Source: Arachis hypogaea (Eukaryota; Streptophyta; Magnoliopsida; Fabales; Fabaceae). From it: a DNA stretch of 64,000 nt. Every line of letters starts with the position of its first letter. Position 1 is the first letter of the stretch. Of this stretch, positions 1 to 64,000 are shown in pieces. Both the position numbers and the translations under genes were made by a program. The notes beneath the pieces are model-generated. The model did no database searches. It was given only the letters and a program-made list of their open reading frames with translations, and was not told the DNA's origin. The stretch is taken from NCBI RefSeq assembly GCF_003086295.3, contig NC_092044.1, positions 77,276,024 to 77,340,023 on the forward strand, read 5' to 3'.

Positions 1-168
1 TTTTTCATTTAAGAGAGTTAAAGGATTCATGAAATTATTCATAGCTTTAAGACATAGATACTAGACACTAATGATCATGTAATAAAGACACAAACATGGA
101 TAACACATAAAGCATAAAGTGAAAAAACAAAAAAAATAAGAACAAGGAAATTAAAGAACGGGTGCACC
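1..168 (-). other. 3' noncoding region of element 1
   Basis: This stretch matches about 30300-30480 of element C, just downstream of ORF2. No gene is seen. Confidence 0.6.
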
Positions 169-568
169 TTAGTGATGGCGGCTAGTTCTTCCTCTTGAAG
201 ATCCAATGGAACACTTGAGCTCCTCTATGTCTCTTCCTTGCCTTTGTTGCTCCATCCTTAGTGCTTTTGGTGCTCCTATCCTTAGTTGCTCCCAATAGTT
301 GTGTGGAGGAAAATGTATCCCTTGAGGCATCTCAGGGATTTCTTGATAAGGGAATTTCTCATGCTCTTGTTGAGGTCTATGAGTGGGCTCTCTTGTTTTC
401 TCTATCCTCTTTTTTGGTGATGGGCTTGTCCTCTTCAATGATGATGTCTTCCTCTAAGTGGTCTTGATGGACCTGTGAGATGAATCTTTCCATCTCCCAT
501 GACTCGGAGGTGGAATCTTTTGCCTTTCCTTTCCTCTTTCTAGAGGTTTCTCCGGCCTTAGGTGCCAT
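169..568 (-). pseudogene. ORF2 remnant of element 1 (plant-transposon-protein-like), internally deleted
   Basis: The start keeps the basic N-terminus seen in the other elements (MAPKAGETSRKRKGKAK) and the conserved ESWEMERFIS stretch. The sequence then jumps almost directly to the EEDKPITKK segment near the C-terminus. Compared with ORF2 of element B (382 codons), nearly the whole central domain is missing. The C-terminal coiled-coil-like segment survives in another frame. It cannot make a functional protein. Upstream (right) lies the hairpin at 625-642. Confidence 0.75.
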
Positions 569-602
569 AAATGGTTATGGAAAAATAAAAAAGTAATGCT
601 TT

Positions 603-642
603 TACCACACCAAACTTAAAAGGTTTGCTCGTCCTCGAGCAA
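603..642 (-). promoter_or_regulatory. Internal hairpin plus PPT-like module, element 1
   Basis: On the minus strand TTGCTCG-AGGA-CGAGCAA (625-642) is a 7-bp stem with an AGGA loop. It is followed by a TTTAAGTTTGGTGTG motif (about 606-620) just before ORF2. It is the same module as in B (40034), C (31658) and D (52566). The function is unknown. Confidence 0.6.
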
Positions 643-1021
643 AAGAAGAAAGAAAGAAGGGGAAGAAGAAGAAAATTGAGCAGATGGAGGGAGAGAGGGA
701 ATTCGGCCAAGGGGGTATAAGAGGGTTTGTGATGTGTGAAAATAAAGGAGTGAAGAGGGGTATGTATAGGGAAAGAGAGGGAGAGTGGCCGAATGGAATT
801 GGGTGGGTTTGGGAGGGAAGAGGGATGGAGGTGATTGGTGAAGAGAATATAGGGAAGAGAATAGGATTTGATAGGTGAGTGGTATTTTGGTTAGAGTGTT
901 ATAGAGATGTGTGAGGGGGAGAGAGAGAGGTGGGGTAGGTGGGGATCCTGTGGGGTCCACAAATCCTAAGGGGTTAAGGACTTCTCATCCCTGCTCCATT
1001 TAGGCATGCAAAAACACCCTT

Positions 1022-1275
1022 AGAGTGCAATTCTGGCATTTAACGCCAGACTGCTGGTTGTTTCTGGCGTTAAACGCCAGCTTTTATACCTTTCCTGGCG
1101 TTTAACGCCAAGCTGTTACTTGTTTTTGGCGTTTAACGCCAACTTGATGCTCTGTTCTGGCGTTAAACACCAGTCTGGTGCCCATTTCTGGCGTTAAACA
1201 CCCAGAATAGTGCCAGGCTGGGCATTTAACGCCCATTCTGCTACTCTTACTGGCATTTAAACGCCAGTAAGCTTA
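1022..1275. repeat. Array of TGGCGTTTAACGCCA-type palindromes, element 1
   Basis: About seven degenerate copies of a 15-19 bp palindrome centred on TTAA (for example TGGCGTTAAACGCCA) are spaced 30-50 bp apart. The array lies between gag-protease and ORF2, as in B, C and D. Each unit can fold into a hairpin. CpG-to-TpG changes explain many variants. Confidence 0.85.
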
Positions 1276-1396
1276 TCCTCCAGGGTGTGCTGTTTTTAAT
1301 GCTGTTTTTGAATTTGCTTTGATTTTTGCAGTTGTTTTTGTGACTCCACATGATAATCAACCTAAAGAAAACATAAAATAACATAGATAAATAAAA

Positions 1397-1412
1397 TTGG
1401 GTTGCCTCCCAA
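1397..1412 (-). promoter_or_regulatory. Post-gag hairpin TTGGG-AGGCAA-CCCAA, element 1
   Basis: A 5-bp stem with loop AGGCAA lies immediately downstream of the gag-protease ORF. It is conserved at the same place in A, B, C, D and E. Confidence 0.6.
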
Positions 1413-1455
1413 TAAGTGCTTCTTTAGAGTTTAAATGTGGGGGCTTTGTTTGACT

Positions 1456-3596
1456 CTATATTGAGAGAAGCTTTTCATGCTTCTTCTCCATGTGTACAGA
1501 AGGAGAACCTTGATTCTTGAATACAAGGTAGTCCTCATTCAATTGAAGGACCAACTCTCCTCTGTCAACATCAATCAAAGCTTTTGCTGTGGCTAGGAAA
1601 GGTCTGCCAAGGATGATGGATTCATCCTCATCCTTTCTAGTGTCTAGGATTATGAAATCAGCAGAGATGTAAAGGCCTTCAACCTTCACTAGCACGTCCT
1701 CTACTGGTCTATAAGTTTGTTTCGTTGATTTGTCTGCCATCTTTAGTGAGATTCTTGCAGCTTGAACCTCAAAGATTCCCACTTTTTCCATTACAGAGAG
1801 TGGCATGAGGTTTATGCTTGACCCCAGGTCACATAGAGCCTTCTCAAAGGTCATGGTGCCTATGGTACAAGGTATTAAGAACCTTCCGGGATCCTCTTTC
1901 TTTTGAGGTAATGACTGCCTAATCAAGTTATTCAGTTCATTGGTGAGCAAGAGGGATTCATCCACCCAAGTCTCATTAAATAACTTGGCATTCAGCTTCA
2001 TGATTGCTCCAAGGTACTTAGCAACTTGCTCTTCAGTAATATCTTCATACTCTTCAGAGGAAGAATACTCATCAGAGCTCATGAATGGCAGAAGTATGTT
2101 CAATGGAATCTCTATGGTCTCTAGATGAGCCTCAGATTCCTTAGGTTCCTCAATTGGGAACTCCTTTTTGTCCAGAGGATGTCCCATGAGGTCTTCCTCA
2201 CTGGGATTCATGTCCTCCTCCTCCTCTCTAGGTTCGGCCACATCAAATAAGGTTATGGCCTTGCACTCTCTTTTTGGATTCTTTTCTGTATTGCTTGAGA
2301 GAGTACTAGGAGGAGTTTCAGTGAATCTTTTACTCAGCTGGCCTACTAGTGCCTCCAAATTTCTAATGGAGGACCTTGCTTCATTCATGAAACTGAGAGT
2401 GGCCTTAGATAGATCAGAGACTATATTTGCTAAGCTAGATGGGTTCTGCTCAGAATTCTCTGTCTGTTGCTGAGAGGATGATGGAAAAGGCTTGCCATTG
2501 CTAAACCTGTTTCTTCCACCATTATTATTGTTAAGGCCTTGTTGAGGCTTTTGTTGATCCTTCCATGAGAATTTGGATGATTTCTCCATGACGGATTATA
2601 GGTGTTTCTATAGGCTTCACCCATGTAATTCACCTCTGCCATTGCAGGGTTCTCAGGATCATAAGCTTCTTCTTTAGAAGATGCTTCTTTAGTACTATTG
2701 GATGCATTTTGCAATCCATTCAGACTCTAAGAAATTATATTGACTTGCTAAGTCAATATCTTATTCTGAGCCAATATGGCATTCAGAGCATCAATTTCAA
2801 GAACTCCCTTCTTTTGAGGCGTCCCATTATTCATAGGATTCCTTTCAGAGGTGTACGTGAACTGGTTATTTGCAACCATTTCAATAAGTTCCTGAGCTTC
2901 TGCAGGTGTTTTCTTCAGGTGAATAGATCCACCTGCAGAATGGTCCAATAACATCTTAGATAATTCAGACAGACCATCATAGAATATATCCAGGATGGTC
3001 CATTATGAAAGAATGTCAGAAGGACACTTTTTGGTCAGTTACTTGTATCTTTCCCAAGCTTCGTGAGGGATTCACCTTCTTTCTGCCTGAAGGTTTGAAC
3101 ATCCACTCTAAGCTTACTCAGCTTTTGAGGAAGAAAAAATTTGGTTAAGAAAGCCGTGACCAGCTTATCCCAAGAAGTCAGGCTATCTCTTGGTTGAGAG
3201 TCTAACCATATTCTAGCTCTGTCTCTTATAGCAAAAGGGAAAAGCATAAGCTTGTAGACCTTGGGATCAACTCCATTGGTCTTAACAGTGTCACAGATCT
3301 ACAAGAATTCAGTTAAGAACTGAAACTAATTGAGGCTTTAGCTCAAAATTGTTTGCTCCAATGGCAGGGATTGAGATGCTTCTTCCATGGAAGTTGGAAG
3401 TTGGTGTGGTGTTGTCACCAAGCATCTTCCTTGCATTGTTATTGTTGTTGGGTTCGGCCATTACTTCTTTTTCGAGATTCTCTGTAAGGTTTTCTCTGGA
3501 TTGTTGTGCTTTAGCCTCTCTTAGCTTCTTCTTCAGAGTCCTTTCCGTTTCAGGGTCAGCTTCAACAAGAATGTTTTTGTCCTTGCTCCTGCTCAT
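1456..3596 (-). pseudogene. Broken gag-protease ORF of element 1
   Basis: The start is the MSRSKDKN methionine, equivalent to that of D. The N-terminal part (3596-3309) is followed by a disrupted stretch, a gag-domain remnant (3247-3035, LMLFPF-like FPFAIRDRARIWLDSQP), and an open segment from 2714 into 2589-1456. The last segment includes the retropepsin-like DLGSSINLMPLS motif and ILGRPFLATA. At least two frameshifts or deletions and one extra stop break it. The intact homologue in D is 779 codons. The C-terminal SKFGV repeats found in B-D are absent here, as the frame stops at HEKLLSI. It is a structural protein and processing protease of a retroelement particle by family knowledge. Confidence 0.85.
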
Positions 3597-3619
3597 ATGA
3601 AAAAGAAGAGAACAGAAAA

Positions 3620-5440
3620 GAAGAGGAATCATCTATGTCACAGTATAGAGATTCCTTTGTGTGAGTAGAAGAAGAGAAGAAGAGAAGAATAAGGTAGAGA
3701 GAGAATAAAGAGGATTCGAACACAGAGAGGGAGAGAGGGTTCGAATTTTGAGTAGAGAAGTGTTAGTAAATAAATAAATAAATAGAAAGAGATGAGAGAA
3801 AGGGAATTCGAATATTAAATAAAAGAAAAGGAAAAATCTTTTTGTTTTTATTTCAAATATTAGTTAGAATTCAAAAATTAAGAAAGGAATAAGATAAAAT
3901 TAGAGTTTTAAACAATTAGTTAATTAAAAAGATTTTTGAAAAGAGTTGTTAGTAGTTTTCGAAAATTGGAAGTTGAAAAGTGGTTAGGTGGTTTTGAAAA
4001 AGATAAGAAATAGTAATTAGTTGAAAAAGATTTGAAAATAAATTTTCAAAAGATAGGAAGTTAGACAAGATTTTGAAATTGAATTTTGAAAAAGATATGA
4101 TTGAAATCTATTTTGAAAAAGATTTGATTTTTAAAAATTGATGACTTGACTAACAAGGAACTAAAAGATATGATTCTAGAATTTAAATATTGAACCTTTC
4201 TTAACAAGAAAGTAACAAACTAATTTTTTTTGAATCAAATCCTTAATTGTTAGCAAGGTTTTTGAAAATATGAAATAAAAATAAGAAAAATATTTTGAAA
4301 ATCAATTTTTTAAATTTTTTTTTGAAAAAACATAAAAATGAAAAAGATTTGATTTTTTTGAAAAAGTTTTGAAAAGATAGGATTTTTTTGAATAAATTGA
4401 AATTTTGACTTGACTAATAAGAAACAACTAAATTTTAAAAGTTTTTGACTAAGTCAACCCAAAATTTCGAAATTTATGAGAGAAATAAGGGAAAGATATT
4501 TTTTTTATTTTTGAATTTTTAATGAGGAAAGAGAAAAATACAAAAATGACTCAAAACATGAAAATTTTGGATCAAAACCAATGATGCATGCAAGAACACT
4601 TTGAATGCCAAGATGAACACCAAGAACACTTTGAAGATCAAGATGAACATCAAGAACTTATTTTTGAAAAATTTTTGAGAGAAGAAACACATGTAAGACA
4701 CCAAACATAGAAATTTTTAATGCTTAGACACTAACAAACTAAAAATGCATATGAGAAACAAGAAAAGACTCAAAACGAGAAAATCACAAGATCAAACCAA
4801 GATAATCATCAAGAACAACTTGAAGATCATGAAGAACACAATGCATGAGTTTTTAAAAAATGCAAGAAAAACAAAAATATGCAATTGACACCAAACTTAA
4901 AATTTGACACTAGACTCAAACAAGAAACACAAAATTTTTTTGATTTTATGATTTTATAATTTTTTTTTGTATTTTTTTCGAAAATTATTATGAAAAAAGA
5001 AAATAAGGAATTCAAAATTCTTAATGAGAATTCCAGGAATCATGTAATGTTAGTCTAAAGCTCCGATCTAGGAATTAGACATGGCTTATTAACCAGCCAA
5101 GCTTTAAGTAAAAGCTTCAGTCCAAAACACTAGACATGGCCAATGGCCAGCCAAGCTTTAGTAGAACATTGTATACAATAGCTATGTGTGTAACAACCAA
5201 ATTGATGGGAGTCAACTAACACGCTTTTGTATTGACAAGTGGAAGCCTCGGTCCAACAGAATTAGACATGGCTTCACAGCCAGCCAGGCTTCAACATATC
5301 ATCATGAAACTCTAGAATTCATTCTTAAGAATTCTGAATAACAAAATAATTTTTTTTCGAAAATAACATAAAAAGCTTAAACATAAAATAAAATTACCCA
5401 ATCTAAGCAACAAGATGAACCGTCAGTTGTCCAATACTCG
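3620..5440 (-). other. AT-rich 5' leader of element 1
   Basis: About 1.8 kb of low-complexity DNA is dominated by TTTTTGAAAAAGAT-like blocks, with a short AAAT microsatellite near 3765-3785. It separates the LTR and PBS from gag. Two PPT-like CACCAAAC motifs (near 4700 and 4890) occur in it. No coding potential is seen. Confidence 0.75.
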
Positions 5441-5445
5441 AACAA

Positions 5446-5463
5446 TCCCCGGCAACGGCGTCA
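5446..5463 (-). other. Primer binding site, tRNA-Asp type, element 1
   Basis: The minus strand reads TGACGCCGTTGCCGGGGA, one mismatch from the usual plant tRNA-Asp PBS TGGCGCCGTTGCCGGGGA. It sits 6 bp inside the 5' LTR. Confidence 0.85.
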
Positions 5464-5469
5464 AAAACT

Positions 5470-7130
5470 TGGTGCACGAAATTGTGATCTCAATGGCGCC
5501 AACAACTTGGTACGCACAATTGTAATCTCAACTATTTATCACAACTAACCAGCAAGTGCATTGGGTCGTCCAAGTAATAAACCTTACGAGAGTAAGGGTC
5601 GATCCAACGGAGATTGTCGGCATGAAGCAAGCTATGGTCATCTTGTAAATCTTAGTCAGGCGGATTCAAATGGTTATAGAGTTTTGATAATTAAAAGATA
5701 AATAAACATAAAATAAAGATAGAGATACTTATGTAATTCATTGGTGGAAATTTCAGATATGCGTATGGAGATGCATTATTCCTTCTGAATCTCTGCTTTC
5801 CTATTGTCTTCATTCAATCATTCATACTCCTTTCCATGGCAAGCTGTATGTTCGGGCATCACCGTTGTCAATGGCTACCACCCGTCCTCTAAGTGAAAAT
5901 GGTCTTCTACGGTTTCCCGCATGGCTAATCATCTGTCGATTCTCACTCGTGTTGGAATAGAATCCAATTATCCTTTTGCGTCTGTCACTATGCCCAACAG
6001 TAATGAGTTTGAAGCTCGTCACAGTCATCCCATCCCAGATCCTACTCGAAATACCACAGACAAAGTTTAGACTTTCTGGGTCTCAAGAATGCTGCCAATT
6101 GATTCTAGCTTATACCACAAAGACTCTGATCTCAAGGAATTGAAGGCTTTGTTGTCAGGAGAGGCAATCAAATGCATGGACCAGGAATCCAAGAGATACA
6201 CACCCTAGATTTCACAGGTAGAACGAAAGTGGTTGTCAGGCACACGTTCACAGGTGAGAATGATGATGAGTGTCACGGATCATCACATTCATCAGGTTGA
6301 AGTGCGAGTGAATATCTTAGAATAAGAATAAGCTTGAATTGAATAGAAAAACAATAGTACTTTGCATTAATACTCGAGGAACAGCAAAGCTTCACACATT
6401 AATCTATGGTGTGTAGAAACTCCACCGTTGAAAATACATAAGTGATAATGGTGTTCATTGGCTTCGGCCCCAGAGGGGGAACCAGAATGACCAAGACGTG
6501 AATACAATAGTAAAAAGTCCTATTTATACTAAACTAGTTACTAGGGTTTACAAAGATAAGTAAATGATGCAGAAATCCACTTCCGGGCCCACTTGGTGTG
6601 TGCTTGGGCTGAGCATTGAATCTTTCATGTGTAGAGACTTTTCTTGGAGTTAAACGCCAGTTTTTATGCCAGTTTGGGCATTTAACTGCAGCTTCTATCC
6701 TGTTTCTGGCGTTTAACGCTAGAATAGGGCAGGAAGTTGGAGTCTGAATGCGAGTTTGCGTCATCAAAACTAGAGCAAAGTATGAACTATTATATATTGC
6801 TGGAAAGCCCAAGATGTTGAATTTCCAAAGCAATTGAGAGCGCGCCATTTGGGTTTCTATAACTCCAAAAAATCCATTTCGAGTGCAGGGAGGTCAGAAT
6901 CCAACAGCATCAACAGTCCTTTTTTAGCCACTGAATCAGATTTTTGCTCAGGTCCCTCAATTTCAGCCAGAAAATACCTGAAATCACAGAAAAAACACAC
7001 AAACTCATATTAAAGTCCAAAAATGTGAATTTTTCTTAAAAACTAATAAAAATATACTAAAAAGTAGCTAGATCCTACTAAAAACTACCTAAAAATAATG
7101 CCAAAAAGCGTATAAATTATCCGCTCATCA
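5470..7130 (-). repeat. 5' LTR of element 1
   Basis: On the minus strand it begins TGATGAGCGGATAATTTATA and ends in CA next to the PBS. A TATA box (TATTTATA on plus, 6521-6528) and two palindrome units (near 6650 and 6705) lie inside. Length is 1661 bp, matching the 1609-1671 bp LTRs of B, C and D. The outer end at 7130 abuts element A. Confidence 0.9.
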
Positions 7131-7907
7131 ACTACCAACTTGAGTTTTATAAAGTTCAAAGCAGTAAAGTATCATGATCATAAACAAACAAGGAATTAAA
7201 GAAGAACTTAGAATGTGCATACAAGTACTGGAAGGCTAGCATGATTAATTGTTACTCAATTGCATTAGATTTTATTTAATTGAAGTTTTCATCTGGGACA
7301 TTTTGTGAAATCTTTTGAAATCATGAAAACCTTGAAGAAGCAAATGCAATTAAGGAAAGAAATGAGAAAGCTGAAGGCTCTGAGTACCAATGACAATTAA
7401 ATTGTTAAGTACTTGTGGTGTTTATTTATCCAGCAAAAAGCTTGAAAACAAAACACTTAGAGTCAAGGTTAGACTCAAGTGCAAATGCACTCCCTCAAAG
7501 CTCAAGGCTCTGAGCATCAATGATTAGAGAGTAAAGAAAAGAAACACATGAGCTTAAAGAAGTCGTCTAATTAAATTCTTGTGGTGCTTATGTATCAAGT
7601 GGTAATACTTGAAAACAAAGCATTTAGAGCCGTAGCTTTGTTATCAACTCATGGGGTGAAGCACCCAAAAGGAGAAGCTAATAAGAAAATCAAAAGCTTG
7701 TTTCAAGGAAGAAATATAATGAAAAGATTTCATAAATTGAGCTAGATAGAAGCATCAATCATTTACATTTCTTTTGTGATTGTGGCATGCATAAAAAACT
7801 AGCCAACCATGAACATTGAGTTGCTATTCTTCTTACCTTGGATTGTCAATCTTTATTGCATGATTCTTTTCTTGCTTGGGGACAAGCAAGGTTTAAGTTT
7901 GGTGTTG
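7131..7907 (+). mobile_element. 3'-internal remnant of a left copy of element A
   Basis: The segment is nearly collinear with 46331-47127, the region just upstream of LTR L2. It is noncoding. It holds two direct copies of a block of about 130 bp (start near 7371 and 7500) with the shared words GGCTCTGAG, CTTGTGGTG and TTAGAG. It ends in the hairpin plus PPT that abut LTR L1. Because L1 also has a PBS on its right side, L1 is shared by two tandem copies of A. Confidence 0.85.
7871..7907 (+). promoter_or_regulatory. LTR-proximal hairpin and polypurine-tract-like site, element A (L1)
   Basis: CTTGCTTG-GGGA-CAAGCAAG (7871-7890) forms an 8-bp perfect stem with a GGGA (GNRA-type) loop. GTTTAAGTTTGGTGTTG follows and directly abuts the LTR start at 7908. 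A plus-strand primer (PPT) role is inferred from position. Confidence 0.75.
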
Positions 7908-8379
7908 TGATGACATGTCATCATGTCATGTTTTTCTATGCTTTTTCATACAAGAAATTGAAGATTAGTGCTTAAATATTGAATGCTTTTGGGCTTAAAT
8001 GGTATATTTCTTTGATCTTTTGATTTTATAAATTTTGTAGGAAAAAAGTGTGAAAAAGAAGCAAAATAGCACAAAATCAGCTCAAAAGAAGAAAAGAAGA
8101 ATTTTGGGACACATTTTGAAGATTGAGCACGTTTTGAAACCTTAGGCCACACTTTTAAAAGCGTGGCCCATGACCATGGAGCCTTGGCATTAGCATCATG
8201 AATTATCATGCATTAATGCTTATGCATGCATGCATTTAATTATTAATGACAGAATGAATGAAATGAATGCATGCATGAAACATTTAACTAATAAAGACCA
8301 ATGAATGCATGCATTCTTTGCCAAGGTGTTAATGAAAGCGTGCATGAAACCTTTATTAAGTAATGCCATGAACCAAGGG

Positions 8380-9060
8380 GTTAAAGGAATGAACGCTCAC
8401 TAATTAAAGCATGCATGCATTTGATGCCACCATGAACCATGCATTATTAAATTGGCATTATTAATGAATGAACGACATTACTAATAAAGCCAATGAAAGC
8501 AAAGTTAAGGCAATGCATCTGCGTTCATTAAAGATGAGTGCTATGTTCACTCTAATGAACTTTTGCGGGAGTTCAACCAAGGAAGCGCTCATTGCCCAAA
8601 GGCCTGCGTTGAAAGGAATGAACGCTAGCGTTCACTTGTGTGAACTTTTGCGTGACACTGGCCCATGAGAGGAATGAAGCACCAAAGCCACTCACCAAGG
8701 AGTGTTCGAAAAACTGAATGCCCCGTTCAAAACTATTAACGTTTTCGTGACACGTTTGGCTTGGGAGCAAGGAAGGAAGGCCCGCACTCAACCAAGGGAG
8801 TGCTACAAAAGAGCACTCAACCAAGGGAGCGCTCAACAAGGCATAGCGTTTGAAACTTTGAACGAAGCGTTCACTATTGTGAACGTTTGCGAACCAAGGA
8901 AGCAAGGCGCGCCAAGGAGGGCCACCCACAAGGAACAACGTTCAATAAGTGAACTGAGCGTTCACTAAGTGAATGCTAGGCACCAAATGCCCACCAAAGT
9001 GGCACACCAAGAAAGTGAACTGGGCGTTCACTAAAGTGAACAGAGCGCTCCACTGGAGCT
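8380..9060 (+). repeat. GAACGC/GCGTTC inverted-repeat array in LTR L1
   Basis: Repeated short palindromic units such as GAACGCTAGCGTTC and GTGAAC...GCGTTCAC are spread over 680 bp. L2 carries the same array at about 47600-48300. It is specific to element A. Confidence 0.75.
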
Positions 9061-9068
9061 CCACCAAG

Positions 9069-9073
9069 CCACT
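9069..9073. repeat. Target site duplication CCACT, left copy
   Basis: It matches 21865-21869 on the other side of the Athila-like element. The uninterrupted site is visible in L2 at about 48316-48322 (AGCCACTCTAACC). Confidence 0.9.
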
Positions 9074-10549
9074 TGACATGGCGGAAATTGGCGAGTTAAG
9101 AAATTATTAATAGAAATACGTTGCAAGTACAGTCCTTAACCAGGCGAAAATCCGCTTATCAATTTAGAAGGATTGTCACAATATTGAAATTAAATTACTG
9201 GGAGGATGAATCCCAGGTCGTCTCCCAACGAGTTGCAGAAAGATGTGCTATTTTATCAATCAGGTGTTTTCAAAAATGGTTGAGTTGGTAAACAGGAAAT
9301 TAATTTAGAGAATTTAATTAATTTTAAATAAAAGTCTTGACTGGGAGTAGATTAGTTGGAAGCCCTATTCTTGTTGAAGTACTCTCAAGATTAATTAATA
9401 ATTGGAAGTGACTCTGCTTAGTTATCCCTTACTAGGTAAAGGAAAGTCAAGCAAGTTGGAAAGTTGTTTCTAGTCCCAAGTCCTAATCCTCTCCCTTGGG
9501 AATGATTAGTTTCAATGATTAGAGGGTGATCCAACCATAAATCCAATTATAATTTCTCTCTTGAGTGATTCAACTCAAGGTTTCCTTTCAATCATCTCCC
9601 AATCAAGTTATGGAACTACTCACTCATCATAATTATAAACTTCACATAATTAATGGAGAAAATAAAAGAAGACATAATAAATAATAATGAAAGGGATTAA
9701 TTGAAAATAAAAATAGTCTATATTAATAACTTGTGAAAATAATCCAATGTCAACCTTGGAGGAATTAAGAATATGGAAGAATAAATGAAAAGTAAATAAC
9801 AGACTATAGTAACTGGTACCGGAGGTAGACTCTTCTCAAAAGCTAAAGTCAAAACCTTCAAAATCCTAATTATGAATGTTCAACTGAATAAACCTAGGGG
9901 AGGAGTAAATTCAGATCTAAAAACTAAAAATTATACGGAATGAATGTTGTTCCCTGTCTCTGCATGTTCCCTGGCTCTAACTTGTGTTTCTGGGCCGAAA
10001 ACTGGGTTGATATCCGGCCCAGAAACTCTACCAGCGATTTCTGAAATTCTGCAGATCGCGCACGTCACGCGGCCGCGTCGTTTACGCGTTTGCGTCACAC
10101 AGCATTTCTCGTACCACGCGTGCGCGTCGTCCACGCATTCGCATCGTTCATGCAGCTTCCAATCCGCGCAGTCGCGTCAGGCACGCGAGCGCGTCATGGT
10201 AATTCCTTCTATTTCGCACGGCTGCGTGAGCCATGCGACCACGTGACTTCTCGCTGGTCATCTCCTCAATTCCTTGTGTTCCTTCCATTTTTGCATGCTT
10301 CCTCTTCATTCCTTACGCCATTCCTGCCCTATGAAGCCTGAAACACTTAACATACAGATCACGGCATCGAATGGTACGAAGGAAGATAAAAATATACAAC
10401 TAAAAGGTCCTTATGAAGCAAGTTATTAATCATAGGATATTTTTAGGAAGGAATTGTAAATACATGCAAATCATATGAATAAGTGGGTAAAAAGCTTGAT
10501 AAAACCACTCAATAAAATATAATATAAACCATAAAATAGTGGTTTATCA
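9074..10549 (-). repeat. 3' LTR of the Athila-like element
   Basis: It pairs with 20381-21864. On the minus strand it starts TGATAAACCACTATTTTATG and ends in CA. It contains a cluster of ACGCG/CGCGT motifs at about 10050-10250. Confidence 0.9.
10050..10250. repeat. CpG-rich ACGCG-NNN-CGCGT palindrome cluster in the 3' LTR
   Basis: Several imperfect units such as CACGCGGCCGCG and CACGCGAGCGCGTC lie in an otherwise AT-rich LTR. The same cluster is at 21365-21565, and a longer array is internal at 14045-14475. Confidence 0.75.
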
Positions 10550-10588
10550 ACCTCCCCACACTTAAACATTAGCATGTCCTCATGCTAA
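10550..10588 (-). promoter_or_regulatory. LTR-proximal hairpin plus polypurine tract, Athila-like element
   Basis: On the minus strand TTAGCATG-AGGA-CATGCTAA (10588-10569) is a perfect 8-bp stem with an AGGA loop. TGTTTAAGTGTGGGGAGGT follows and touches the LTR. The purine run is a conventional PPT by position. Confidence 0.85.
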
Positions 10589-10589
10589 G

Positions 10590-11988
10590 TTGAAGGAGAT
10601 AAATATGAATGAGCAAGAACATGCAAGACTCATGTAATGCAATGCAACCTATATGCATATGAATGCAACTATATGAGTTGGCCTACATGATTAAAAATAG
10701 ATAAGTTCCCTAAGACAAAATATGGGGCAGATTTCACTAATTTAGAGCATATTGTAAAAGCAGATAAATTTGTAAGAAGATAGCTTGTAAAAGCAGGGAA
10801 TACAGGACTGAGCATTGAACCCTTACTGTTGGTGCATGTGCACTTTAATCATCTCTAGCATATGGGGTAATCACTCTATCCTTCTCTAATCATGCTTTCA
10901 AAAGATTTTGTTTTTCACCTAATCAATCAACAATTTTAAAATGCCAATGCAAACATCATGAGGTCTTTTCATGGTTGTAATGGGGCTAAGGTAAAGGTGA
11001 AGATACACATATGGCTAAGTGAGCTTATATATTGAATCTTTAATTAACCTAAGCTCCTACCTAACATACATATACTCTATATAATTTCAACATTCATCTT
11101 AGCTACCCAGGATTTCCTTTTCACATTCCATATTCATGTATCAACCTTTATTTTAATTTTATCATATGTGCATTGATTATTAAATTATGACTTATCATTG
11201 GGGTGATTTTGTCCCCTTATTCACTAAAATAAAGAAAATATATATATTTTTTTTCTTCTTCTTTTTTTTTTTGTATAGCTTATCAATGCACATAGATTTG
11301 TAATTTTCTTTTATGGTTTCACATGAATAGGTACCCAAATTCCCTTTATCCTATTATGATATTTTTTTCTATTACCCTTTATTCCCACAATTTTCCCATA
11401 CTCAATTAACACACAAATTCTATCTTAAGCTAACCAAAGATTCAATTGGGATTTTCAATTGTTTTTCGCTTAAGGCTAGTAATGTGGTACAATATGGAAC
11501 GAATGGGATTAAAAATAGCTCAAAGTGGTTAATAAAGGTAGTTAAAAATGGTTGGCTTATTTGGGATATGTGAGTTAAACAAACAATGGCCTCAATCATA
11601 TACATGCACATAACACATTAATTTTGGACATATAGGATAAAACAAAATTCAGATTACAATAATAGAGAAGTAAACACACAAGAAAAAAATTGTTTATGGT
11701 TAAATAGTGTAACCATGTATTTAGGCTCAAGGTCTCACGGGTTGTGTGTTCTTTTTAGCTCAAAAATTCTGTTCCAATTTCAACTTCAAACAAATTTAAC
11801 ATAAATATTTTGATTTAAATTAGTGAAATTTTGAAAAATATATGGTCTTAAAAGAAACTTATTGTCTTTTCAATCAGGTAGGACATGCATGCAATTAACC
11901 TACTAATATGCAATCTATCTTATTCTAAAGAAGAAGAAATTGGTGTTAGGGGGAAAAGAATTACCTCTGGAAGTCAGGTACTGACCGA
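10590..11988 (-). other. 3' noncoding region of the Athila-like element
   Basis: About 1.4 kb of AT-rich sequence lies between two hairpin-PPT modules. It contains a T-rich run near 11246-11270. No coding potential is seen. Confidence 0.7.
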
Positions 11989-12025
11989 CCTCCCCACACT
12001 TAAGGCTTTGCACCGTCCTCGGTGC
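11989..12025 (-). promoter_or_regulatory. Second, internal hairpin plus PPT-like site, Athila-like element
   Basis: On the minus strand GCACCG-AGGA-CGGTGC (12025-12010) has a 6-bp stem and the same AGGA loop as at 10569. AAAGCCTTAAGTGTGGGGAG follows. The stem overlaps the last codons of ORF3, and the ORF3 stop lies at 12000-12002. The stem is unrelated in sequence to the LTR-proximal one, while loop and tract are the same. Confidence 0.75.
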
Positions 12026-13244
12026 CATCTATCAGGAACAATGGTGGGCTGGTGGCAGTATCTCCACAGTCGGGACCGTCATGGCTCCCTGTTCTGGTAA
12101 AAGAAGTGGAGTTCAGAGTGCCTGGGTCCTCGTCAGGTCTGTGGTTGCCTGTGAGTAGCTCCTTGAGGTAATTGAAACGGCAGTGGTTGCGGCGCTCTCG
12201 GAGCTTTGCTTTCTTGTCTTGTTGGTCCAACCGCTTCAATATTTGATGCAGCAGCTGACTAATAGATGGTGGAGGAACTACAGCATCCTCTGTGGACTGG
12301 CTGGTAGTGGCAAGTGGTGGCCTGAGATATCTCCCGTAAGGGACGTACTGATCATCCCGTGGAAGTATGGCTTTGGTGTCTCCAGCTCTGTAGGAGACTT
12401 CGGCTGCTGAGACAAGATCAGAGACCAAGGCAGAGAAAGGTAGGTTGCCCGCGATTTGCACGTGTCCCATAGCATTCCGGATATGTCTCGGTAAATTTAG
12501 AGGCTGGTCTGTGAGGATGCACCATAGTAGAACGGCCATGTCTGCGGTGAAGGAGGACTCATGAGTGCTCAGGAAGACGTAATGGGACATAATCTGTGCC
12601 CATACGTGAGCCTCTAAGGTGAGTGCGGAAGCCAAAATTCCCTTAGGACAGGAACGATGGTATCCGAAGATCCATTTGCTGCCAGGTTGAGCGATAACTC
12701 TGAGAATAGCGTCCCAGTCAAAGTTGTATGCCTGGCGCTTGAGTGCGGCTTCTTGAAAAGCATCCAATCCTTCTGGAGAAGGGGGAAGATCTAAGGCTCA
12801 CTGAATGGCTTCTTCTGTAATGGGGACTTGCTTCTGACGTATATAAACAGACTGCAGGGTCGGCAGATGGAAGTTGGAGTAGAACTCATCTACCCAAGAA
12901 AGATTAACATGTCGTGGCTGTCTCTGTAGGAATCCTCAATGTCTTTGTGCAATTTGCGGCTCAACAAAGTCGGCAATACGAGGCGGAAGGATAAGAAGGT
13001 GTTCATTGTTGTAATTTCGAGCTGCCAGAATAGGAAACATCTGCTCACAGTAGCGATTTATAAATTGTGTAGTGTCCTTTGCTGGGAAGACTCTCTCCTT
13101 TTCATCGACCTTTATAATCCTTTTAATTCTTTTTGTTGAGGGCTTGACTGCAGTTGAAGAAGGCTCTGCCACTAATGCTCTTTTTGCTCCTTTCCTTGCT
13201 GTGGATTTGGGGGTAGCTTTCTCTTTCCCTTTCTTGGTGGCCAT
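12000..13244 (-). pseudogene. Third ORF (env-position, plant-transposon-protein-like) of the Athila-like element
   Basis: The start is MATKKGKEKATPKSTARK, a lysine-rich N-terminus. The frame runs 13244-12936, meets a stop after about 102 codons, continues through FYSNFHLPTLQS, meets a second stop near 12797, and stays open from 12767 to 12000 (255 codons). Features include a LSWVDEFYSNFHL stretch, a PLNLPRHIRN segment and a basic coiled-coil-like tail (LLHQILKRLDQQDKKAKLRE). I see no signal peptide or clear membrane segment, so an envelope protein is not supported. The architecture (basic N-terminus, central domain, coiled tail) resembles ORF2 of B and C. The putative plant transposon protein family is the best guess. 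Confidence 0.7.
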
Positions 13245-14687
13245 CCTGAAAGGAAACGAGGAAAGTCATTAGCATACAAGGGTTATAGCAAGGAAAAGAA
13301 TAGGAAAGGTGGTAAGCAATGCACATGTATGGATAATGATGTGAACACAAGGTCATGACTACATGTGGCAAATCAACAATGAAAATATAGCAAGTGCATG
13401 TGAGGAAAATTGAATGCAAGGTGTTTATTGGCATGCTGGCAAAGGGCACGAGTAGCATAGATCAAGCATTCAATGTCCAAATTAGATTACCAAGTCTCTC
13501 AAATTAATAATATGTTTGTAAAAACAATTATATTTAAATAATAAAATAGAGAAGGGTTATGTGAAAAGCAGACATTTAGAGTAGTAGATTTAAAAGAAAT
13601 CCAAAAATAGTGCAAAATGTCATATGAGCGTTTTTACAAACACATAGCATGCATGTTAAATAAGGTATGGATAATATTAATTAGAACATGCAAGTAACCC
13701 TATAAAAATAATATATAATTGTTTAAACAAATCCAAAACAATCCATAAGCAACATGTAAAAATAATGACCCAAATAAAATTCCAACACCAATAGGAGGAA
13801 TAGGAAAATAAAAATAAAACATGGTTAGGGAAAGTAGAAGAGAAAGAAAAAGAAAACATGATAATAAAAAGAAGGATGAAAAAGTGAGGAGGGAAGAAGA
13901 GAGAAGAAGAACCTTGATAATGGTGGTGGAAGAGAGGGGTGGAAGAGAGAAAGAGGGGAGGAAGAAGGAAAAGGGGAGAAAGAAATAAGATTGGGGGGAA
14001 AGAAAAGATAAAACAGGTTGGCAGATTTGAATGAGTTGGGCAGCGCAAACGGCGCGGACGCGTGGGGTACGCGGTCGCGTGGAAAGCCTTTAAGTGAGGT
14101 GACGCGGACGCGTCGGTCACGCGGATGCGTGACGTGATTTGCGCTAGTGGCGCGAGGGCAGCTTCTCGCTCACACAACTCTCTGTTTAAATTGCATTTTG
14201 CCAGAATTTGGGGTGACGCGATCGCGTGGTTGACGCGATCGCGTGGATGGCCAGATGGAATTAACGGCGCAGACGCGTAGGGCACGCATTCGCGTGGCAG
14301 GACTTGTGCAACTAGCACAAGTGCAGCTCAAGTCCAGCTCCACTCTTGGTCATTCACCCTTGTAACGTCGAATTGCAGGGCCACGCGTTTGCGTCGTCGA
14401 CGCGGACGCGTGGGGAGGCCAAATTACAAATGACACGGTTGCGTCATCCACACGATCGCGTGGATCAAATTGTGCCAAAGGCGCGCCTCCAGCCACATTC
14501 CAGCGCAACTCTCTGTCCAATTTTCTTTATTTCCAATGCTCATGCGATGTTGGCGCATCGCGTGCGATTTCTCTTTTTTTTGTTATGCAAATGCAGTATG
14601 CAGATGAGTTGCAAGATATAGGCAGTAGTACGGAGAAGAATTATAGATGAGGGAAGATAAAGAGAAGAATAGGAACGATCATACCGT
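13245..14687 (-). other. Noncoding spacer between pol and ORF3
   Basis: About 1.4 kb includes a purine-rich tract (about 13800-14010 on plus) and the CpG-rich array listed separately. The open frame at 13677-14318 is low-complexity and runs through the array, so it is not taken as a gene. Confidence 0.65.
14045..14475. repeat. Internal CpG-rich palindrome array, Athila-like element
   Basis: About ten units of the form ACGCG-N3-CGCGT (for example GACGCGATCGCGTGG at 14215 and again at 14231) are spread over 430 bp. The same motif type occurs in this element's LTRs but not in the other families. Confidence 0.85.
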
Positions 14688-14705
14688 GGTGGGTTGTCTC
14701 CCACC
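14688..14705 (-). promoter_or_regulatory. Post-pol hairpin GGTGGG-AGACAA-CCCACC
   Basis: A perfect 6-bp stem with loop AGACAA lies about 45 bp downstream of the integrase stop. It is equivalent in place to the GTTGGG-AGGCAA-CCCAAC hairpin after gag in the other families, with one paired substitution (T-A to G-C). Confidence 0.65.
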
Positions 14706-14748
14706 TAGCACTTTGCTTTAACGTCCTTAAGTTGGACGCTTCAGTAGC

Positions 14749-15897
14749 TCAGTTTTCAATTGCGAGTGGATCCTCCAAGAGGAAGATATCTAACTCCTTG
14801 TTTTTCGTCACCTTCTCACCATGGTAGAGCTTCAAATGATGTCCATCAGCCTTGATGAGTTCAGAGCTTGAAGGGTGACTTAGGTGAAAAACTCCGTACG
14901 GCTCAGCCTTCTCGACTCTATATGGACCTTCCCACCTTGATCGCAGCTTGCTTGGCATGAGCCTCAGTCTGGAGTTGTAAAGGAGCACTAAATCCCCAGG
15001 TTGGAACTCCTTCCTCTTGATGTGTTGATCATGTACAACTTTCATTTTTTCCTTGTACAGCCTTGAGTTCTCATAAGCTTCTAGGCGAAGGCTCTCCAAT
15101 TCTTGCAATTGCAACTTCCTTTCAGCTCCGGCTTTCTCAAATCCCATGTTGCACTCCTTTACTGCCCAAAAAGCTTTGTGCTCCACTTCAACTGGAAGAT
15201 GGAAGGCCTTTCCATAGACTAAGCGAAAAGGACTCATCCCAATGGGTGTCTTGTATGCTGTTCTGTATGCCCAGAGTGCATCTTGTAGCCTGGTGATCTA
15301 GTCTCTTCTATGAGTTTTGACTATCTTCTGCAATATGCGCTTTATCTCTCTGTTAGACACCTCAGCTTGCCCATTAGTCTGAGGATGGTAGGCTGTTGCT
15401 ACTTTATGAATGATCCCATGCTTCTTCAGTAATCCTGTTAGTCTCTTGTTACAAAAATGGGTGCCTTGATCGCTCACGATTGCTCGTGGTGATCCAAAGC
15501 GACAAATAATGTGTTTTCTAACAAAGGAAACAACAGTGTTAGCATCATCAGTATGGGTAGGAATTGCTTCCACCCATTTAGAAACATAATCTACAGCTAT
15601 CAGTATATAAAGGTGGCCATTAGAATTTGGAAATGGACTCATGAAGTCAATGCCCCAAACATAAAAAATTTCACAGAAAAGCATAATTTGTTGAGGCATT
15701 TCATCCCTCTGGGATATATTACCAAACCTTTGACATGGGGGACAAGATTTACAAAATTCAACAGCGTTTTTAAAAAGAGTAGGCCACCAGAATCCACAAT
15801 CTAAGATTTTTCTAGCTGTTCTTTGAGGGCCAAAATGTCCTCCACTCTCAGATGAGTGACAGGCCTCTAAAATGGACTGGAATTCTGATTGAGGCAC
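14749..15897 (-). pseudogene. Integrase of the Athila-like element
   Basis: An HHCC-type zinc region is visible (ACHSSESGGHFG, then CKSCPPCQR). The core has the expected D, D, E residues in WGIDFMSPFP, IVSDQGTHF and NGQAEVSNREIK. The C-terminal part (15237-14749) starts [11 protein letters not shown] and ends EDPLAIEN. Integrase inserts element cDNA into host DNA. A TAG at about 15295-15297 replaces the Trp expected before STRLQDAL-like sequence (TGG to TAG), and a TAA at about 15910-15912 separates it from RNase H. Otherwise the frame is continuous. Confidence 0.9.
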
Positions 15898-15912
15898 ACG
15901 CCTTCTAATTAC

Positions 15913-16686
15913 TTAGTCAGCGCCATATCTCCATAAATATGGGTCATCCCATATATAATATTTAGACTCGCTTTTCAGCTTGTCTCTTTGGTGCTTAGTA
16001 AAGTTTGGAGGAAAAGTACGGCTAACTAGATAATTAGCGACAGGTGCATACCAAGGGACTACCTCAGATACTGCTTGTAGGTTATCAAATGGAAAATTAT
16101 CAGCTATAGGAGTGGAGTCATCTTTAATGTGCTCAAGGCGAGTCAAGTGGTCTGCCACTAGATTCTGGTTAACACTCCTATCCTTTATTTCTAAATCAAA
16201 TTCTTGTAGTAGCAGTATCCAACGTATAAGCCTTGGTTTGGATTCCTTTTTAGCTAATAAATACTGTAGAGCTGCGTGGTCTGAATACACTACTACCTTA
16301 GCACCAAGTAAATAGGCTCGGAATTTATCCAGAGCAAAAACAATAGCAAGAAGCTCTTTTTCAGTAGTAGTGTAGTTAGACTGAGCAGTGTCTAAAGTCT
16401 TAGACGCATAAGCAATGACAAAAGGATCTTTACCTTCACGTTGAGCCAATGCTGCTCCTACTGCATGGTTGGAAGCATCGCACATGATTTCGAATGGCTG
16501 GCTCCAGTCAGGTCCTCTCACAATTGGAGCTTGAGTCAGGGCAGTCTTCAGCTTATTAAACGCTTGTTTGCAATCCTCGCTGAACCCGAACTCGATATCT
16601 TTCTGTAGTAACCTGGATAGGGGAAGTGCTACCTTACTAAAGTCCTTAATGAATCTTCGGTAAAAACCTGCATGGCCATGGAACAA
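15913..16686 (-). pseudogene. RNase H domain of the Athila-like element
   Basis: Acidic catalytic positions are visible in [31 protein letters not shown] and [18 protein letters not shown] sequence ([20 protein letters not shown]) is typical of the family. The upstream [17 protein letters not shown] segment is the RT connection region. A frameshift near 16680 separates it from the reverse transcriptase frame. It degrades the RNA strand of the RNA-DNA hybrid during reverse transcription. Confidence 0.92.
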
Positions 16687-17743
16687 AATGGACTTCCCTC
16701 ATAGAGGAGGGGTAAGGCAAACTAGAAATAACATCCACCTTTGCTGGATCTACAGAAATGCCAGTATTAGACACAACATGTCCTAGTACAATTCCTTGTC
16801 TTACCATAAAATGACATTTTTCAAAATTCAATACAAGGTTTGTACTGACACATCTATCTAGTACTCTAGATAAACTATCCAAGCAAAGGCTAAAGGAATC
16901 ACCATAAACGCTAAAATCATCCATAAAAACCTCCATACAGTCCTCAAGAAGGTCAAAGAAAAGACTCATCATGCACCTTTGGAAAGTAGTTGGTGCATTG
17001 CACAAGTCAAAGGGCATTCTCTTATAGGCATAAGTCCCAAAAGGACATGTAAAAGTAGTCTTTTCCTGATCTTCAGGGGCTATATGAATCTGGAAATAGC
17101 TTGTGTAACCATCTAAAAAGCAATAATGTGATTTACCTGACAGGCGATCCAGCATTTGATCAATGAATGGAAGAGGGTAGTGATCCTTACGAGTGGCTTG
17201 ATTAAGATACCTATAATCAATGCAGACCTTCCAGGCGTTCTGTACTCTGGTCACTATGAGCTCTCCTTGCTCATTCTTTACTGTAGTGACTCCAGACTTC
17301 TTGGGCACCACTTGTACTGGGCTCACCCATTCACTGTCTGATATGGGGTAGATAATATCTGCCTCTAATAGTCTGGTCACTTCCTTCTTGACAACCTTTA
17401 AGATAGTGGGGTTCAGTCTTCTTTGGGGTTGATGAACTGGTCTTGCTCCTTCTTCTAAAAAGATTTTGTGCTCACAAACTTGAGGGTCGATGCCTACTAT
17501 GTCTGCCAAACTCCACCCAATTGCTTTCTTGTGCCTCCTCAGCACACTAAGTAACTGCCCTTCCTGTTGAGAAGTGAGGTCCCGTGCAGTGATAACTGGA
17601 AACTTCTGCTTGTCCTCGAGGTAAGCATGTTTGAGGTGTGGAGGGAGGGGTTTCAATTCTAACTTATGTTCATGGTCAGGCTCTAGATTGTCTGGAGCTG
17701 GTGGCAGTGGTAGAGTACTTTCATTGTCCTCAGAATTTCCCAC
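16646..17743 (-). pseudogene. Reverse transcriptase of the Athila-like element
   Basis: Conserved blocks in order are PVQVVPKKSG, VCIDYRYLNQATRKDHYPLP, HYCFLDGYTSYFQI, KRMPFDLCNAPTTFQRCM and the catalytic VFMDDFSVYG (DD pair present). In MPFDLCNAP an Asp stands where most relatives have Gly, a possible damaging change. The frame shifts into the RNase H frame near 16680 and out of the protease frame near 17950. It copies the element RNA into DNA. Confidence 0.93.
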
Positions 17744-17892
17744 ACTCGGACATTGTCTTATGTACTTCTCTTCAAACTTCTCCTGGTGAACTTCAGCTAC
17801 GGTTTCATCTATGATGTCGCACTGGAGGATAGAATGATCTTCTGGAGGGTTCTTTATAACTCCAATCAGATTGAAGCTTACTACTCGGCTGT

Positions 17893-18459
17893 CTATTTCA
17901 AAAGAGTATGTTCCTGCAAAAGCACTAATTTGAACTTCGAGGTCTTCAAGAAAGGTCTTCCGAGTAGGATTGATGATGGCTTCTCTGAGTCATTTTGGGG
18001 CATCTCCAGGATGTAAAAATCAATGGGGAAGGTGAGACCTTTAATACCCACTAATACATCTTCAGCAACTCCAGCCACTATAATAATACTTTTATCTGCT
18101 AACACAAAACGAGCTGCTGACCTTTTTAAGGGAGGGAGTCTCAAAATATCATATACAGACAAAGGCATTATACTAACACACGCTCCTAAATCACACATGC
18201 AGTCAGAAAATATCACACCTCCAATGGTACATTTAACCATGCATGGGCCTGGGTCACTACATTTTTCAGGTATATTTCCCATTAATGCAGATATAGAACT
18301 ACCTAAAGGAATAGTTTCTAATTCATTAATTTTGTCTTTATGTATGCATAAATCCTTTAGAAACTTTGCGTATTTAGGTACCTGTTGAATAACATAAAAA
18401 AAGGGAACAGTTACCTCAACCTTTTTGAATATTTCTATCATTTTGGGATCAGGTTCCAA
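17893..18459 (-). pseudogene. Retropepsin-like aspartic protease of the Athila-like element
   Basis: The active-site motif is CDLGACVSIMPLSVYD, and the family hallmark SILLGRPFLKTSK follows about 95 residues later. The preceding FKKVEVTVPFFYVIQQVPKYAKFLKDLC is the usual linker upstream of Athila protease. It is in frame with gag apart from the stop at 18460-18462. A frameshift around 17945-17960 disconnects it from RT. It cleaves the gag-pol polyprotein. Confidence 0.88.
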
Positions 18460-20262
18460 CTACTTCCTGGGCTTTCTTGCAAGTTGTAGAAATGGAATAG
18501 GAATGCCGTTCTCTACAGTGTCTGTGCCCTTTGGTGCTTCTTCCTGTGATTTAGCGTCTTCTTCCTCAGCCATGTCCTGTATACCCTTTTCTTCCTCAAC
18601 ATCTTCTATTTCCACTGCCTCTTCGACTGAGGCGTGTTCAGGTAGGTTTGGCTCTTCCTGATTCCTCTCTTGCAATGTGGTTCCAGACCTCAGGGTAATG
18701 GCATTAATGCCACCCTTTGGATTGGGTAATGGTTGAGAGGGGAGCCCACCAGAGCTTGAGGACTGGTTGTTGGAGTTGTTCAGTGATCCAATCTGTGAGA
18801 CAAGGGCTTGCAAAGTAGAATTTAGACCATTCAGATTAGCAGTAAAGTTGTTTTCCATGGCCTGTTGCCTTCGATCAATAGATTGTAGTAACTCATCATT
18901 AGGAGATGAAGAGGGATAAGTGATCTGAGAGGTCTGCTGAGATACTTGATGCTGTCTTAGATGAGGTGCTCTGTAGGCCTGATTCTGATTCTACTGCCTG
19001 AAGTTATTATTGTTATTCCACCTCTGATTTCCATTATTATCTCTGCCTCCTCTATTATGATTGTCCCTCCAACCCTGGTTAGAATTATCTCTCCAACCTT
19101 GGTTAGAGTTATCCTGCCATCTATGGTTATAGCTGCCACCTTGATTGTACCCTTGATTGGGGCGATCATAGAAGTTATGAGTGGCTGCTACAGTGCGGTC
19201 TTCCGGTTAGAGTTGCGGACACTCATCAGTGTAATGACTGTAATCTACACAGATTCCACATACTCTTTGTGGAACCAACTACTGGCTGTGCTGTGGTGGA
19301 GAAGGCTGAACTTGCTGAGCCTGTTGTTGACTTAGCTGCATCTGCTTCAGCAAGTTAGTCATTTCACATAAGCTCTGAGCTATAGTAGCAGTCTCTTTGC
19401 TAGTGGATACCTCTGCAACAGCTCTTGACCGACTTTGTTTCTGCCTGTAATTCCTAGTAGATTGAGCTAAGTCACTGATCAATTGCCATGCTTCTTCCGT
19501 AGTCTTGTACTTTTTCATAGACCAATTGCTAGCACCTTCCAATGTGGTCCTATCTTGAGATTTCATGCCCTGTGTAATGTAGCCGAGCAACACTATCTTG
19601 TCAATCATATGGTGGGGACATGCTTCTAGAAGATTATTGAAGCATTCCAAGTATTCATAGAGAGTCTCAGATTCATCCTGAACGATCATGGACATGTCTT
19701 TCCTCAGTTTATCGGCAACCTTAGCTGGAAAGAATTTCTCCAAAAATTCTCTTCTAAGCGTATCCCAGTTGGAAACAGTTGTTCCTGGTTGAGTGTAGTA
19801 CCACTCTCTTGCCTTTTTCTCAAGAGAGAATGGGAAGGCTTTTAACAGAATGGAAGTTTTATCAGTGCCATCATGCTTAACAGTAGAATAAGCAGTCTGA
19901 AAATTCCTAAGGTGCATGATAGGATCTTGAGCAGGTAAGCCATGAAACTTGGGCATCAAGTTGAGTAGTGAAGACTTTATTTCAAAATCCACAGCCACTA
20001 TTGGGTGGTGTGCCTGGAATGGTTGTAGTGTAAAATCAGGGGCTCCTTCCTCCTGGATAGTGACTCTCCTAGGTACTGCCATGTCACCTGCACGTAAATC
20101 AACTGGATCAGTAGAGAGGGAGCTTGTTTTTTCCTTAGATGACATTTCAGGTTCGTCCTCAGAGAGGACTCGCCGACGTCGAGCTTGCCTTATACATGAA
20201 ATAGTTCTTTCAATCTCAGGGTCAAATACTGGCAAGCTTGGATCAGGAAGTGAACGCATCAT
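18460..20262 (-). pseudogene. Gag of the Athila-like element
   Basis: The start is MMRSLPDPSLPVFDPEIERT. The retrotransposon gag core is at roughly residues 140-230 (AFPFSLEKKAREWYYTQPG, FLEKFFPAKVADKLRKDM). A CCHC zinc knuckle, CGICVDYSHYTDEC, lies near 19217-19262, followed by Asn/Gly/Arg-rich repeats (GWRDNSNQ type). The frame is continuous into protease but carries stops at 19279-19281 (TAG), 19207-19209 (TAA), 18991-18993 (TAG) and 18460-18462 (TAG). The TAGs fit Gln CAG to TAG changes. Gag forms the particle and binds element RNA. Confidence 0.9.
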
Positions 20263-20357
20263 TTAACGAACGAAACGTACAGCTCATAGTGACAAAATAA
20301 AAAGAAGAAATTGCAATTAAATAAATGCCAATCAATAAATTAGCACACTGTTGCAAC

Positions 20358-20374
20358 TCCCCGGCAACGGTGCC
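20358..20374 (-). other. Primer binding site of the Athila-like element
   Basis: The minus strand TGGCACCGTTGCCGGGG matches the tRNA-Asp PBS with one change. It lies 6 bp inside the 5' LTR. Confidence 0.88.
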
Positions 20375-20380
20375 AAAAAT

Positions 20381-21864
20381 TGATGTGGCGGAAATTGGCG
20401 AGTTAAGAAATTATTAATAGAAATACGTTGCAAGTACAGTTCTTAACCAGCCGAAAATCTGCTTATCAATTTAGAAGGGTTGTCACAATATTGAAATTAA
20501 ATTACTGGAGTATGAATCCCAGGTCGTCTCCCAACGAGTTGCAGAAAGATGTGCTATTTTATCAATCAGGTGTTTTCAAAAATGGTTGAGTTGGTAAACA
20601 GGAAATTAATTTAGAGAATTTAATTAATTTTAAATAAAAGTCTTGACTGGGAGTAGATTAGTTGGAAACCCTATACTTGATGAAGTACTCTCAAGATTAA
20701 TTAATAATTGGGAGTTACTCTACTTAGTTATCCCTTACTAGGTAAAGGAAAGTCAAGCAAGCTAGAAAGCTGTTTCTAGTCACAAGTCCTAATCCTTCCC
20801 AACCTCTCCCTTGGGAAGGATTAGTGTTAATGATTAGAGGGTGATCCAACCATAAATCCAATTATAATTTCTCTCTTGAGTGATTCAACTCAAGGTTTCC
20901 TTTCAATCATCTCCCAATCAAGTTATAGAACTACTCACTCATCATAATTATAAACTTCACAGAATTAATGGGGAAAATAAAAGAAGACATAATAAATAAT
21001 AATGAAAGGGATTAATTGAAAATAAAAATAGTCTATATTAATAACTTGTGAAAATAATCCAATGTTAACTTTGGAGGAATTAAGAATATGGAAAAATAAA
21101 TGAAAAGTAAATAACAGACTATAGTAACTGGCACCGGAGGTAGACTCTTCTCAAAAGCTAAAGCCAAAACCTTCAAAATCCTAATTATAAATGTTCAAGT
21201 GCGTAAACCTAGGGGAGGAGTAAATTCATATCTAAAAACTAAAAATTATGCGGAATGAATGTTGTTCCCTGTCTCTGCATGTTCCCTGGCTCTAATCTGT
21301 GTTTCTGGGCTAAAAACTGGGTTGAAATCCGGCCCAGAAACTCTGCCAGCGACTTCTGAAATTCTGCAAATCGCGCACGTCGCGCGGCCGCATCGTCCAC
21401 GCGTTAGCGTCACTCAGCATTTCACGTACCACGCGTGCACGTCGTCCACGCATTCGCGTCGTTCATGCAGCTTCCAATCCGCGCGGTCGCGTCAGGCACG
21501 CGAGCGCGTCATGGTAATTCCTTCTATTTCACGCGGCCGCGTGAGCAATGTGACCGCGTGACTTCTCGCTGGTCATCTCCTCAATTCCTTGTGTTCCTTC
21601 CATTTTTGCATGCTTCTTCTTCATTCCTTACGCCATTCCTGCTCTATGAAGCCTGAAACACTTAACATATAGATCACGGCATCGAATGGTACGAAGGAAG
21701 ATAAAAATATACAACTAAAAGGTCCTTAGGAAGCAAGTTGTTAATCATAGGATATTTTTAGGAAAGAATTGTAAATACATGCAAATCATATGAATAAGTG
21801 GGTGAAAAGCTTGATAAAACCACTCAATAAAACACAATATAAACCATAAAATAGTGGTTTATCA
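20381..21864 (-). repeat. 5' LTR of the Athila-like element
   Basis: It is 1484 bp, paired with 9074-10549. The start on plus is TGATGTGGCGG and the end on plus is GTGGTTTATCA. Scattered substitutions and small indels separate the two LTRs (several percent by eye). Confidence 0.92.
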
Positions 21865-21869
21865 CCACT
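21865..21869. repeat. Target site duplication CCACT, right copy
   Basis: It matches 9069-9073. Element A LTR L1 resumes at 21870. Confidence 0.9.
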
Positions 21870-22063
21870 CTAACCCATGCCATCAAGTGCCAATCCGGAT
21901 CAACTTATTCAAGGCCAAATCCAAGTCAACCCATTTCATTAAAGCCCCAAAGCAAGCAAAGCCCATTGACATGACTCAAAGGCACAAGAAATAGTTAGAT
22001 TAGGAATTTCATTTAAATTGTAATTTGTTTTCAATTTTAATTTCATTTTCATTTTGTAAAGCC

Positions 22064-22071
22064 TATATAAA
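22064..22071 (+). promoter_or_regulatory. TATA box of LTR L1
   Basis: TATATAAA lies in GCCTATATAAAGGC, also present in L2 at 48504-48511. It is the likely RNA polymerase II promoter of element A. Confidence 0.7.
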
Positions 22072-22710
22072 GGCATCAGTCTCATTTCATTAGGAGGGGG
22101 GAGGCTGGCTCTGCTAGAGAGCAGTAGGAGTAGGAGTAGGAATAGAATAGAAAGTTCTATTTGAAACACTTTAATTTTTCTGCATCTTTACAATTCAGTG
22201 TTGCAATTCACTTTAGCTTATGCAATTTCAGTTTCTGCTAATCTTCTTCTGCACGTTTTCCTTTCTGAAATTTTACATGAGTTTGTTGTGAGCTTGATTT
22301 ACATTTCAAAGCAATTTAAATTTCCCTGCACCTCAATTCCCTTTTCTATTGATGCAATTTACTTTCTTTGTAATTTAAGATTCTGTCACTTGTTCCAAGC
22401 TTTGATTTACTGCCTTTTTAATTTCCAGCACCCAATCCCCTTTACATTTACCGCAATTTACATTTCTTGTCATCTAAGCTTCTGCAATTTACATTCTGCA
22501 ATCTAAATTTCCTGTAATTTACATTCTATTGCTTCAATTTCATCCAATTCACCAATGTTAGCTTGACTAGACTGATTACTCACTAAAGTTGCTTGATCCA
22601 TCAATCCCTGTGGGATCGACCTCACTCTTGTGAGTTATTACTACTTGATACGACCCGGTACACTTGCCAGTGAGTTTGTGTGGAATTTTAATTTCCACCA
22701 ATCAAGTTTT

Positions 22711-22728
22711 TGGCGCCGTTGCCAAGGA
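22711..22728 (+). other. Primer binding site of element A
   Basis: TGGCGCCGTTGCCAAGGA is two changes away from the tRNA-Asp consensus, 6 bp after LTR L1. Confidence 0.88.
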
Positions 22729-22902
22729 TTGATATAGATTGACAATGATTAAGTGGGTGAGAAGTCTAGATTAAGCATTTTCTTTGTTTTTGCTTTCTGT
22801 TTCAAGTTGACACCATGGTGTTTGAGTTATTGCCTCACTAAGAAATTCTTCTCTGTGACATGAATTTCAATTTTCATTGATGATGTGTTTTATAAAATTC
22901 AA

Positions 22903-23287
22903 ATGGAGTTCAACTCATCTGGTGACTAAACAAATTTTATGGGATATTACCCACCATCACAAATCTCTAATGGTGGCTGGAAATATCACCAAGAAATTAT
23001 AGATCCTGAGCACTCAAATCCATGGAGATATGCTTCAGAACCACAAGATGAGCCAGAGAGTCTTATGGGATACTTCCCACCATCACAAAATGATTCAAGT
23101 CATTATTCTAATGGTGGCTGGGAGTATCACCAAGAAATTGCAAATTCTGAGCACTCCAATCCATGGAGATTTGCTCCAGAGCCACAAATTAATCAAACAA
23201 AGCACATGAGATACTGTCCAGAACCACAAAATGACTTATATCATTATCCTCATGGTATCTGTGCATATCAACAAGAGTATGAACAAT
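22903..23287 (+). pseudogene. Element A ORF, N-terminal part (tandem repeats)
   Basis: From ATG 22903 the frame hits a stop at codon 9 and reopens at 22939. The protein shows tandem repeats of about 42 residues with the words GYFPPSQND, NGGWEYHQEI, SEHSNPWRFAPEPQ. It is rich in Asn, Gln, Pro and aromatic residues. The frame runs exactly across the B insertion (a codon starts at 23287) into 44014. I do not recognise a domain. By position it is the gag-like ORF of this non-autonomous family. Confidence 0.65.
23283..23287. repeat. Target site duplication ACAAT, left copy (element B)
   Basis: It matches 44009-44013. Confidence 0.9.
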
Positions 23288-24958
23288 TGATGAGCGGATA
23301 ATTTATACGCTTTTTGACATTGTTTTTAGGTAGTTTTTAGTAAGTTCAAGCTACTTTTAGGGATGTTTTCATTAGTTTTTATGTTAAATTCACATTTCTG
23401 GACTTTACTATGAGTTTGTGTGTTTTTCTGTGATTTCAGGTAATTTCTGGCTGAAATTGAGGGATTTGAGCAAAACTCTGAAAAAGGCTGACAAAAGGAC
23501 TGTTGATGCTGTTGGAATTTGACCTCCCTACACTCGAAATGGATTTTCTGGAGTTACATAACTCCAAATGGCACGCTCTCAACGGTGTTGGAAAGTAGAC
23601 ATCCAGAGCTTTCCAGCAATATATAATAGTTCATACTTTATTCGGTAATTGACGACGTAACTTGGCGTTGAATGCCAAGTACATGCTGCTGTATGGAGTC
23701 AAACGCCAGAAACACGTCATGATCCGGAGTTGAACGCCCAAAACCCGTTATAACTTGGAGTTCAACTCTAAGAAAAGCCTCAGCTCGTGGATAGATCAAG
23801 CTCAGCCCAAACATACACCAAGTGGGCCCCGGAAGTGGATTTATGCATCAATTACTTACTCATGTAAACCCTAGTAGCTAGTTTAGTATAAATAAGACTT
23901 TTTACTAGTGTATTAGTTGTCTTTGACCACGTTTCATCTTTGGTCTCAGTTTTGTTTTATTCTTCATCTTAGGAGGCCACTGAGCACGTTTTAGGGGGCT
24001 GGCCATTCGGCCATGCCTGAACATTTTACTTATGTATTTTCAACAGTGGAGTTTCTGCACACCATAGATTAAGGGTGTGGAGCTCTACTGTACCTCAAGT
24101 TTCAATACAATTATTATTACTTTCTATTCAATTCTCTTCTATCCTTATTCCAAGATATACGTTACACTTAACTTTGATGAATGTGATGATCCGTGACACT
24201 CATCATCATTCTCACCTATGAACGCGCGTGACTGACAACCACTTCCGTTCTACTCTAGGCCGGGCGCATATCTCTTAGATTCCCTAACAGAATCTTCGTG
24301 GTATAAGCTAGATAGATGGCGGCATTCATGAGGATCCGGAAAGTCTAAACCTTGTCTATGGTATTCCGAGTAGGATTTTGGGATTGAATGACTGTGACGA
24401 GCTTCAAACTCCTGAAGGCTGGGCGTGATGACAAGCGCAAAAGAATCAAGGGATTCTATTCCAACCTGATTGAGAACCGACAGATGATTAGCCGTGCTGT
24501 GACAGAGCATAGGAACGTTTTCACTGAGAGGATGGGATGTATCCATTGACAACGGTGATGCCCTACATATAGCTTGCCATGGAAAGGAGTAGGAAGGATT
24601 GGATGAATGTAATAAGAAAATAGAGATACGAGAGGAACACAACATCTTCACACACTTATCTGAAATTCCCACTATTGCTTTACATAAGTATTTCTATCCC
24701 TTTTTATTTTCTATTTATTAATTAATTTTCGAACTCACCATAAACCATTTTAATCTGCCTAACTGAGATTTACAAGGTGACCATAGCTTGCTTCATATCA
24801 ACAATCTCTGTGGGATCGACCCTTACTCACGTAAGGTATTACTTGGATGACCCAGTACACTTGCTGGTTAAGTTGAACGGAGTTGTGTCCACACATAGTT
24901 GAAAAAGCAATGAATTTTACAAAATACAATAACAAAGGAATCACAATTTCGTCCACCA
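23288..24958 (+). repeat. 5' LTR of element B
   Basis: It starts TGATGAGCGGATAATTTATA and ends TTTCGTCCACCA. TATA box TATAAATA is at 23887-23894. Palindrome-derived motifs TGGCGTTGAATGCCA and related lie at about 23660-23770. An antisense open frame of 140 codons (24672-24250) is present but not considered a gene. Confidence 0.95.
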
Positions 24959-24964
24959 AGTTTT

Positions 24965-24982
24965 TGGCGCCGCTGCCGAGGA
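24965..24982 (+). other. Primer binding site of element B
   Basis: TGGCGCCGCTGCCGAGGA has two changes from the tRNA-Asp consensus. Confidence 0.88.
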
Positions 24983-26493
24983 TTGTTCGAGTATGGACAA
25001 CTGATGGTTCATCTTGTTGCTCAGATTAGGTAATTTTCTTTTTATTTTCTTTTCAAAAAGTTTTCAAAATTTTTCTTTTATTTTCGTTTTTCTAAAAGAA
25101 TATTTTCGAAAAATATAATAAAAATCCAAAAAAATTTATAAAATCATAAAAATAAAAAATATTTTGTGTTTCTTGTTTGAGTCTTGAGTCAATTTTTAAG
25201 TTTGGTGTCAATTGCATGCTTTAAAAATTTTTCTTGCATTTTTCGAAAATCCCATGCATTCATAGTATTCTTCATGATCTTCAAGTTGTTCTTGATAAGT
25301 CCTCTTGTTTGATCTTGATGTTTTCTTGTTTTGTGTTGTTTGTTATTTTTCATGTGCATTTTTCGTTTGTTAGAGTCCATGCATTAAAGATTTCTAAGTT
25401 TGGTGTCTTGCATGTTTTCTTTGCATCAAAAATTTTTCAAAATTATGTTCTTGATGTTCATCATGATCTTCAAAGTGTTCTTGGTGTTCATCTTAACATT
25501 CATAGTGTTCTTGCATGCATCTTGTGTTTCGATCCAAAATTTGCATGTTTTGGGTCATGTTTATGTTTTTCTCTCTCATCATTAAAAATTCAAAAATCAA
25601 AAAATATATTTTCCTTGTTTTTCTCCAAATTTTCGAAAATTTGAGTTGACTTAATCAAAAATTTTCAAAATTAGTTGTTTCTTACAAGTCAAGTCAAATT
25701 TTCAAATTTTAAAAATCTTATCTTTTCAAAATCTTTTTCAAAAATTATATCTTTTTCATTTTTTTTCCTATTTTTTCAAAAATTTCAAAAATCTTTTTCA
25801 AAATATTTTCAAAACCTCTTTCTTATCTTTACATCTAATTTTCTAAAATTAGCTAACAATTAATGTGATTGGTTCAAAAATTTGAAGTTTGTTACTTTCT
25901 TGTTAAGAAAGGTTCAATCTTTAAGTTCTAGAATCTTATCTTGTAGTTTCTTGTTAGTTAAGTCATTTTAAAAATTAAATCTTTTTATCTTTTATCTTAT
26001 CTTTTTCAAAAATTTTATCTTTTTCAAAATTTGATTAACTTCTTATCTTTTTATCTTTTTAAATTTGATTTTAATATCTTTTTCAACTAACTCTTTAACT
26101 TTTTGTTTGTTTCCTATCTTTTTCAAAACTAACTAACTACTTTTCCCTCTCTAATTTTTGAAAATATCTCATCTCTTTTTCAAAAAAAAAATTCTTTTTG
26201 TTTTAAATTTTAATTTTAATCTTATCTTACCTCTAATTTTAAAAAATTACTAACACCTTTTTAAAATTATTTTCGAAATTCTCCATCTCTTTTCTTATTC
26301 TATTTAATTATTTAATTACTAACACTTCTCTTCACCTCTCTTCATCTAAAAAAATCCGAACCCAATCTATCCCTTATGTTTGGATTCTTCACTTTTCTTT
26401 CTTCTATCCCCTTCTTTTTCTACTAACATAAAGGAATCTCTATACTGTGACATAGAGGATTCCTCTTTCTTTTCTTGTTTTCTTCTCTTTCAT
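24983..26493 (+). other. AT-rich 5' leader of element B
   Basis: Low-complexity TTTTTCAAAAATCTTT blocks are collinear with the leaders of C, D and 1. Two PPT-like AAGTTTGGTGTC motifs lie at 25198 and 25396. Open frames here are composition artefacts. Confidence 0.7.
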
Positions 26494-27759
26494 ATGAGCA
26501 GGAACAGGAAAAAAGGCACTCTTGTTGAAATTGATCCAAAACCTGAAAGGACTCTGAAGAGAAAATTAAGAGAAGCTAAGTTATAACAATCTAAAGGGAA
26601 AGAGATGGCAGCTGAAAATAATAATAATGCAAGGAGAATGCTTGGTGACTTCACAAAGCCAACATACAAATTTGATGGAAGAAGCATCTCCATTCCTGCC
26701 ATTGGAGCCCATAATTTTGAGCTGAAACCTCAGCTAGTTGCCTTAATGCAACAAAACTGCAAGTTTTATGGACTTCCATCTGAAGATCCTTATCAATTTT
26801 TAACTGAGTTCTTGCAGATCTGTGAGACTGTAAAGACGAATGGAGTTGATCCTGAAGTCTACAGACTCATGCTTTTCCCCTTTGCTGTGAGAGACAGAGC
26901 TAGAATATGGTTGGATTCACAACGCAAGGATAGCCTGGACTCCTGGGATAAGCTGGTCACTGCCTTCTTGGATAAATTCTTTCCTCCTCAAAAGCTGAGC
27001 AAGCTGAGAGTGGATGTTCAAACCTTCAAACAAAAAGAGGGTGAATCCCTCTATGAAGCTTGGGAAAGATACAAGCAGCTGACCAAAAGATGTCCATCTG
27101 ACATGTTTTCAGAATGGACCATATTAGATATATTCTATTATGGCCTATCTGAATTTTCGAAAATGTCATTGGACCATTCTGCAGGTGGATCTATTCACCT
27201 AAAGAAAATGCCTGAAGAGGCTCAAGAACTCATTGACATGGTTGCAAACAACCAATTCATGTACACTTCTGAGAGGAGTTCCGTGAATAATGGGATACCT
27301 CAGAAGAAAGGAGTTCTTGAAATTGATGCTCTAAATGCCATATTGGCTCAGAACAAAGTGTTGACTCAACAGGTCAACATGATCTCTCAAAGTCTGAATG
27401 GATGGCAACATGCATCCAACAGTACTAAAGAGGCAGCTTCTGAAGAAGCTTATGATCCTGAGAACCCTGCAATGGCAGAGGTTAATTACATGGGTGAACC
27501 TTATGGAAACACCTATAATCCATCATGGAGAAATCATCCAAATTTCTCATGGAAGGATCAACAAAAGCCTCAACAAGGCTTTAACAATGGTGGACGCAAT
27601 AGGCTAAGCAATAGCAAGCCTTTTCCATCATCTTCTCAGCAACAGACAGAGAATTCTGAACAAAACACTTCTAATTTAGCCAATCTAGTCTCTAATCTGT
27701 CAAAGGCCACTTTCAGTTTCATGAATGAAATAAGATCCTCCATCAGAAATCTGGAGGCA
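26494..27759 (+). pseudogene. Element B gag-protease ORF, 5' part
   Basis: The start is MSRNRKKGTLVEIDPKPERT. A TAA at 26584-26586 replaces a Gln codon kept in C. The frame then runs open from 26605. The retrotransposon gag core is LMLFPFAVRDRARIWLDSQ to QKLSKLRVDVQTFKQKEGES, followed by AWERYKQLTKR. It is interrupted after NLEA at 27759 by element C. The reading frame resumes exactly at 38105, so only the one nonsense codon and the insertion break it. Confidence 0.9.
27755..27759. repeat. Target site duplication AGGCA, left copy (element C)
   Basis: It matches 38100-38104. Confidence 0.92.
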
Positions 27760-29404
27760 TGGTGGACGAAATTGTGATTGCCCTCTTTGTATTTGCATGA
27801 GATTTATTTAATGGCTCTTTGGCATATGTGGTCACAACTACGTTCAACTTAACCAGCAAGTGTACTGGGTCATCCAAGTAATACCTTACGTGAGTAAGGG
27901 TCGATCCCACAGAGATTGTTGGTATGAAGCAAGCTATGGTCACCTTGTAAATCTCAGTTAGGCAGATTATTGGTTTAAATTTGATTAATGGAATAAATAG
28001 AAAATAAAAGGGATAGAAATACTTATGTAAATTAATAGTGGGAATTTCAGATAAGTGTGTGAAGATGCTGTGCTCCTCTCGTATCTATATTTTCTTATTA
28101 CATTCCTCCAATCCTTCCTACTCCTTTCCATGGCAAGCTGTATGTAGGGCATCACCGTTGTCAATGGCTACATCCCATCCTCTCAGTGAAAACGTTCCTA
28201 TGCTCTGTCACAGCACGGCTAATCATCTGTCGGTTCTCAATCAGGTTGGAATAGAATCCCTTGATTCTTTTGCGCTTGTCATCACGTCCAGCCTTCAGGA
28301 GTTTGAAGCTCGTCACAGTCATTCAATCCCAGAATCCTACTCAGAATACCATAGACAAGGTTTAGACTTTTTGGATCCTCATGAATGCCTCCATCTATCT
28401 AGCTTATACCACGAAGATTCTGTTGGGGAATCTAAGAGATATGCGCCCGGCCTAGAGTAGAACGGAAGTGGTTGCCAGTCACGTGCGTTCATATGTGAGA
28501 ATGATGATGAGTGTCACGGATCATCACATTCATCAAAGTTAAGTATAACGTATATCTTGGAATAAGGATAGAAGAGAATTGAATAGAAAGTAATAGTAAT
28601 TGTATTGAAACTTGAGGTACAGCAGAGCTCCACACCCTTAATCTATGGTGTGTAGAAACTCCACTGTTGAAAATACTTAAGTAAAAGGTTCAGGCATGGC
28701 CGAATGGCCAGCCCCCTGAATGTGATCAATAGCCTCCTAAGATGAAGAATAAAACAAAACTGGGACCAAAGATGTCTAATACAATAGTAAATTATCCTAT
28801 TTATACTAGACTAGCTACTAGGGTTTACATGAGTAAGTATTTGATGCATAAATTCACTTCCGGGGCCCACTTGGTGTATGTTTGGGCTGAGCTTGATCTA
28901 TCCATGAGCTGAGGATTTTCTTGGAGTTGAACTCCAAGTTATAACGTGTTTTGGGCGTTCAACTCCGGATCATGACGTGTTTCTGGCGTTTAACTCCAGA
29001 CAGCAGCATGTACTTGGCGTTCAACGCTAAGTTTCGTCGTCAATTTCCGAATAAAGTATGGACTATTATATATTTCTGGAAAGCTCTGGATGTCTACTTT
29101 CCAACGCCATTGAGAGCGCGCCAATTGGAGTTCTGTAGCTCCAGAAAATCGATTTCGAGTGCAGGGAGGTCAGATTCCAACAACATCAGCAGTCCTTTTG
29201 TCAGCCTTTTTCAGAGTTTTGCTCAAATCCCTAAATTTCAGCCAGAAATTGCCTGAAATCACAGAAAAACACACAAACTCATAGTAAAGTCCAGAAATGT
29301 GAATTTAACATGAAAACTAATGAAAACATCCCTAAAAGTAGCTTGAACTTACTAAAAACTACCTAAAAACAATGCCAAAAAGCGTATAAATTATCCGCTC
29401 ATCA
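27760..29404 (-). repeat. 3' LTR of element C
   Basis: On plus it runs TGGTGGACGAAATTGTGATT to TTATCCGCTCATCA. TATA box (TATTTATA on plus) is at 28798-28805. Palindrome-type units lie near 28925-29035. Confidence 0.95.
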
Positions 29405-29441
29405 CAACACCAAACTTAAATTGTTGCTTGTCCCCAAGCAA
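29405..29441 (-). promoter_or_regulatory. LTR-proximal hairpin plus PPT, element C
   Basis: On minus TTGCTTG-GGGA-CAAGCAA (29441-29424) is followed by a TTTAAGTTTGGTGTTG tract adjoining the LTR. Confidence 0.75.
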
Positions 29442-30511
29442 CTAAAAATCAATTAGGATAAAAAGAAGAGAATATACTATAAATTCCAAAATATCAAGGA
29501 ATATTAATTATAATTAGATGAGCGGGACTTGTAGCTTTTTGCTTCTGAACAGTTTTGGCATCTCACTTTTTCCTTTGAAGTTTAGAATGATTGGCTTCTC
29601 TAGAAACTTAGAATTTCGGATAGTGTTATTGACTTTCCTAGTTAAGCATGTTGATTCTTGAACACAGCTACTTATGAGTCTTGGCCGTGGCCCTAAGCAT
29701 TTTGTTTTCCAGTATTACCACCGGATACATAAATGCCACAGACACATAACTGGGTGAACCTTTTCAGATTGTGACTCAGCTTTGCTAGAGTCCCCAGTTA
29801 GTGGTGTCCAGAGCTCTTAAGCACACTCTTTTTGCTTTGGATCACGACTTTAACCACTCAGTCTCAAGCTTTTCACTTGGACCTTCATGACACAAGCACA
29901 TGGTTAGGGACAGCTTGATTTAGCCGCTTAGGCCTGGATTTTATTTCCTTGGGCCCTCCTATCCATTGATGCTCAAAGCCTTGGATCCTTTTGGTTTTTT
30001 CTGCTTGCTTTTTCTTTTTCTTTCTATTTTTTTTTTCGCCACTTCTTTTTTTTTTCACTGCTTTTTCTTGCTTCAAGAATCAATTTCATGATTTTTTTCA
30101 GATCATCAATAACATTTCTCTTTGTTCATCATTCTTTCAAGAGCCAACAGTTTTAACATTCATAAGCAACAAGATCAAAAATCTGCACTGTTCAATCATT
30201 CATTCAGAAAACAAAAAGTATTGTCACCACATCAATATAATTAAATTAAATTCAATGATAAATTCGAAATTCATGTACTTCTTGTTCTTTTGAATTAAAA
30301 CATTTTTCATTTAAGAGAGGTGAAGGATTAATGGATTTTATTCATAGCTTTAAGGCATAGTTACTACATACTAATGATCATGAAATAAAGACACAAAACA
30401 TAGATAAACACAACATTAAAAACCGAAAACAGAAAGAAATAAAGAACAAGGAATGAATCCACCTTTAGTGGCGTCTTCTTCTTGAAGGACCAACAATGTC
30501 CTTAAGCTCTT
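29442..30511 (-). other. 3' noncoding region of element C
   Basis: It is collinear with 41256-42300 of B. It contains conserved words in the GGCTCTGAG / CATTTTGTTTTCCAG block (about 29640-30000) and a T-rich run near 30000-30070. No gene is seen. Confidence 0.7.
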
Positions 30512-31600
30512 CTATGTCCTTCCTTGCCTTTGTTGCTCCTCCCTCATTGCTCTTTGATCTTCTCTTATTTCATGGAGAATGATGGAGTGCTCATGATGTT
30601 CCACCCTTAATTGTTCCACATTGTGGCTCAAATCTTCTAAGGAGGTGTTGAGTTGCTCCCAATAGTTGTTGGGAGGAAAGTGCATCCCTTGAGGCATCTC
30701 AGGGATTTGTTGATGATAAGCTTCCTCATGCATTTCTTGAGAACCGTGAATGGTCTCTCTTGCTTGCTCCATCCTCTTCTTGGTGATGGGCTTATCCTCT
30801 TCAATGGGGATATCTCCTTCTATGATAACTCCAGCTGAGTAACACAGATGGCAAATAAGGTGAGGAAAAGCTAGCCTTGCCATGGTGGAGGACTTGTCGG
30901 CTATTTTGTAGAGTTCATTGGAGATGACCTCATGAACTTCTACTTCCTCTCCAATCATGATGCTATGAATCATGATGGCCCGATCCACAATGACTTCAGA
31001 TCGGTTGCTAGTAGGAATGATAGAGTGTTGAATGAACTCCAACCATCCTCTAGCCACAGGCTTGAGGTCCAGTCTTCTTAGTTGAACTGGCTTGCCTTTG
31101 GAGTCTATTTTCCATTGAGCTCCTTCCACACATATGTCCATTAGGACTTGGTCCAACCTTTGATTAAAGTTGACCCTTCTAGTGTAGGGGCGTTCATCTC
31201 CTTGCATCATGGGCAAGTGAAACGCCAACCTCACATTTTCCAGACTAAAATCTAAGTATTTCCCCCGAACCATTGTGAGATAATTCTTTGGATTTGGGTT
31301 CATACTTTGATCATGGTTCCTAGTGATCCATGCATTGGCATAGAACTCTTGAACCATTAAGATTCCGACTTGTTGCATGGGGTTGGTTAAGACTTCCCAA
31401 CCTCTTCTTCGGATTTCATGTCGGATCTCCGGATACTCATTTTTCTTGAGCTTGAAAGGGACCTCAGGGATCACCTTCTTCTTTGCCACAACATCATAGA
31501 AGTGGTCTTGATGGCTTTTGGAGATGAATCTTTCCATCCCCCATGACTCAGAGGTGGAAGCTTTTGTCTTCCCTTTACCTTTTTCGGCCTTAGGTGCCAT
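30512..31600 (-). CDS. Element C ORF2, plant-transposon-protein-like
   Basis: The start is MAPKAEKGKGKTKAS (ATG at 31600; the frame is open further upstream, but this Met is conserved in B). It encodes 362 residues. After a basic N-terminus come ESWGMERFISKSHQDHF, a central domain (MVQEFYANAWITRN, LRRLDLKPVARGWLEFIQ, IPTSNRSEVIVDRAIMIHSI, LAFPHLICHLCYSAGV) and a coiled-coil-like tail (LSHNVEQLRVEHHEHS). The central motifs resemble the Pfam putative plant transposon protein domain. The function is unknown. A 1-bp deletion near the end gives GRT-stop instead of the longer RDIEELK tail of B. Confidence 0.7.
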   Translation of the reverse strand: MAPKAEKGKGKTKASTSESWGMERFISKSHQDHFYDVVAKKKVIPEVPFKLKKNEYPEIRHEIRRRGWEVLTNPMQQVGILMVQEFYANAWITRNHDQSMNPNPKNYLTMVRGKYLDFSLENVRLAFHLPMMQGDERPYTRRVNFNQRLDQVLMDICVEGAQWKIDSKGKPVQLRRLDLKPVARGWLEFIQHSIIPTSNRSEVIVDRAIMIHSIMIGEEVEVHEVISNELYKIADKSSTMARLAFPHLICHLCYSAGVIIEGDIPIEEDKPITKKRMEQARETIHGSQEMHEEAYHQQIPEMPQGMHFPPNNYWEQLNTSLEDLSHNVEQLRVEHHEHSIILHEIREDQRAMREEQQRQGRT

Positions 31601-31633
31601 TGATGGTAGTGGAAAACAAAAAAGATTGTGCTT

Positions 31634-31675
31634 TGACCACACACCAAACTTAAAATATTGCTCGTCCTCGAGCAA
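31634..31675 (-). promoter_or_regulatory. Internal hairpin plus PPT-like module, element C
   Basis: On minus TTGCTCG-AGGA-CGAGCAA (31675-31658) is followed by TATTTTAAGTTTGGTGTGTG, about 35 bp before the ORF2 start. A GAA microsatellite lies just upstream (about 31682-31712 on plus). Confidence 0.65.
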
Positions 31676-32035
31676 TAGAAGAAAGAAGAGAAGAAGAAGA
31701 AGAAGAAGAAGATATGGTAGAGGGGAAGAGATGTAGGTTCGGCCTAGGTGAAGAAGAAGGGGTTGTGTTGTGTGAAAATGAAGTAGAATGGAAGGGTATA
31801 TATAGGGAGAGGGGGTATTGTTTGTTCGGCCATTTAGGGTGGGAATGGGTGGGAAAATGGTTTTGAATTTTGGAAGGTAGGTGGGGTTTATGGGGAAGAG
31901 TGGATGGATTTGAGTGGTGAAGGGGTGATTGGGAAGAGGAATTGAGGTGATTGGTGAAGAGTGTTGGGAAGTGTGACATGGGGAATACAAATCACAAAAA
32001 TAGGATTAGGAGGTAAGGTGGGAATATAGTAGGTG

Positions 32036-32096
32036 GGGATCCTGTGGGGACCACAGATCCTGAGGTGATCCTGTGGGGTCCACAGATCCTGAGGTG
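32036..32096. repeat. Tandem duplication of a GATCCTGTGGGG block
   Basis: The block GATCCTGTGGGG(A/T)CCACA with GATCCTGAGGTG occurs twice in a row here and once in B, D and 1. It is a small copy-number change specific to C. Confidence 0.7.
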
Positions 32097-32149
32097 TCAA
32101 GGAATTCCATCCTTGCACCAAATAGGCATGTAAAATGCCCTTGCACACT

Positions 32150-32405
32150 ATTCTGGCGTTTAAACGCCGTGTGGTGCACATTCTGGGCGTTCAACGCCCA
32201 TGTAAAGCATGTTTCTGGCGTTGAACGCCAGTTTCATGCTTGTTACTGGCGTTCAGTGCCAGATTTTCTTCTCTAGGCACATTCCTGGCGTTCAGCGCCA
32301 GGATGTTGCTTGTTTCTGGCGTTCAGCGCCAGAATGATGCTCTGTTCTGGCGTTGAACGCCGGCCAGATGCATCTTACTGGCATTGAACGCCAGCCTGTG
32401 CGTCC
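32150..32405. repeat. TGGCGTTnAACGCCA palindrome array, element C
   Basis: About seven hairpin-forming units are present, for example TGGCGTTGAACGCCA at about 32215. It is collinear with the arrays in B, D and 1. Confidence 0.85.
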
Positions 32406-32537
32406 TCCAGGGTGTGAATTTTTTCTTCTGCTGTTTTTGATTCTGTTTTTAATTTTTATGATTTTTCCGTGATTCCTCATGATCATGTACCTAATAAAAT
32501 ATAAAATAACCATAAAATAAAAATTAGATAAATAAAA

Positions 32538-32553
32538 TTGGGTTGCCTCCCAA
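32538..32553 (-). promoter_or_regulatory. Post-gag hairpin, element C
   Basis: On minus TTGGG-AGGCAA-CCCAA lies about 65 bp downstream of the gag-protease stop. Confidence 0.6.
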
Positions 32554-32616
32554 CAAGCGCTTCTTTAATGTCAATAGCTTGACAGTGGCTCTCATGGAGC
32601 CACAAAGGTGATCAGG

Positions 32617-34932
32617 TCAATGTTGTATAGTCCCAACACCAAACTTAGAGTTTGGATATGGGATCTTAACACCAAACTTAGAGTTTGGTTGTGGCCTCAC
32701 AACACCAAACTTAGAGTTTGACTGTGGAGGCTCTTCTTGACTCTGAACTGAGAGAAGCTCTTCATGCTTACTCTCTTTTGTCACAGAGGGATGGCCTTGT
32801 ACCTTAAACACAAGGTAGTCCCCATTCAATTGAAGGACTAGTTCACCTCTGTTGACATCTATCACAGCTTCTGCTGTGGCTAGGAAAGGCCTTCCAAGGA
32901 TGATGCATTCATCCTCTTCCTTCCTAGTGTCTAAGATTATGAAATCAGCAGGGATGTAAATGCCTTCAACCTTTACTAACACGTCCTCCACTATTCCATA
33001 AGCTTGTCTCAATGACTTGTCTGCCAATTGTAATGAGAACAAGGCAGGTTGTACCTCAATGATCCCCAGCTTCTCCATTACAGAGAGTGGCATAAGATTT
33101 ATCCCTGACCCCAGATCACATAGAGCCTTTTCAAAGGTCATGGTGCCTATGGTACAAGGTATTAGGAACTTGCCAGGATCTTGTTTCTTTTGAGGTAGAG
33201 TTTGCTGAATCCAGGTATCTAGTTCATTAATGAGCAAGGGAGGTTCACTTTCCCAAGTCTCATTACCAAACAGCTTGGCATTCAGCTTCATGATAGCTCC
33301 TAAGTATTGAGCAACTTGCTCTCCAGTCACATTTTCATCCTCTTCAGAGGAACAATAGTCTTCAGAGCTCATGAATGGTAGAAGGAGATTTAATGGAATC
33401 TCTATGGTCTCTGTATGAGCCTCAGATTCCTTTGGATCCTTAATAGGAAACTCCTTCTTGCTTGAAGGACGTTCCAGGAGGTCTTCCTCACTAGGATTTT
33501 CGTCCTCCTCCTCCCTTGTGCATTCGGCCACATTGATCACATCAATGGCCTTGCACTCTCCTTTTGGATTCTCTTCTGTATTGCTTGGGAGAATACTAGG
33601 AGGAGTTTCAATGACTTTCTTACTCAGCTGGCCCACTTGTGCCTCCAGATTTCTGATGGAGGATCTTGTTTCATTCATGAAACTGAAAGTGGCCTTTGAC
33701 AGATCAGAGACTAGATTGGCTAAATTAGAAGTATTTTGTTTAGAATTCTCTGTCTGTTGCTGAGAAGATGATGGATATGGCTTGCTATTGCTCAGCCTAT
33801 TGCGTCCACCATTGTTAAAGCCTTGTTGAGGCTTTTGTTGATCCTTCCATGAGAAATCTGGATGATTCCTCCATGATGAGTTATAGGTGTTTCCATAAGG
33901 TTCGCTCATGTAATTAACATCTGCCATGGCAGAGTTCTCAGGATCATAAGCTTCTTCAGAAGCTGCCTCTTTAGTACTGTTGGATGCATGTTGCCATCCG
34001 TTCAGACTTTGAGAGATCATGTTGACCTGTTGAGTCAACACTTTGTTCTGAGCCAATATGGCATTCAGAGCATCAATTTCAAGAACTCCTTTCTTCTGAG
34101 GTATCCCATTATTCACGGAATTCCTCTCAGAAGTGTACATGAATTGGTTGTTTGCAACCATGTCAATGAGTTCTTGAGCCTCTTCAGGCATTTTCTTTAG
34201 GTGAATAGATCCACCTGCAGAATGGTCCAATGACATTTTCAAAAATTTAGATAGACCATAATGGAATATATCTAATATGGTCCATTCTAAAAACATGTCA
34301 GATGGACACCTTTTGGTCAGCTGCTTGTATCTTTCCCAAGCTTCATAGAGGGATTCACCATCTTTTTGTTTGAAGGTTTGAACATCCACTCTCAGCTTGC
34401 TCAGCTTTTGAGAAGGAAAGAATTTATCCAAGAAGGCAGTGACTAGCTTATCCCAGGAGTCCAGGCTATCCTTAGGTTGTGAATCCAACCATATTCTAGC
34501 TCTGTCTCTTACAGGGAAAGGGAAAAGCATGAGTCTATAGACTTCAGGATCAACTCCATTCATCTTTACAGTCTCACAGATCTGCAAGAACTCAGTTAAA
34601 AACTGATAAGGATCTTCAGATGGAAGTCCATAAAACTTGCAATTTTGTTACATTAGGGCAACTAGCTGAGGTTTCAGCTCAAAATTATTGGCTCCAATGG
34701 CAGGAATGGAGATGCTTCTTCCATCAAACTTGGACGTTGGCTCTGTGAAGTCACCAAGCATTCTCCTTGCATTATTATTATTTTCGGCTGCCATCTCCTT
34801 CTCTTGTTCGAAATTTTCTAAAAGGTTACTTCTGGATTGTTGTAATTTAGCTTCTCTTAATTTTCTCTTCAGAGTCCTTTCAGGTTCTGGATCAATTTCA
34901 ACAAGAGTGCCTTTATCCTTGTTCCTGCTCAT
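32617..34932 (-). pseudogene. Element C gag-protease ORF with a single stop
   Basis: The start is MSRNKDKGTLVEIDPEPERT. One TAA at 34648-34650 replaces the first Gln of the LMQQNCKF motif; the rest (656 codons) is open and in frame. It has a gag core (LMLFPFPVRDRARIWLDSQP), a retropepsin-like CDLGSGINLMPLS and ILGRPFLATA, and C-terminal triplicate NSKFGV repeats. No CCHC knuckle is visible. Gag and protease would make particles, with pol in trans. Confidence 0.9.
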
Positions 34933-34949
34933 ATGAAAGAGAAGAAAAC

Positions 34950-36425
34950 AAGAAAAGAAAGAGGAATCCTCTATGTCACAGTATAGAGATTCCTTTATGT
35001 TAGTAGAAGAAGAAAGGGGAGAAGAAAGTAGAAGAGGGGATTCGGATATTAGGTGAAGAGGGGTGAAGAGAAGTGTTAGTAATTAAATAAATAAATAGAA
35101 TAAGAATAGAGAGGGAGAATTTCGAAAACAATTTTGAAAAAGAGGTTAGTAATTTTCGAAAATTGGAGATAAGATAAGATTAAAATTAAAATTTAAAACA
35201 AAAGAATTTTTGAAAAAGAAATGAGATATTTTTGAAAATTAGAGAGGGAAAAGTAGTTAGTTGGTTTTGAAAAAGATAAGAGACAAACAAAAAGTCAAAG
35301 AGTTAGTTGAAAAAGATATTAAAATCAAATTTGAAAAGATAAGAAGATAAGAGGTTAGATAAGATATTTTGAAATCAAATTTTGAAAAAGATAAAATTTT
35401 TGAAAAAGATAAGATAAAAGATAAAAGATTTGTTGAAAAAGATTTAATTTTTAAAATGACTTAACTAACAAGAAACTACAAGATAAGATTCTAGAACTTA
35501 AAGATTGAACCTTTCTTAACAAGAAAATAACAAACTTCAAATTTTTGAACCAATCACATTAATTGTTAGCTAATTCTCGAAAATTAGATGTAAAGATAAG
35601 AAAAAGATTTTGAAAATATTTTGAAAAAGATTTTTGAAATTTTCGAAAAATAGAAAAAAATGAAAAAGATATGATTTTTGAAAAAAAATTTGAAAAGATA
35701 AGATTTTTAAAATTGAAAATTTGACTTGACTTGTAAGAAACAACTAATTTTGAAAATTTTTGACTAAGTCAACTCAAATTTTCGAAAATTTGGAGAGAAA
35801 TAAGGAAAAGATATTTTTTTGATTTTTGAATTTTTAATTATGAGAGAGAAAAACAACAAAAATAGTCAATGCATGAAATTTTTAGATCAAAACAATGAAT
35901 GCATGCAAGAATGCTATGAATGTCAAGATGAACATCAAGAACACTTTGAAGATCATGATGAACATCAAGAACATAATTTTGAAAAATTTTTGATGCAAAG
36001 AAAGCATGCAAGACACCAAACTTAGAAATTTTTAATGCATGGACTCTAACAAACAAAAAATGCATATGAAAAACAAGAAATAACACAAAACAAGAAAACA
36101 TCAAGATCAAACAAGAGGACTTACCAAGAACAACTTGAAGATCATGAAGAACACTATGAATGCATGGAGTTTTCGAAAAAATGCAAGAAAAATTTTAAAA
36201 GCATGCAATTGACACCAAACTTAAAAATTAACACAAAACTCAAACAAGAAACACAAAATATTTTTTATTTTTATGATTTTCTAATTTTTTTGTATTTTTA
36301 TTTTAATTTTTTTCGAAAAACATGGTTAGAAAAACAAAAAAGAAAAGAAAAATTTTGAAAAAGATTTTTGAAAAGAAAATTACCTAATCTGAGCAACACG
36401 ATGAACCGTCAGTTGTCCATACTCG
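34950..36425 (-). other. AT-rich 5' leader of element C
   Basis: It is collinear with the leaders of B, D and 1, and low-complexity. No gene is seen. Confidence 0.7.
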
Positions 36426-36430
36426 AACAA

Positions 36431-36448
36431 TCCCCGACAACGGCGCCA
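36431..36448 (-). other. Primer binding site of element C
   Basis: On minus TGGCGCCGTTGTCGGGGA has one change from the tRNA-Asp consensus. Confidence 0.88.
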
Positions 36449-36454
36449 AAAACT

Positions 36455-38099
36455 TGGTGGACGAAATTGTGATTGCCCTCTTTGTATTTGCACGAGATTT
36501 ATTTAATGGCTCTTTGGCATATGTGATCACAACTATGTTCAACTTAACCAGCAAGTGTACTGGGTCATCCAAGTAATACCTTACGTGAGTAAGGGTCGAT
36601 CCCACAGAGATTGTTGGTATGAAGCAAGCTATGGTCACCTTGTAAATCTCAGTTAGGCAGATTATTGGTTTAAATTTGATTAATGGAATAAATAGAAAAT
36701 AAAAGGGATAGAAATACTTATGTAAATCAATAGTGGGAATTTCAGATAAGTGTGTGAAGATGCTGTGCTCCTCTCGTATCTCTATTTTCTTATTACATTC
36801 CTCCAATCCTTCCTACTCCTTTCCATGGAAAGCTGTATGTAGGGCATCACCGTTGTCAATGGCTGCATCCCATCCTCTCAGTGAAAACGTTCCTATGCTC
36901 TGTCACAGCATGGCTAATCATCTGTCGGTTCTCAATCAGGTTGGAATAGAATCCCTTGATTCTTTTGCGCTTGTCATCACGCCCAGCCTTCAGGAGTTTG
37001 AAGCTCGTCACAGTCATTCAATCCCAGAATCCTACTCGAAATACCATAGACAAGGTTTAGACTTTTCGGATCCTCATGAATGCCTCCATCTATCTAGCTT
37101 ATACCACGAAGATTCTGTTGGGGAATCTAAGAGATATGCGCCCGGCCTAGAGTAGAACGGAAGTGGTTGCCAGTCACGTGCGTTCATATGTGAGAATGAT
37201 GATGAGTGTCACGGATCATCACATTCATCAAAGTTAAGTATAACGTATATCTTGGAATAAGGATAGAAGAGAATTGAATAGAAAGTAATAGTAATTGTAT
37301 TGAAACTTGAGGTACAGCAGAGCTCCACACCCTTAATCTATGGTGTGTAGAAACTCCACTGTTGAAAATACTTAAGTAAAAGGTTCAGGCATGGCCGAAT
37401 GGCCAGCCCCCTGAATGTGATCAATAGCCTCCTAAGATGAAGAATAAAACAAAACTGAGACCAAAGATGTCTAATACAATAGTAAATTATCCTATTTATA
37501 CTAGACTAGCTACTAGGGTTTACATGAGTAAGTATTTGATGCATAAATTCACTTCCGGGGCCTACTTGGTGTATGTTTGGGCTGAGCTTGATCTATCCAC
37601 GAGCTGAGGCTTTTCTTGGAGTTGAACTCCAAGTTCTAACGTGTTTTGGGCGTTCAACTTCGGATCATGACGTGTTTCTGGCGTTTAACTCCAGACAGCA
37701 GCATGTACTTGGCGTTCAACGCTAAGTTTCGTCGTCAATTTCCAAATAAAGTATGAACTATTATATATTGCTGGAAAGCTCTGGATATCTACTTTCCAAC
37801 GCCGTTGAGAGCGCGCCAATTGGAGTTCTTTAGCTCCAGAAAATCTATTTCGAGTGCAGGGAGGTCAGATTCCAACAGCATCAGCAGTCCTTTTGTCAGC
37901 CTTTTTCAGAGTTTTGCTCAAATCCCTAAATTTCAGCCAGAAATTACCTGAAATCACAGAAAAACACACAAACTCATAGTAAAGTCCAGAAATGTGAATT
38001 TAACATAAAAACTAATGAAAACATCCCTAAAAGTAGCTTGAACTTACTAAAAACTACCTAAAAACAATGCCAAAAAGCGTATAAATTATCCGCTCATCA
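36455..38099 (-). repeat. 5' LTR of element C
   Basis: It has identical length and ends to 27760-29404. TATA box is at 37493-37500 (TATTTATA on plus). Confidence 0.95.
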
Positions 38100-38104
38100 A
38101 GGCA

Positions 38105-39127
38105 CAAGTGGGCCAGCTGAGTAAGAAAGTCATTGAAACTCCTCCCAGTATTCTCCCAAGCAATACAGAAGAGAATCCAAAAGGAGAGTGCAAGGCCATT
38201 GATATAATCAATATGGCCGAATGCACAAGGGAGGAGGAGGACGAAAATCCTAGTGAGGAAGACCTCCTGGGACATCCTTCAAGCAAGAAGGAGTTTCCTA
38301 TTAAGGATCCAGATGAATCTGAGGCTCATACAGAGACCATAGAGATTCCATTAAATCTCCTTCTACCATTCATGAGCTCTGAAGACTATTCTTCCTCTGA
38401 AGAGGATGAAGATGTGACTGGAGAGGAAGTTGCTCAATATTTAGGAGCTATCATGAAGCTGAATGCCAAGCTGTTTGGTAATGTGACTTGGGAAAGTGAA
38501 CCTCCCTTGCTCATTAATGAACTAGATACCTGGATTCAGAAAACTCTCCCTCAAAAGAAACAAGATCCTGGCAAGTTCTTAATACCTTATACCATAGGCA
38601 CCATGACCTTTGAAAAGGCTCTATGTGATCTAGGGTCAGGGATAAATCTTATGCCACTCTCTGTAATGGAGAAGCTGGGGATCACTGAGGTACAACCTAC
38701 CTTGTTCTCATTACAATTGGCAGACAAGTCATTGAGACAAGCTTATGGAATAGTGGAGGACGTGTTAGTAAAGGTTGAAGGCCTTTACATCCCAGCTGAT
38801 TTCATAATCTTAGACACTAGGAAGGAAGAGGATGAATGTATCATCCTTGGAAGACCTTTCCTAGCCACAGCAGGAGCTGTGATAGATGTCAACAGAGGTG
38901 AACTAGTCCTTCAATTGAATGGGGACTACCTTGTGTTTAAGGCACATGGCCATCCCTCTGTGACAAAAGAGAGTAAGCATGAAGAGCTTCTCTCAGTTCA
39001 GAGTCAAGAAGAGCCTCCACAGTCAAACTCTAAGTTTGGTGTTGTGAGGCCACAACCAAACTCTGAGTTTGGTGTTAAGACCCCATATCCAAACTCTAAG
39101 TTTGGTGTTGGGACTATACAACATTGA
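38105..39127 (+). pseudogene. Element B gag-protease ORF, 3' part
   Basis: It resumes at QVGQLSKKV in the frame left at 27759. It contains the retropepsin-like CDLGSGINLMPLSVMEKLG, ILGRPFLATA, and three NSKFGV or NSEFGV repeats at the C-terminus. These repeats are encoded by the DNA motif CTCTAAGTTTGGTGTT, which is also the PPT-like motif. The stop is at 39125-39127. By itself it lacks a start, so it is a pseudogene fragment. Confidence 0.9.
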
Positions 39128-39190
39128 CCTGATCACCTTTGTGGCTTCATGAGAGCCACTGTCAAGCTATTGACATTAAAGAAGCGCTTG

Positions 39191-39206
39191 TTGGGAGGCA
39201 ACCCAA
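39191..39206 (+). promoter_or_regulatory. Post-gag hairpin, element B
   Basis: TTGGG-AGGCAA-CCCAA lies 64 bp after the gag-protease stop, preceded by the conserved AAAGAAGCGCTTG. Confidence 0.6.
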
Positions 39207-39342
39207 TTTTATTTATCTAATTTTTATTTTATTATTATTTTGTGTTTTATTAGGTACATGATCATGAGGAGTCACGAAAAAAAATAAAAACTAAAAACAG
39301 AATCAAAAACAGCAGAAGAAAAATCACACCCTGGAGGAAGCA

Positions 39343-39600
39343 CAGGCTAGCGTTCAACGCCAGTAAGGAGCATCTGGCTGGCGTTCAATCCCAGAACAGA
39401 GCATCAACCTGGTGCTGAACGCTAGAAACAAGCAACATTCTGGCGCTGAACGCCAGGAATGTGCCTAAGAGGAAAAGCTGGCGCTGAACGCCAGTAACAA
39501 GCATGAAACTGGCGTTCAACGCCAGAAATATGTTATATGTGGGCGTTGAATGCCCAGAACATGCACCAATGGGCGTTTAAACGCCAGAATGGTGTGCAAA
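39343..39600. repeat. Palindrome array, element B
   Basis: About eight units of GGCG(T/C)T(G/T)AACGCCAG type are the inverse counterpart of the array in C. Confidence 0.85.
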
Positions 39601-40033
39601 GGCATTTTACATGCCTATTTGGTGCAGGGATGGAATTCCTTGACACCTCAGGATCTGTGGACCCCACAGGATCGCCACCTACTATATTCCCACCTTACCT
39701 CCTAATCCTATTTTTGTGATGAGTATTCCCCATGTCACACTTCCCAACACTCTTCACCAATCACCTCAATTCCTCTTCCCAATCACCCCCTTCACCACTC
39801 ACATCCATCCACTCTTCCCCATAAACCCCACCTACCTTCAAAAATTCAAAACCATTTTCCCAACCATTCCCACCCTAAATGGCCGAACATACACTCCCCC
39901 TTCTCCCTATATATACCCTTCCATTCTACTTCATTTTCACACAACACAACCCCCTCTTCTTCACCTTGGCCGAACCTACATCTCTCCCTCTCTACAATAT
40001 TCTCTTTTTCTTCTTCTTCTCTTCTTTCTTCTA

Positions 40034-40070
40034 TTGCTCGAGGACGAGCAATATTTTAAGTTTGGTGTGG
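40034..40070 (+). promoter_or_regulatory. Internal hairpin plus PPT-like module, element B
   Basis: TTGCTCG-AGGA-CGAGCAA (40034-40051) is followed by TATTTTAAGTTTGGTGTGG. It lies 37 bp upstream of the ORF2 start. Confidence 0.65.
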
Positions 40071-40106
40071 TCAAAGCACAATCTTTTTTGTTTTCCACTA
40101 CCATCA

Positions 40107-41255
40107 ATGGCACCTAAGGCCGGAGAATCCTCTAGAAAAGGAAAAGGGAAGACAAAAGCTTCCACCTCCGAGTCATGGGAGATGGAAAGATTCATCTCCA
40201 AAAGCCATCAAGACCACTTCTGTGATGTTGTGGCAAAGAAGAAGGTGATCCCTGAGGTCCCTTTCAAGCTCAAGAAAAATGAGTATCCGGAAATCCGACA
40301 TGAAATCTGAAGAAGAGGTTGGGAAGTCCTAACCAACCCCATGCAACAAGTCGGAATCTTAATGGTTCAAGAGTTCTATGCCAATGCATGGATCACTAGA
40401 AACCATGATCAAAGTATGAACCCGAATCCAAAGAATTATCTCACAATGGTTCGGGGGAAATACTTAGATTTTAGTCCGGAAAATGTGAGGTTGGCGTTTC
40501 ACTTGCCCATGATGCAAGGAGATGTACGCCCCTACACTAGAAGGGTCAACTTTAATCAAAGGTTGGACCAAGTCCTAATGGACATATGTGTGGAAGGAGC
40601 TCAATGGAAGAGAGACTCTAAAGGCAAGCCAGTTCAACTAAGAAGACTGGACCTCAAGCCTGTGGCTAGAGGATGGTTGGAGTTCATTCAACGCTCCATC
40701 ATTCCCACTAGTAACCGATCTGAAGTTACTGTGGATCGGGCCATCATGATTCATAGCATCATGATTGGAGAGGAAGTAGAAGTTCATGAGGTCATCTCCA
40801 ATGAAATCTACAAAATAGCCGACAAGCCCTCCACCATGGCAAGGCTAGCTTTTCCTCACCTTATTTGCCATCTATGTTACTCAGCTGGAGTTATCATAGA
40901 AGGAGACATCTCCATTGAAGAGGATAAGCCCATCACCAAGAAGAGGATGGAGCAAGCAAGAGAGATCCTTCACGGTTCTCAAGAGATGCATGAGGAAGCT
41001 CATCATCAAGAAATCCCCGAGATGCCTCAAGGGATGCACTTTCCTCCCAACAACTACTGGGAACAACTCAACATTTCCTTAGAAGATTTGAGCCACAATG
41101 TTGAACAATTAAGGGTGGAACATCATGAGCACTCCATCATTCTCCATGAGATAAGAGAAGATCAAAGAGCAATGAGGGAGGAGCAACAAAGGCAAGGAAG
41201 GGACATAGAAGAGCTTAAGGACATTGTTGGTCCTTCAAGAAGAAGACTCCACTAA
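40107..41255 (+). pseudogene. Element B ORF2, plant-transposon-protein-like, one stop
   Basis: The start is MAPKAGESSRKGKGKTKAS. A TGA at 40308-40310 replaces an Arg codon kept in C (a CGA to TGA change at a CpG). After it the same frame is open to RDIEELKDIVGPSRRRLH. Central motifs are FYANAWITRN, LRRLDLKPVARGWLEFIQ, IPTSNRSEVTVDRAIMIHSI and LAFPHLICHLCYSAGV. The tail is predicted coiled coil. It is about 87% or more similar to ORF2 of C by eye. Confidence 0.8.
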
Positions 41256-42300
41256 GGTGGATTCATTCCTTGTTCTTATTTCTTTCTGCTTTTCGGTTTT
41301 TATGTTGTATGTTTATCTATGTTTTGTGTCTCTACTTCATGATCATTAGTTTAGTGACTATGTCTTAAAGTTATGAATAATTCCATTAATCCTTCACCTC
41401 TCTTAAATGAAAAATGTTTTAATTCAAAAGAACAAGAAGTACATGAATTTCGAAATTATCCTTGAATTTAATTTAATTTTATTGATGTGGTGACAACACT
41501 TTTTGTTTTCTGAATGAATGCTTGAACAGTGCATATTTTTGATCTTGTTGTTTATGAATGTTAAAATTGTTGGCTCTTGAAAGAATGATGAACAAAGAGA
41601 AATGTTATTGATGATCTGAAAAATCAAGAAATTGATTCTTGAAGCAAGAAAAAGCAGTGAAAAAGAAGAAGCTTGCGAAAAAAAATAGAAAGAAAAAGAA
41701 AAAACAAGCAGAAAAAGCCAATAGCCCTTAAAACCAAAAGGCAAGGGTAAAAAGGATCCAAGGCTTTGAGCATCAATGGATAGGAGGGCCTAAGGAAATA
41801 AAATCCAGGCCTAAGCAGCTAAATCAAGCTGTCCCTAACCATGTGCTTGTGTCATGAAGGTCCAAGTGAAAAGCTTGAGACTAAGTGGTTAAAGTCGTGA
41901 TCCAAAGCAAAAAGAGTGTGCTTAAGAGCTCTGGACACCACTAACTGGGGACTCTAGCAAAGCTGAGTCACAATCTGAAAAGGTTCACCCAGTTATGTGT
42001 CTATGGCATTTGTGTATCCGGTGGTAATACTGGAAAACAAAATGCTTAGGGCCACGGCCAAGACTCATAAGTAGCTGTGTTCAAGAATCAATATGCTTAA
42101 CTAGGAAAGTCAATAACACTATCCGAAATTCTAAGTTCCTAGAGAAGCCAATCATTCTAAACTTCAAAGGAAAAAGTGAGATGCCAAAACTGTTCAGAAG
42201 CAAAAACCTACAAGTCCCGCTCATCTAATTATAATTAATATTCATTGATATTTTGAAATTTATAGTATATTCTCTTCTTTTTATCCTAATTGATTTTCAT
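41256..42300 (+). other. 3' noncoding region of element B
   Basis: It includes the conserved block with GGCTTTGAGCATCAATG (41761) and GTGGTAATACTGGAAAACAA (42020), equivalent to 29640-30000 of C and 51200-51430 of D. No gene is seen. Confidence 0.7.
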
Positions 42301-42337
42301 TTGCTTGGGGACAAGCAACAATTTAAGTTTGGTGTTG
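42301..42337 (+). promoter_or_regulatory. LTR-proximal hairpin plus PPT, element B
   Basis: TTGCTTG-GGGA-CAAGCAA (42301-42318) is followed by CAATTTAAGTTTGGTGTTG, which abuts the LTR. Confidence 0.75.
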
Positions 42338-44008
42338 TGATGAGCGGATAATTCATACGCTTTTTGGCATTGTTTTTAGGTAGTCTTTAGTAAGTTCAAG
42401 CTACTTTTAGGGATGTTTTCATTAGTTTTTATGTTAAATTCACATTTTTGGACTTTACTATGAGTTTGTGTGTTTTTCTGTGATTTCAGGTAATTTCTGG
42501 CTGAAATTGAGGGATTTGAGCAAAACTCTGAAAAAGGCTGACAAAAGGACTGCTGATGCTGTTGGAATCTGACCTCCCTGCACTCGAAATGAATTTTCGG
42601 GAGCTACATAACTCCAAATGACGCGCCCTCAACGGCGTTGAAAAGCAGACATCCAGAGCTTTCCAGTAATATATAATAGTCCATACTTTATTCGGAAATT
42701 GACGACGTAACCTGGCGTTGAACGCCAAGTACATGCTGCTGTCTGGAGTCAAACGCCAGAAACACGTCATGATCCGGAGTTGAACGCCCAAAACACGTTA
42801 TAACTTGGAGTTCAACTCCAAGAAAAGCCTCAGCTCGTGGATAGATCAAGCTCAGCCCAAAAATACACCAAGTGGGCCCCGGAAGTGGATTTATGCATCA
42901 ATTACTTACTCATGTAAACCCTAGTAGCTAGTTTAGTATAAATAAGACTTTTTACTAGTGTATTAGTTGTCTTTGACCACGTTTCATCTTTGGTCTCAGT
43001 TTTGTTTTATTCTTCATCTTAGGAGGCCACTGAGCACGTTTTAGGGGGCTGGCCATTCGGCCACGCCTGAACCTTTTACTTATGTATTTTCAACAGTGGA
43101 GTTTCTGCACACCATAGATTAAGGGTGTGGAGCTCTGCTGTACCTCAAGTTTCAATACAATTATTATTACTTTCTATTCAATTCTCTTCTATCCTTATTC
43201 CAAGATATACGTTACACTTAACTTTGATGAATGTGATGATCCGTGACACTCATCATCATTCTCACCTATGAACGCGCGTGACTGACAACCACTTTCGTTC
43301 TACTCTAGGCCAGGCGCATATCTCTTAGATTCCCCAACAGAATCTTCGTGGTATAAGCTAGATAGATGGCGGCATTCATGAGGATTCGAAAAGTCTAAAC
43401 CTTATCTATGGTATTCCGAGTAGGATTCTGGGATTGAATGACTGTGACGAGCTTCAAACTCCTGAAGGCTGGGCGTGATGACAAGCGCAAAAGAATCAAG
43501 GGATTCTATTCCAACCTGATTGAGAACCGACAGATGATTAGCCGTGCTGTGACAGAGCATAGGAACGTTTTCACTGAGAGGATGGGACGTAGCCATTGAC
43601 AACGGTGATGCCCTACATACAGCTTGCCATGGAAAGGAGTAGGAAGGATTGGATGAATGTAATAAGAAAATAGAGATACGAGAGGAACGCAGCATCTTCA
43701 CACACTTATCTGAAATTCCCACTATTGCTTTACATAAGTATTTCTATCCCTTTTTATTTTCTATTTATTAATTAATTTTCGAACTCACCATAAACCATTT
43801 TAATCTGCCTAACTGAGATTTACAAGGTGACCATAGCTTGCTTCATACCAACAATCTCTGTGGGATCGACCCTTACTCACGTAAGGTATTACTTGGATGA
43901 CCCAGTACACTTGCTGGTTAAGTTGAACGGAGTTGTGTCCACACATAGTTGAAAAAGCAATGAATTTTACAAAATACAATAACAAAGGAATCACAATTTC
44001 GTCCACCA
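42338..44008 (+). repeat. 3' LTR of element B
   Basis: It is 1671 bp, paired with 23288-24958. TATA box is at 42937-42944. Confidence 0.95.
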
Positions 44009-44013
44009 ACAAT
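44009..44013. repeat. Target site duplication ACAAT, right copy (element B)
   Basis: It matches 23283-23287. Confidence 0.9.
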
Positions 44014-45338
44014 CAAGTGAAAGGAATTTCCTCCCAGAGCCACAATGTGAATCATACTGTTATGACACTAACACAAACTATGGCTGGGAAGGGAATTCTA
44101 ATGCTCCATACGATATTCAGCAAGAGACATCATCTCTTGATTATTCTTTCAATAAATTCATGCAAGATTGCCCCCCAATGCCACAAAGTGATCCACACCC
44201 TGATGAATTCTACAATGATTCACATTGTGGATGGGAGGATCAAAACCAGAAAGCAATTGATAGTTCATACTCCATCTATGAAGAGCCATCATCACTTGAG
44301 CAAACCTTCAATTCATTTATGTAAACTTGTCCAACCTCACCTCACAGTTTCTTATTTGAAAATTCTTCATCACTTGATTATGCCTCAACACAAAGTCTCC
44401 TCCAAGATCCATACAATTCATTCCACCAACCACAAAACTCATTTCACAATCCATAAGATTCATTCTGTACCATTCAAAACAATCTCACCACCATACATCC
44501 ATATCACCAAAATTACTCTCAGCTTTCATCTCTGGAGCCAGCAGTTGAAGATCCCCTTCAAAAGTCCAGAGAATTATTGGACAGGCAAGAACAATCTTGG
44601 AAAGAGCAAGAGATCCTCTTCAAAAAGGTGGATGAACACTTGGAGAATGTAAGGAAACACTCAGAACTGCTAAGTAAGGAAGATGAAGACCATTTGGTGG
44701 ATGTGAAGGAGGTAATGGAAGAACAGGAAGAAGAGGCATCTGTATCAAGCAAACTTTCAATGAAGAATGAGGTAGTGGAGGAGGTTGAACCAGAAACTGC
44801 ACTTGAGATGACAAGGGAACATGAAAACTCACAACCCTCACATACTTCCCTGAACCAAAGATGCTCAACATTTGAATCTATGATTGAAAGATATGAAGAT
44901 GAGATGAAGAAATATTGGGAAGAACAACAGACCTCCTCCATGAAAGAGTGGTTAAATCAAAGGTTGCGTGCAAGGGAGGAAGCGGAAGAACAAGAAAGTG
45001 AGGAAGTCAATCAAGAGAATTCACACTCAAGTGAAGCAGAAAAGTACATAGAGGAAGAGCTCATGGAACCACCAATTCAAAAGGCTCTGGATGAAGATAA
45101 AACTTCAATAATCACACAACAACCAAGTCTTGAATCCAAAGAAGTGTAGGCAACTAACAAGAGCACCAATCCTACCCCTGATCCAGCAAGCAAGCTCAAT
45201 CAAGCCATTAGCAAAAGGAAGCTTGCTGAGGAAAGACCAAGGCAGGGGACAATAACTGAATCTTCTCCTCCCTTGAGGTCATTCCTCTTAACAAACTGGA
45301 AGAAGAGGAAGAAAGTGAAGAACAACATGTCAAGCTAA
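44014..45338 (+). pseudogene. Element A ORF, C-terminal part
   Basis: It continues in frame from 23287. More Asn/Gln/Ser-rich repeats (CGWEDQNQKAID, SLDYSFNKFMQDCPP) are followed by a charged coiled-coil-like region (WKEQEILFKKVDEHLENVRKH, 44577 on) and a basic end (TNWKKRKKVKNNM). Stops in this frame lie near 44322 (TAA), 44455 (TAA) and 45147 (TAG), each compatible with a Gln codon. The terminal stop is at 45336-45338. No known domain is recognised. It is possibly the nucleocapsid or particle protein of family A. Confidence 0.6.
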
Positions 45339-45357
45339 TGACACTAAAAGAGCACTT

Positions 45358-45375
45358 GTTGGGAGGCAACCCAAC
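45358..45375 (+). promoter_or_regulatory. Post-ORF hairpin GTTGGG-AGGCAA-CCCAAC, element A
   Basis: A perfect 6-bp stem with loop AGGCAA lies 20 bp after the ORF stop, in a context shared with B-E. Confidence 0.65.
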
Positions 45376-46330
45376 CTTAGGTAACATGTTATTTCTCTGC
45401 TTGGTTTACTTTCTTTCTTTGATGTGTTTAAATTTCAATAAATTGGCATATGATTATATTCTAAGTTTGGTGTTGCCCTGCAACAATCTGTTTTCAATCT
45501 CTATGGATGATTGAATCAAATTTGAATTGAAAGTGTCACACTAATATTCTAAGTTTGGTGTGCCACTTATTTCCTATGCAATCTATTCAGCAGCACCACT
45601 TGTCTGCATAATCATAATGCCTTGTAGTGTTATCTTTCTTTTAGTTAGACAATTTTAGTTTTCTCTTTGTTTTAGTCATTTCCTTGTTTTTAATGCTTTC
45701 TGTTATTAACTATTTTTGTTAATACATCACCAAGAAATCCTTATTCATGATAGATTCTTGGCTTGGTGATTGTATTTAACATATAACAGTTTCATTTAGT
45801 CTTAGTTCAAATAAAATGGACATATGATTGCATTCTAAGTTTGGTATTACTATGAAACAAAATTTGCTTCCAATCTTTACTGGATACTTGCATCAACTCC
45901 AAGTGAAAGTGTCACACTAAGTTTGGTATGCCACTCATTCTTTATGCAATGTATCATGCACACCCTCTTATTTTTGCAATCACAATGTCTCTGTTTCTCT
46001 GTGCCTTCATGGTTATCTTTGATTTTGCTTGCTTAAAACACATGTACTACTAACATTTCATTGTGTAAGACACTCATAATCCATCTTAGCCCCGTCACCA
46101 CTGTTTTAATTGTTGCTTGAGGATGAGCAAGCACTCTGAAGTTGGTAGGGGAAGTGGAAGAATAGGAGGAAAATGACAACAATAGAGATGAATTACAAGG
46201 TTTTAAAGTTCCTTTTCCTCTCATTTGTTTCCAACACTTTAAATTGCATGATTGTCTTTATCTTCTCTATTTACATGTGTGTATGAATAAGCATAGCCTG
46301 AATTTTGATCTTTAACATGTTGCTATGCCA
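45376..46330 (+). other. 3' noncoding region of element A, first part
   Basis: Four CTAAGTTTGGT(G/A)T motifs lie at about 45461, 45548, 45836 and 45918. A hairpin TTGCTTG-AGGA-TGAGCAA (46113-46130, with two G-T wobble pairs) is followed by a degraded tract GAAGTTGGTAGGGG. No gene is seen. Confidence 0.65.
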
Positions 46331-47127
46331 CTATGTCTACAAACTTGAGTTTTGTAAAGTTCAAAGCAGTAAAGTATCATGATCTTAAACAAAAAAGGAA
46401 TTAAAGAAGAACTTAGCATGTGCATACAAGTATTGGAAGGCTAGCATGATTAATTGTTTCTCAATTGCATTAGATTTTATTTAATTGAAGTTTTCATCTG
46501 GGACATTTTGTGAAATCTTTTGAAATCATGAAAACCTTGAAGAAGCAAATGCAATAAAGGCAAGAAAAGAAAAGGGAAAGAATGAGAAAGCTAAAGGCTC
46601 TGAGTACCAATGACAATTAAATTGTTAAGTACTTGTGGTGTTTATGTATCAAGCAAAAAGCTTGAAAACAAAACACTTAGAGTCAAGGTTAGGCTCAAGT
46701 TCAAATGCACTCCCTCAAAGCTCAAGGCTCTGAGCATCAATGATTAGAGAGTAAAGAAAAGAAACACATGAGCTTAAAGAAGTCCTCTAATTAAATGCTT
46801 GTGGTGCTTATGTATCAAGTGGTAATACTTGAAAACAAAGCATTTAGAGTCGTAGCTTTGTTATCAACTCATGGGGCGAAGCACCCAAAAGGAGAAGCTA
46901 ATAAGAAAATCAAAAGCTTGTTTCAAGGAAGAAATATAATGAAAAGATTTCATAAATTGAGCTAGATAGAAGCATCAATCATTTACATTTCTTTTGTGAT
47001 TGTGGCATGCATAGAAAACTAGCCAACCATGAACATTGAGTTGCTATTCTTCTTAACTTGGATTGTCAATCTTTATTGCATGATTCTTTTCTTGCTTGGG
47101 GACAAGCAAGGTTTAAGTTTGGTATTG
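46331..47127 (+). other. 3' noncoding region of element A, duplicated blocks and PPT
   Basis: It is collinear with 7131-7907. Two copies of the GGCTCTGAG...TTAGAG block lie at about 46595 and 46727. Hairpin CTTGCTTG-GGGA-CAAGCAAG is at 47091-47110, then the tract abutting L2. Confidence 0.8.
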
Positions 47128-49142
47128 TGATGACATGTCATCATGTCATATTTTTCTATGATTTTTCATACAACAAATTGATGATTAGTGTTTAAATATT
47201 GAATGCTTTTGTGCTTAAATGGTATATTTCTTTGATCTTTTGATTTTATAAATTTTGTAGGTAATAAGTGGAAAAAGAAGCAAAATAGCACAAAATCAGC
47301 TCAAAAGAAGAAAAGAAGAATTTTGGGGTACGCTTTGAATATTGAGCACGCATTGGAACCTTAGGCCACGCTTTTAAAAGCGTTGCCCATGACCATGGAG
47401 CCTTGGCATTAGCATCATGAATTATCATGTATTAATGCTTATGCATGCATGCATTTAATTATTAATGACCGAATGAATAAAATGAATGCATGCATGAAAC
47501 ATTTAGCTAATAAAAACCAATGAATGCATGCATTCTTTGCCAAGGTGTTAATGAAAGCGTGCATGAAACCTTTATTAAGTAATGCCATGAACCAAGGGGT
47601 TAAAGGAATGAACGCTCACTAATTAAAGCATGCATGCATTTGATGCCATCATGAACCATGCATTATTAAATTGGCATTATTAATGAATGAACGGCATTAC
47701 TAATAAAGCCAATGAAAGCAAAGTTAAGGCAATGCATCAGCGTTCATTAAAGATGAGTGCTATGTTCACTCTAATGAACTTTTGCAGGAGTTCAACCAAG
47801 GAAGCGCTCATTGCCCAAAGGCCAGCGTTGAAAGGAATGAACGCTAGCGTTCACTTGTGTGAACTTTTGCGTGACACTGGCCCATGAGAGGAATGAAGCA
47901 CCAAAGCAACACACCAAGGAGCGTTCGAAAAACTGAATGCCACGTTCAAAACTATGAACGTTTTCGTGACACTTTTGGCTTGGGAGCAAGGAAGGAAGGC
48001 AGGCCAGCGCTCAACCAAGGGAGTGCTACAAGAGAGCACTCCACCAAGGGAGCGCTCAACAAGGCATAGCGTTCGAAACTTTGAATGAAGCGTTCACTAT
48101 TATGAACGTTTGCGAACCAAGGAAGCAAGGCGCGCCAAGGAGGGCACCCACTAGGAACAGCGTTCAATAAGTGAACTGAGCGTTCACTAAGTGAATGCTA
48201 GGCACCAAATGCCCACCAAAGTGGCACACCAAGAAAGTGAACTGGGCGTTCACTAAAGTGAATTGAGCGTTGCGTTCACTAAAGTGAATTGAGCGTTCCA
48301 CTGGAGCTCCACCAAGCCACTCTAACCCATGCCATCAAGTGCTAATCCGGATCCACTTATTCAAGTCAACCCATTTCATTGAAGCCCCAAAGCAAGCAAA
48401 GCCCATTGACATGACTCAAAGGCACAAGAAACAGTTAGATTAGGAATTTCATTTAAATTGTAATTTGTTTTAAATTTCAATTTTATTTTCATTTTGTAAA
48501 GCCTATATAAAGGCATCAGTCTCATTTCATTAGGAGGGGGAGGCTGGCTCTGCTAGAGAGCAGTAGGAGTAGGAGTAGGAGTAGGAATAGAATAGAAAGT
48601 TCTCTTTGAAACACTTTACTTTTTCTGCATCTTTACAATTCAGTGTTGCAATTCACTTTAGCTTATGCAATTTCAGTTTCTGATAATCTTCTTCTGGACG
48701 TTTTCCTTTCTGAAATTTTACATGAGTTTGCTGTGAGCTTGATTTACATTTCTAAGCAATTTTAATTTCCCTGCACCTCAATTCCCTTTGTGCAATTTAC
48801 TTTCCTTGAAATTTAAGATTCTGTCACTTCTTCCAAGCTTTGATTTACTGCCTCTTTAATTTCTAGCACCCAATCCCCTTTACATTTACCGCAATTTACA
48901 TTTCTTGTCATCTAAGCTTCTGCAATTTACATTCTGCGATCTAAATTTCCTGCAATTTACATTCTATTGCTTCAATTTCATCCAATTCACCAATGTTAGC
49001 TTGACTAGACTGATTACTCACTAAAGTTTCTTGATCCATCAATCCCTGTGGGATCGACCTCACTCTTGTGAGTTATTACTACTTAATGCAACCCGGTACA
49101 CTTGCTGGTGAGTTTGTGTGGAATTCTAATTTCCACCCATCA
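47128..49142 (+). repeat. LTR L2 of element A (3' LTR)
   Basis: It is 2015 bp, collinear with L1. It keeps the empty Athila insertion site at about 48316-48322. TATATAAA is at 48504-48511. A unit of about 28 bp containing GCGTTCACTAAAGTGAATTG is duplicated at about 48246-48297 and single in L1. No PBS follows, so it acts as a 3' LTR. Confidence 0.9.
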
Positions 49143-49385
49143 AATTTTTGTAGAAAATCAAAAGCTTGTTTCAAGGAAGAAATAAAATGAAAAGATTTCA
49201 TAAATTGAGCTTGATAGAAGCATCAATCATTTACATTTCTTTTGTGATTGTGGCATGCATAGAAAACTAGCCAACCATGAACATTGAGTTGCTATTCTTC
49301 TTACCTTGGATTGTCAATCTTTATTGCATGATTCTTTTCTTGCTTGGGGACAAGCAAGGTTTAAGTTTGGTGTTGTGATGACATG
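49143..49385 (+). repeat. Duplicated 3' end of element A (internal tail plus start of LTR L3)
   Basis: After L2 comes TTTTTGTAGAAAATCA, then a second copy of the internal tail (equivalent to 46908-47127) with the hairpin at 49339-49358. The first 10 bp of another LTR (L3, from 49376) follow. Element D interrupts L3 there. The pattern fits a tandem duplication through the shared word AGAAAATCA. Confidence 0.75.
49381..49385. repeat. Target site duplication ACATG, left copy (element D)
   Basis: It matches 58792-58796. Confidence 0.9.
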
Positions 49386-51005
49386 TGGTGCACGAAATTG
49401 TGATCACTACAACTTCGCACAACTAACCAGCAAGTGTACTGGGTCGTCCAAGTGATAAACCTTACGTGAGTAAGGGTCGATCCCACAGAGATTGTTGGTA
49501 TGAAGCAAGCTATGGTCACCTTGTAAATCTTAGTCAGGCAAACTCAAATGGGTATGGTGATATATGAATAAAACATAAAGATAAAGATAGAGATACTTAT
49601 GTAATTCACTGGTAGGAATTTCAGATAAGAGTATGAAGATGCTGGTCCCTTCCGTCTCTCTGCTTTCCTACTGTCTTCATCCAATCCTTCTTACTCCTTT
49701 CCATGGCAAGCTTAAGCAAGGGTTTCACCGTTGTCAGTGGCTACCTCCCATCCTCTCAGTGGAAATGTTCAACGCACCCTGTCACGGCACGGCTATCCAT
49801 CTGTCAGTTCTCGATCAGGCCGGAATAGAATCCAGTGATTCTTTTGCGTCTGTCACTAACGCCCCGCCCTCAGGAGTTTGAAGCACGTCACAGTCATTCA
49901 GTTATTGAATCCTACTCAGAATACCACAGACAAGGTTAGACCTTCCGGATTCTCTTGAATGCCGCCATCAGTTCTAGCCTATACCACGAAGACTCTGATC
50001 TCACGGAATGGCTGGCTCGGTTGTCAGGCGAGCACTCGGTTGTCAGGCGATCAACCATGCATCGTGTATCAGGAATCCAAGAGATATTCACCCAATCTAA
50101 GGTAGAACGGAGGTGGTTGTCAGGCACACGTTCATAGGTGAGAATGATGATGAATGTCACGGATCATCACATTCATCAAGTTGAAGAACAAGTGATATCT
50201 TGGAACAAGAACAAGCGGAATTGAATAGAAGAACAATAGTAATTGCATTAATACTCGAGGTACAGCAGAGCTCCACACCTTAATCTATGGTGTGTAGAAA
50301 CTCCACCGTTGAAAATACATAAGTGATAGTGTGATCATTGGCCTCGGCCCCAGAGAGGGAACGAGAAGAACCAAGATGAAAATACAATAGTAAAAGGTCC
50401 TACTTATAGAGAACTAGTAGCCTAGGGTTTATAGAGATGAGTAAATGACATAAAAATCCACTTTCGGGCCCACTTGGTGTGTGCTTGGGTTGAGCATTGA
50501 AGCATTTTCGTGCAGAGACTCTTCTTGGAGTTAAACGCCAGCTTTGGTGCCAGTTTGGGCGTTTAACTCCCATTCTTGTGCCAGTTCCGGCGTTTAACGC
50601 TGGGAATTCTGAGGGTGATTTTGAACGCCGGTTTGGGCCATCAAATCTTGGGCAAAGTATGGACTATCATATATTGCTGGAAAGCCCAGGATGTCTACTT
50701 TCCAACGCCGTTGAGAGCGCGCCAATTGGGCTTCTGTAGCTCCAGAAAATCCGCTTCGAGTGCAGGGAGATCAGAATCCAACAGCAACTGCAGTCCTTTT
50801 TAGTCTCTGAATCAGATTTTTGCTCAGGTCCCTCAATTTCAGCCAGAAAATACCTGAAATCACAGAAAAACACACAAACTCATAGTAAAATCCAGAAAAG
50901 TGAATTTTAACTAAAAACTAATAAAAATATACTAAAAACTAACTAGATCATACTAAAAACATACTAAAAACAATGCCAAAAAGCGTACAAATTATCCGCT
51001 CATCA
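49386..51005 (-). repeat. 3' LTR of element D
   Basis: On plus it runs TGGTGCACGAAATTGTGATC to TATCCGCTCATCA. The TATA-like TACTTATA (plus) is at 50401-50408. Palindrome-type units lie at about 50525-50610. Confidence 0.93.
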
Positions 51006-51042
51006 CAACACCAAACTTATATTGTTGCTTGTCCTCAAGCAA
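51006..51042 (-). promoter_or_regulatory. LTR-proximal hairpin plus PPT-like tract, element D
   Basis: On minus TTGCTTG-AGGA-CAAGCAA (51042-51025), with an AGGA loop, is followed by TATAAGTTTGGTGTTG next to the LTR. Confidence 0.72.
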
Positions 51043-51922
51043 CTGAAAATCAAACAAGATAAAAGAAGAGAATATGCAATGAATTCCAAAAACATCTATG
51101 AAGATCAGTATTAATTAGATGAGCGGGGCTTTTAGCTTTTTGCCTCTGAACAGTTTTGGCATCTCACTCTATCCTTTGAAATTCATAATGATTGGCTTCT
51201 TTAGGAACTCAGAATCCAGATAGTGTTATTGATTCTCCTAGTTAAGTATGATGATTCTTGAACACAGCTACTTATTGAGTCTTGGCCGTGGTCCAAAGCA
51301 CTCTGTCTTCCAGTATTACCACCGGATACATACATGCCACAGACACATAACTGGGTGAACCTTTTCAGATTGTGACTCAGCTTTGCTAGAGTCCCCAATT
51401 AGAGGTGTCCAGGGTTCTTAAGCACACTCTTTTTGCCTTGGATCACAACTTTATTTCTTTCTTTTTCTTTTTTTTCTCTTTCTTTTTCTTTCTTCTTCTT
51501 TTTTTTTCGAAATTTTTTTTTTGTATTCACTGCTTTTTCTTGCTTCAAGAATCATTTTAATGATTTTTCAGATCCTCAGTAACATGTCTCCTTTTTCATC
51601 ATTCTTTCAAGAGCCAACATTCATGAACCACAAATTTAAAAGACATATGCACTGTTTAAGCATACATTCAGAAAACAAAAGTATTGCCACCACATCAAAA
51701 TAATCAAACTGTTATAAAATTCAAAATTCATGCAATTCTTTTCTTTTTCAATTAAGAACATTTTTCATTCAAGAAAGGTGATGGATTCATAGGACATTCA
51801 TAACTTTAAGGCATAGACACTAAGACACTAATAATCACAAGACACAAACATAGACAAACATAAGCACTAAAATTCGAAAAACAGGAAAATAAAGAACAAG
51901 GAAATTAAAGAACGGGTCCACC
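51043..51922 (-). other. 3' noncoding region of element D
   Basis: It is collinear with 29442-30511 of C. A pyrimidine-rich run (plus) lies at about 51450-51530. No gene is seen. Confidence 0.65.
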
Positions 51923-52510
51923 TTAGTGATGGCGGCTTGTTCTTCCTCTTGAAGATCTAATGGAGTGCTTGAGCTCCTTAATGTCTCTTCCTTGTCTTTG
52001 TTGTTCCTCTCTCATGGTTCTTTGATCTTCTCTTATCTCATGGAGGAGGATGGAATGTTCTTGGTGCTCCACCCTTAGTTGTCCCATGTTGGACTCAATT
52101 CTCCTAGGGAGGTGTTGATTTGCTCCCAATAGTTTTGTGGAGGAAAGTGCATCCCTTGAGGCATCTCAGGGATTTTTGAGAAGGAATTTCCTCATGCTTG
52201 CTCCATCCTTTTCTTAGTGATGGGCTTGAGGTCATGCCTTCTCAGTTGAACCGGCTTTCCTCTTGAGTTTCTCTTCCATTGAGCGCCCTCTTCACAAATG
52301 TTTATGAGGACTTGGTCCAACCTTTGATCAAAGTTGACCCTTTTTGAGTTTGAAAGGGATCTCGGGGATCACCTTCTTCAAGGCCACAACTTCATAGAAG
52401 TGGTCTTGATGCACCCTTGAGATGAATCTTTTCATCTCCCATAACTCGGAAGTGGAAGCTTTTGCCTTCCCTTTCCTCTTTCTAGAGGTTTCTCCGGCCT
52501 TGGATGCCAT
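51923..52510 (-). pseudogene. ORF2 remnant of element D with internal deletions
   Basis: The start is MASKAGETSRKRKGKAKAS. It reads through VVALKKVIPEIPFKLKKG, then breaks. A short piece of the middle (VNFDQRLDQVL, GKPVQLRRHDLKP) is joined directly to ITKKRMEQA, and the C-terminal coiled-coil part (LRVEHQEHSILLHEIREDQRTM) survives to 51923. Most of the plant-transposon-protein-like domain is gone. It is intermediate between the full ORF2 of B and C and the nearly empty one of element 1. Confidence 0.75.
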
Positions 52511-52541
52511 AAATGGTTATGGAAAAACAAAAAGCAATGCT

Positions 52542-52583
52542 TTTACCACACCAAACTTAAAAGGTTTGCTCGTCCTCGAGCAA
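52542..52583 (-). promoter_or_regulatory. Internal hairpin plus PPT-like module, element D
   Basis: On minus TTGCTCG-AGGA-CGAGCAA (52583-52566) is followed by ACCTTTTAAGTTTGGTGTGG. It is retained although ORF2 downstream is decayed. Confidence 0.65.
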
Positions 52584-53004
52584 AAGAAGAAAGAAGAGAG
52601 TAGAAGAAGAAGAAATGAGGAAGAAGGGAATGGCTTTTTGTTCGGCCAAAAAGGGAGAGAAGTGGTGGTTTGGTTGTGTGAAAATGAAGGAGTGAAGATG
52701 GGTTTATATAGGAGTGGGGGGGCTCATGGTTCGGTCATGTATGGGTGGGTTTGGGAGGGAAAGTGGTTTGAATTTGAAGGGTGAGGTAGGTGGGGTTTTA
52801 TGAAGGATGGATGTGAGTGGTGAAGAGAAAGATGGGATTTGATAGGTGAAGGGTTTTTGGGGAAGAGGTGTTGAGGTGATTGGTGAATGGGTGAAGAAGA
52901 GAGAGAGTGGTGGGGTAGGTGGGGATCCTGTGGGGTCCACAGATCCTGAGGTGTCAAGGAAAAGTCATCCCTGCACCAAGTGGCAAGCAAAAATGCGTTT
53001 TGAG

Positions 53005-53155
53005 CCAATTCTGGCATTAAACGCCGGGCTGGTGCCCATTTCTGGCGTAACGCCAGTCTGGTGCCCCTTTCTGGCGTTAAACGCCCAGAATGGTGCCAGA
53101 CTGGGTGTTAAACGCCCAACAGCTAGCCTTACTGGTGTTTAAAACGCCAGCACGC
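53005..53155. repeat. Palindrome array 1, element D
   Basis: About five TGGCGTTAAACGCC units are at the usual place between ORF1 and ORF2. Confidence 0.82.
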
Positions 53156-53290
53156 TCTCCTCCAGGGTATGCTGTTTTTCTTTCTGTTTTTCATTCTGTT
53201 TTTGCTTTTTCAATTGATTTTGTGACTTCTCATGATCATCAACCTACAAAAGAACATAAAATAACAAAGGAAAATAGATAAAATATAACA

Positions 53291-53306
53291 TTGGGTTGCC
53301 TCCTAA
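53291..53306 (-). promoter_or_regulatory. Post-gag hairpin, element D
   Basis: On minus TTAGG-AGGCAA-CCCAA has one G-T wobble, at the conserved position after gag-protease. Confidence 0.55.
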
Positions 53307-53355
53307 CAAGCACTTCTTTAATGTCAGTAGCTTGACAGAGGGCTCTCATGGAGCC

Positions 53356-55695
53356 TCAGAAATATTCAGAGCAATGTTGGAACCTCCCAACACCAAACTT
53401 AGAGTTTGAATGTGGGGGTTCAACACCAAACTTAGAAGTTGGTTGTGGCCTCCCAACACCAAACTTAGAGTTTGACTGTGGGGGCTCTGTGTGGCTCTGT
53501 TTTGAGAGAAGCTCTTCATGCTTCCTCTCCATGATGACAGAGGGATATCCTTGAGCCTTAAACACAAAGGATTCTTCATTCACTTGAATGATCAATTCTC
53601 CTCTATCATCATCAATCACAGCCCTTGCTGTGGCTAGGAAGGGTCTGCCAAGGTTGATGGATTCATCCATGCACTTCCCAGTCTCTAGGACTATGAAATC
53701 AACAGGGATGTAATGGTCTTCAACTTTTACCAGAACATCCTCTACAAGTCCATAGGCTTGTTTTCTTGAATTGTCTGCCATATCTAGTGAGATTTTTGCA
53801 ACTTGCACCTCAAAGATCCCTAACTTCTCCATTACAGAGAGAGGCATGAGGTTTACACTTGACCCTAAGTCACACAAGGCCTTCTTGAAGGTCATGGTGC
53901 CTATGGTACAAGGTATTGAAAACTTCCCAGGATCCTGTCTCTTTTGAGGCAGTTTCTGCCTAGACAAGTCATCCAGTTCCTTGGTGAGCAAAGGAGGTTC
54001 ATCTTCCCAAGTCTCATTCCCAAATAACTTGTCATTTAGCTTCATGATTGCTCCAAGGTATTTAGCAACTTGCTCTTCAGTGACATACTCATCCTCTTCA
54101 GAGGAAGAATACTCATCAGAGCTCATGAATAGCAGAAGTAAGTTCAATGGAATCTCTATGGTCTCATTTTGAGCCTCAGATTCCCATGGTTCCTCATTGG
54201 GGAACTCATTGGAGGCCAGTGGATGTCCATTGAGGTCTTCCTCAGTGGCGTTCAATGCCTCTTCCTCCTCTCCAAATTCGGCCATATTGATGGCTTTGCA
54301 CTCTCCTTTTGGATTTTCTTCTGTATTGCTTGGAAGAGTACTAGGAGGGAGTTCAGAAATTTTCTTGCTCAGCTGACCCACTTGTGCCTCCAAATTTCTA
54401 ATGGAGGACCTTATTTCAGTCATGAAACTTTGAGTGGTTTTGATTAGATCAGAGACCATGGTTGCTAAGTCAGAGGTATTCTGCTTAGAACTCTCTGTCT
54501 GTTGCTGAGAAGATGATGGAAAAGGCTTGCTATTGCTAAACCTGTTTCTTCCACCATTATTGTTGTTGAAACCTTGTTGAGGTCTCTGTTGATCCTTCCA
54601 TGAGAGATTTGGATGATTTCTCCATGAAGGATTATAGGTGTTTCCATAGGGTTCTCCCATGTAATTCACCTCTTCCATTGAAGGGTTCTCAGGATCATAA
54701 GCTTCTTCTTCAGATGAAGCTTCCTTAGTACTGCTTGGTGCATTTTGCATTCCAGACAGACTTTGAGAAATCATATTGACTTGTTGAGTCAATATTTTAT
54801 TCTGAGCCAGTATGGCACTCAGAGTGTCAATCTCAAGAACTCCTTTCTTCTGATTGGTCCCATTGTTCACAGGATTCCTTTCGGAAGTGTACATGAATTG
54901 GTTATTTGCAACCATTTCAATCAGCTCTTGAGCTTCTGTAGGCGTCTTCTTTAGATGAAGAGATCCTCCAGCAGAGCTATCCAAAGACATCTTGGACAGT
55001 TCAGACAGACCATCATAGAAAATACCTATGATGCTCCATTCAGAAAGCATATCAGAGGGACGCTTTTTGATTAATTGTTTGTATCTTTCCCAAGCTTCAT
55101 AGAGGGATTCTCCTTCCTTCTGTCTGAAGGTTTGGACTTCCACTCTAAGCTTACTCAATTTTTGAGGTGGAAAGAACTTTGCCAAGAAGGCATTGACTAG
55201 CTTTTCCCAAGAGTTCAGGCTTTCTTTAGGTTGTGAGTCCAACCATGTTCTAGCCCTGTCTCTTACAGCAAAAGGGAATAGCATAAGTCTGTAGACCTCA
55301 AGGTCAACCCCATTAGTCTTGACAGTGTCACAGATTTGCAAGAACTCAGCTAAAAACTGATGAGGATCTTCCAATGGAAGTCCATGGAACTTGCAATTCT
55401 GTTGCATTAGAGAAACTAATTGAGGCTTAAGCTCAAAGTTGTTTGCTCCAATGGCAGGGATAGAGATGCTTCTCCCATAGAAGTCGGGAGTAGGTGCAGT
55501 AAAGTCACCCAGCACCTTCCTTGCATTGTTGGCATTGTTGTTGTTTTCGGCTGCCATGGGTTCTTCTTCTTTGAAGATTTCTGTTAGGTCCTCTACAGAG
55601 AATTGTGCCTTGGCTTCTCTTAGCTTTCGCTTCAAGGTCCTTTCAGGTTCAGGATCAGCCTCAACAAGAATGCTTTTGTCCTTACTCCTGCTCAT
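53356..55695 (-). CDS. Intact gag-protease ORF of element D (779 aa)
   Basis: The start MSRSKDKSILVEADPEPERT is conserved in B, C and 1. An Asn-rich stretch follows near residue 52. The retrotransposon gag core is at about residues 140-220 (LMLFPFAVRDRARTWLDSQP, FFPPQKLSKLRVEVQTFRQ, LYEAWERYKQLIKK). QVGQLSKK is near 460. The retropepsin-like CDLGSSVNLMPLSVMEKLG has its Asp at about residue 609, NLGRPFLATARAV is about 95 residues later, and three SKFGV repeats stand at the C-terminus. No zinc knuckle and no pol are present. It is predicted to form the particle and process itself, with reverse transcriptase and integrase from another element. It is the longest uninterrupted ORF in the window. 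Confidence 0.9.
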   Translation of the reverse strand: MSRSKDKSILVEADPEPERTLKRKLREAKAQFSVEDLTEIFKEEEPMAAENNNNANNARKVLGDFTAPTPDFYGRSISIPAIGANNFELKPQLVSLMQQNCKFHGLPLEDPHQFLAEFLQICDTVKTNGVDLEVYRLMLFPFAVRDRARTWLDSQPKESLNSWEKLVNAFLAKFFPPQKLSKLRVEVQTFRQKEGESLYEAWERYKQLIKKRPSDMLSEWSIIGIFYDGLSELSKMSLDSSAGGSLHLKKTPTEAQELIEMVANNQFMYTSERNPVNNGTNQKKGVLEIDTLSAILAQNKILTQQVNMISQSLSGMQNAPSSTKEASSEEEAYDPENPSMEEVNYMGEPYGNTYNPSWRNHPNLSWKDQQRPQQGFNNNNGGRNRFSNSKPFPSSSQQQTESSKQNTSDLATMVSDLIKTTQSFMTEIRSSIRNLEAQVGQLSKKISELPPSTLPSNTEENPKGECKAINMAEFGEEEEALNATEEDLNGHPLASNEFPNEEPWESEAQNETIEIPLNLLLLFMSSDEYSSSEEDEYVTEEQVAKYLGAIMKLNDKLFGNETWEDEPPLLTKELDDLSRQKLPQKRQDPGKFSIPCTIGTMTFKKALCDLGSSVNLMPLSVMEKLGIFEVQVAKISLDMADNSRKQAYGLVEDVLVKVEDHYIPVDFIVLETGKCMDESINLGRPFLATARAVIDDDRGELIIQVNEESFVFKAQGYPSVIMERKHEELLSKQSHTEPPQSNSKFGVGRPQPTSKFGVEPPHSNSKFGVGRFQHCSEYF

Positions 55696-55699
55696 AAGA

Positions 55700-57150
55700 A
55701 AGAGAAGAGAACAAGAAAATATGGAATCCTCTATGTCACAGTATAGAGATTCCTTGAGGTGTCAGAGGAAAAGAAAAAATAGAAGGCAGAAGTAGAAAAT
55801 TCGAACTTATCAAAGAAGATGGAGTTCGAATTTTGCATTAAGGAATAGTGTTAGTCCATAAATAGAAGTATGTGAGAAGAAGGGAAGTAATTTTCGAAAA
55901 TTAAGTAAAAGGTTTGAAAAACATTTTGAAAAACACTAATTAATTTTCGAAAACCAAGAGTGGGAAAGAGATCAAGTGATTTTTGAAAAAGATTTTGAAA
56001 TTAGAAATCAAAAAGATTTGATTGAAAACTATTTTGAAAAAGATGTGGTTAAGAAGATATGATTGATTTTAAAAAGATGTGATTGAGAAGATATGATTTG
56101 AAAAATATTTTTAAAAAAAGATTTGATTTTGAAAATTAAAAACTTGGCTAACAAGAAAAGATATGATTCAAACATTAAACCTTTCTCAACAGAAAAGGCA
56201 ACCTACTTGAAATGTTGAATCAAATCATTAATTGATAGCAAGTATTTTTGAAAATGGAAAGAAATTGAATTTGAAAAAGATTTGATTTTGAAAAGATTTT
56301 GAAAACTTGAAAAAAAAGTTTGCATTGAAAACAAAATCTTCCCTCTTGTGCCATCCTGGCGTTAAACGCCCAGAATGGTGCACATTCTGGCGTTTAACGC
56401 CCAAAACTCTACCCTTTTGGGCGTTAAACGCCCAACCAGGCACCCTGGCTGGCGTTTAAACGCCAGTCTGTCCTTCTTCACTGGGCGTTTTGAACGCCCA
56501 GCTTTTTCTGTATAATTCCTCTGCTGTATGTTCTGAATCTTCAATTCCCTGTATTATTGACTTGAAAAGACACAAATTAAAAATATTTTTGGATTTTTAA
56601 TAATCAAAATGCAACTAAAATCAAATAACAATGCATGCAAGACACCAAACTTAGCAGTTTGTATACTACTGACACTAACAAAATGAGAATGCATATGAGA
56701 CACATAAACACTCAAGTCAAGAGAATTTAAAAATCAGAGCAATGAAATCATCAAGAATCAACTTGAAGATTAATGAAGACACATGCATGAATGCAAGAAG
56801 AACAGAAACATGCAATTGACACCAAACTTAGAATGAAACACTAGACTCAAAAAGAAATATTTTTGGATTTTTTTTTTCAAAAATTAAGTGGAAAAAGAGA
56901 ATAAAGGTATCAAAATTCTTGATGAGAATTTTAGGAATCATGCAATGTTAGTCTAAAGCTTTAGTCTAAAGAAATTAGACATGGCTAAACAAGCTTCAGC
57001 AGGACATTGCATTCAAGAGCTAAATTGATGAAAATCAATCAGCTTTGGTGATGATAAGAACATCACCTTGAAACACTAGAATTCATTCTTAAGAACTCTG
57101 AAGAAAAATACCTAATCTAAGCAACAAGATGAACCGTCAGTTGTCCATAC
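55700..57150 (-). other. 5' leader of element D
   Basis: It is AT-rich like the others but also holds a second palindrome array (56350-56505). PPT-like CACCAAACTTAG (plus) motifs lie at about 56643 and 56820. No gene is seen. Confidence 0.65.
56350..56505. repeat. Palindrome array 2, in the leader of element D
   Basis: Five or six TGGCGTT(T/A)AACGCCCA-type units lie upstream of gag, a place where B, C and 1 have none. It looks like an acquired second array. Confidence 0.82.
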
Positions 57151-57158
57151 TCGAACAA

Positions 57159-57176
57159 TCCCCGGCAACGGCGCCA
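57159..57176 (-). other. Primer binding site of element D
   Basis: On minus TGGCGCCGTTGCCGGGGA is an exact match to the plant tRNA-Asp PBS. Confidence 0.92.
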
Positions 57177-57182
57177 AAAACT

Positions 57183-58791
57183 TTGTGCATGAAATTGTGA
57201 TCACTACAACTTCCCACAACTAACCAGCAAGTGTACTGGGTCGTCCAAGTAATAAACCTTACGCGAGTAAGGGTCGATCCCACAGAGATTGTTGGTATGA
57301 AGCAAGCTATGGTCACCTTGTAAATCTTAGTAAGGCAAACTCAAATGGGTATGGTGATATATGAATAAAACATAAAGATAAAGATAGAGATACTTATGTA
57401 ATTCACTGGTAGGAATTTCAGATAAGAGTATGAAGATGCTGGTCCCATCCGTCTCTCTGCTTTCCTACTGTCTTCATCCAATCCTTCTTACTCCTTTCCA
57501 TGGCAAGCTTAAGCAAGGGTTTCACCGTTGTCAGTGGCTACCTCCCATCCTCTCAGTGGAAATGTTCAACGCACCCTGTCACGGCACGGCTATCCATCTG
57601 TCGGTTCTCGATCAGGCCGGAATAGAATCCAGTGATTCTTTTGCGTCTGTCACTAACGCCCCGCCCTCAGGAGTTTGAAGCACGTCACAGTCATTCAGTC
57701 ATTGAATCCTACTCAGAATACCACAGACAAGGTTAGACCTTCCGAATTCTCTTGAATGCCGCCATCAGTTCTAGCCTATACCACGAAGACTCTGATCTCA
57801 AGGAATGGCTGGCTCAGTTGTCAGGCGAGCACTCGGTTGTCAGGCGATCAACCATGCATCGTGTATCAGGAATCCAAGAGATATTCACCCAATCTAAGGT
57901 AGAACGGAGGTGGTTGTCAGGCACACGTTCATAGGTGAGAATGATGATGAATGTCACGGATCATCACATTCATCAAGTTGAAGAACAAGTGATATCTTGG
58001 AACAAGAACAAGCAGAATTGAATAGAAGAACAATAGTAATTGCATTAATACTCGAGGTACAGCAGAGCTCCACACCTTAATCTATGGTGTGTAGAAACTC
58101 CACCGTTGAAAATACATAAGTGATAATGTGATCATTGGCCTCGGCCCCAGAGAGGGAACCAGAAGAACCAAGATGAAAATACAATAGTAAAAGGTCCTAC
58201 TTATAGAGAACTAGTAGCCTAGGGTTTACAGAGATGAGTAAATGACATAAAAATCCACTTCCGGGCCCACTTGGTGTATGCTTGGGCTGAGCATTGAAGC
58301 ATTTTCGTGCAGAGACTCTTCTTGGAGTTAAACGCCAGCTTTGGTGCCAGTTTGGGCGTTTAACTCCCATTCTTGTGCCAGTTCCGGCGTTTAACGCTGG
58401 GAATTCTGAGGGTGATTTTGAACGCCGGTTTGGGCCATCAAATCTTGGGCAAAGTATGGACTATCATATATTGCTGGAATGCCCAGGATGTCTACTTTCC
58501 AACGCCGTTAAGAGCGCGCCAATTGGGCTTCTGTAGCTCCAGAAAATCCGCTTCGAGTGCAGGGAGGTCAGAATCCAACAGCAACTGCAGTCCTTTTTAG
58601 TATCTGAATCAGATTTTTGCTCAGGTCCCTCAATTTCAGCCAGAAAATACCTGAAATCACAGAAAAACACACAAACTCATAGTAAAATCCAGAAAAGTGA
58701 ATTTTAACTAAAAACTAATAAAAATATACTAAAAACTAACTAGATCATACTAAAAACAATGCCAAAAAGCGTACAAATTATCCGCTCATCA
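57183..58791 (-). repeat. 5' LTR of element D
   Basis: It is 1609 bp, paired with 49386-51005. The TATA-like TACTTATA (plus) is at 58198-58205. Confidence 0.93.
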
Positions 58792-58842
58792 ACATGTCAT
58801 CATGTCATGTTTTTCTATGCTTTTTCATACAAGAAATTGACA
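58792..58842 (+). repeat. Continuation of LTR L3 of element A, internally deleted
   Basis: After the duplication ACATG, 58797-58835 matches the first part of L1 (from TCATCATGTC to AAGAAATTGA). It then jumps to the LTR end CAATCA. TTTTTGTAGAAAATCA follows, as after L2. So L3 lost about 1.9 kb. Confidence 0.7.
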
Positions 58843-59404
58843 ATCAAGTTTTTGTAGAAAATCATCATTTGGATTGGATGATTTTTTTTTTAAATCCGAT
58901 CCAATCTGATCCAATTTCAAGTGGTTTGGATTGGATTGAATTTGCAATTTTGTAAATTAAAAAATATATATAACAAGTCTCAACATCAAATTTTAAATAC
59001 TAACAATGACATAATAAGTCTCAATAATATCTTAAAAACCAATGATATCATAACAATAAAAATAAAATTATAAGTTAGTTAAAATAAATAAATAAATTAG
59101 ATTTTAAACATAAAATATTTATTAAATAATAATAATAATACATGAATAATATAAAAATATATAATAAATTGAACATGTTATAAGTATAATTGTAAATATA
59201 ATAATAAAATAATAACATTATAGCACATTGTGTGGTTTTGATTGGATTGGTTATGAAAAGTATATCTGAAATCCGATCCGATCCAACAGTTTGCAAAAAA
59301 TAGAATCAAATCAAATCCAAATTAGTGTAGCTTTAATCGGTTTTTGGTTTGGATTGGATTGGATGAGCGGTTTAATTTGATCGATTTGGATTTGAACACC
59401 CCTA
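58843..59404. repeat. AT-rich repeat with GGATTGGATT motifs, probable truncated TIR transposon
   Basis: Inverted runs of GGATTGGATT and AATCCGATCCAATC flank an almost pure A/T core (58950-59220). The right end TTGAACACCCCTAG resembles the end of hAT-like non-autonomous elements common in plants. No matching left end is seen, so it is truncated or rearranged. It replaces the 5' part of element E. Confidence 0.5.
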
Positions 59405-60730
59405 GGTGCAAGTGGGACAAATTGCTAAGCAATTGGCAATAAGACCTACTAACACTTTTCCAAGTGATACCATTCTCAAAACAAGGGAATAATGCAATAC
59501 CATAAGCTTGAGGAGTGGAAGAATGATTAGTAAGAAGAATGAAGATTAAACTGAGGCTACAAAAGAGGAGTTAGGAGTGCAAAAGCAAGAACAAAAGGCC
59601 CCTATACCAAGTAAAATTCTAATGAAGAATGAGTCAGTGGAGGCATAAAAACCAAGAATCATATACCCTCAAAGGCTCAAGGGGGAGAACAAGAAAAAGT
59701 AATACTCCAAATTCTTGGAGATATTCAAGACACTACACATCAACATTCCTTTCATAGAAGTACTTGAGCAAATGCCACTGTATGTTAAATTCATGAAGGA
59801 ATTGTTGTCCAAGAAAAGCTCTTTAAAGGGAGGCTAAATAGTGGTCATGACTAGAGAGTGTTTATTCAAAGGAATTTTCCATGTAAGAAGAAAGGTCCGA
59901 GAAGTTTTCAAATTCTCTGCAACATTGGAAACACAACCTTTGAAAGAGAATTGTGTAATTTAGGGGCAAGTATCAATTTGATCCCTCCTTCTGTGATGAA
60001 AAAGTTGCATATCCAAGAGGTGAAACCCACAAGAATAGCTGTACAAATGGCAGACAAGTCAATAAAGCATGAACATGGGGTAATTGAGAATGTCTTGATC
60101 AAAGTGAAAATTTTTCTCCCAGCAGATTTTGTTATTCTTGACATGGAGGAAAATGAGAATGCCTCCATCATTCTAGGGAGACCTTTATTAGCCACTAGAC
60201 GAGCCCTCATTGATGTTGAAAAGGGTGAATTAATATTGAGGGTGCATGATAAGCACTTAGTTTTTCATGTTTTCAAAATCATTTATCATTCAAGTGACAA
60301 GGAGGATTGAATGAAGGTTGAATCAAGTGATGCAAGCCTCCAAAAACCCCTTGATAAAGCACCCCTAGAAGCTCCACCACCATGCTTGAAAGGAAAAGAA
60401 GAAATAGAAGTGGTGCAACAAGTTGAAGGCACAAAAGAAGCTAACAAGAATGTGCAACCTAAGCCCCCGTTTGTAGATACCATCAAGTTTCCCTTTGACA
60501 TCAAGCCAAAGTTTGATGTTGAGTGTGCACCATCACCTAAGGGAAAAGAGAAGACTCTAAAGAAGCCCAGGGGTGGAGGAATAAGAAGATCTCTACGAGT
60601 GACTTCTCACCTAGATAACAAGTGGTACAATTCCCTTCGCCACCATGGATATGGCCAGACAAATCCAACAAATGGTATGGACCTTACACAGAAAACAAGA
60701 TCCTCTCCTTGGAACACACTGAACTCATAG
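59405..60730 (+). pseudogene. Element E gag-protease remnant
   Basis: The gag tail (59405-59850) carries several stops and a frameshift but keeps FLEIFKTLHINIPFIEVLEQMPLYVKFMKELL in pieces, the linker typical of Athila protease. Protease is open from 59858 to 60310, with LCNLGASINLIPPSVMKKLHIQ, where Asn replaces the catalytic Asp (NLGA instead of DLGA), and IILGRPLLATRRA. A second frame, 60311-60730, encodes a Lys/Pro-rich linker ending WYNSLRHHGYGQTNP. The missing Asp means the protease is inactive. Confidence 0.8.
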
Positions 60731-60842
60731 ATGAAGACAATAGGAGAAAATTTACAGAGAGAAGGGAGGCATTAGAGCACTATGATCCACCTCCAACCTA
60801 GCAAAAATCAACCATCAAGCTAGTGACGTTAATGAAGTGCTT

Positions 60843-60859
60843 GTTGGGAGGCAACCTAA
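60843..60859 (+). promoter_or_regulatory. Post-ORF hairpin, element E
   Basis: TTGGG-AGGCAA-CCTAA has one G-T wobble pair, in the same context (GCTTGTTGGGAGGCAACC) as in A and B. Confidence 0.55.
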
Positions 60860-60985
60860 TCGTCATTAACCGTTAATTTTGTATTTAATTTCGTTTGTCT
60901 TATTTGAATAACCACATGCTTACTTACATAACTTTTGAGGATAATCTTGATTATTCATAATTCCATCACCATTATTTTTCTTTGA

Positions 60986-61020
60986 TGCTTGAGGACAAGC
61001 AACCATTCTAAGTTTGGTGT
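60986..61020 (+). promoter_or_regulatory. Internal hairpin plus PPT-like module, element E
   Basis: TGCTTG-AGGA-CAAGCA (60986-61001) is followed by ACCATTCTAAGTTTGGTGT. Confidence 0.65.
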
Positions 61021-61920
61021 TAGAGGTTATGCTCTACATAACCTAAAAGATGATAAAGGGGAAAGTAACTCTATCCTTGAGCTTTTATTTCTTATATCTT
61101 GCATCTATTTTTGTCCTTAGTTATTAATCATGATTCATTCATATTTCATGCCACCTCACTTTTGAAATTGCTTACCCCCAGTATCTTTAAGCATGCAACA
61201 AAGAGTTTTTTAATGAAAAAATTGAAGAAATATTTTTAAATTTGGAGCAAGTAAGATTATGAAAAGTGAAAGTTCTAATAATGTGAGTATGTCATGGAGT
61301 TACATGTTTGTGAAAACTTGCATAGGGAGCTCTAAGACTTAGAATGAAGTTTACAAAAGTATTATGGAGGTTATCAAAAATATATAAAACCAAGAAGTAG
61401 TAAGAAAAGAAAGGAAAGAAAAACAAAAAATAAGGCACAAGGATCTGAGCATCAATGGCTAGGAAGGTAAAAAAGAACCAAAGCTCAAAGAGTTGTATTC
61501 CTAAGCTATGTTCTTGTGGTGTAACTGTGTCAAGAAAATATTGAGATACAATATTTAGAGTCAATGCCAAGTGCAAATAAAAGAAAAGCCAAAGGCTCTG
61601 AGCACCACTGACGAGGAAGAATAAAAAGAAGTGTGACCTCAAAGAGTTTTCCAGTTAAGTGGTTGTGGTGTTTCTGTGTTAAGCAAAGCTTAAGACAAAA
61701 TATTTAGAGTCACGGCTAGGCTTAAGGTGCAAAGCACCCAATAAAAGAAAAGGGGAATCCTATCTTTAAAGTAATAAAGAGACCTCCATAATATAATCTG
61801 AATGGTATTTCGGTGTTTTAAGACTTTCAACTGTAAGCCTAGAAAGCACTGGAATCCATACATGCTCACACAATTTTTCAAATTGTTCAAATTTAGAGGA
61901 CACTTTTGTGCATAGTTCTT
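61021..61920 (+). other. 3' noncoding region of element E
   Basis: It contains two copies of the conserved block (about 61440-61590 and 61590-61745) with ATCTGAGCATCAATGG, TTCTTGTGGTG and ATTTAGAGTCA. No gene is seen. Confidence 0.65.
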
Positions 61921-61922
61921 TT

Positions 61923-61958
61923 CTTGTTTGGGGACAAACAAGATCTTAAGTTTGGTTA
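61923..61958 (+). promoter_or_regulatory. LTR-proximal hairpin plus tract, element E
   Basis: CTTGTTTG-GGGA-CAAACAAG (61923-61942) is followed by ATCTTAAGTTTGGTT. Relative to element A the stem has a paired C-G to T-A change. Confidence 0.7.
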
Positions 61959-62434
61959 TTATTTCTTTAGTTTGGGGACACTGAATGAACATCTTTAGTT
62001 ACTTTTGCTTATTATTTCTTTCAATAAACTTAGTGATCTCCTTGATTTTATTAAGATTCTCATGCTTTTAATCAATGTTTCTTGGAGTTATTTTGAGCTT
62101 TGGTTTTTTTAGGAAAGTGTTGAAAACTTGAAGGAAAGTGTCGAAAACTAAAGAGAAGAACAAGGAGAAAAGAAGAACAAGCAAGCAAGTCCTAAGGAAG
62201 CACAACTGGGTGTACGACATGCCTCACCATTGGCATGAAATACGCCAAGCAAAAACAAGCCCAGGGAAGTTCAAAGAGAATTTGCAACCCTAACCTCTTC
62301 ATACTCCAACGAGCATAATTTATGCCGTAAAGGTCCAAATGAAGTGGTTTCAATGGTATTAGAAATCTAACATCAAGAGCTTCTCAAGTGTATAATCGAC
62401 GTTCAGTTTGGCCCCAAACAACCCTTATCTTTAA
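61959..62434 (+). repeat. Probable start of the 3' LTR of element E
   Basis: The position after the hairpin and tract suggests LTR sequence. A candidate start is TGAATGAACA near 61982, after TTTAGTTTGGGGACAC. No second LTR is available to confirm the ends. It continues at 63648-63689 after the MULE. Confidence 0.4.
62426..62434. repeat. Imperfect 9-bp target duplication, left (MULE-like element)
   Basis: TATCTTTAA here versus TATCTTTCA at 63648-63656; 8 of 9 agree. Confidence 0.65.
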
Positions 62435-62869
62435 AGAGGTAAATACCAAATCGGTACCCAAAAGATTCTGTTGCTGACAAAATGGTACCTGACTTTTATT
62501 GACAAAATAGTCCCTAAAAGATTTTAAAATTTGACAAGCATGTCCCCGGGTTTGCCGAAGCAAATCTCTGGCAAACACAATGCTCACATGGCCATGGTGA
62601 CCTAGCAAACCACCTCCCAAACACTAATCCCTCCCCCTCCCTGCCCATCGTAGCCCTTTCCCTTTTCCTTTCCCTCTCCATTGCAATCCCCTTCCCTCTC
62701 CCTCCCTTTTATATCATCTCATCTCATCTCATCTCTGCAATAAAAAAGAATAACAATCTAATATCTCAAAATTTCATCCTTTCAAAGAAACTACAAACCA
62801 AAACTTTCGATTCTCTCTCTCAGATAAGAGAAGAACAGAACGAGAATCTGAGAAGAAGAAGAAGGAATA

Positions 62870-63275
62870 ATGGATCTAGCACCAGAGGAGCTACATTTCC
62901 TGAACATCCCAAAAATATGTTACCTTTTCTTCCTCTTCGCCTTCTCTTTCCTCTTCACCACCGCCGCCGTCTTTACCGTCGCTTCCCTCTAAACCAACAA
63001 AGTTGTCTCCCTTTCTTCCACCATCTCTGTAATCCCCAAAATCTTCAAGAATTTGTTCATCACTTACCTTTGGGTCACGCTTTTGATGTTCATCTATAAC
63101 TTTGTCTTCGTGATTTCCTTGGTTTTGCTTATTATAGCAATTAATACACATAACTTATTTCTGCAGTTTTTTACGGTTATTGTGGGTGTGTTGGTCATTG
63201 TGAATTTGGTGGGATTATTGGTGCAGAATATTTTTTACTATATTTTCAAGAGTTACCATCACCAAGGGATTGATA
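62870..63275 (+). pseudogene. Captured fragment of a plant multi-span membrane-protein gene
   Basis: From ATG 62870 the frame reads MDLAPEELHFLNIPKI, then a hydrophobic segment (YLFFLFAFSFLFTTAAVF). A TAA follows at 62990-62992. The same frame continues STISVIPKIFKNLFITYLW, two more hydrophobic segments (LLMFIYNFVFVISLVLLII and FFTVIVGVLVIVNLVGLL), then runs into repeat DNA. The MDLAPEEL start and TISxIPxxFKxLFxTYLW pattern recall a plant-specific family of uncharacterised membrane proteins. I recognise the style and did not verify it. Segments between the N-terminus and the first membrane span look deleted. The 5' sequence includes a GA/CT-rich stretch like a plant 5' UTR. Confidence 0.7.
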
Positions 63276-63430
63276 GGGAGAGGGAAGGGGGCTGCGATGG
63301 AGAGGGAAAAGGAAGGGGGCTGCAATGGGGAGAGAAAGGGAAGGGGGAGAGTGCGTTGGGGGGCTGCGATGGGGATGGAAGGGGAGGGGAGGGAGATGCG
63401 ATGGAGAGGGAGGTGGAGGGGGAGTTTACG
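63270..63430 (+). repeat. G-rich minisatellite in the right arm of the MULE
   Basis: Degenerate units with GGGGGCTGCGATGG and GGAGAGGGAA recur about five times. G runs could form quadruplexes. The left arm has a shorter complementary version (62645-62705). Confidence 0.7.
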
Positions 63431-63647
63431 TTAGGGAGGGAGGGCTTAGGGTTTGGGGGGTGGTTTGCCATGTCACGAAAATACGATGGCCATGTCAGCA
63501 TTGTGTTTATTGGAGATTTGCTCCGGTGAGCTCGGGGAGACGCTAGTCAAATTTTAAAATCTTTTAGGGACTATTTTGTCAATAACAAAAGTCAGGTACC
63601 ATTTGTCAGTGCTAGAATCTTTTGGGTACCAATTTGGTATTTACCTC

Positions 63648-63689
63648 TATCTTTCAGCGTGAAAAAATAGCACCCAACCATAGCATGCC
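63648..63689 (+). other. Short remnant of element E LTR between the MULE and the next LTR
   Basis: It begins with the right target duplication TATCTTTCA and ends at the next LTR start. No gene is seen. Confidence 0.5.
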
Positions 63690-64000
63690 TGATGAGCGGA
63701 TAATTCGTACGCTTTTTGGCATTGTTTTTAGTATGTTTTTAGTATGATCTAGTTAGTTTTTAGTATATTTTTATTATTTTTTAGTTAAAATTCACTTTTC
63801 TGGACTTTACTATGAGTTTGTGTGTTTTTCTGTGATTTCAGGTATTTTCTGGCTGAAATTGAGGGACCTGAGCAAAAATCTGATTCAGAGACTAAAAAGG
63901 ACTGCAGATGCTGTTGGATTCTGACCTCCCTGCACTCGAAGTGAATTTTCTGGAGCTACAGAAGCCCAATTGGCGCGCTCTCAACGGCGTTGAAAAGTAG
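63690..64000 (+). repeat. Partial LTR of a further B/C/D-type element
   Basis: It starts TGATGAGCGGATAATTCGTA and matches the minus strand of the D LTR from its outer end (58791 downwards). The window ends inside it. It could be a solo LTR or the 5' or 3' LTR of an element to the right. Confidence 0.9.

Follow-up and report, generated by a model that had tools for sequence, protein, structure and literature searches.

A covarying RGGA-loop hairpin 5′ of polypurine-tract-like sequences in Athila-type retrotransposons of Arachis

Athila-type retrotransposons of Arachis probably carry a cis-acting RNA module in which a hairpin with an RGGA loop precedes a putative plus-strand priming tract (polypurine tract, PPT) at constant spacing on its 5′ side, both at the edge of the 3′ LTR and internally. 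The 64-kb stretch of Arachis DNA analysed here (the window) contains nested Athila-type elements, in which a first-pass annotation had described 15 hairpin-plus-tract sites with GGGA or AGGA loops. All 15 were read directly and recovered by a scan, and at 15/15 sites the RGGA-loop hairpin is followed 12–15 nt on by a TTAAGTTTGGTG-like tract. The scan found 20 RGGA-tetraloop hairpins with a stem of at least 6 in the window, namely the 15 sites and five others, compared to an expectation of about 4.7, derived from the average per loop sequence (605 hairpins for all 256 loops). The sites, and the tracts without a hairpin, are as follows.

624..643, (-) strand: E4 internal hairpin TTTGCTCG-AGGA-CGAGCAAA; tract 607-619
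7870..7891, (+) strand: family A terminal hairpin TCTTGCTTG-GGGA-CAAGCAAGG; tract 7893-7905, LTR head from 7908
10569..10588, (-) strand: E7 terminal hairpin TTAGCATG-AGGA-CATGCTAA; tract 10553-10565, 3′ LTR about 9073-10549
12010..12025, (-) strand: E7 internal hairpin GCACCG-AGGA-CGGTGC, the last codons of the PF20167 ORF; stop codon within tract 11991-12003
29423..29442, (-) strand: E2 terminal hairpin GTTGCTTG-GGGA-CAAGCAAC; tract 29407-29419, 3′ LTR 27760-29404
31656..31677, (-) strand: E2 internal hairpin TATTGCTCG-AGGA-CGAGCAATA; tract 31641-31653, upstream of the PF20167 ORF (ATG at 31600)
40032..40053, (+) strand: E3 internal hairpin TATTGCTCG-AGGA-CGAGCAATA; tract 40056-40068
42301..42318, (+) strand: E3 terminal hairpin TTGCTTG-GGGA-CAAGCAA; tract 42323-42335, 3′ LTR 42338-44008
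46113..46130, (+) strand: family A internal hairpin TTGCTTG-AGGA-TGAGCAA with two wobbles, probably decayed; degenerate tract
47090..47111, (+) strand: family A terminal hairpin; tract 47113-47125, LTR head from 47128
49338..49359, (+) strand: family A terminal hairpin; tract 49361-49373, LTR head from 49376, interrupted by E1
51024..51043, (-) strand: E1 terminal hairpin GTTGCTTG-AGGA-CAAGCAAC; tract 51008-51020, 3′ LTR 49388-51005
52565..52584, (-) strand: E1 internal hairpin TTTGCTCG-AGGA-CGAGCAAA; tract 52548-52560
60986..61001, (+) strand: family B internal hairpin TGCTTG-AGGA-CAAGCA; tract 61008-61020
61922..61943, (+) strand: family B second hairpin TCTTGTTTG-GGGA-CAAACAAGA; variant tract from 61946
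25196..25208, (+) strand: tract without a hairpin, in the leader of E3
4888 (-), 25394 (+), 36013 (-), 36212 (-), 56642 (-) and 56819 (-): further tracts without a hairpin

As had been proposed, an internal and a terminal copy are present in each of E1, E2, E3, E7, A and B, the internal copy lying 0.9–2.3 kb upstream of the terminal one; in E7 the two copies have the tract in common and differ in their stems. Seven of the eight sites that had been placed beside 3′ LTRs abut an LTR head, while for the eighth, at 61923, no LTR copy was found within the window. The tract abuts the 3′ LTR in E1, E2, E3 and E7, whose LTR pairs are flanked by 5-bp target site duplications (ACATG, AGGCA, ACAAT and AGTGG), and at three family A terminal sites the LTR head was inferred because the repeat has a PBS-like site at its other end. 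The loop-to-LTR distance is 25–27 nt in 7/7 window terminal sites with an LTR head, and the stem base lies 16–19 nt from the LTR head. A further LTR-head type, kin to that of E7, gave 26 nt at the only examined site whose stretch holds another copy of the LTR head. This range of spacings fits both a ruler and simple adjacency. The 14 nt preceding the hairpin are 50–100% pyrimidine across the 15 window sites. Local folding-energy z-scores at the window sites are mostly modest (-4.1 to 0.65); the case is built on covariation and position.

The exact tract TTAAGTKTGGKG is found at 10 of the 15 sites, with variants at E1_T, A2_T, A_I, B_T and B_I. We call it PPT-like only, because TTAAGTTTGGTGTTG is rich in T and is not a purine run; the TTAAGTGTGGGGAGG of E7 is purine-richer. 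Allowing at most one mismatch, YTAAGTTTGGTGT occurs 32 times in the window versus 0.31 expected, and 11 of these 32 are preceded by one of the hairpins. Linkage of hairpin to tract is tight, but the tract is not confined to these sites and also recurs elsewhere without a hairpin.

A genome sample of 96 tracts from one chromosome, picked by tract alone, showed the same association. A perfect hairpin was found upstream of 54 of the 96 (51 with RGGA and 3 with AGGG loops), always 12–14 nt away. When tracts were classed by their downstream letters, a post hoc definition made with the data already seen, a hairpin was present at 37/39 tracts abutting an LTR head (34 perfect, 3 damaged), at 19/19 internal tracts (16 perfect, 3 damaged) and at 0/15 leader tracts. 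In 200 kb chosen because they bear tracts, 24/24 G-C-closed RGGA hairpins sit ahead of a tract. Across the 2.56-Gb genome, GCTTGRGGACAAGC alone has 64511 copies, with 0 for the reversed-pattern controls, and it is usable as a marker of element ends and orientation. Taken together, these comparisons show that, in sequence, the hairpin goes with terminal and internal tracts and is absent from the leader tracts examined.

Pairing of the stem is retained through changes in its letters. In the window, 95.5% of cells are paired compared to 76.4% after shuffling, and 6 of the 8 stem pairs are altered on both sides; in the genome sample the values are 90.1% and 64.4%, and in both sets 0/500 shuffles reached the observed pairing. 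With a tree-based null, 0/1000 simulations reached the observed pairing on three whole-structure measures. The earlier expectation of significant covariation holds when the structure is taken as a whole and fails at the level of individual pairs: in a home-made per-pair tree test (not R-scape), no column pair reached E<0.05, and the top 4 of 190 column pairs are proposed stem pairs. Changes from T:A to A:T and from C:G to G:C keep pairing, and CpG decay cannot produce them. At one stem pair counted genome-wide, there are 64511 T:A, 15019 C:G, 868 T:G and 820 C:A, so that mixed forms are rare (1688 versus 79530 paired). The G-T wobble copy at 46113, once offered as evidence for selection, no longer counts as such, since it has a predicted pairing probability of 0.10 and can be derived from the usual internal hairpin by C-to-T changes at two CpG sites. 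Taken together, these alignments support selection on stem pairing, and what is kept in the sequences is pairing despite substitutions in both arms, the loop, the 12–15 nt from loop to tract and the 25–27 nt from loop to LTR.

A covariance model built on the 15 sites (R1) scored them at 36.1–71.7 bits; the matches that came next were tracts without a hairpin, at no more than 22.2 bits, and the model gave no new module beyond the training sites. The best R1 match in control loci was 21.2 bits (100 of 169 loci; 853 kb, obtained by tract or stem patterns). When E7 was held out, the model with structure placed E7_T at 21.7 bits against 20.8 for the best hairpin-less tract, 0.9 apart, whereas the model without structure did not list E7_T; E7_I was missed by both. 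The held-out test is thus weak backing for the module.

E1, E2, E3, E4, E7 and A have a PBS-like 18-mer in common with 0–2 mismatches, a putative match to tRNA-Asp; with one PBS type in six elements the families are related, contrary to the first-pass annotation, which had treated them as unrelated. By eye, this site is offset from the LTR by 5 nt in E7 and by 6 nt in E1–E3, which differs by at most 1 nt from the 5 bp reported for the PBS of Calypso and Diaspora in the accessible part of PMC1142308, which also gives a tRNA-Asp match for the PBS. Among the 20 ORFs scanned of the 22 of at least 150 aa in the window, E7 alone yielded RT, RNase H and integrase domains, and no RT or integrase domain was found in E1–E3. 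A PF20167 ORF, corresponding to the extra 3′ ORF of the Athila lineage, is present in E2, E3 and E7 and was not found in E1, A or B in the window; PF20167 is tied to Athila ORF1 in the accessible text of PMC11728184. That E1–E3 keep both copies of the module though RT and integrase domains were undetected is what one would expect if a cis signal were used by proteins supplied in trans.

We infer that the hairpin module would serve plus-strand priming, with the terminal copy giving the primer by which the end of the LTR is set, while a second, central-PPT-like start would come from the internal copy. In the most speculative part of this scheme, RT copying the RNA 3′ to 5′ would stall at the hairpin base just past the tract, its RNase H site 13–18 nt behind would be held near the PPT/LTR edge, and the cut for the primer 3′ end would thereby be sharpened. 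The corresponding polymerase-to-RNase H distance is given as 17–18 nt for HIV-1 RT (PMC5766924) and about 13 bp for Ty3 RT (PMC5371799), in the parts of these papers available. Such a lineage-wide priming ruler, in which the stall sets the cut and the same cassette gives a second start, is possible but doubtful. Against a priming role stand the tract that is not all purine, its recurrence without the hairpin, and the argument in the accessible part of PMC3616985 that structure in the RNA as such probably does not influence how the PPT works, as the PPT acts hybridised to DNA.

The best surviving alternative, though an unlikely one, is that the RGGA loop is read by Gag or nucleocapsid for packaging, dimerisation or chaperoning at the PPT, the PPT being a mere neighbour. 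The constancy of the loop (15/15 window sites and 51 of the 54 perfect genome-sample hairpins) and the retention of the hairpin in elements without detected RT would suit such a site, as would the report that nucleocapsid protein enhances primer specificity (PMC3616985, as far as its accessible text goes), but packaging would require no fixed spacing (12–15 nt to the tract, 25–27 nt to the LTR), and it would not call for the hairpin at both the terminal and the internal tract while leader tracts go without. It is rather improbable that the inverted repeat works as DNA, as a minus-strand cDNA hairpin or cruciform that would, for example, stop plus-strand synthesis or serve integrase or repair. 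The sense wobble T:G (868) and the C:A mismatch (820) are about equal, so the wobble test shows no difference between strands and the pairing evidence is strand-neutral between RNA and DNA; however, a DNA-protein site would conserve letters rather than pairing, nor is it evident what such a site would do at the internal copy. It is very unlikely that the module serves the PF20167 ORF as a signal for translation, splicing or RNA stability, with the terminal copy derived from the internal one. The E2 and E3 internal copies do lie just ahead of that ORF, behind a pyrimidine tract, and among the homologs 5 of 41 Stylosanthes gene models run through the module, but in E7 the internal copy itself supplies the final codons of the ORF, whose stop codon falls in the tract, and relatives keep these codons; terminal copies stand directly before the LTR with no ORF between. 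E7_I rules out a translation signal as the general role. The absence of any function, with shared descent of a few families and CpG decay imitating covariation, was already disfavoured and is scarcely credible: independent lineages are few, T:A/C:G at stem pair 2 is a double CpG transition and no single pair is significant, but the T:A to A:T and C:G to G:C changes, the tree simulations and the rarity of mixed forms all speak against it.

Searches outside Arachis were largely negative. In viral contigs, which served here as a control for chance, the pattern GGAC plus gap plus TTTAAGTKTGGKG gave no stems of at least 5 pairs and one of 4 pairs among the 120 matches listed of at least 120 in total; 0 matches were obtained to the stem-plus-tract pattern and 38 to the stem alone, and no RT relative was confirmed there. 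A public genome-contig collection returned 11 matching records, all titled bacteria, no plant relatives were found in the public contig collections searched, and Rfam 15 had no match in the window at gathering score. As far as the literature could be searched, the hairpin is apparently undescribed: no description was found in the accessible parts of PMC1142308, PMC2829016, PMC6317226, PMC10085805, PMC11381356, PMC3185511, PMC5766924, PMC5371799, PMC11728184, PMC3616985, PMC4439019 and PMC10520033, and PMC2410132 gave no matches. Overall, the earlier interpretation is partly supported, and a covarying hairpin locked to a PPT would be a concrete cis element in an abundant plant retrotransposon lineage.

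The internal copy, which had been put forward as new, has a precedent, since Athila4 and Calypso are known to have one extra PPT in the linker (Wright and Voytas 2002, cited in PMC2829016). These are likewise Athila-lineage elements with an internal PPT besides the terminal one, but the citing text, in its accessible part, makes no mention of a hairpin, whereas here both PPT-like tracts have a covarying hairpin at fixed spacing. HIV-1 and SIV also have two PPTs per genome, cPPT and PPT, with a shared local structure (PMC3616985 and PMC4439019, in the text available); there the PPT's own G-rich 3′ end is paired, whereas here a separate hairpin stands ahead of the tract. The U-box or T-box of several retroviruses and Ty1 similarly lies just 5′ of the PPT and is important for plus-strand priming, according to the accessible part of PMC10085805. 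It consists of T-rich letters, whereas here no T-rich stretch lies immediately 5′ of the tract; the hairpin occupies that place and the pyrimidine-rich stretch is upstream of the hairpin. Sireviruses, which are Ty1/copia and not Ty3/gypsy like the elements here, share a conserved structure at the terminal PPT and multiple PPTs per element (PMC2829016, as far as available). In their inverted repeat, however, the PPT is in the loop, the right arm is within the LTR and the upstream PPTs are without a repeat, whereas in the Arachis elements both hairpin arms lie 5′ of the tract at 15/15 sites and the internal copy has the hairpin too.

The first-pass annotation had listed 15 sites in the window at which a hairpin precedes a PPT-like tract. 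At all 15 a stem of 6-9 pairs carries a tetraloop, AGGA or GGGA, and the tract or a variant follows, with the AAG beginning 12-15 nt after the loop. At the seven terminal sites in the window that have an LTR head, the LTR begins 26 nt after the loop in elements E1, E2 and E3, 27 nt in E7 and 25 nt at three sites of family A. With flanks of 100 nt, even the least probable of the six inner pairs has a predicted probability of at least 0.86 at 12 sites, the exceptions being the terminal site of E7 (0.30) and the internal sites of families B (0.49) and A (0.10); with 30/40 nt flanks the terminal site of E1 drops too, to 0.49. BLAST matches between families that span the module are 43-54 bp long.

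The nested elements were delimited by self-alignment and reading of edges, with LTR ends being BLAST boundaries accurate to 1-2 bases. E1-E4 are putative FIDEL/Feral-like elements.

Elements in the window
23288-24959 and 42338-44009 (+), LTRs of E3, TSD ACAAT, interrupted by E2
27760-29404 and 36455-38099 (-), LTRs of E2, TSD AGGCA, inserted in E3
49388-51005 and 57185-58791 (-), LTRs of E1, TSD ACATG, inserted in a family-A LTR head
9073-10549 and 20380-21864 (-), LTRs of E7, TSD AGTGG, inserted in family A
extending past the left edge (-), E4
roughly 58841-63689, family B
7132-9072, 21865-22705, 46337-49387 and 58792-58840, family A, in tandem order LTR-internal-LTR

In family A a short internal piece, 46904-47125 and again from 49152, lies between two LTRs; the order looks as it might after recombination. 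A PBS-like site is common to E1, E2, E3, E4, E7 and A, 5-6 nt behind the LTR where read. The domain scan, which took in 20 of the 22 window ORFs of at least 150 aa, found gag, RT, RNase H, integrase and PF20167 (the domain of an extra 3' ORF) in E7, gag also in E1, E2 and E3, PF20167 also in E2 and E3, and no RT or integrase outside E7. Across 94% of its length, the ORF downstream of the E2 internal site is 96% identical to a protein of Arachis hypogaea, which points to peanut or a near relative as the host.

The tract motif YTAAGTTTGGTGT, allowing at most one mismatch, occurs 32 times in the window against 0.31 expected, and a hairpin lies 5' of it in 11 of these. The remaining tracts occupy element leaders, the family-A linker and a 33-nt tandem repeat at the gag end. 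The motif is thus repetitive, with the hairpin restricted to two kinds of tract copy.

Tract copies in gag-end repeats and leaders
32636-32714 (-), 39030-39108 (+), 53390-53468 (-), 33-nt tandem repeats at the gag 3' end, tract motif in each repeat
4888, 25196, 36212, 56819, first conserved tract-like motif of the leader
4698, 25394, 36013, 56642, second conserved tract-like motif of the leader

For several tract copies in the 33-nt repeats, an adjacent 5' CCAAACT or TCAAACT offers a pairing partner, and the E1 repeats encode SKFGV repeats. One leader motif has CAATTGCAT after it and the other CTTGCATG or CTTACATG; the RGGA hairpin was found at neither of the two leader motifs of each element in the window.

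In the 2.557-Gb assembly, where the window is C9:77276024-77340023, TTAAGTKTGGKG has 215859 matches, compared to 10112 for the reversed pattern. Among 96 of 100 listed places, all at positions below 12.8 Mb on contig C1, 54 have a perfect tetraloop hairpin of at least 6 pairs (loops AGGA 36, GGGA 15, AGGG 3), always 12-14 nt upstream of the AAG. When these tracts were classed by their downstream letters, the terminal ones had 34 perfect hairpins, 3 damaged and 2 without, the internal ones 16 perfect and 3 damaged, those classed as other a hairpin at 4 of 23, and the leader tracts of this sample none at 15. In 200 kb of C1, in stretches picked for containing a tract, there are 39 inverted repeats (78 strand counts) with a G-C closed tetraloop and at least 6 Watson-Crick pairs; in 24 of them the loop is RGGA, each time with a tract or variant 3' of the hairpin. 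At C1 10960141 and 10969205, TTAAGTTTGGGG tracts of another repeat have GACC-ATTC-GGTC or GACC-ATTT-GGTC upstream, a hairpin of 4 pairs with a loop other than RGGA.

In the window alignment (11 distinct rows), 95.5% of cells are paired, a level reached by 0/500 shuffles and compared to at most 52.3% for slid structures, and 6 of 8 pairs show double-sided changes. Genome rows selected on loop and spacing, not on pairing (58 sites, 24 distinct), are 90.1% paired with 41 doubly changed cells; none of 500 shuffles matched the pairing, the doubly changed cells or the covariation score, 4 matched the further pair types and 96 the count of pairs changed on both sides. Compensated changes are found between copies of like kind, at terminal sites (TTAGCATG/CATGCTAA and TAAGCATG/CATGCTTG, together with the partly unpaired form TTAGCATG/CATGCTTG) and at internal sites (GCACCG/CGGTGC, GCATCG/CGATGC, GCACGG/CCGTGC). 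Independent evolution on the tree of the same rows reached the observed pairing in 0/1000 simulations, likewise the covariation score and the rows with all six inner pairs, but no single pair passed E=0.05 in the tree test of 29 short rows (best 0.19). The earlier proposal that paired changes reflect selection on RNA structure is thus supported for pairing as a whole and not for single pairs, and RNA is not separated from DNA. Counts for stem pair 2 at every genome occurrence of the 14-mer, wherever located, were T:A 64511, C:G 15019, T:G 868 and C:A 820; the near-equal T:G and C:A classes look like symmetric decay, which does not discriminate between the two.

A translation signal is an unlikely reading of the internal module. 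In E7 its hairpin overlaps the final codons of the PF20167 ORF (..DGTEDGAKP) with the stop codon within the tract, and 17 of 32 homologs end in a form with an ED or GD core, including TEDRA and IEDGA (EN in 2 more). Of the 83 homologs, 41 are Stylosanthes scabra proteins, and in 5 of these (P0035, P0036, P0039, P0041 and P0060) the reading frame crosses the internal module a little upstream of a likely ORF start, giving LLEDKQPFKFG or slightly different peptides (LPEDKQ, LLENKQ); these fit hairpin plus tract, the pairing being hidden by codon degeneracy. The position relative to the ORF is thus inconsistent, yet hairpin and tract remain joined, which argues against a translation role. The fixed geometry to tract and LTR edge, the second hairpin at the internal tract, the leader tracts without hairpin and the retention of the module in elements without detected RT point to a module that would serve plus-strand priming in cis. 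The stem base lies 16-19 nt from the LTR head, and a stall-ruler version of priming may build on this distance; the polymerase-to-RNase H distance is given as 17-18 nt in HIV-1 (PMC5766924) and about 13 bp in Ty3 (PMC5371799). Against this, PMC3616985 doubts that RNA structure as such affects PPT function.

A second conserved island lies near the end of gag.

Island near the gag end
39127-39211 (+), 45295-45379 (+), 60780-60864 (+), window
1392-1476 (-), 32533-32617 (-), 53286-53370 (-), window
L170, L171, L172, L175, L176, L178, L179, L181, L182, L184, L187, loci outside the window

Its order is hairpin GTCA-[AGCTAN]-TGAC, (A/G)TTAAAGAAGCGCTT, hairpin TTGGG-[AGGCAA]-CCCAA, with paired swaps TCGGG/CCCGA and CATGGG/CCCATG in the second hairpin and the first missing in E4 and L175. 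Over 17 rows, 92.5% of cells are paired; of 500 shuffles none matched this pairing or the covariation score, and 16 matched the further pair types. With two hairpins on either side of a GUUAAA spacer, the island resembles the Xrn1-resistant coremin motif (PMC10520033), from which it departs in its longer spacer and in a first loop base that misfits YGAD/YGNNAD; the likeness may serve as a lead only.

The first-pass annotation knew of no description of the hairpin/tract pair. No description of the RGGA hairpin was found in the open-access literature searched, most subscription journals being outside this scope, and its novelty is provisional; the internal PPT is already known in Athila4 and Calypso (PMC2829016). 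The same paper describes a PPT-linked inverted repeat in Sireviruses, with a layout unlike that of the peanut module, and a T-rich box is known in several retroviruses and Ty1 (PMC10085805).
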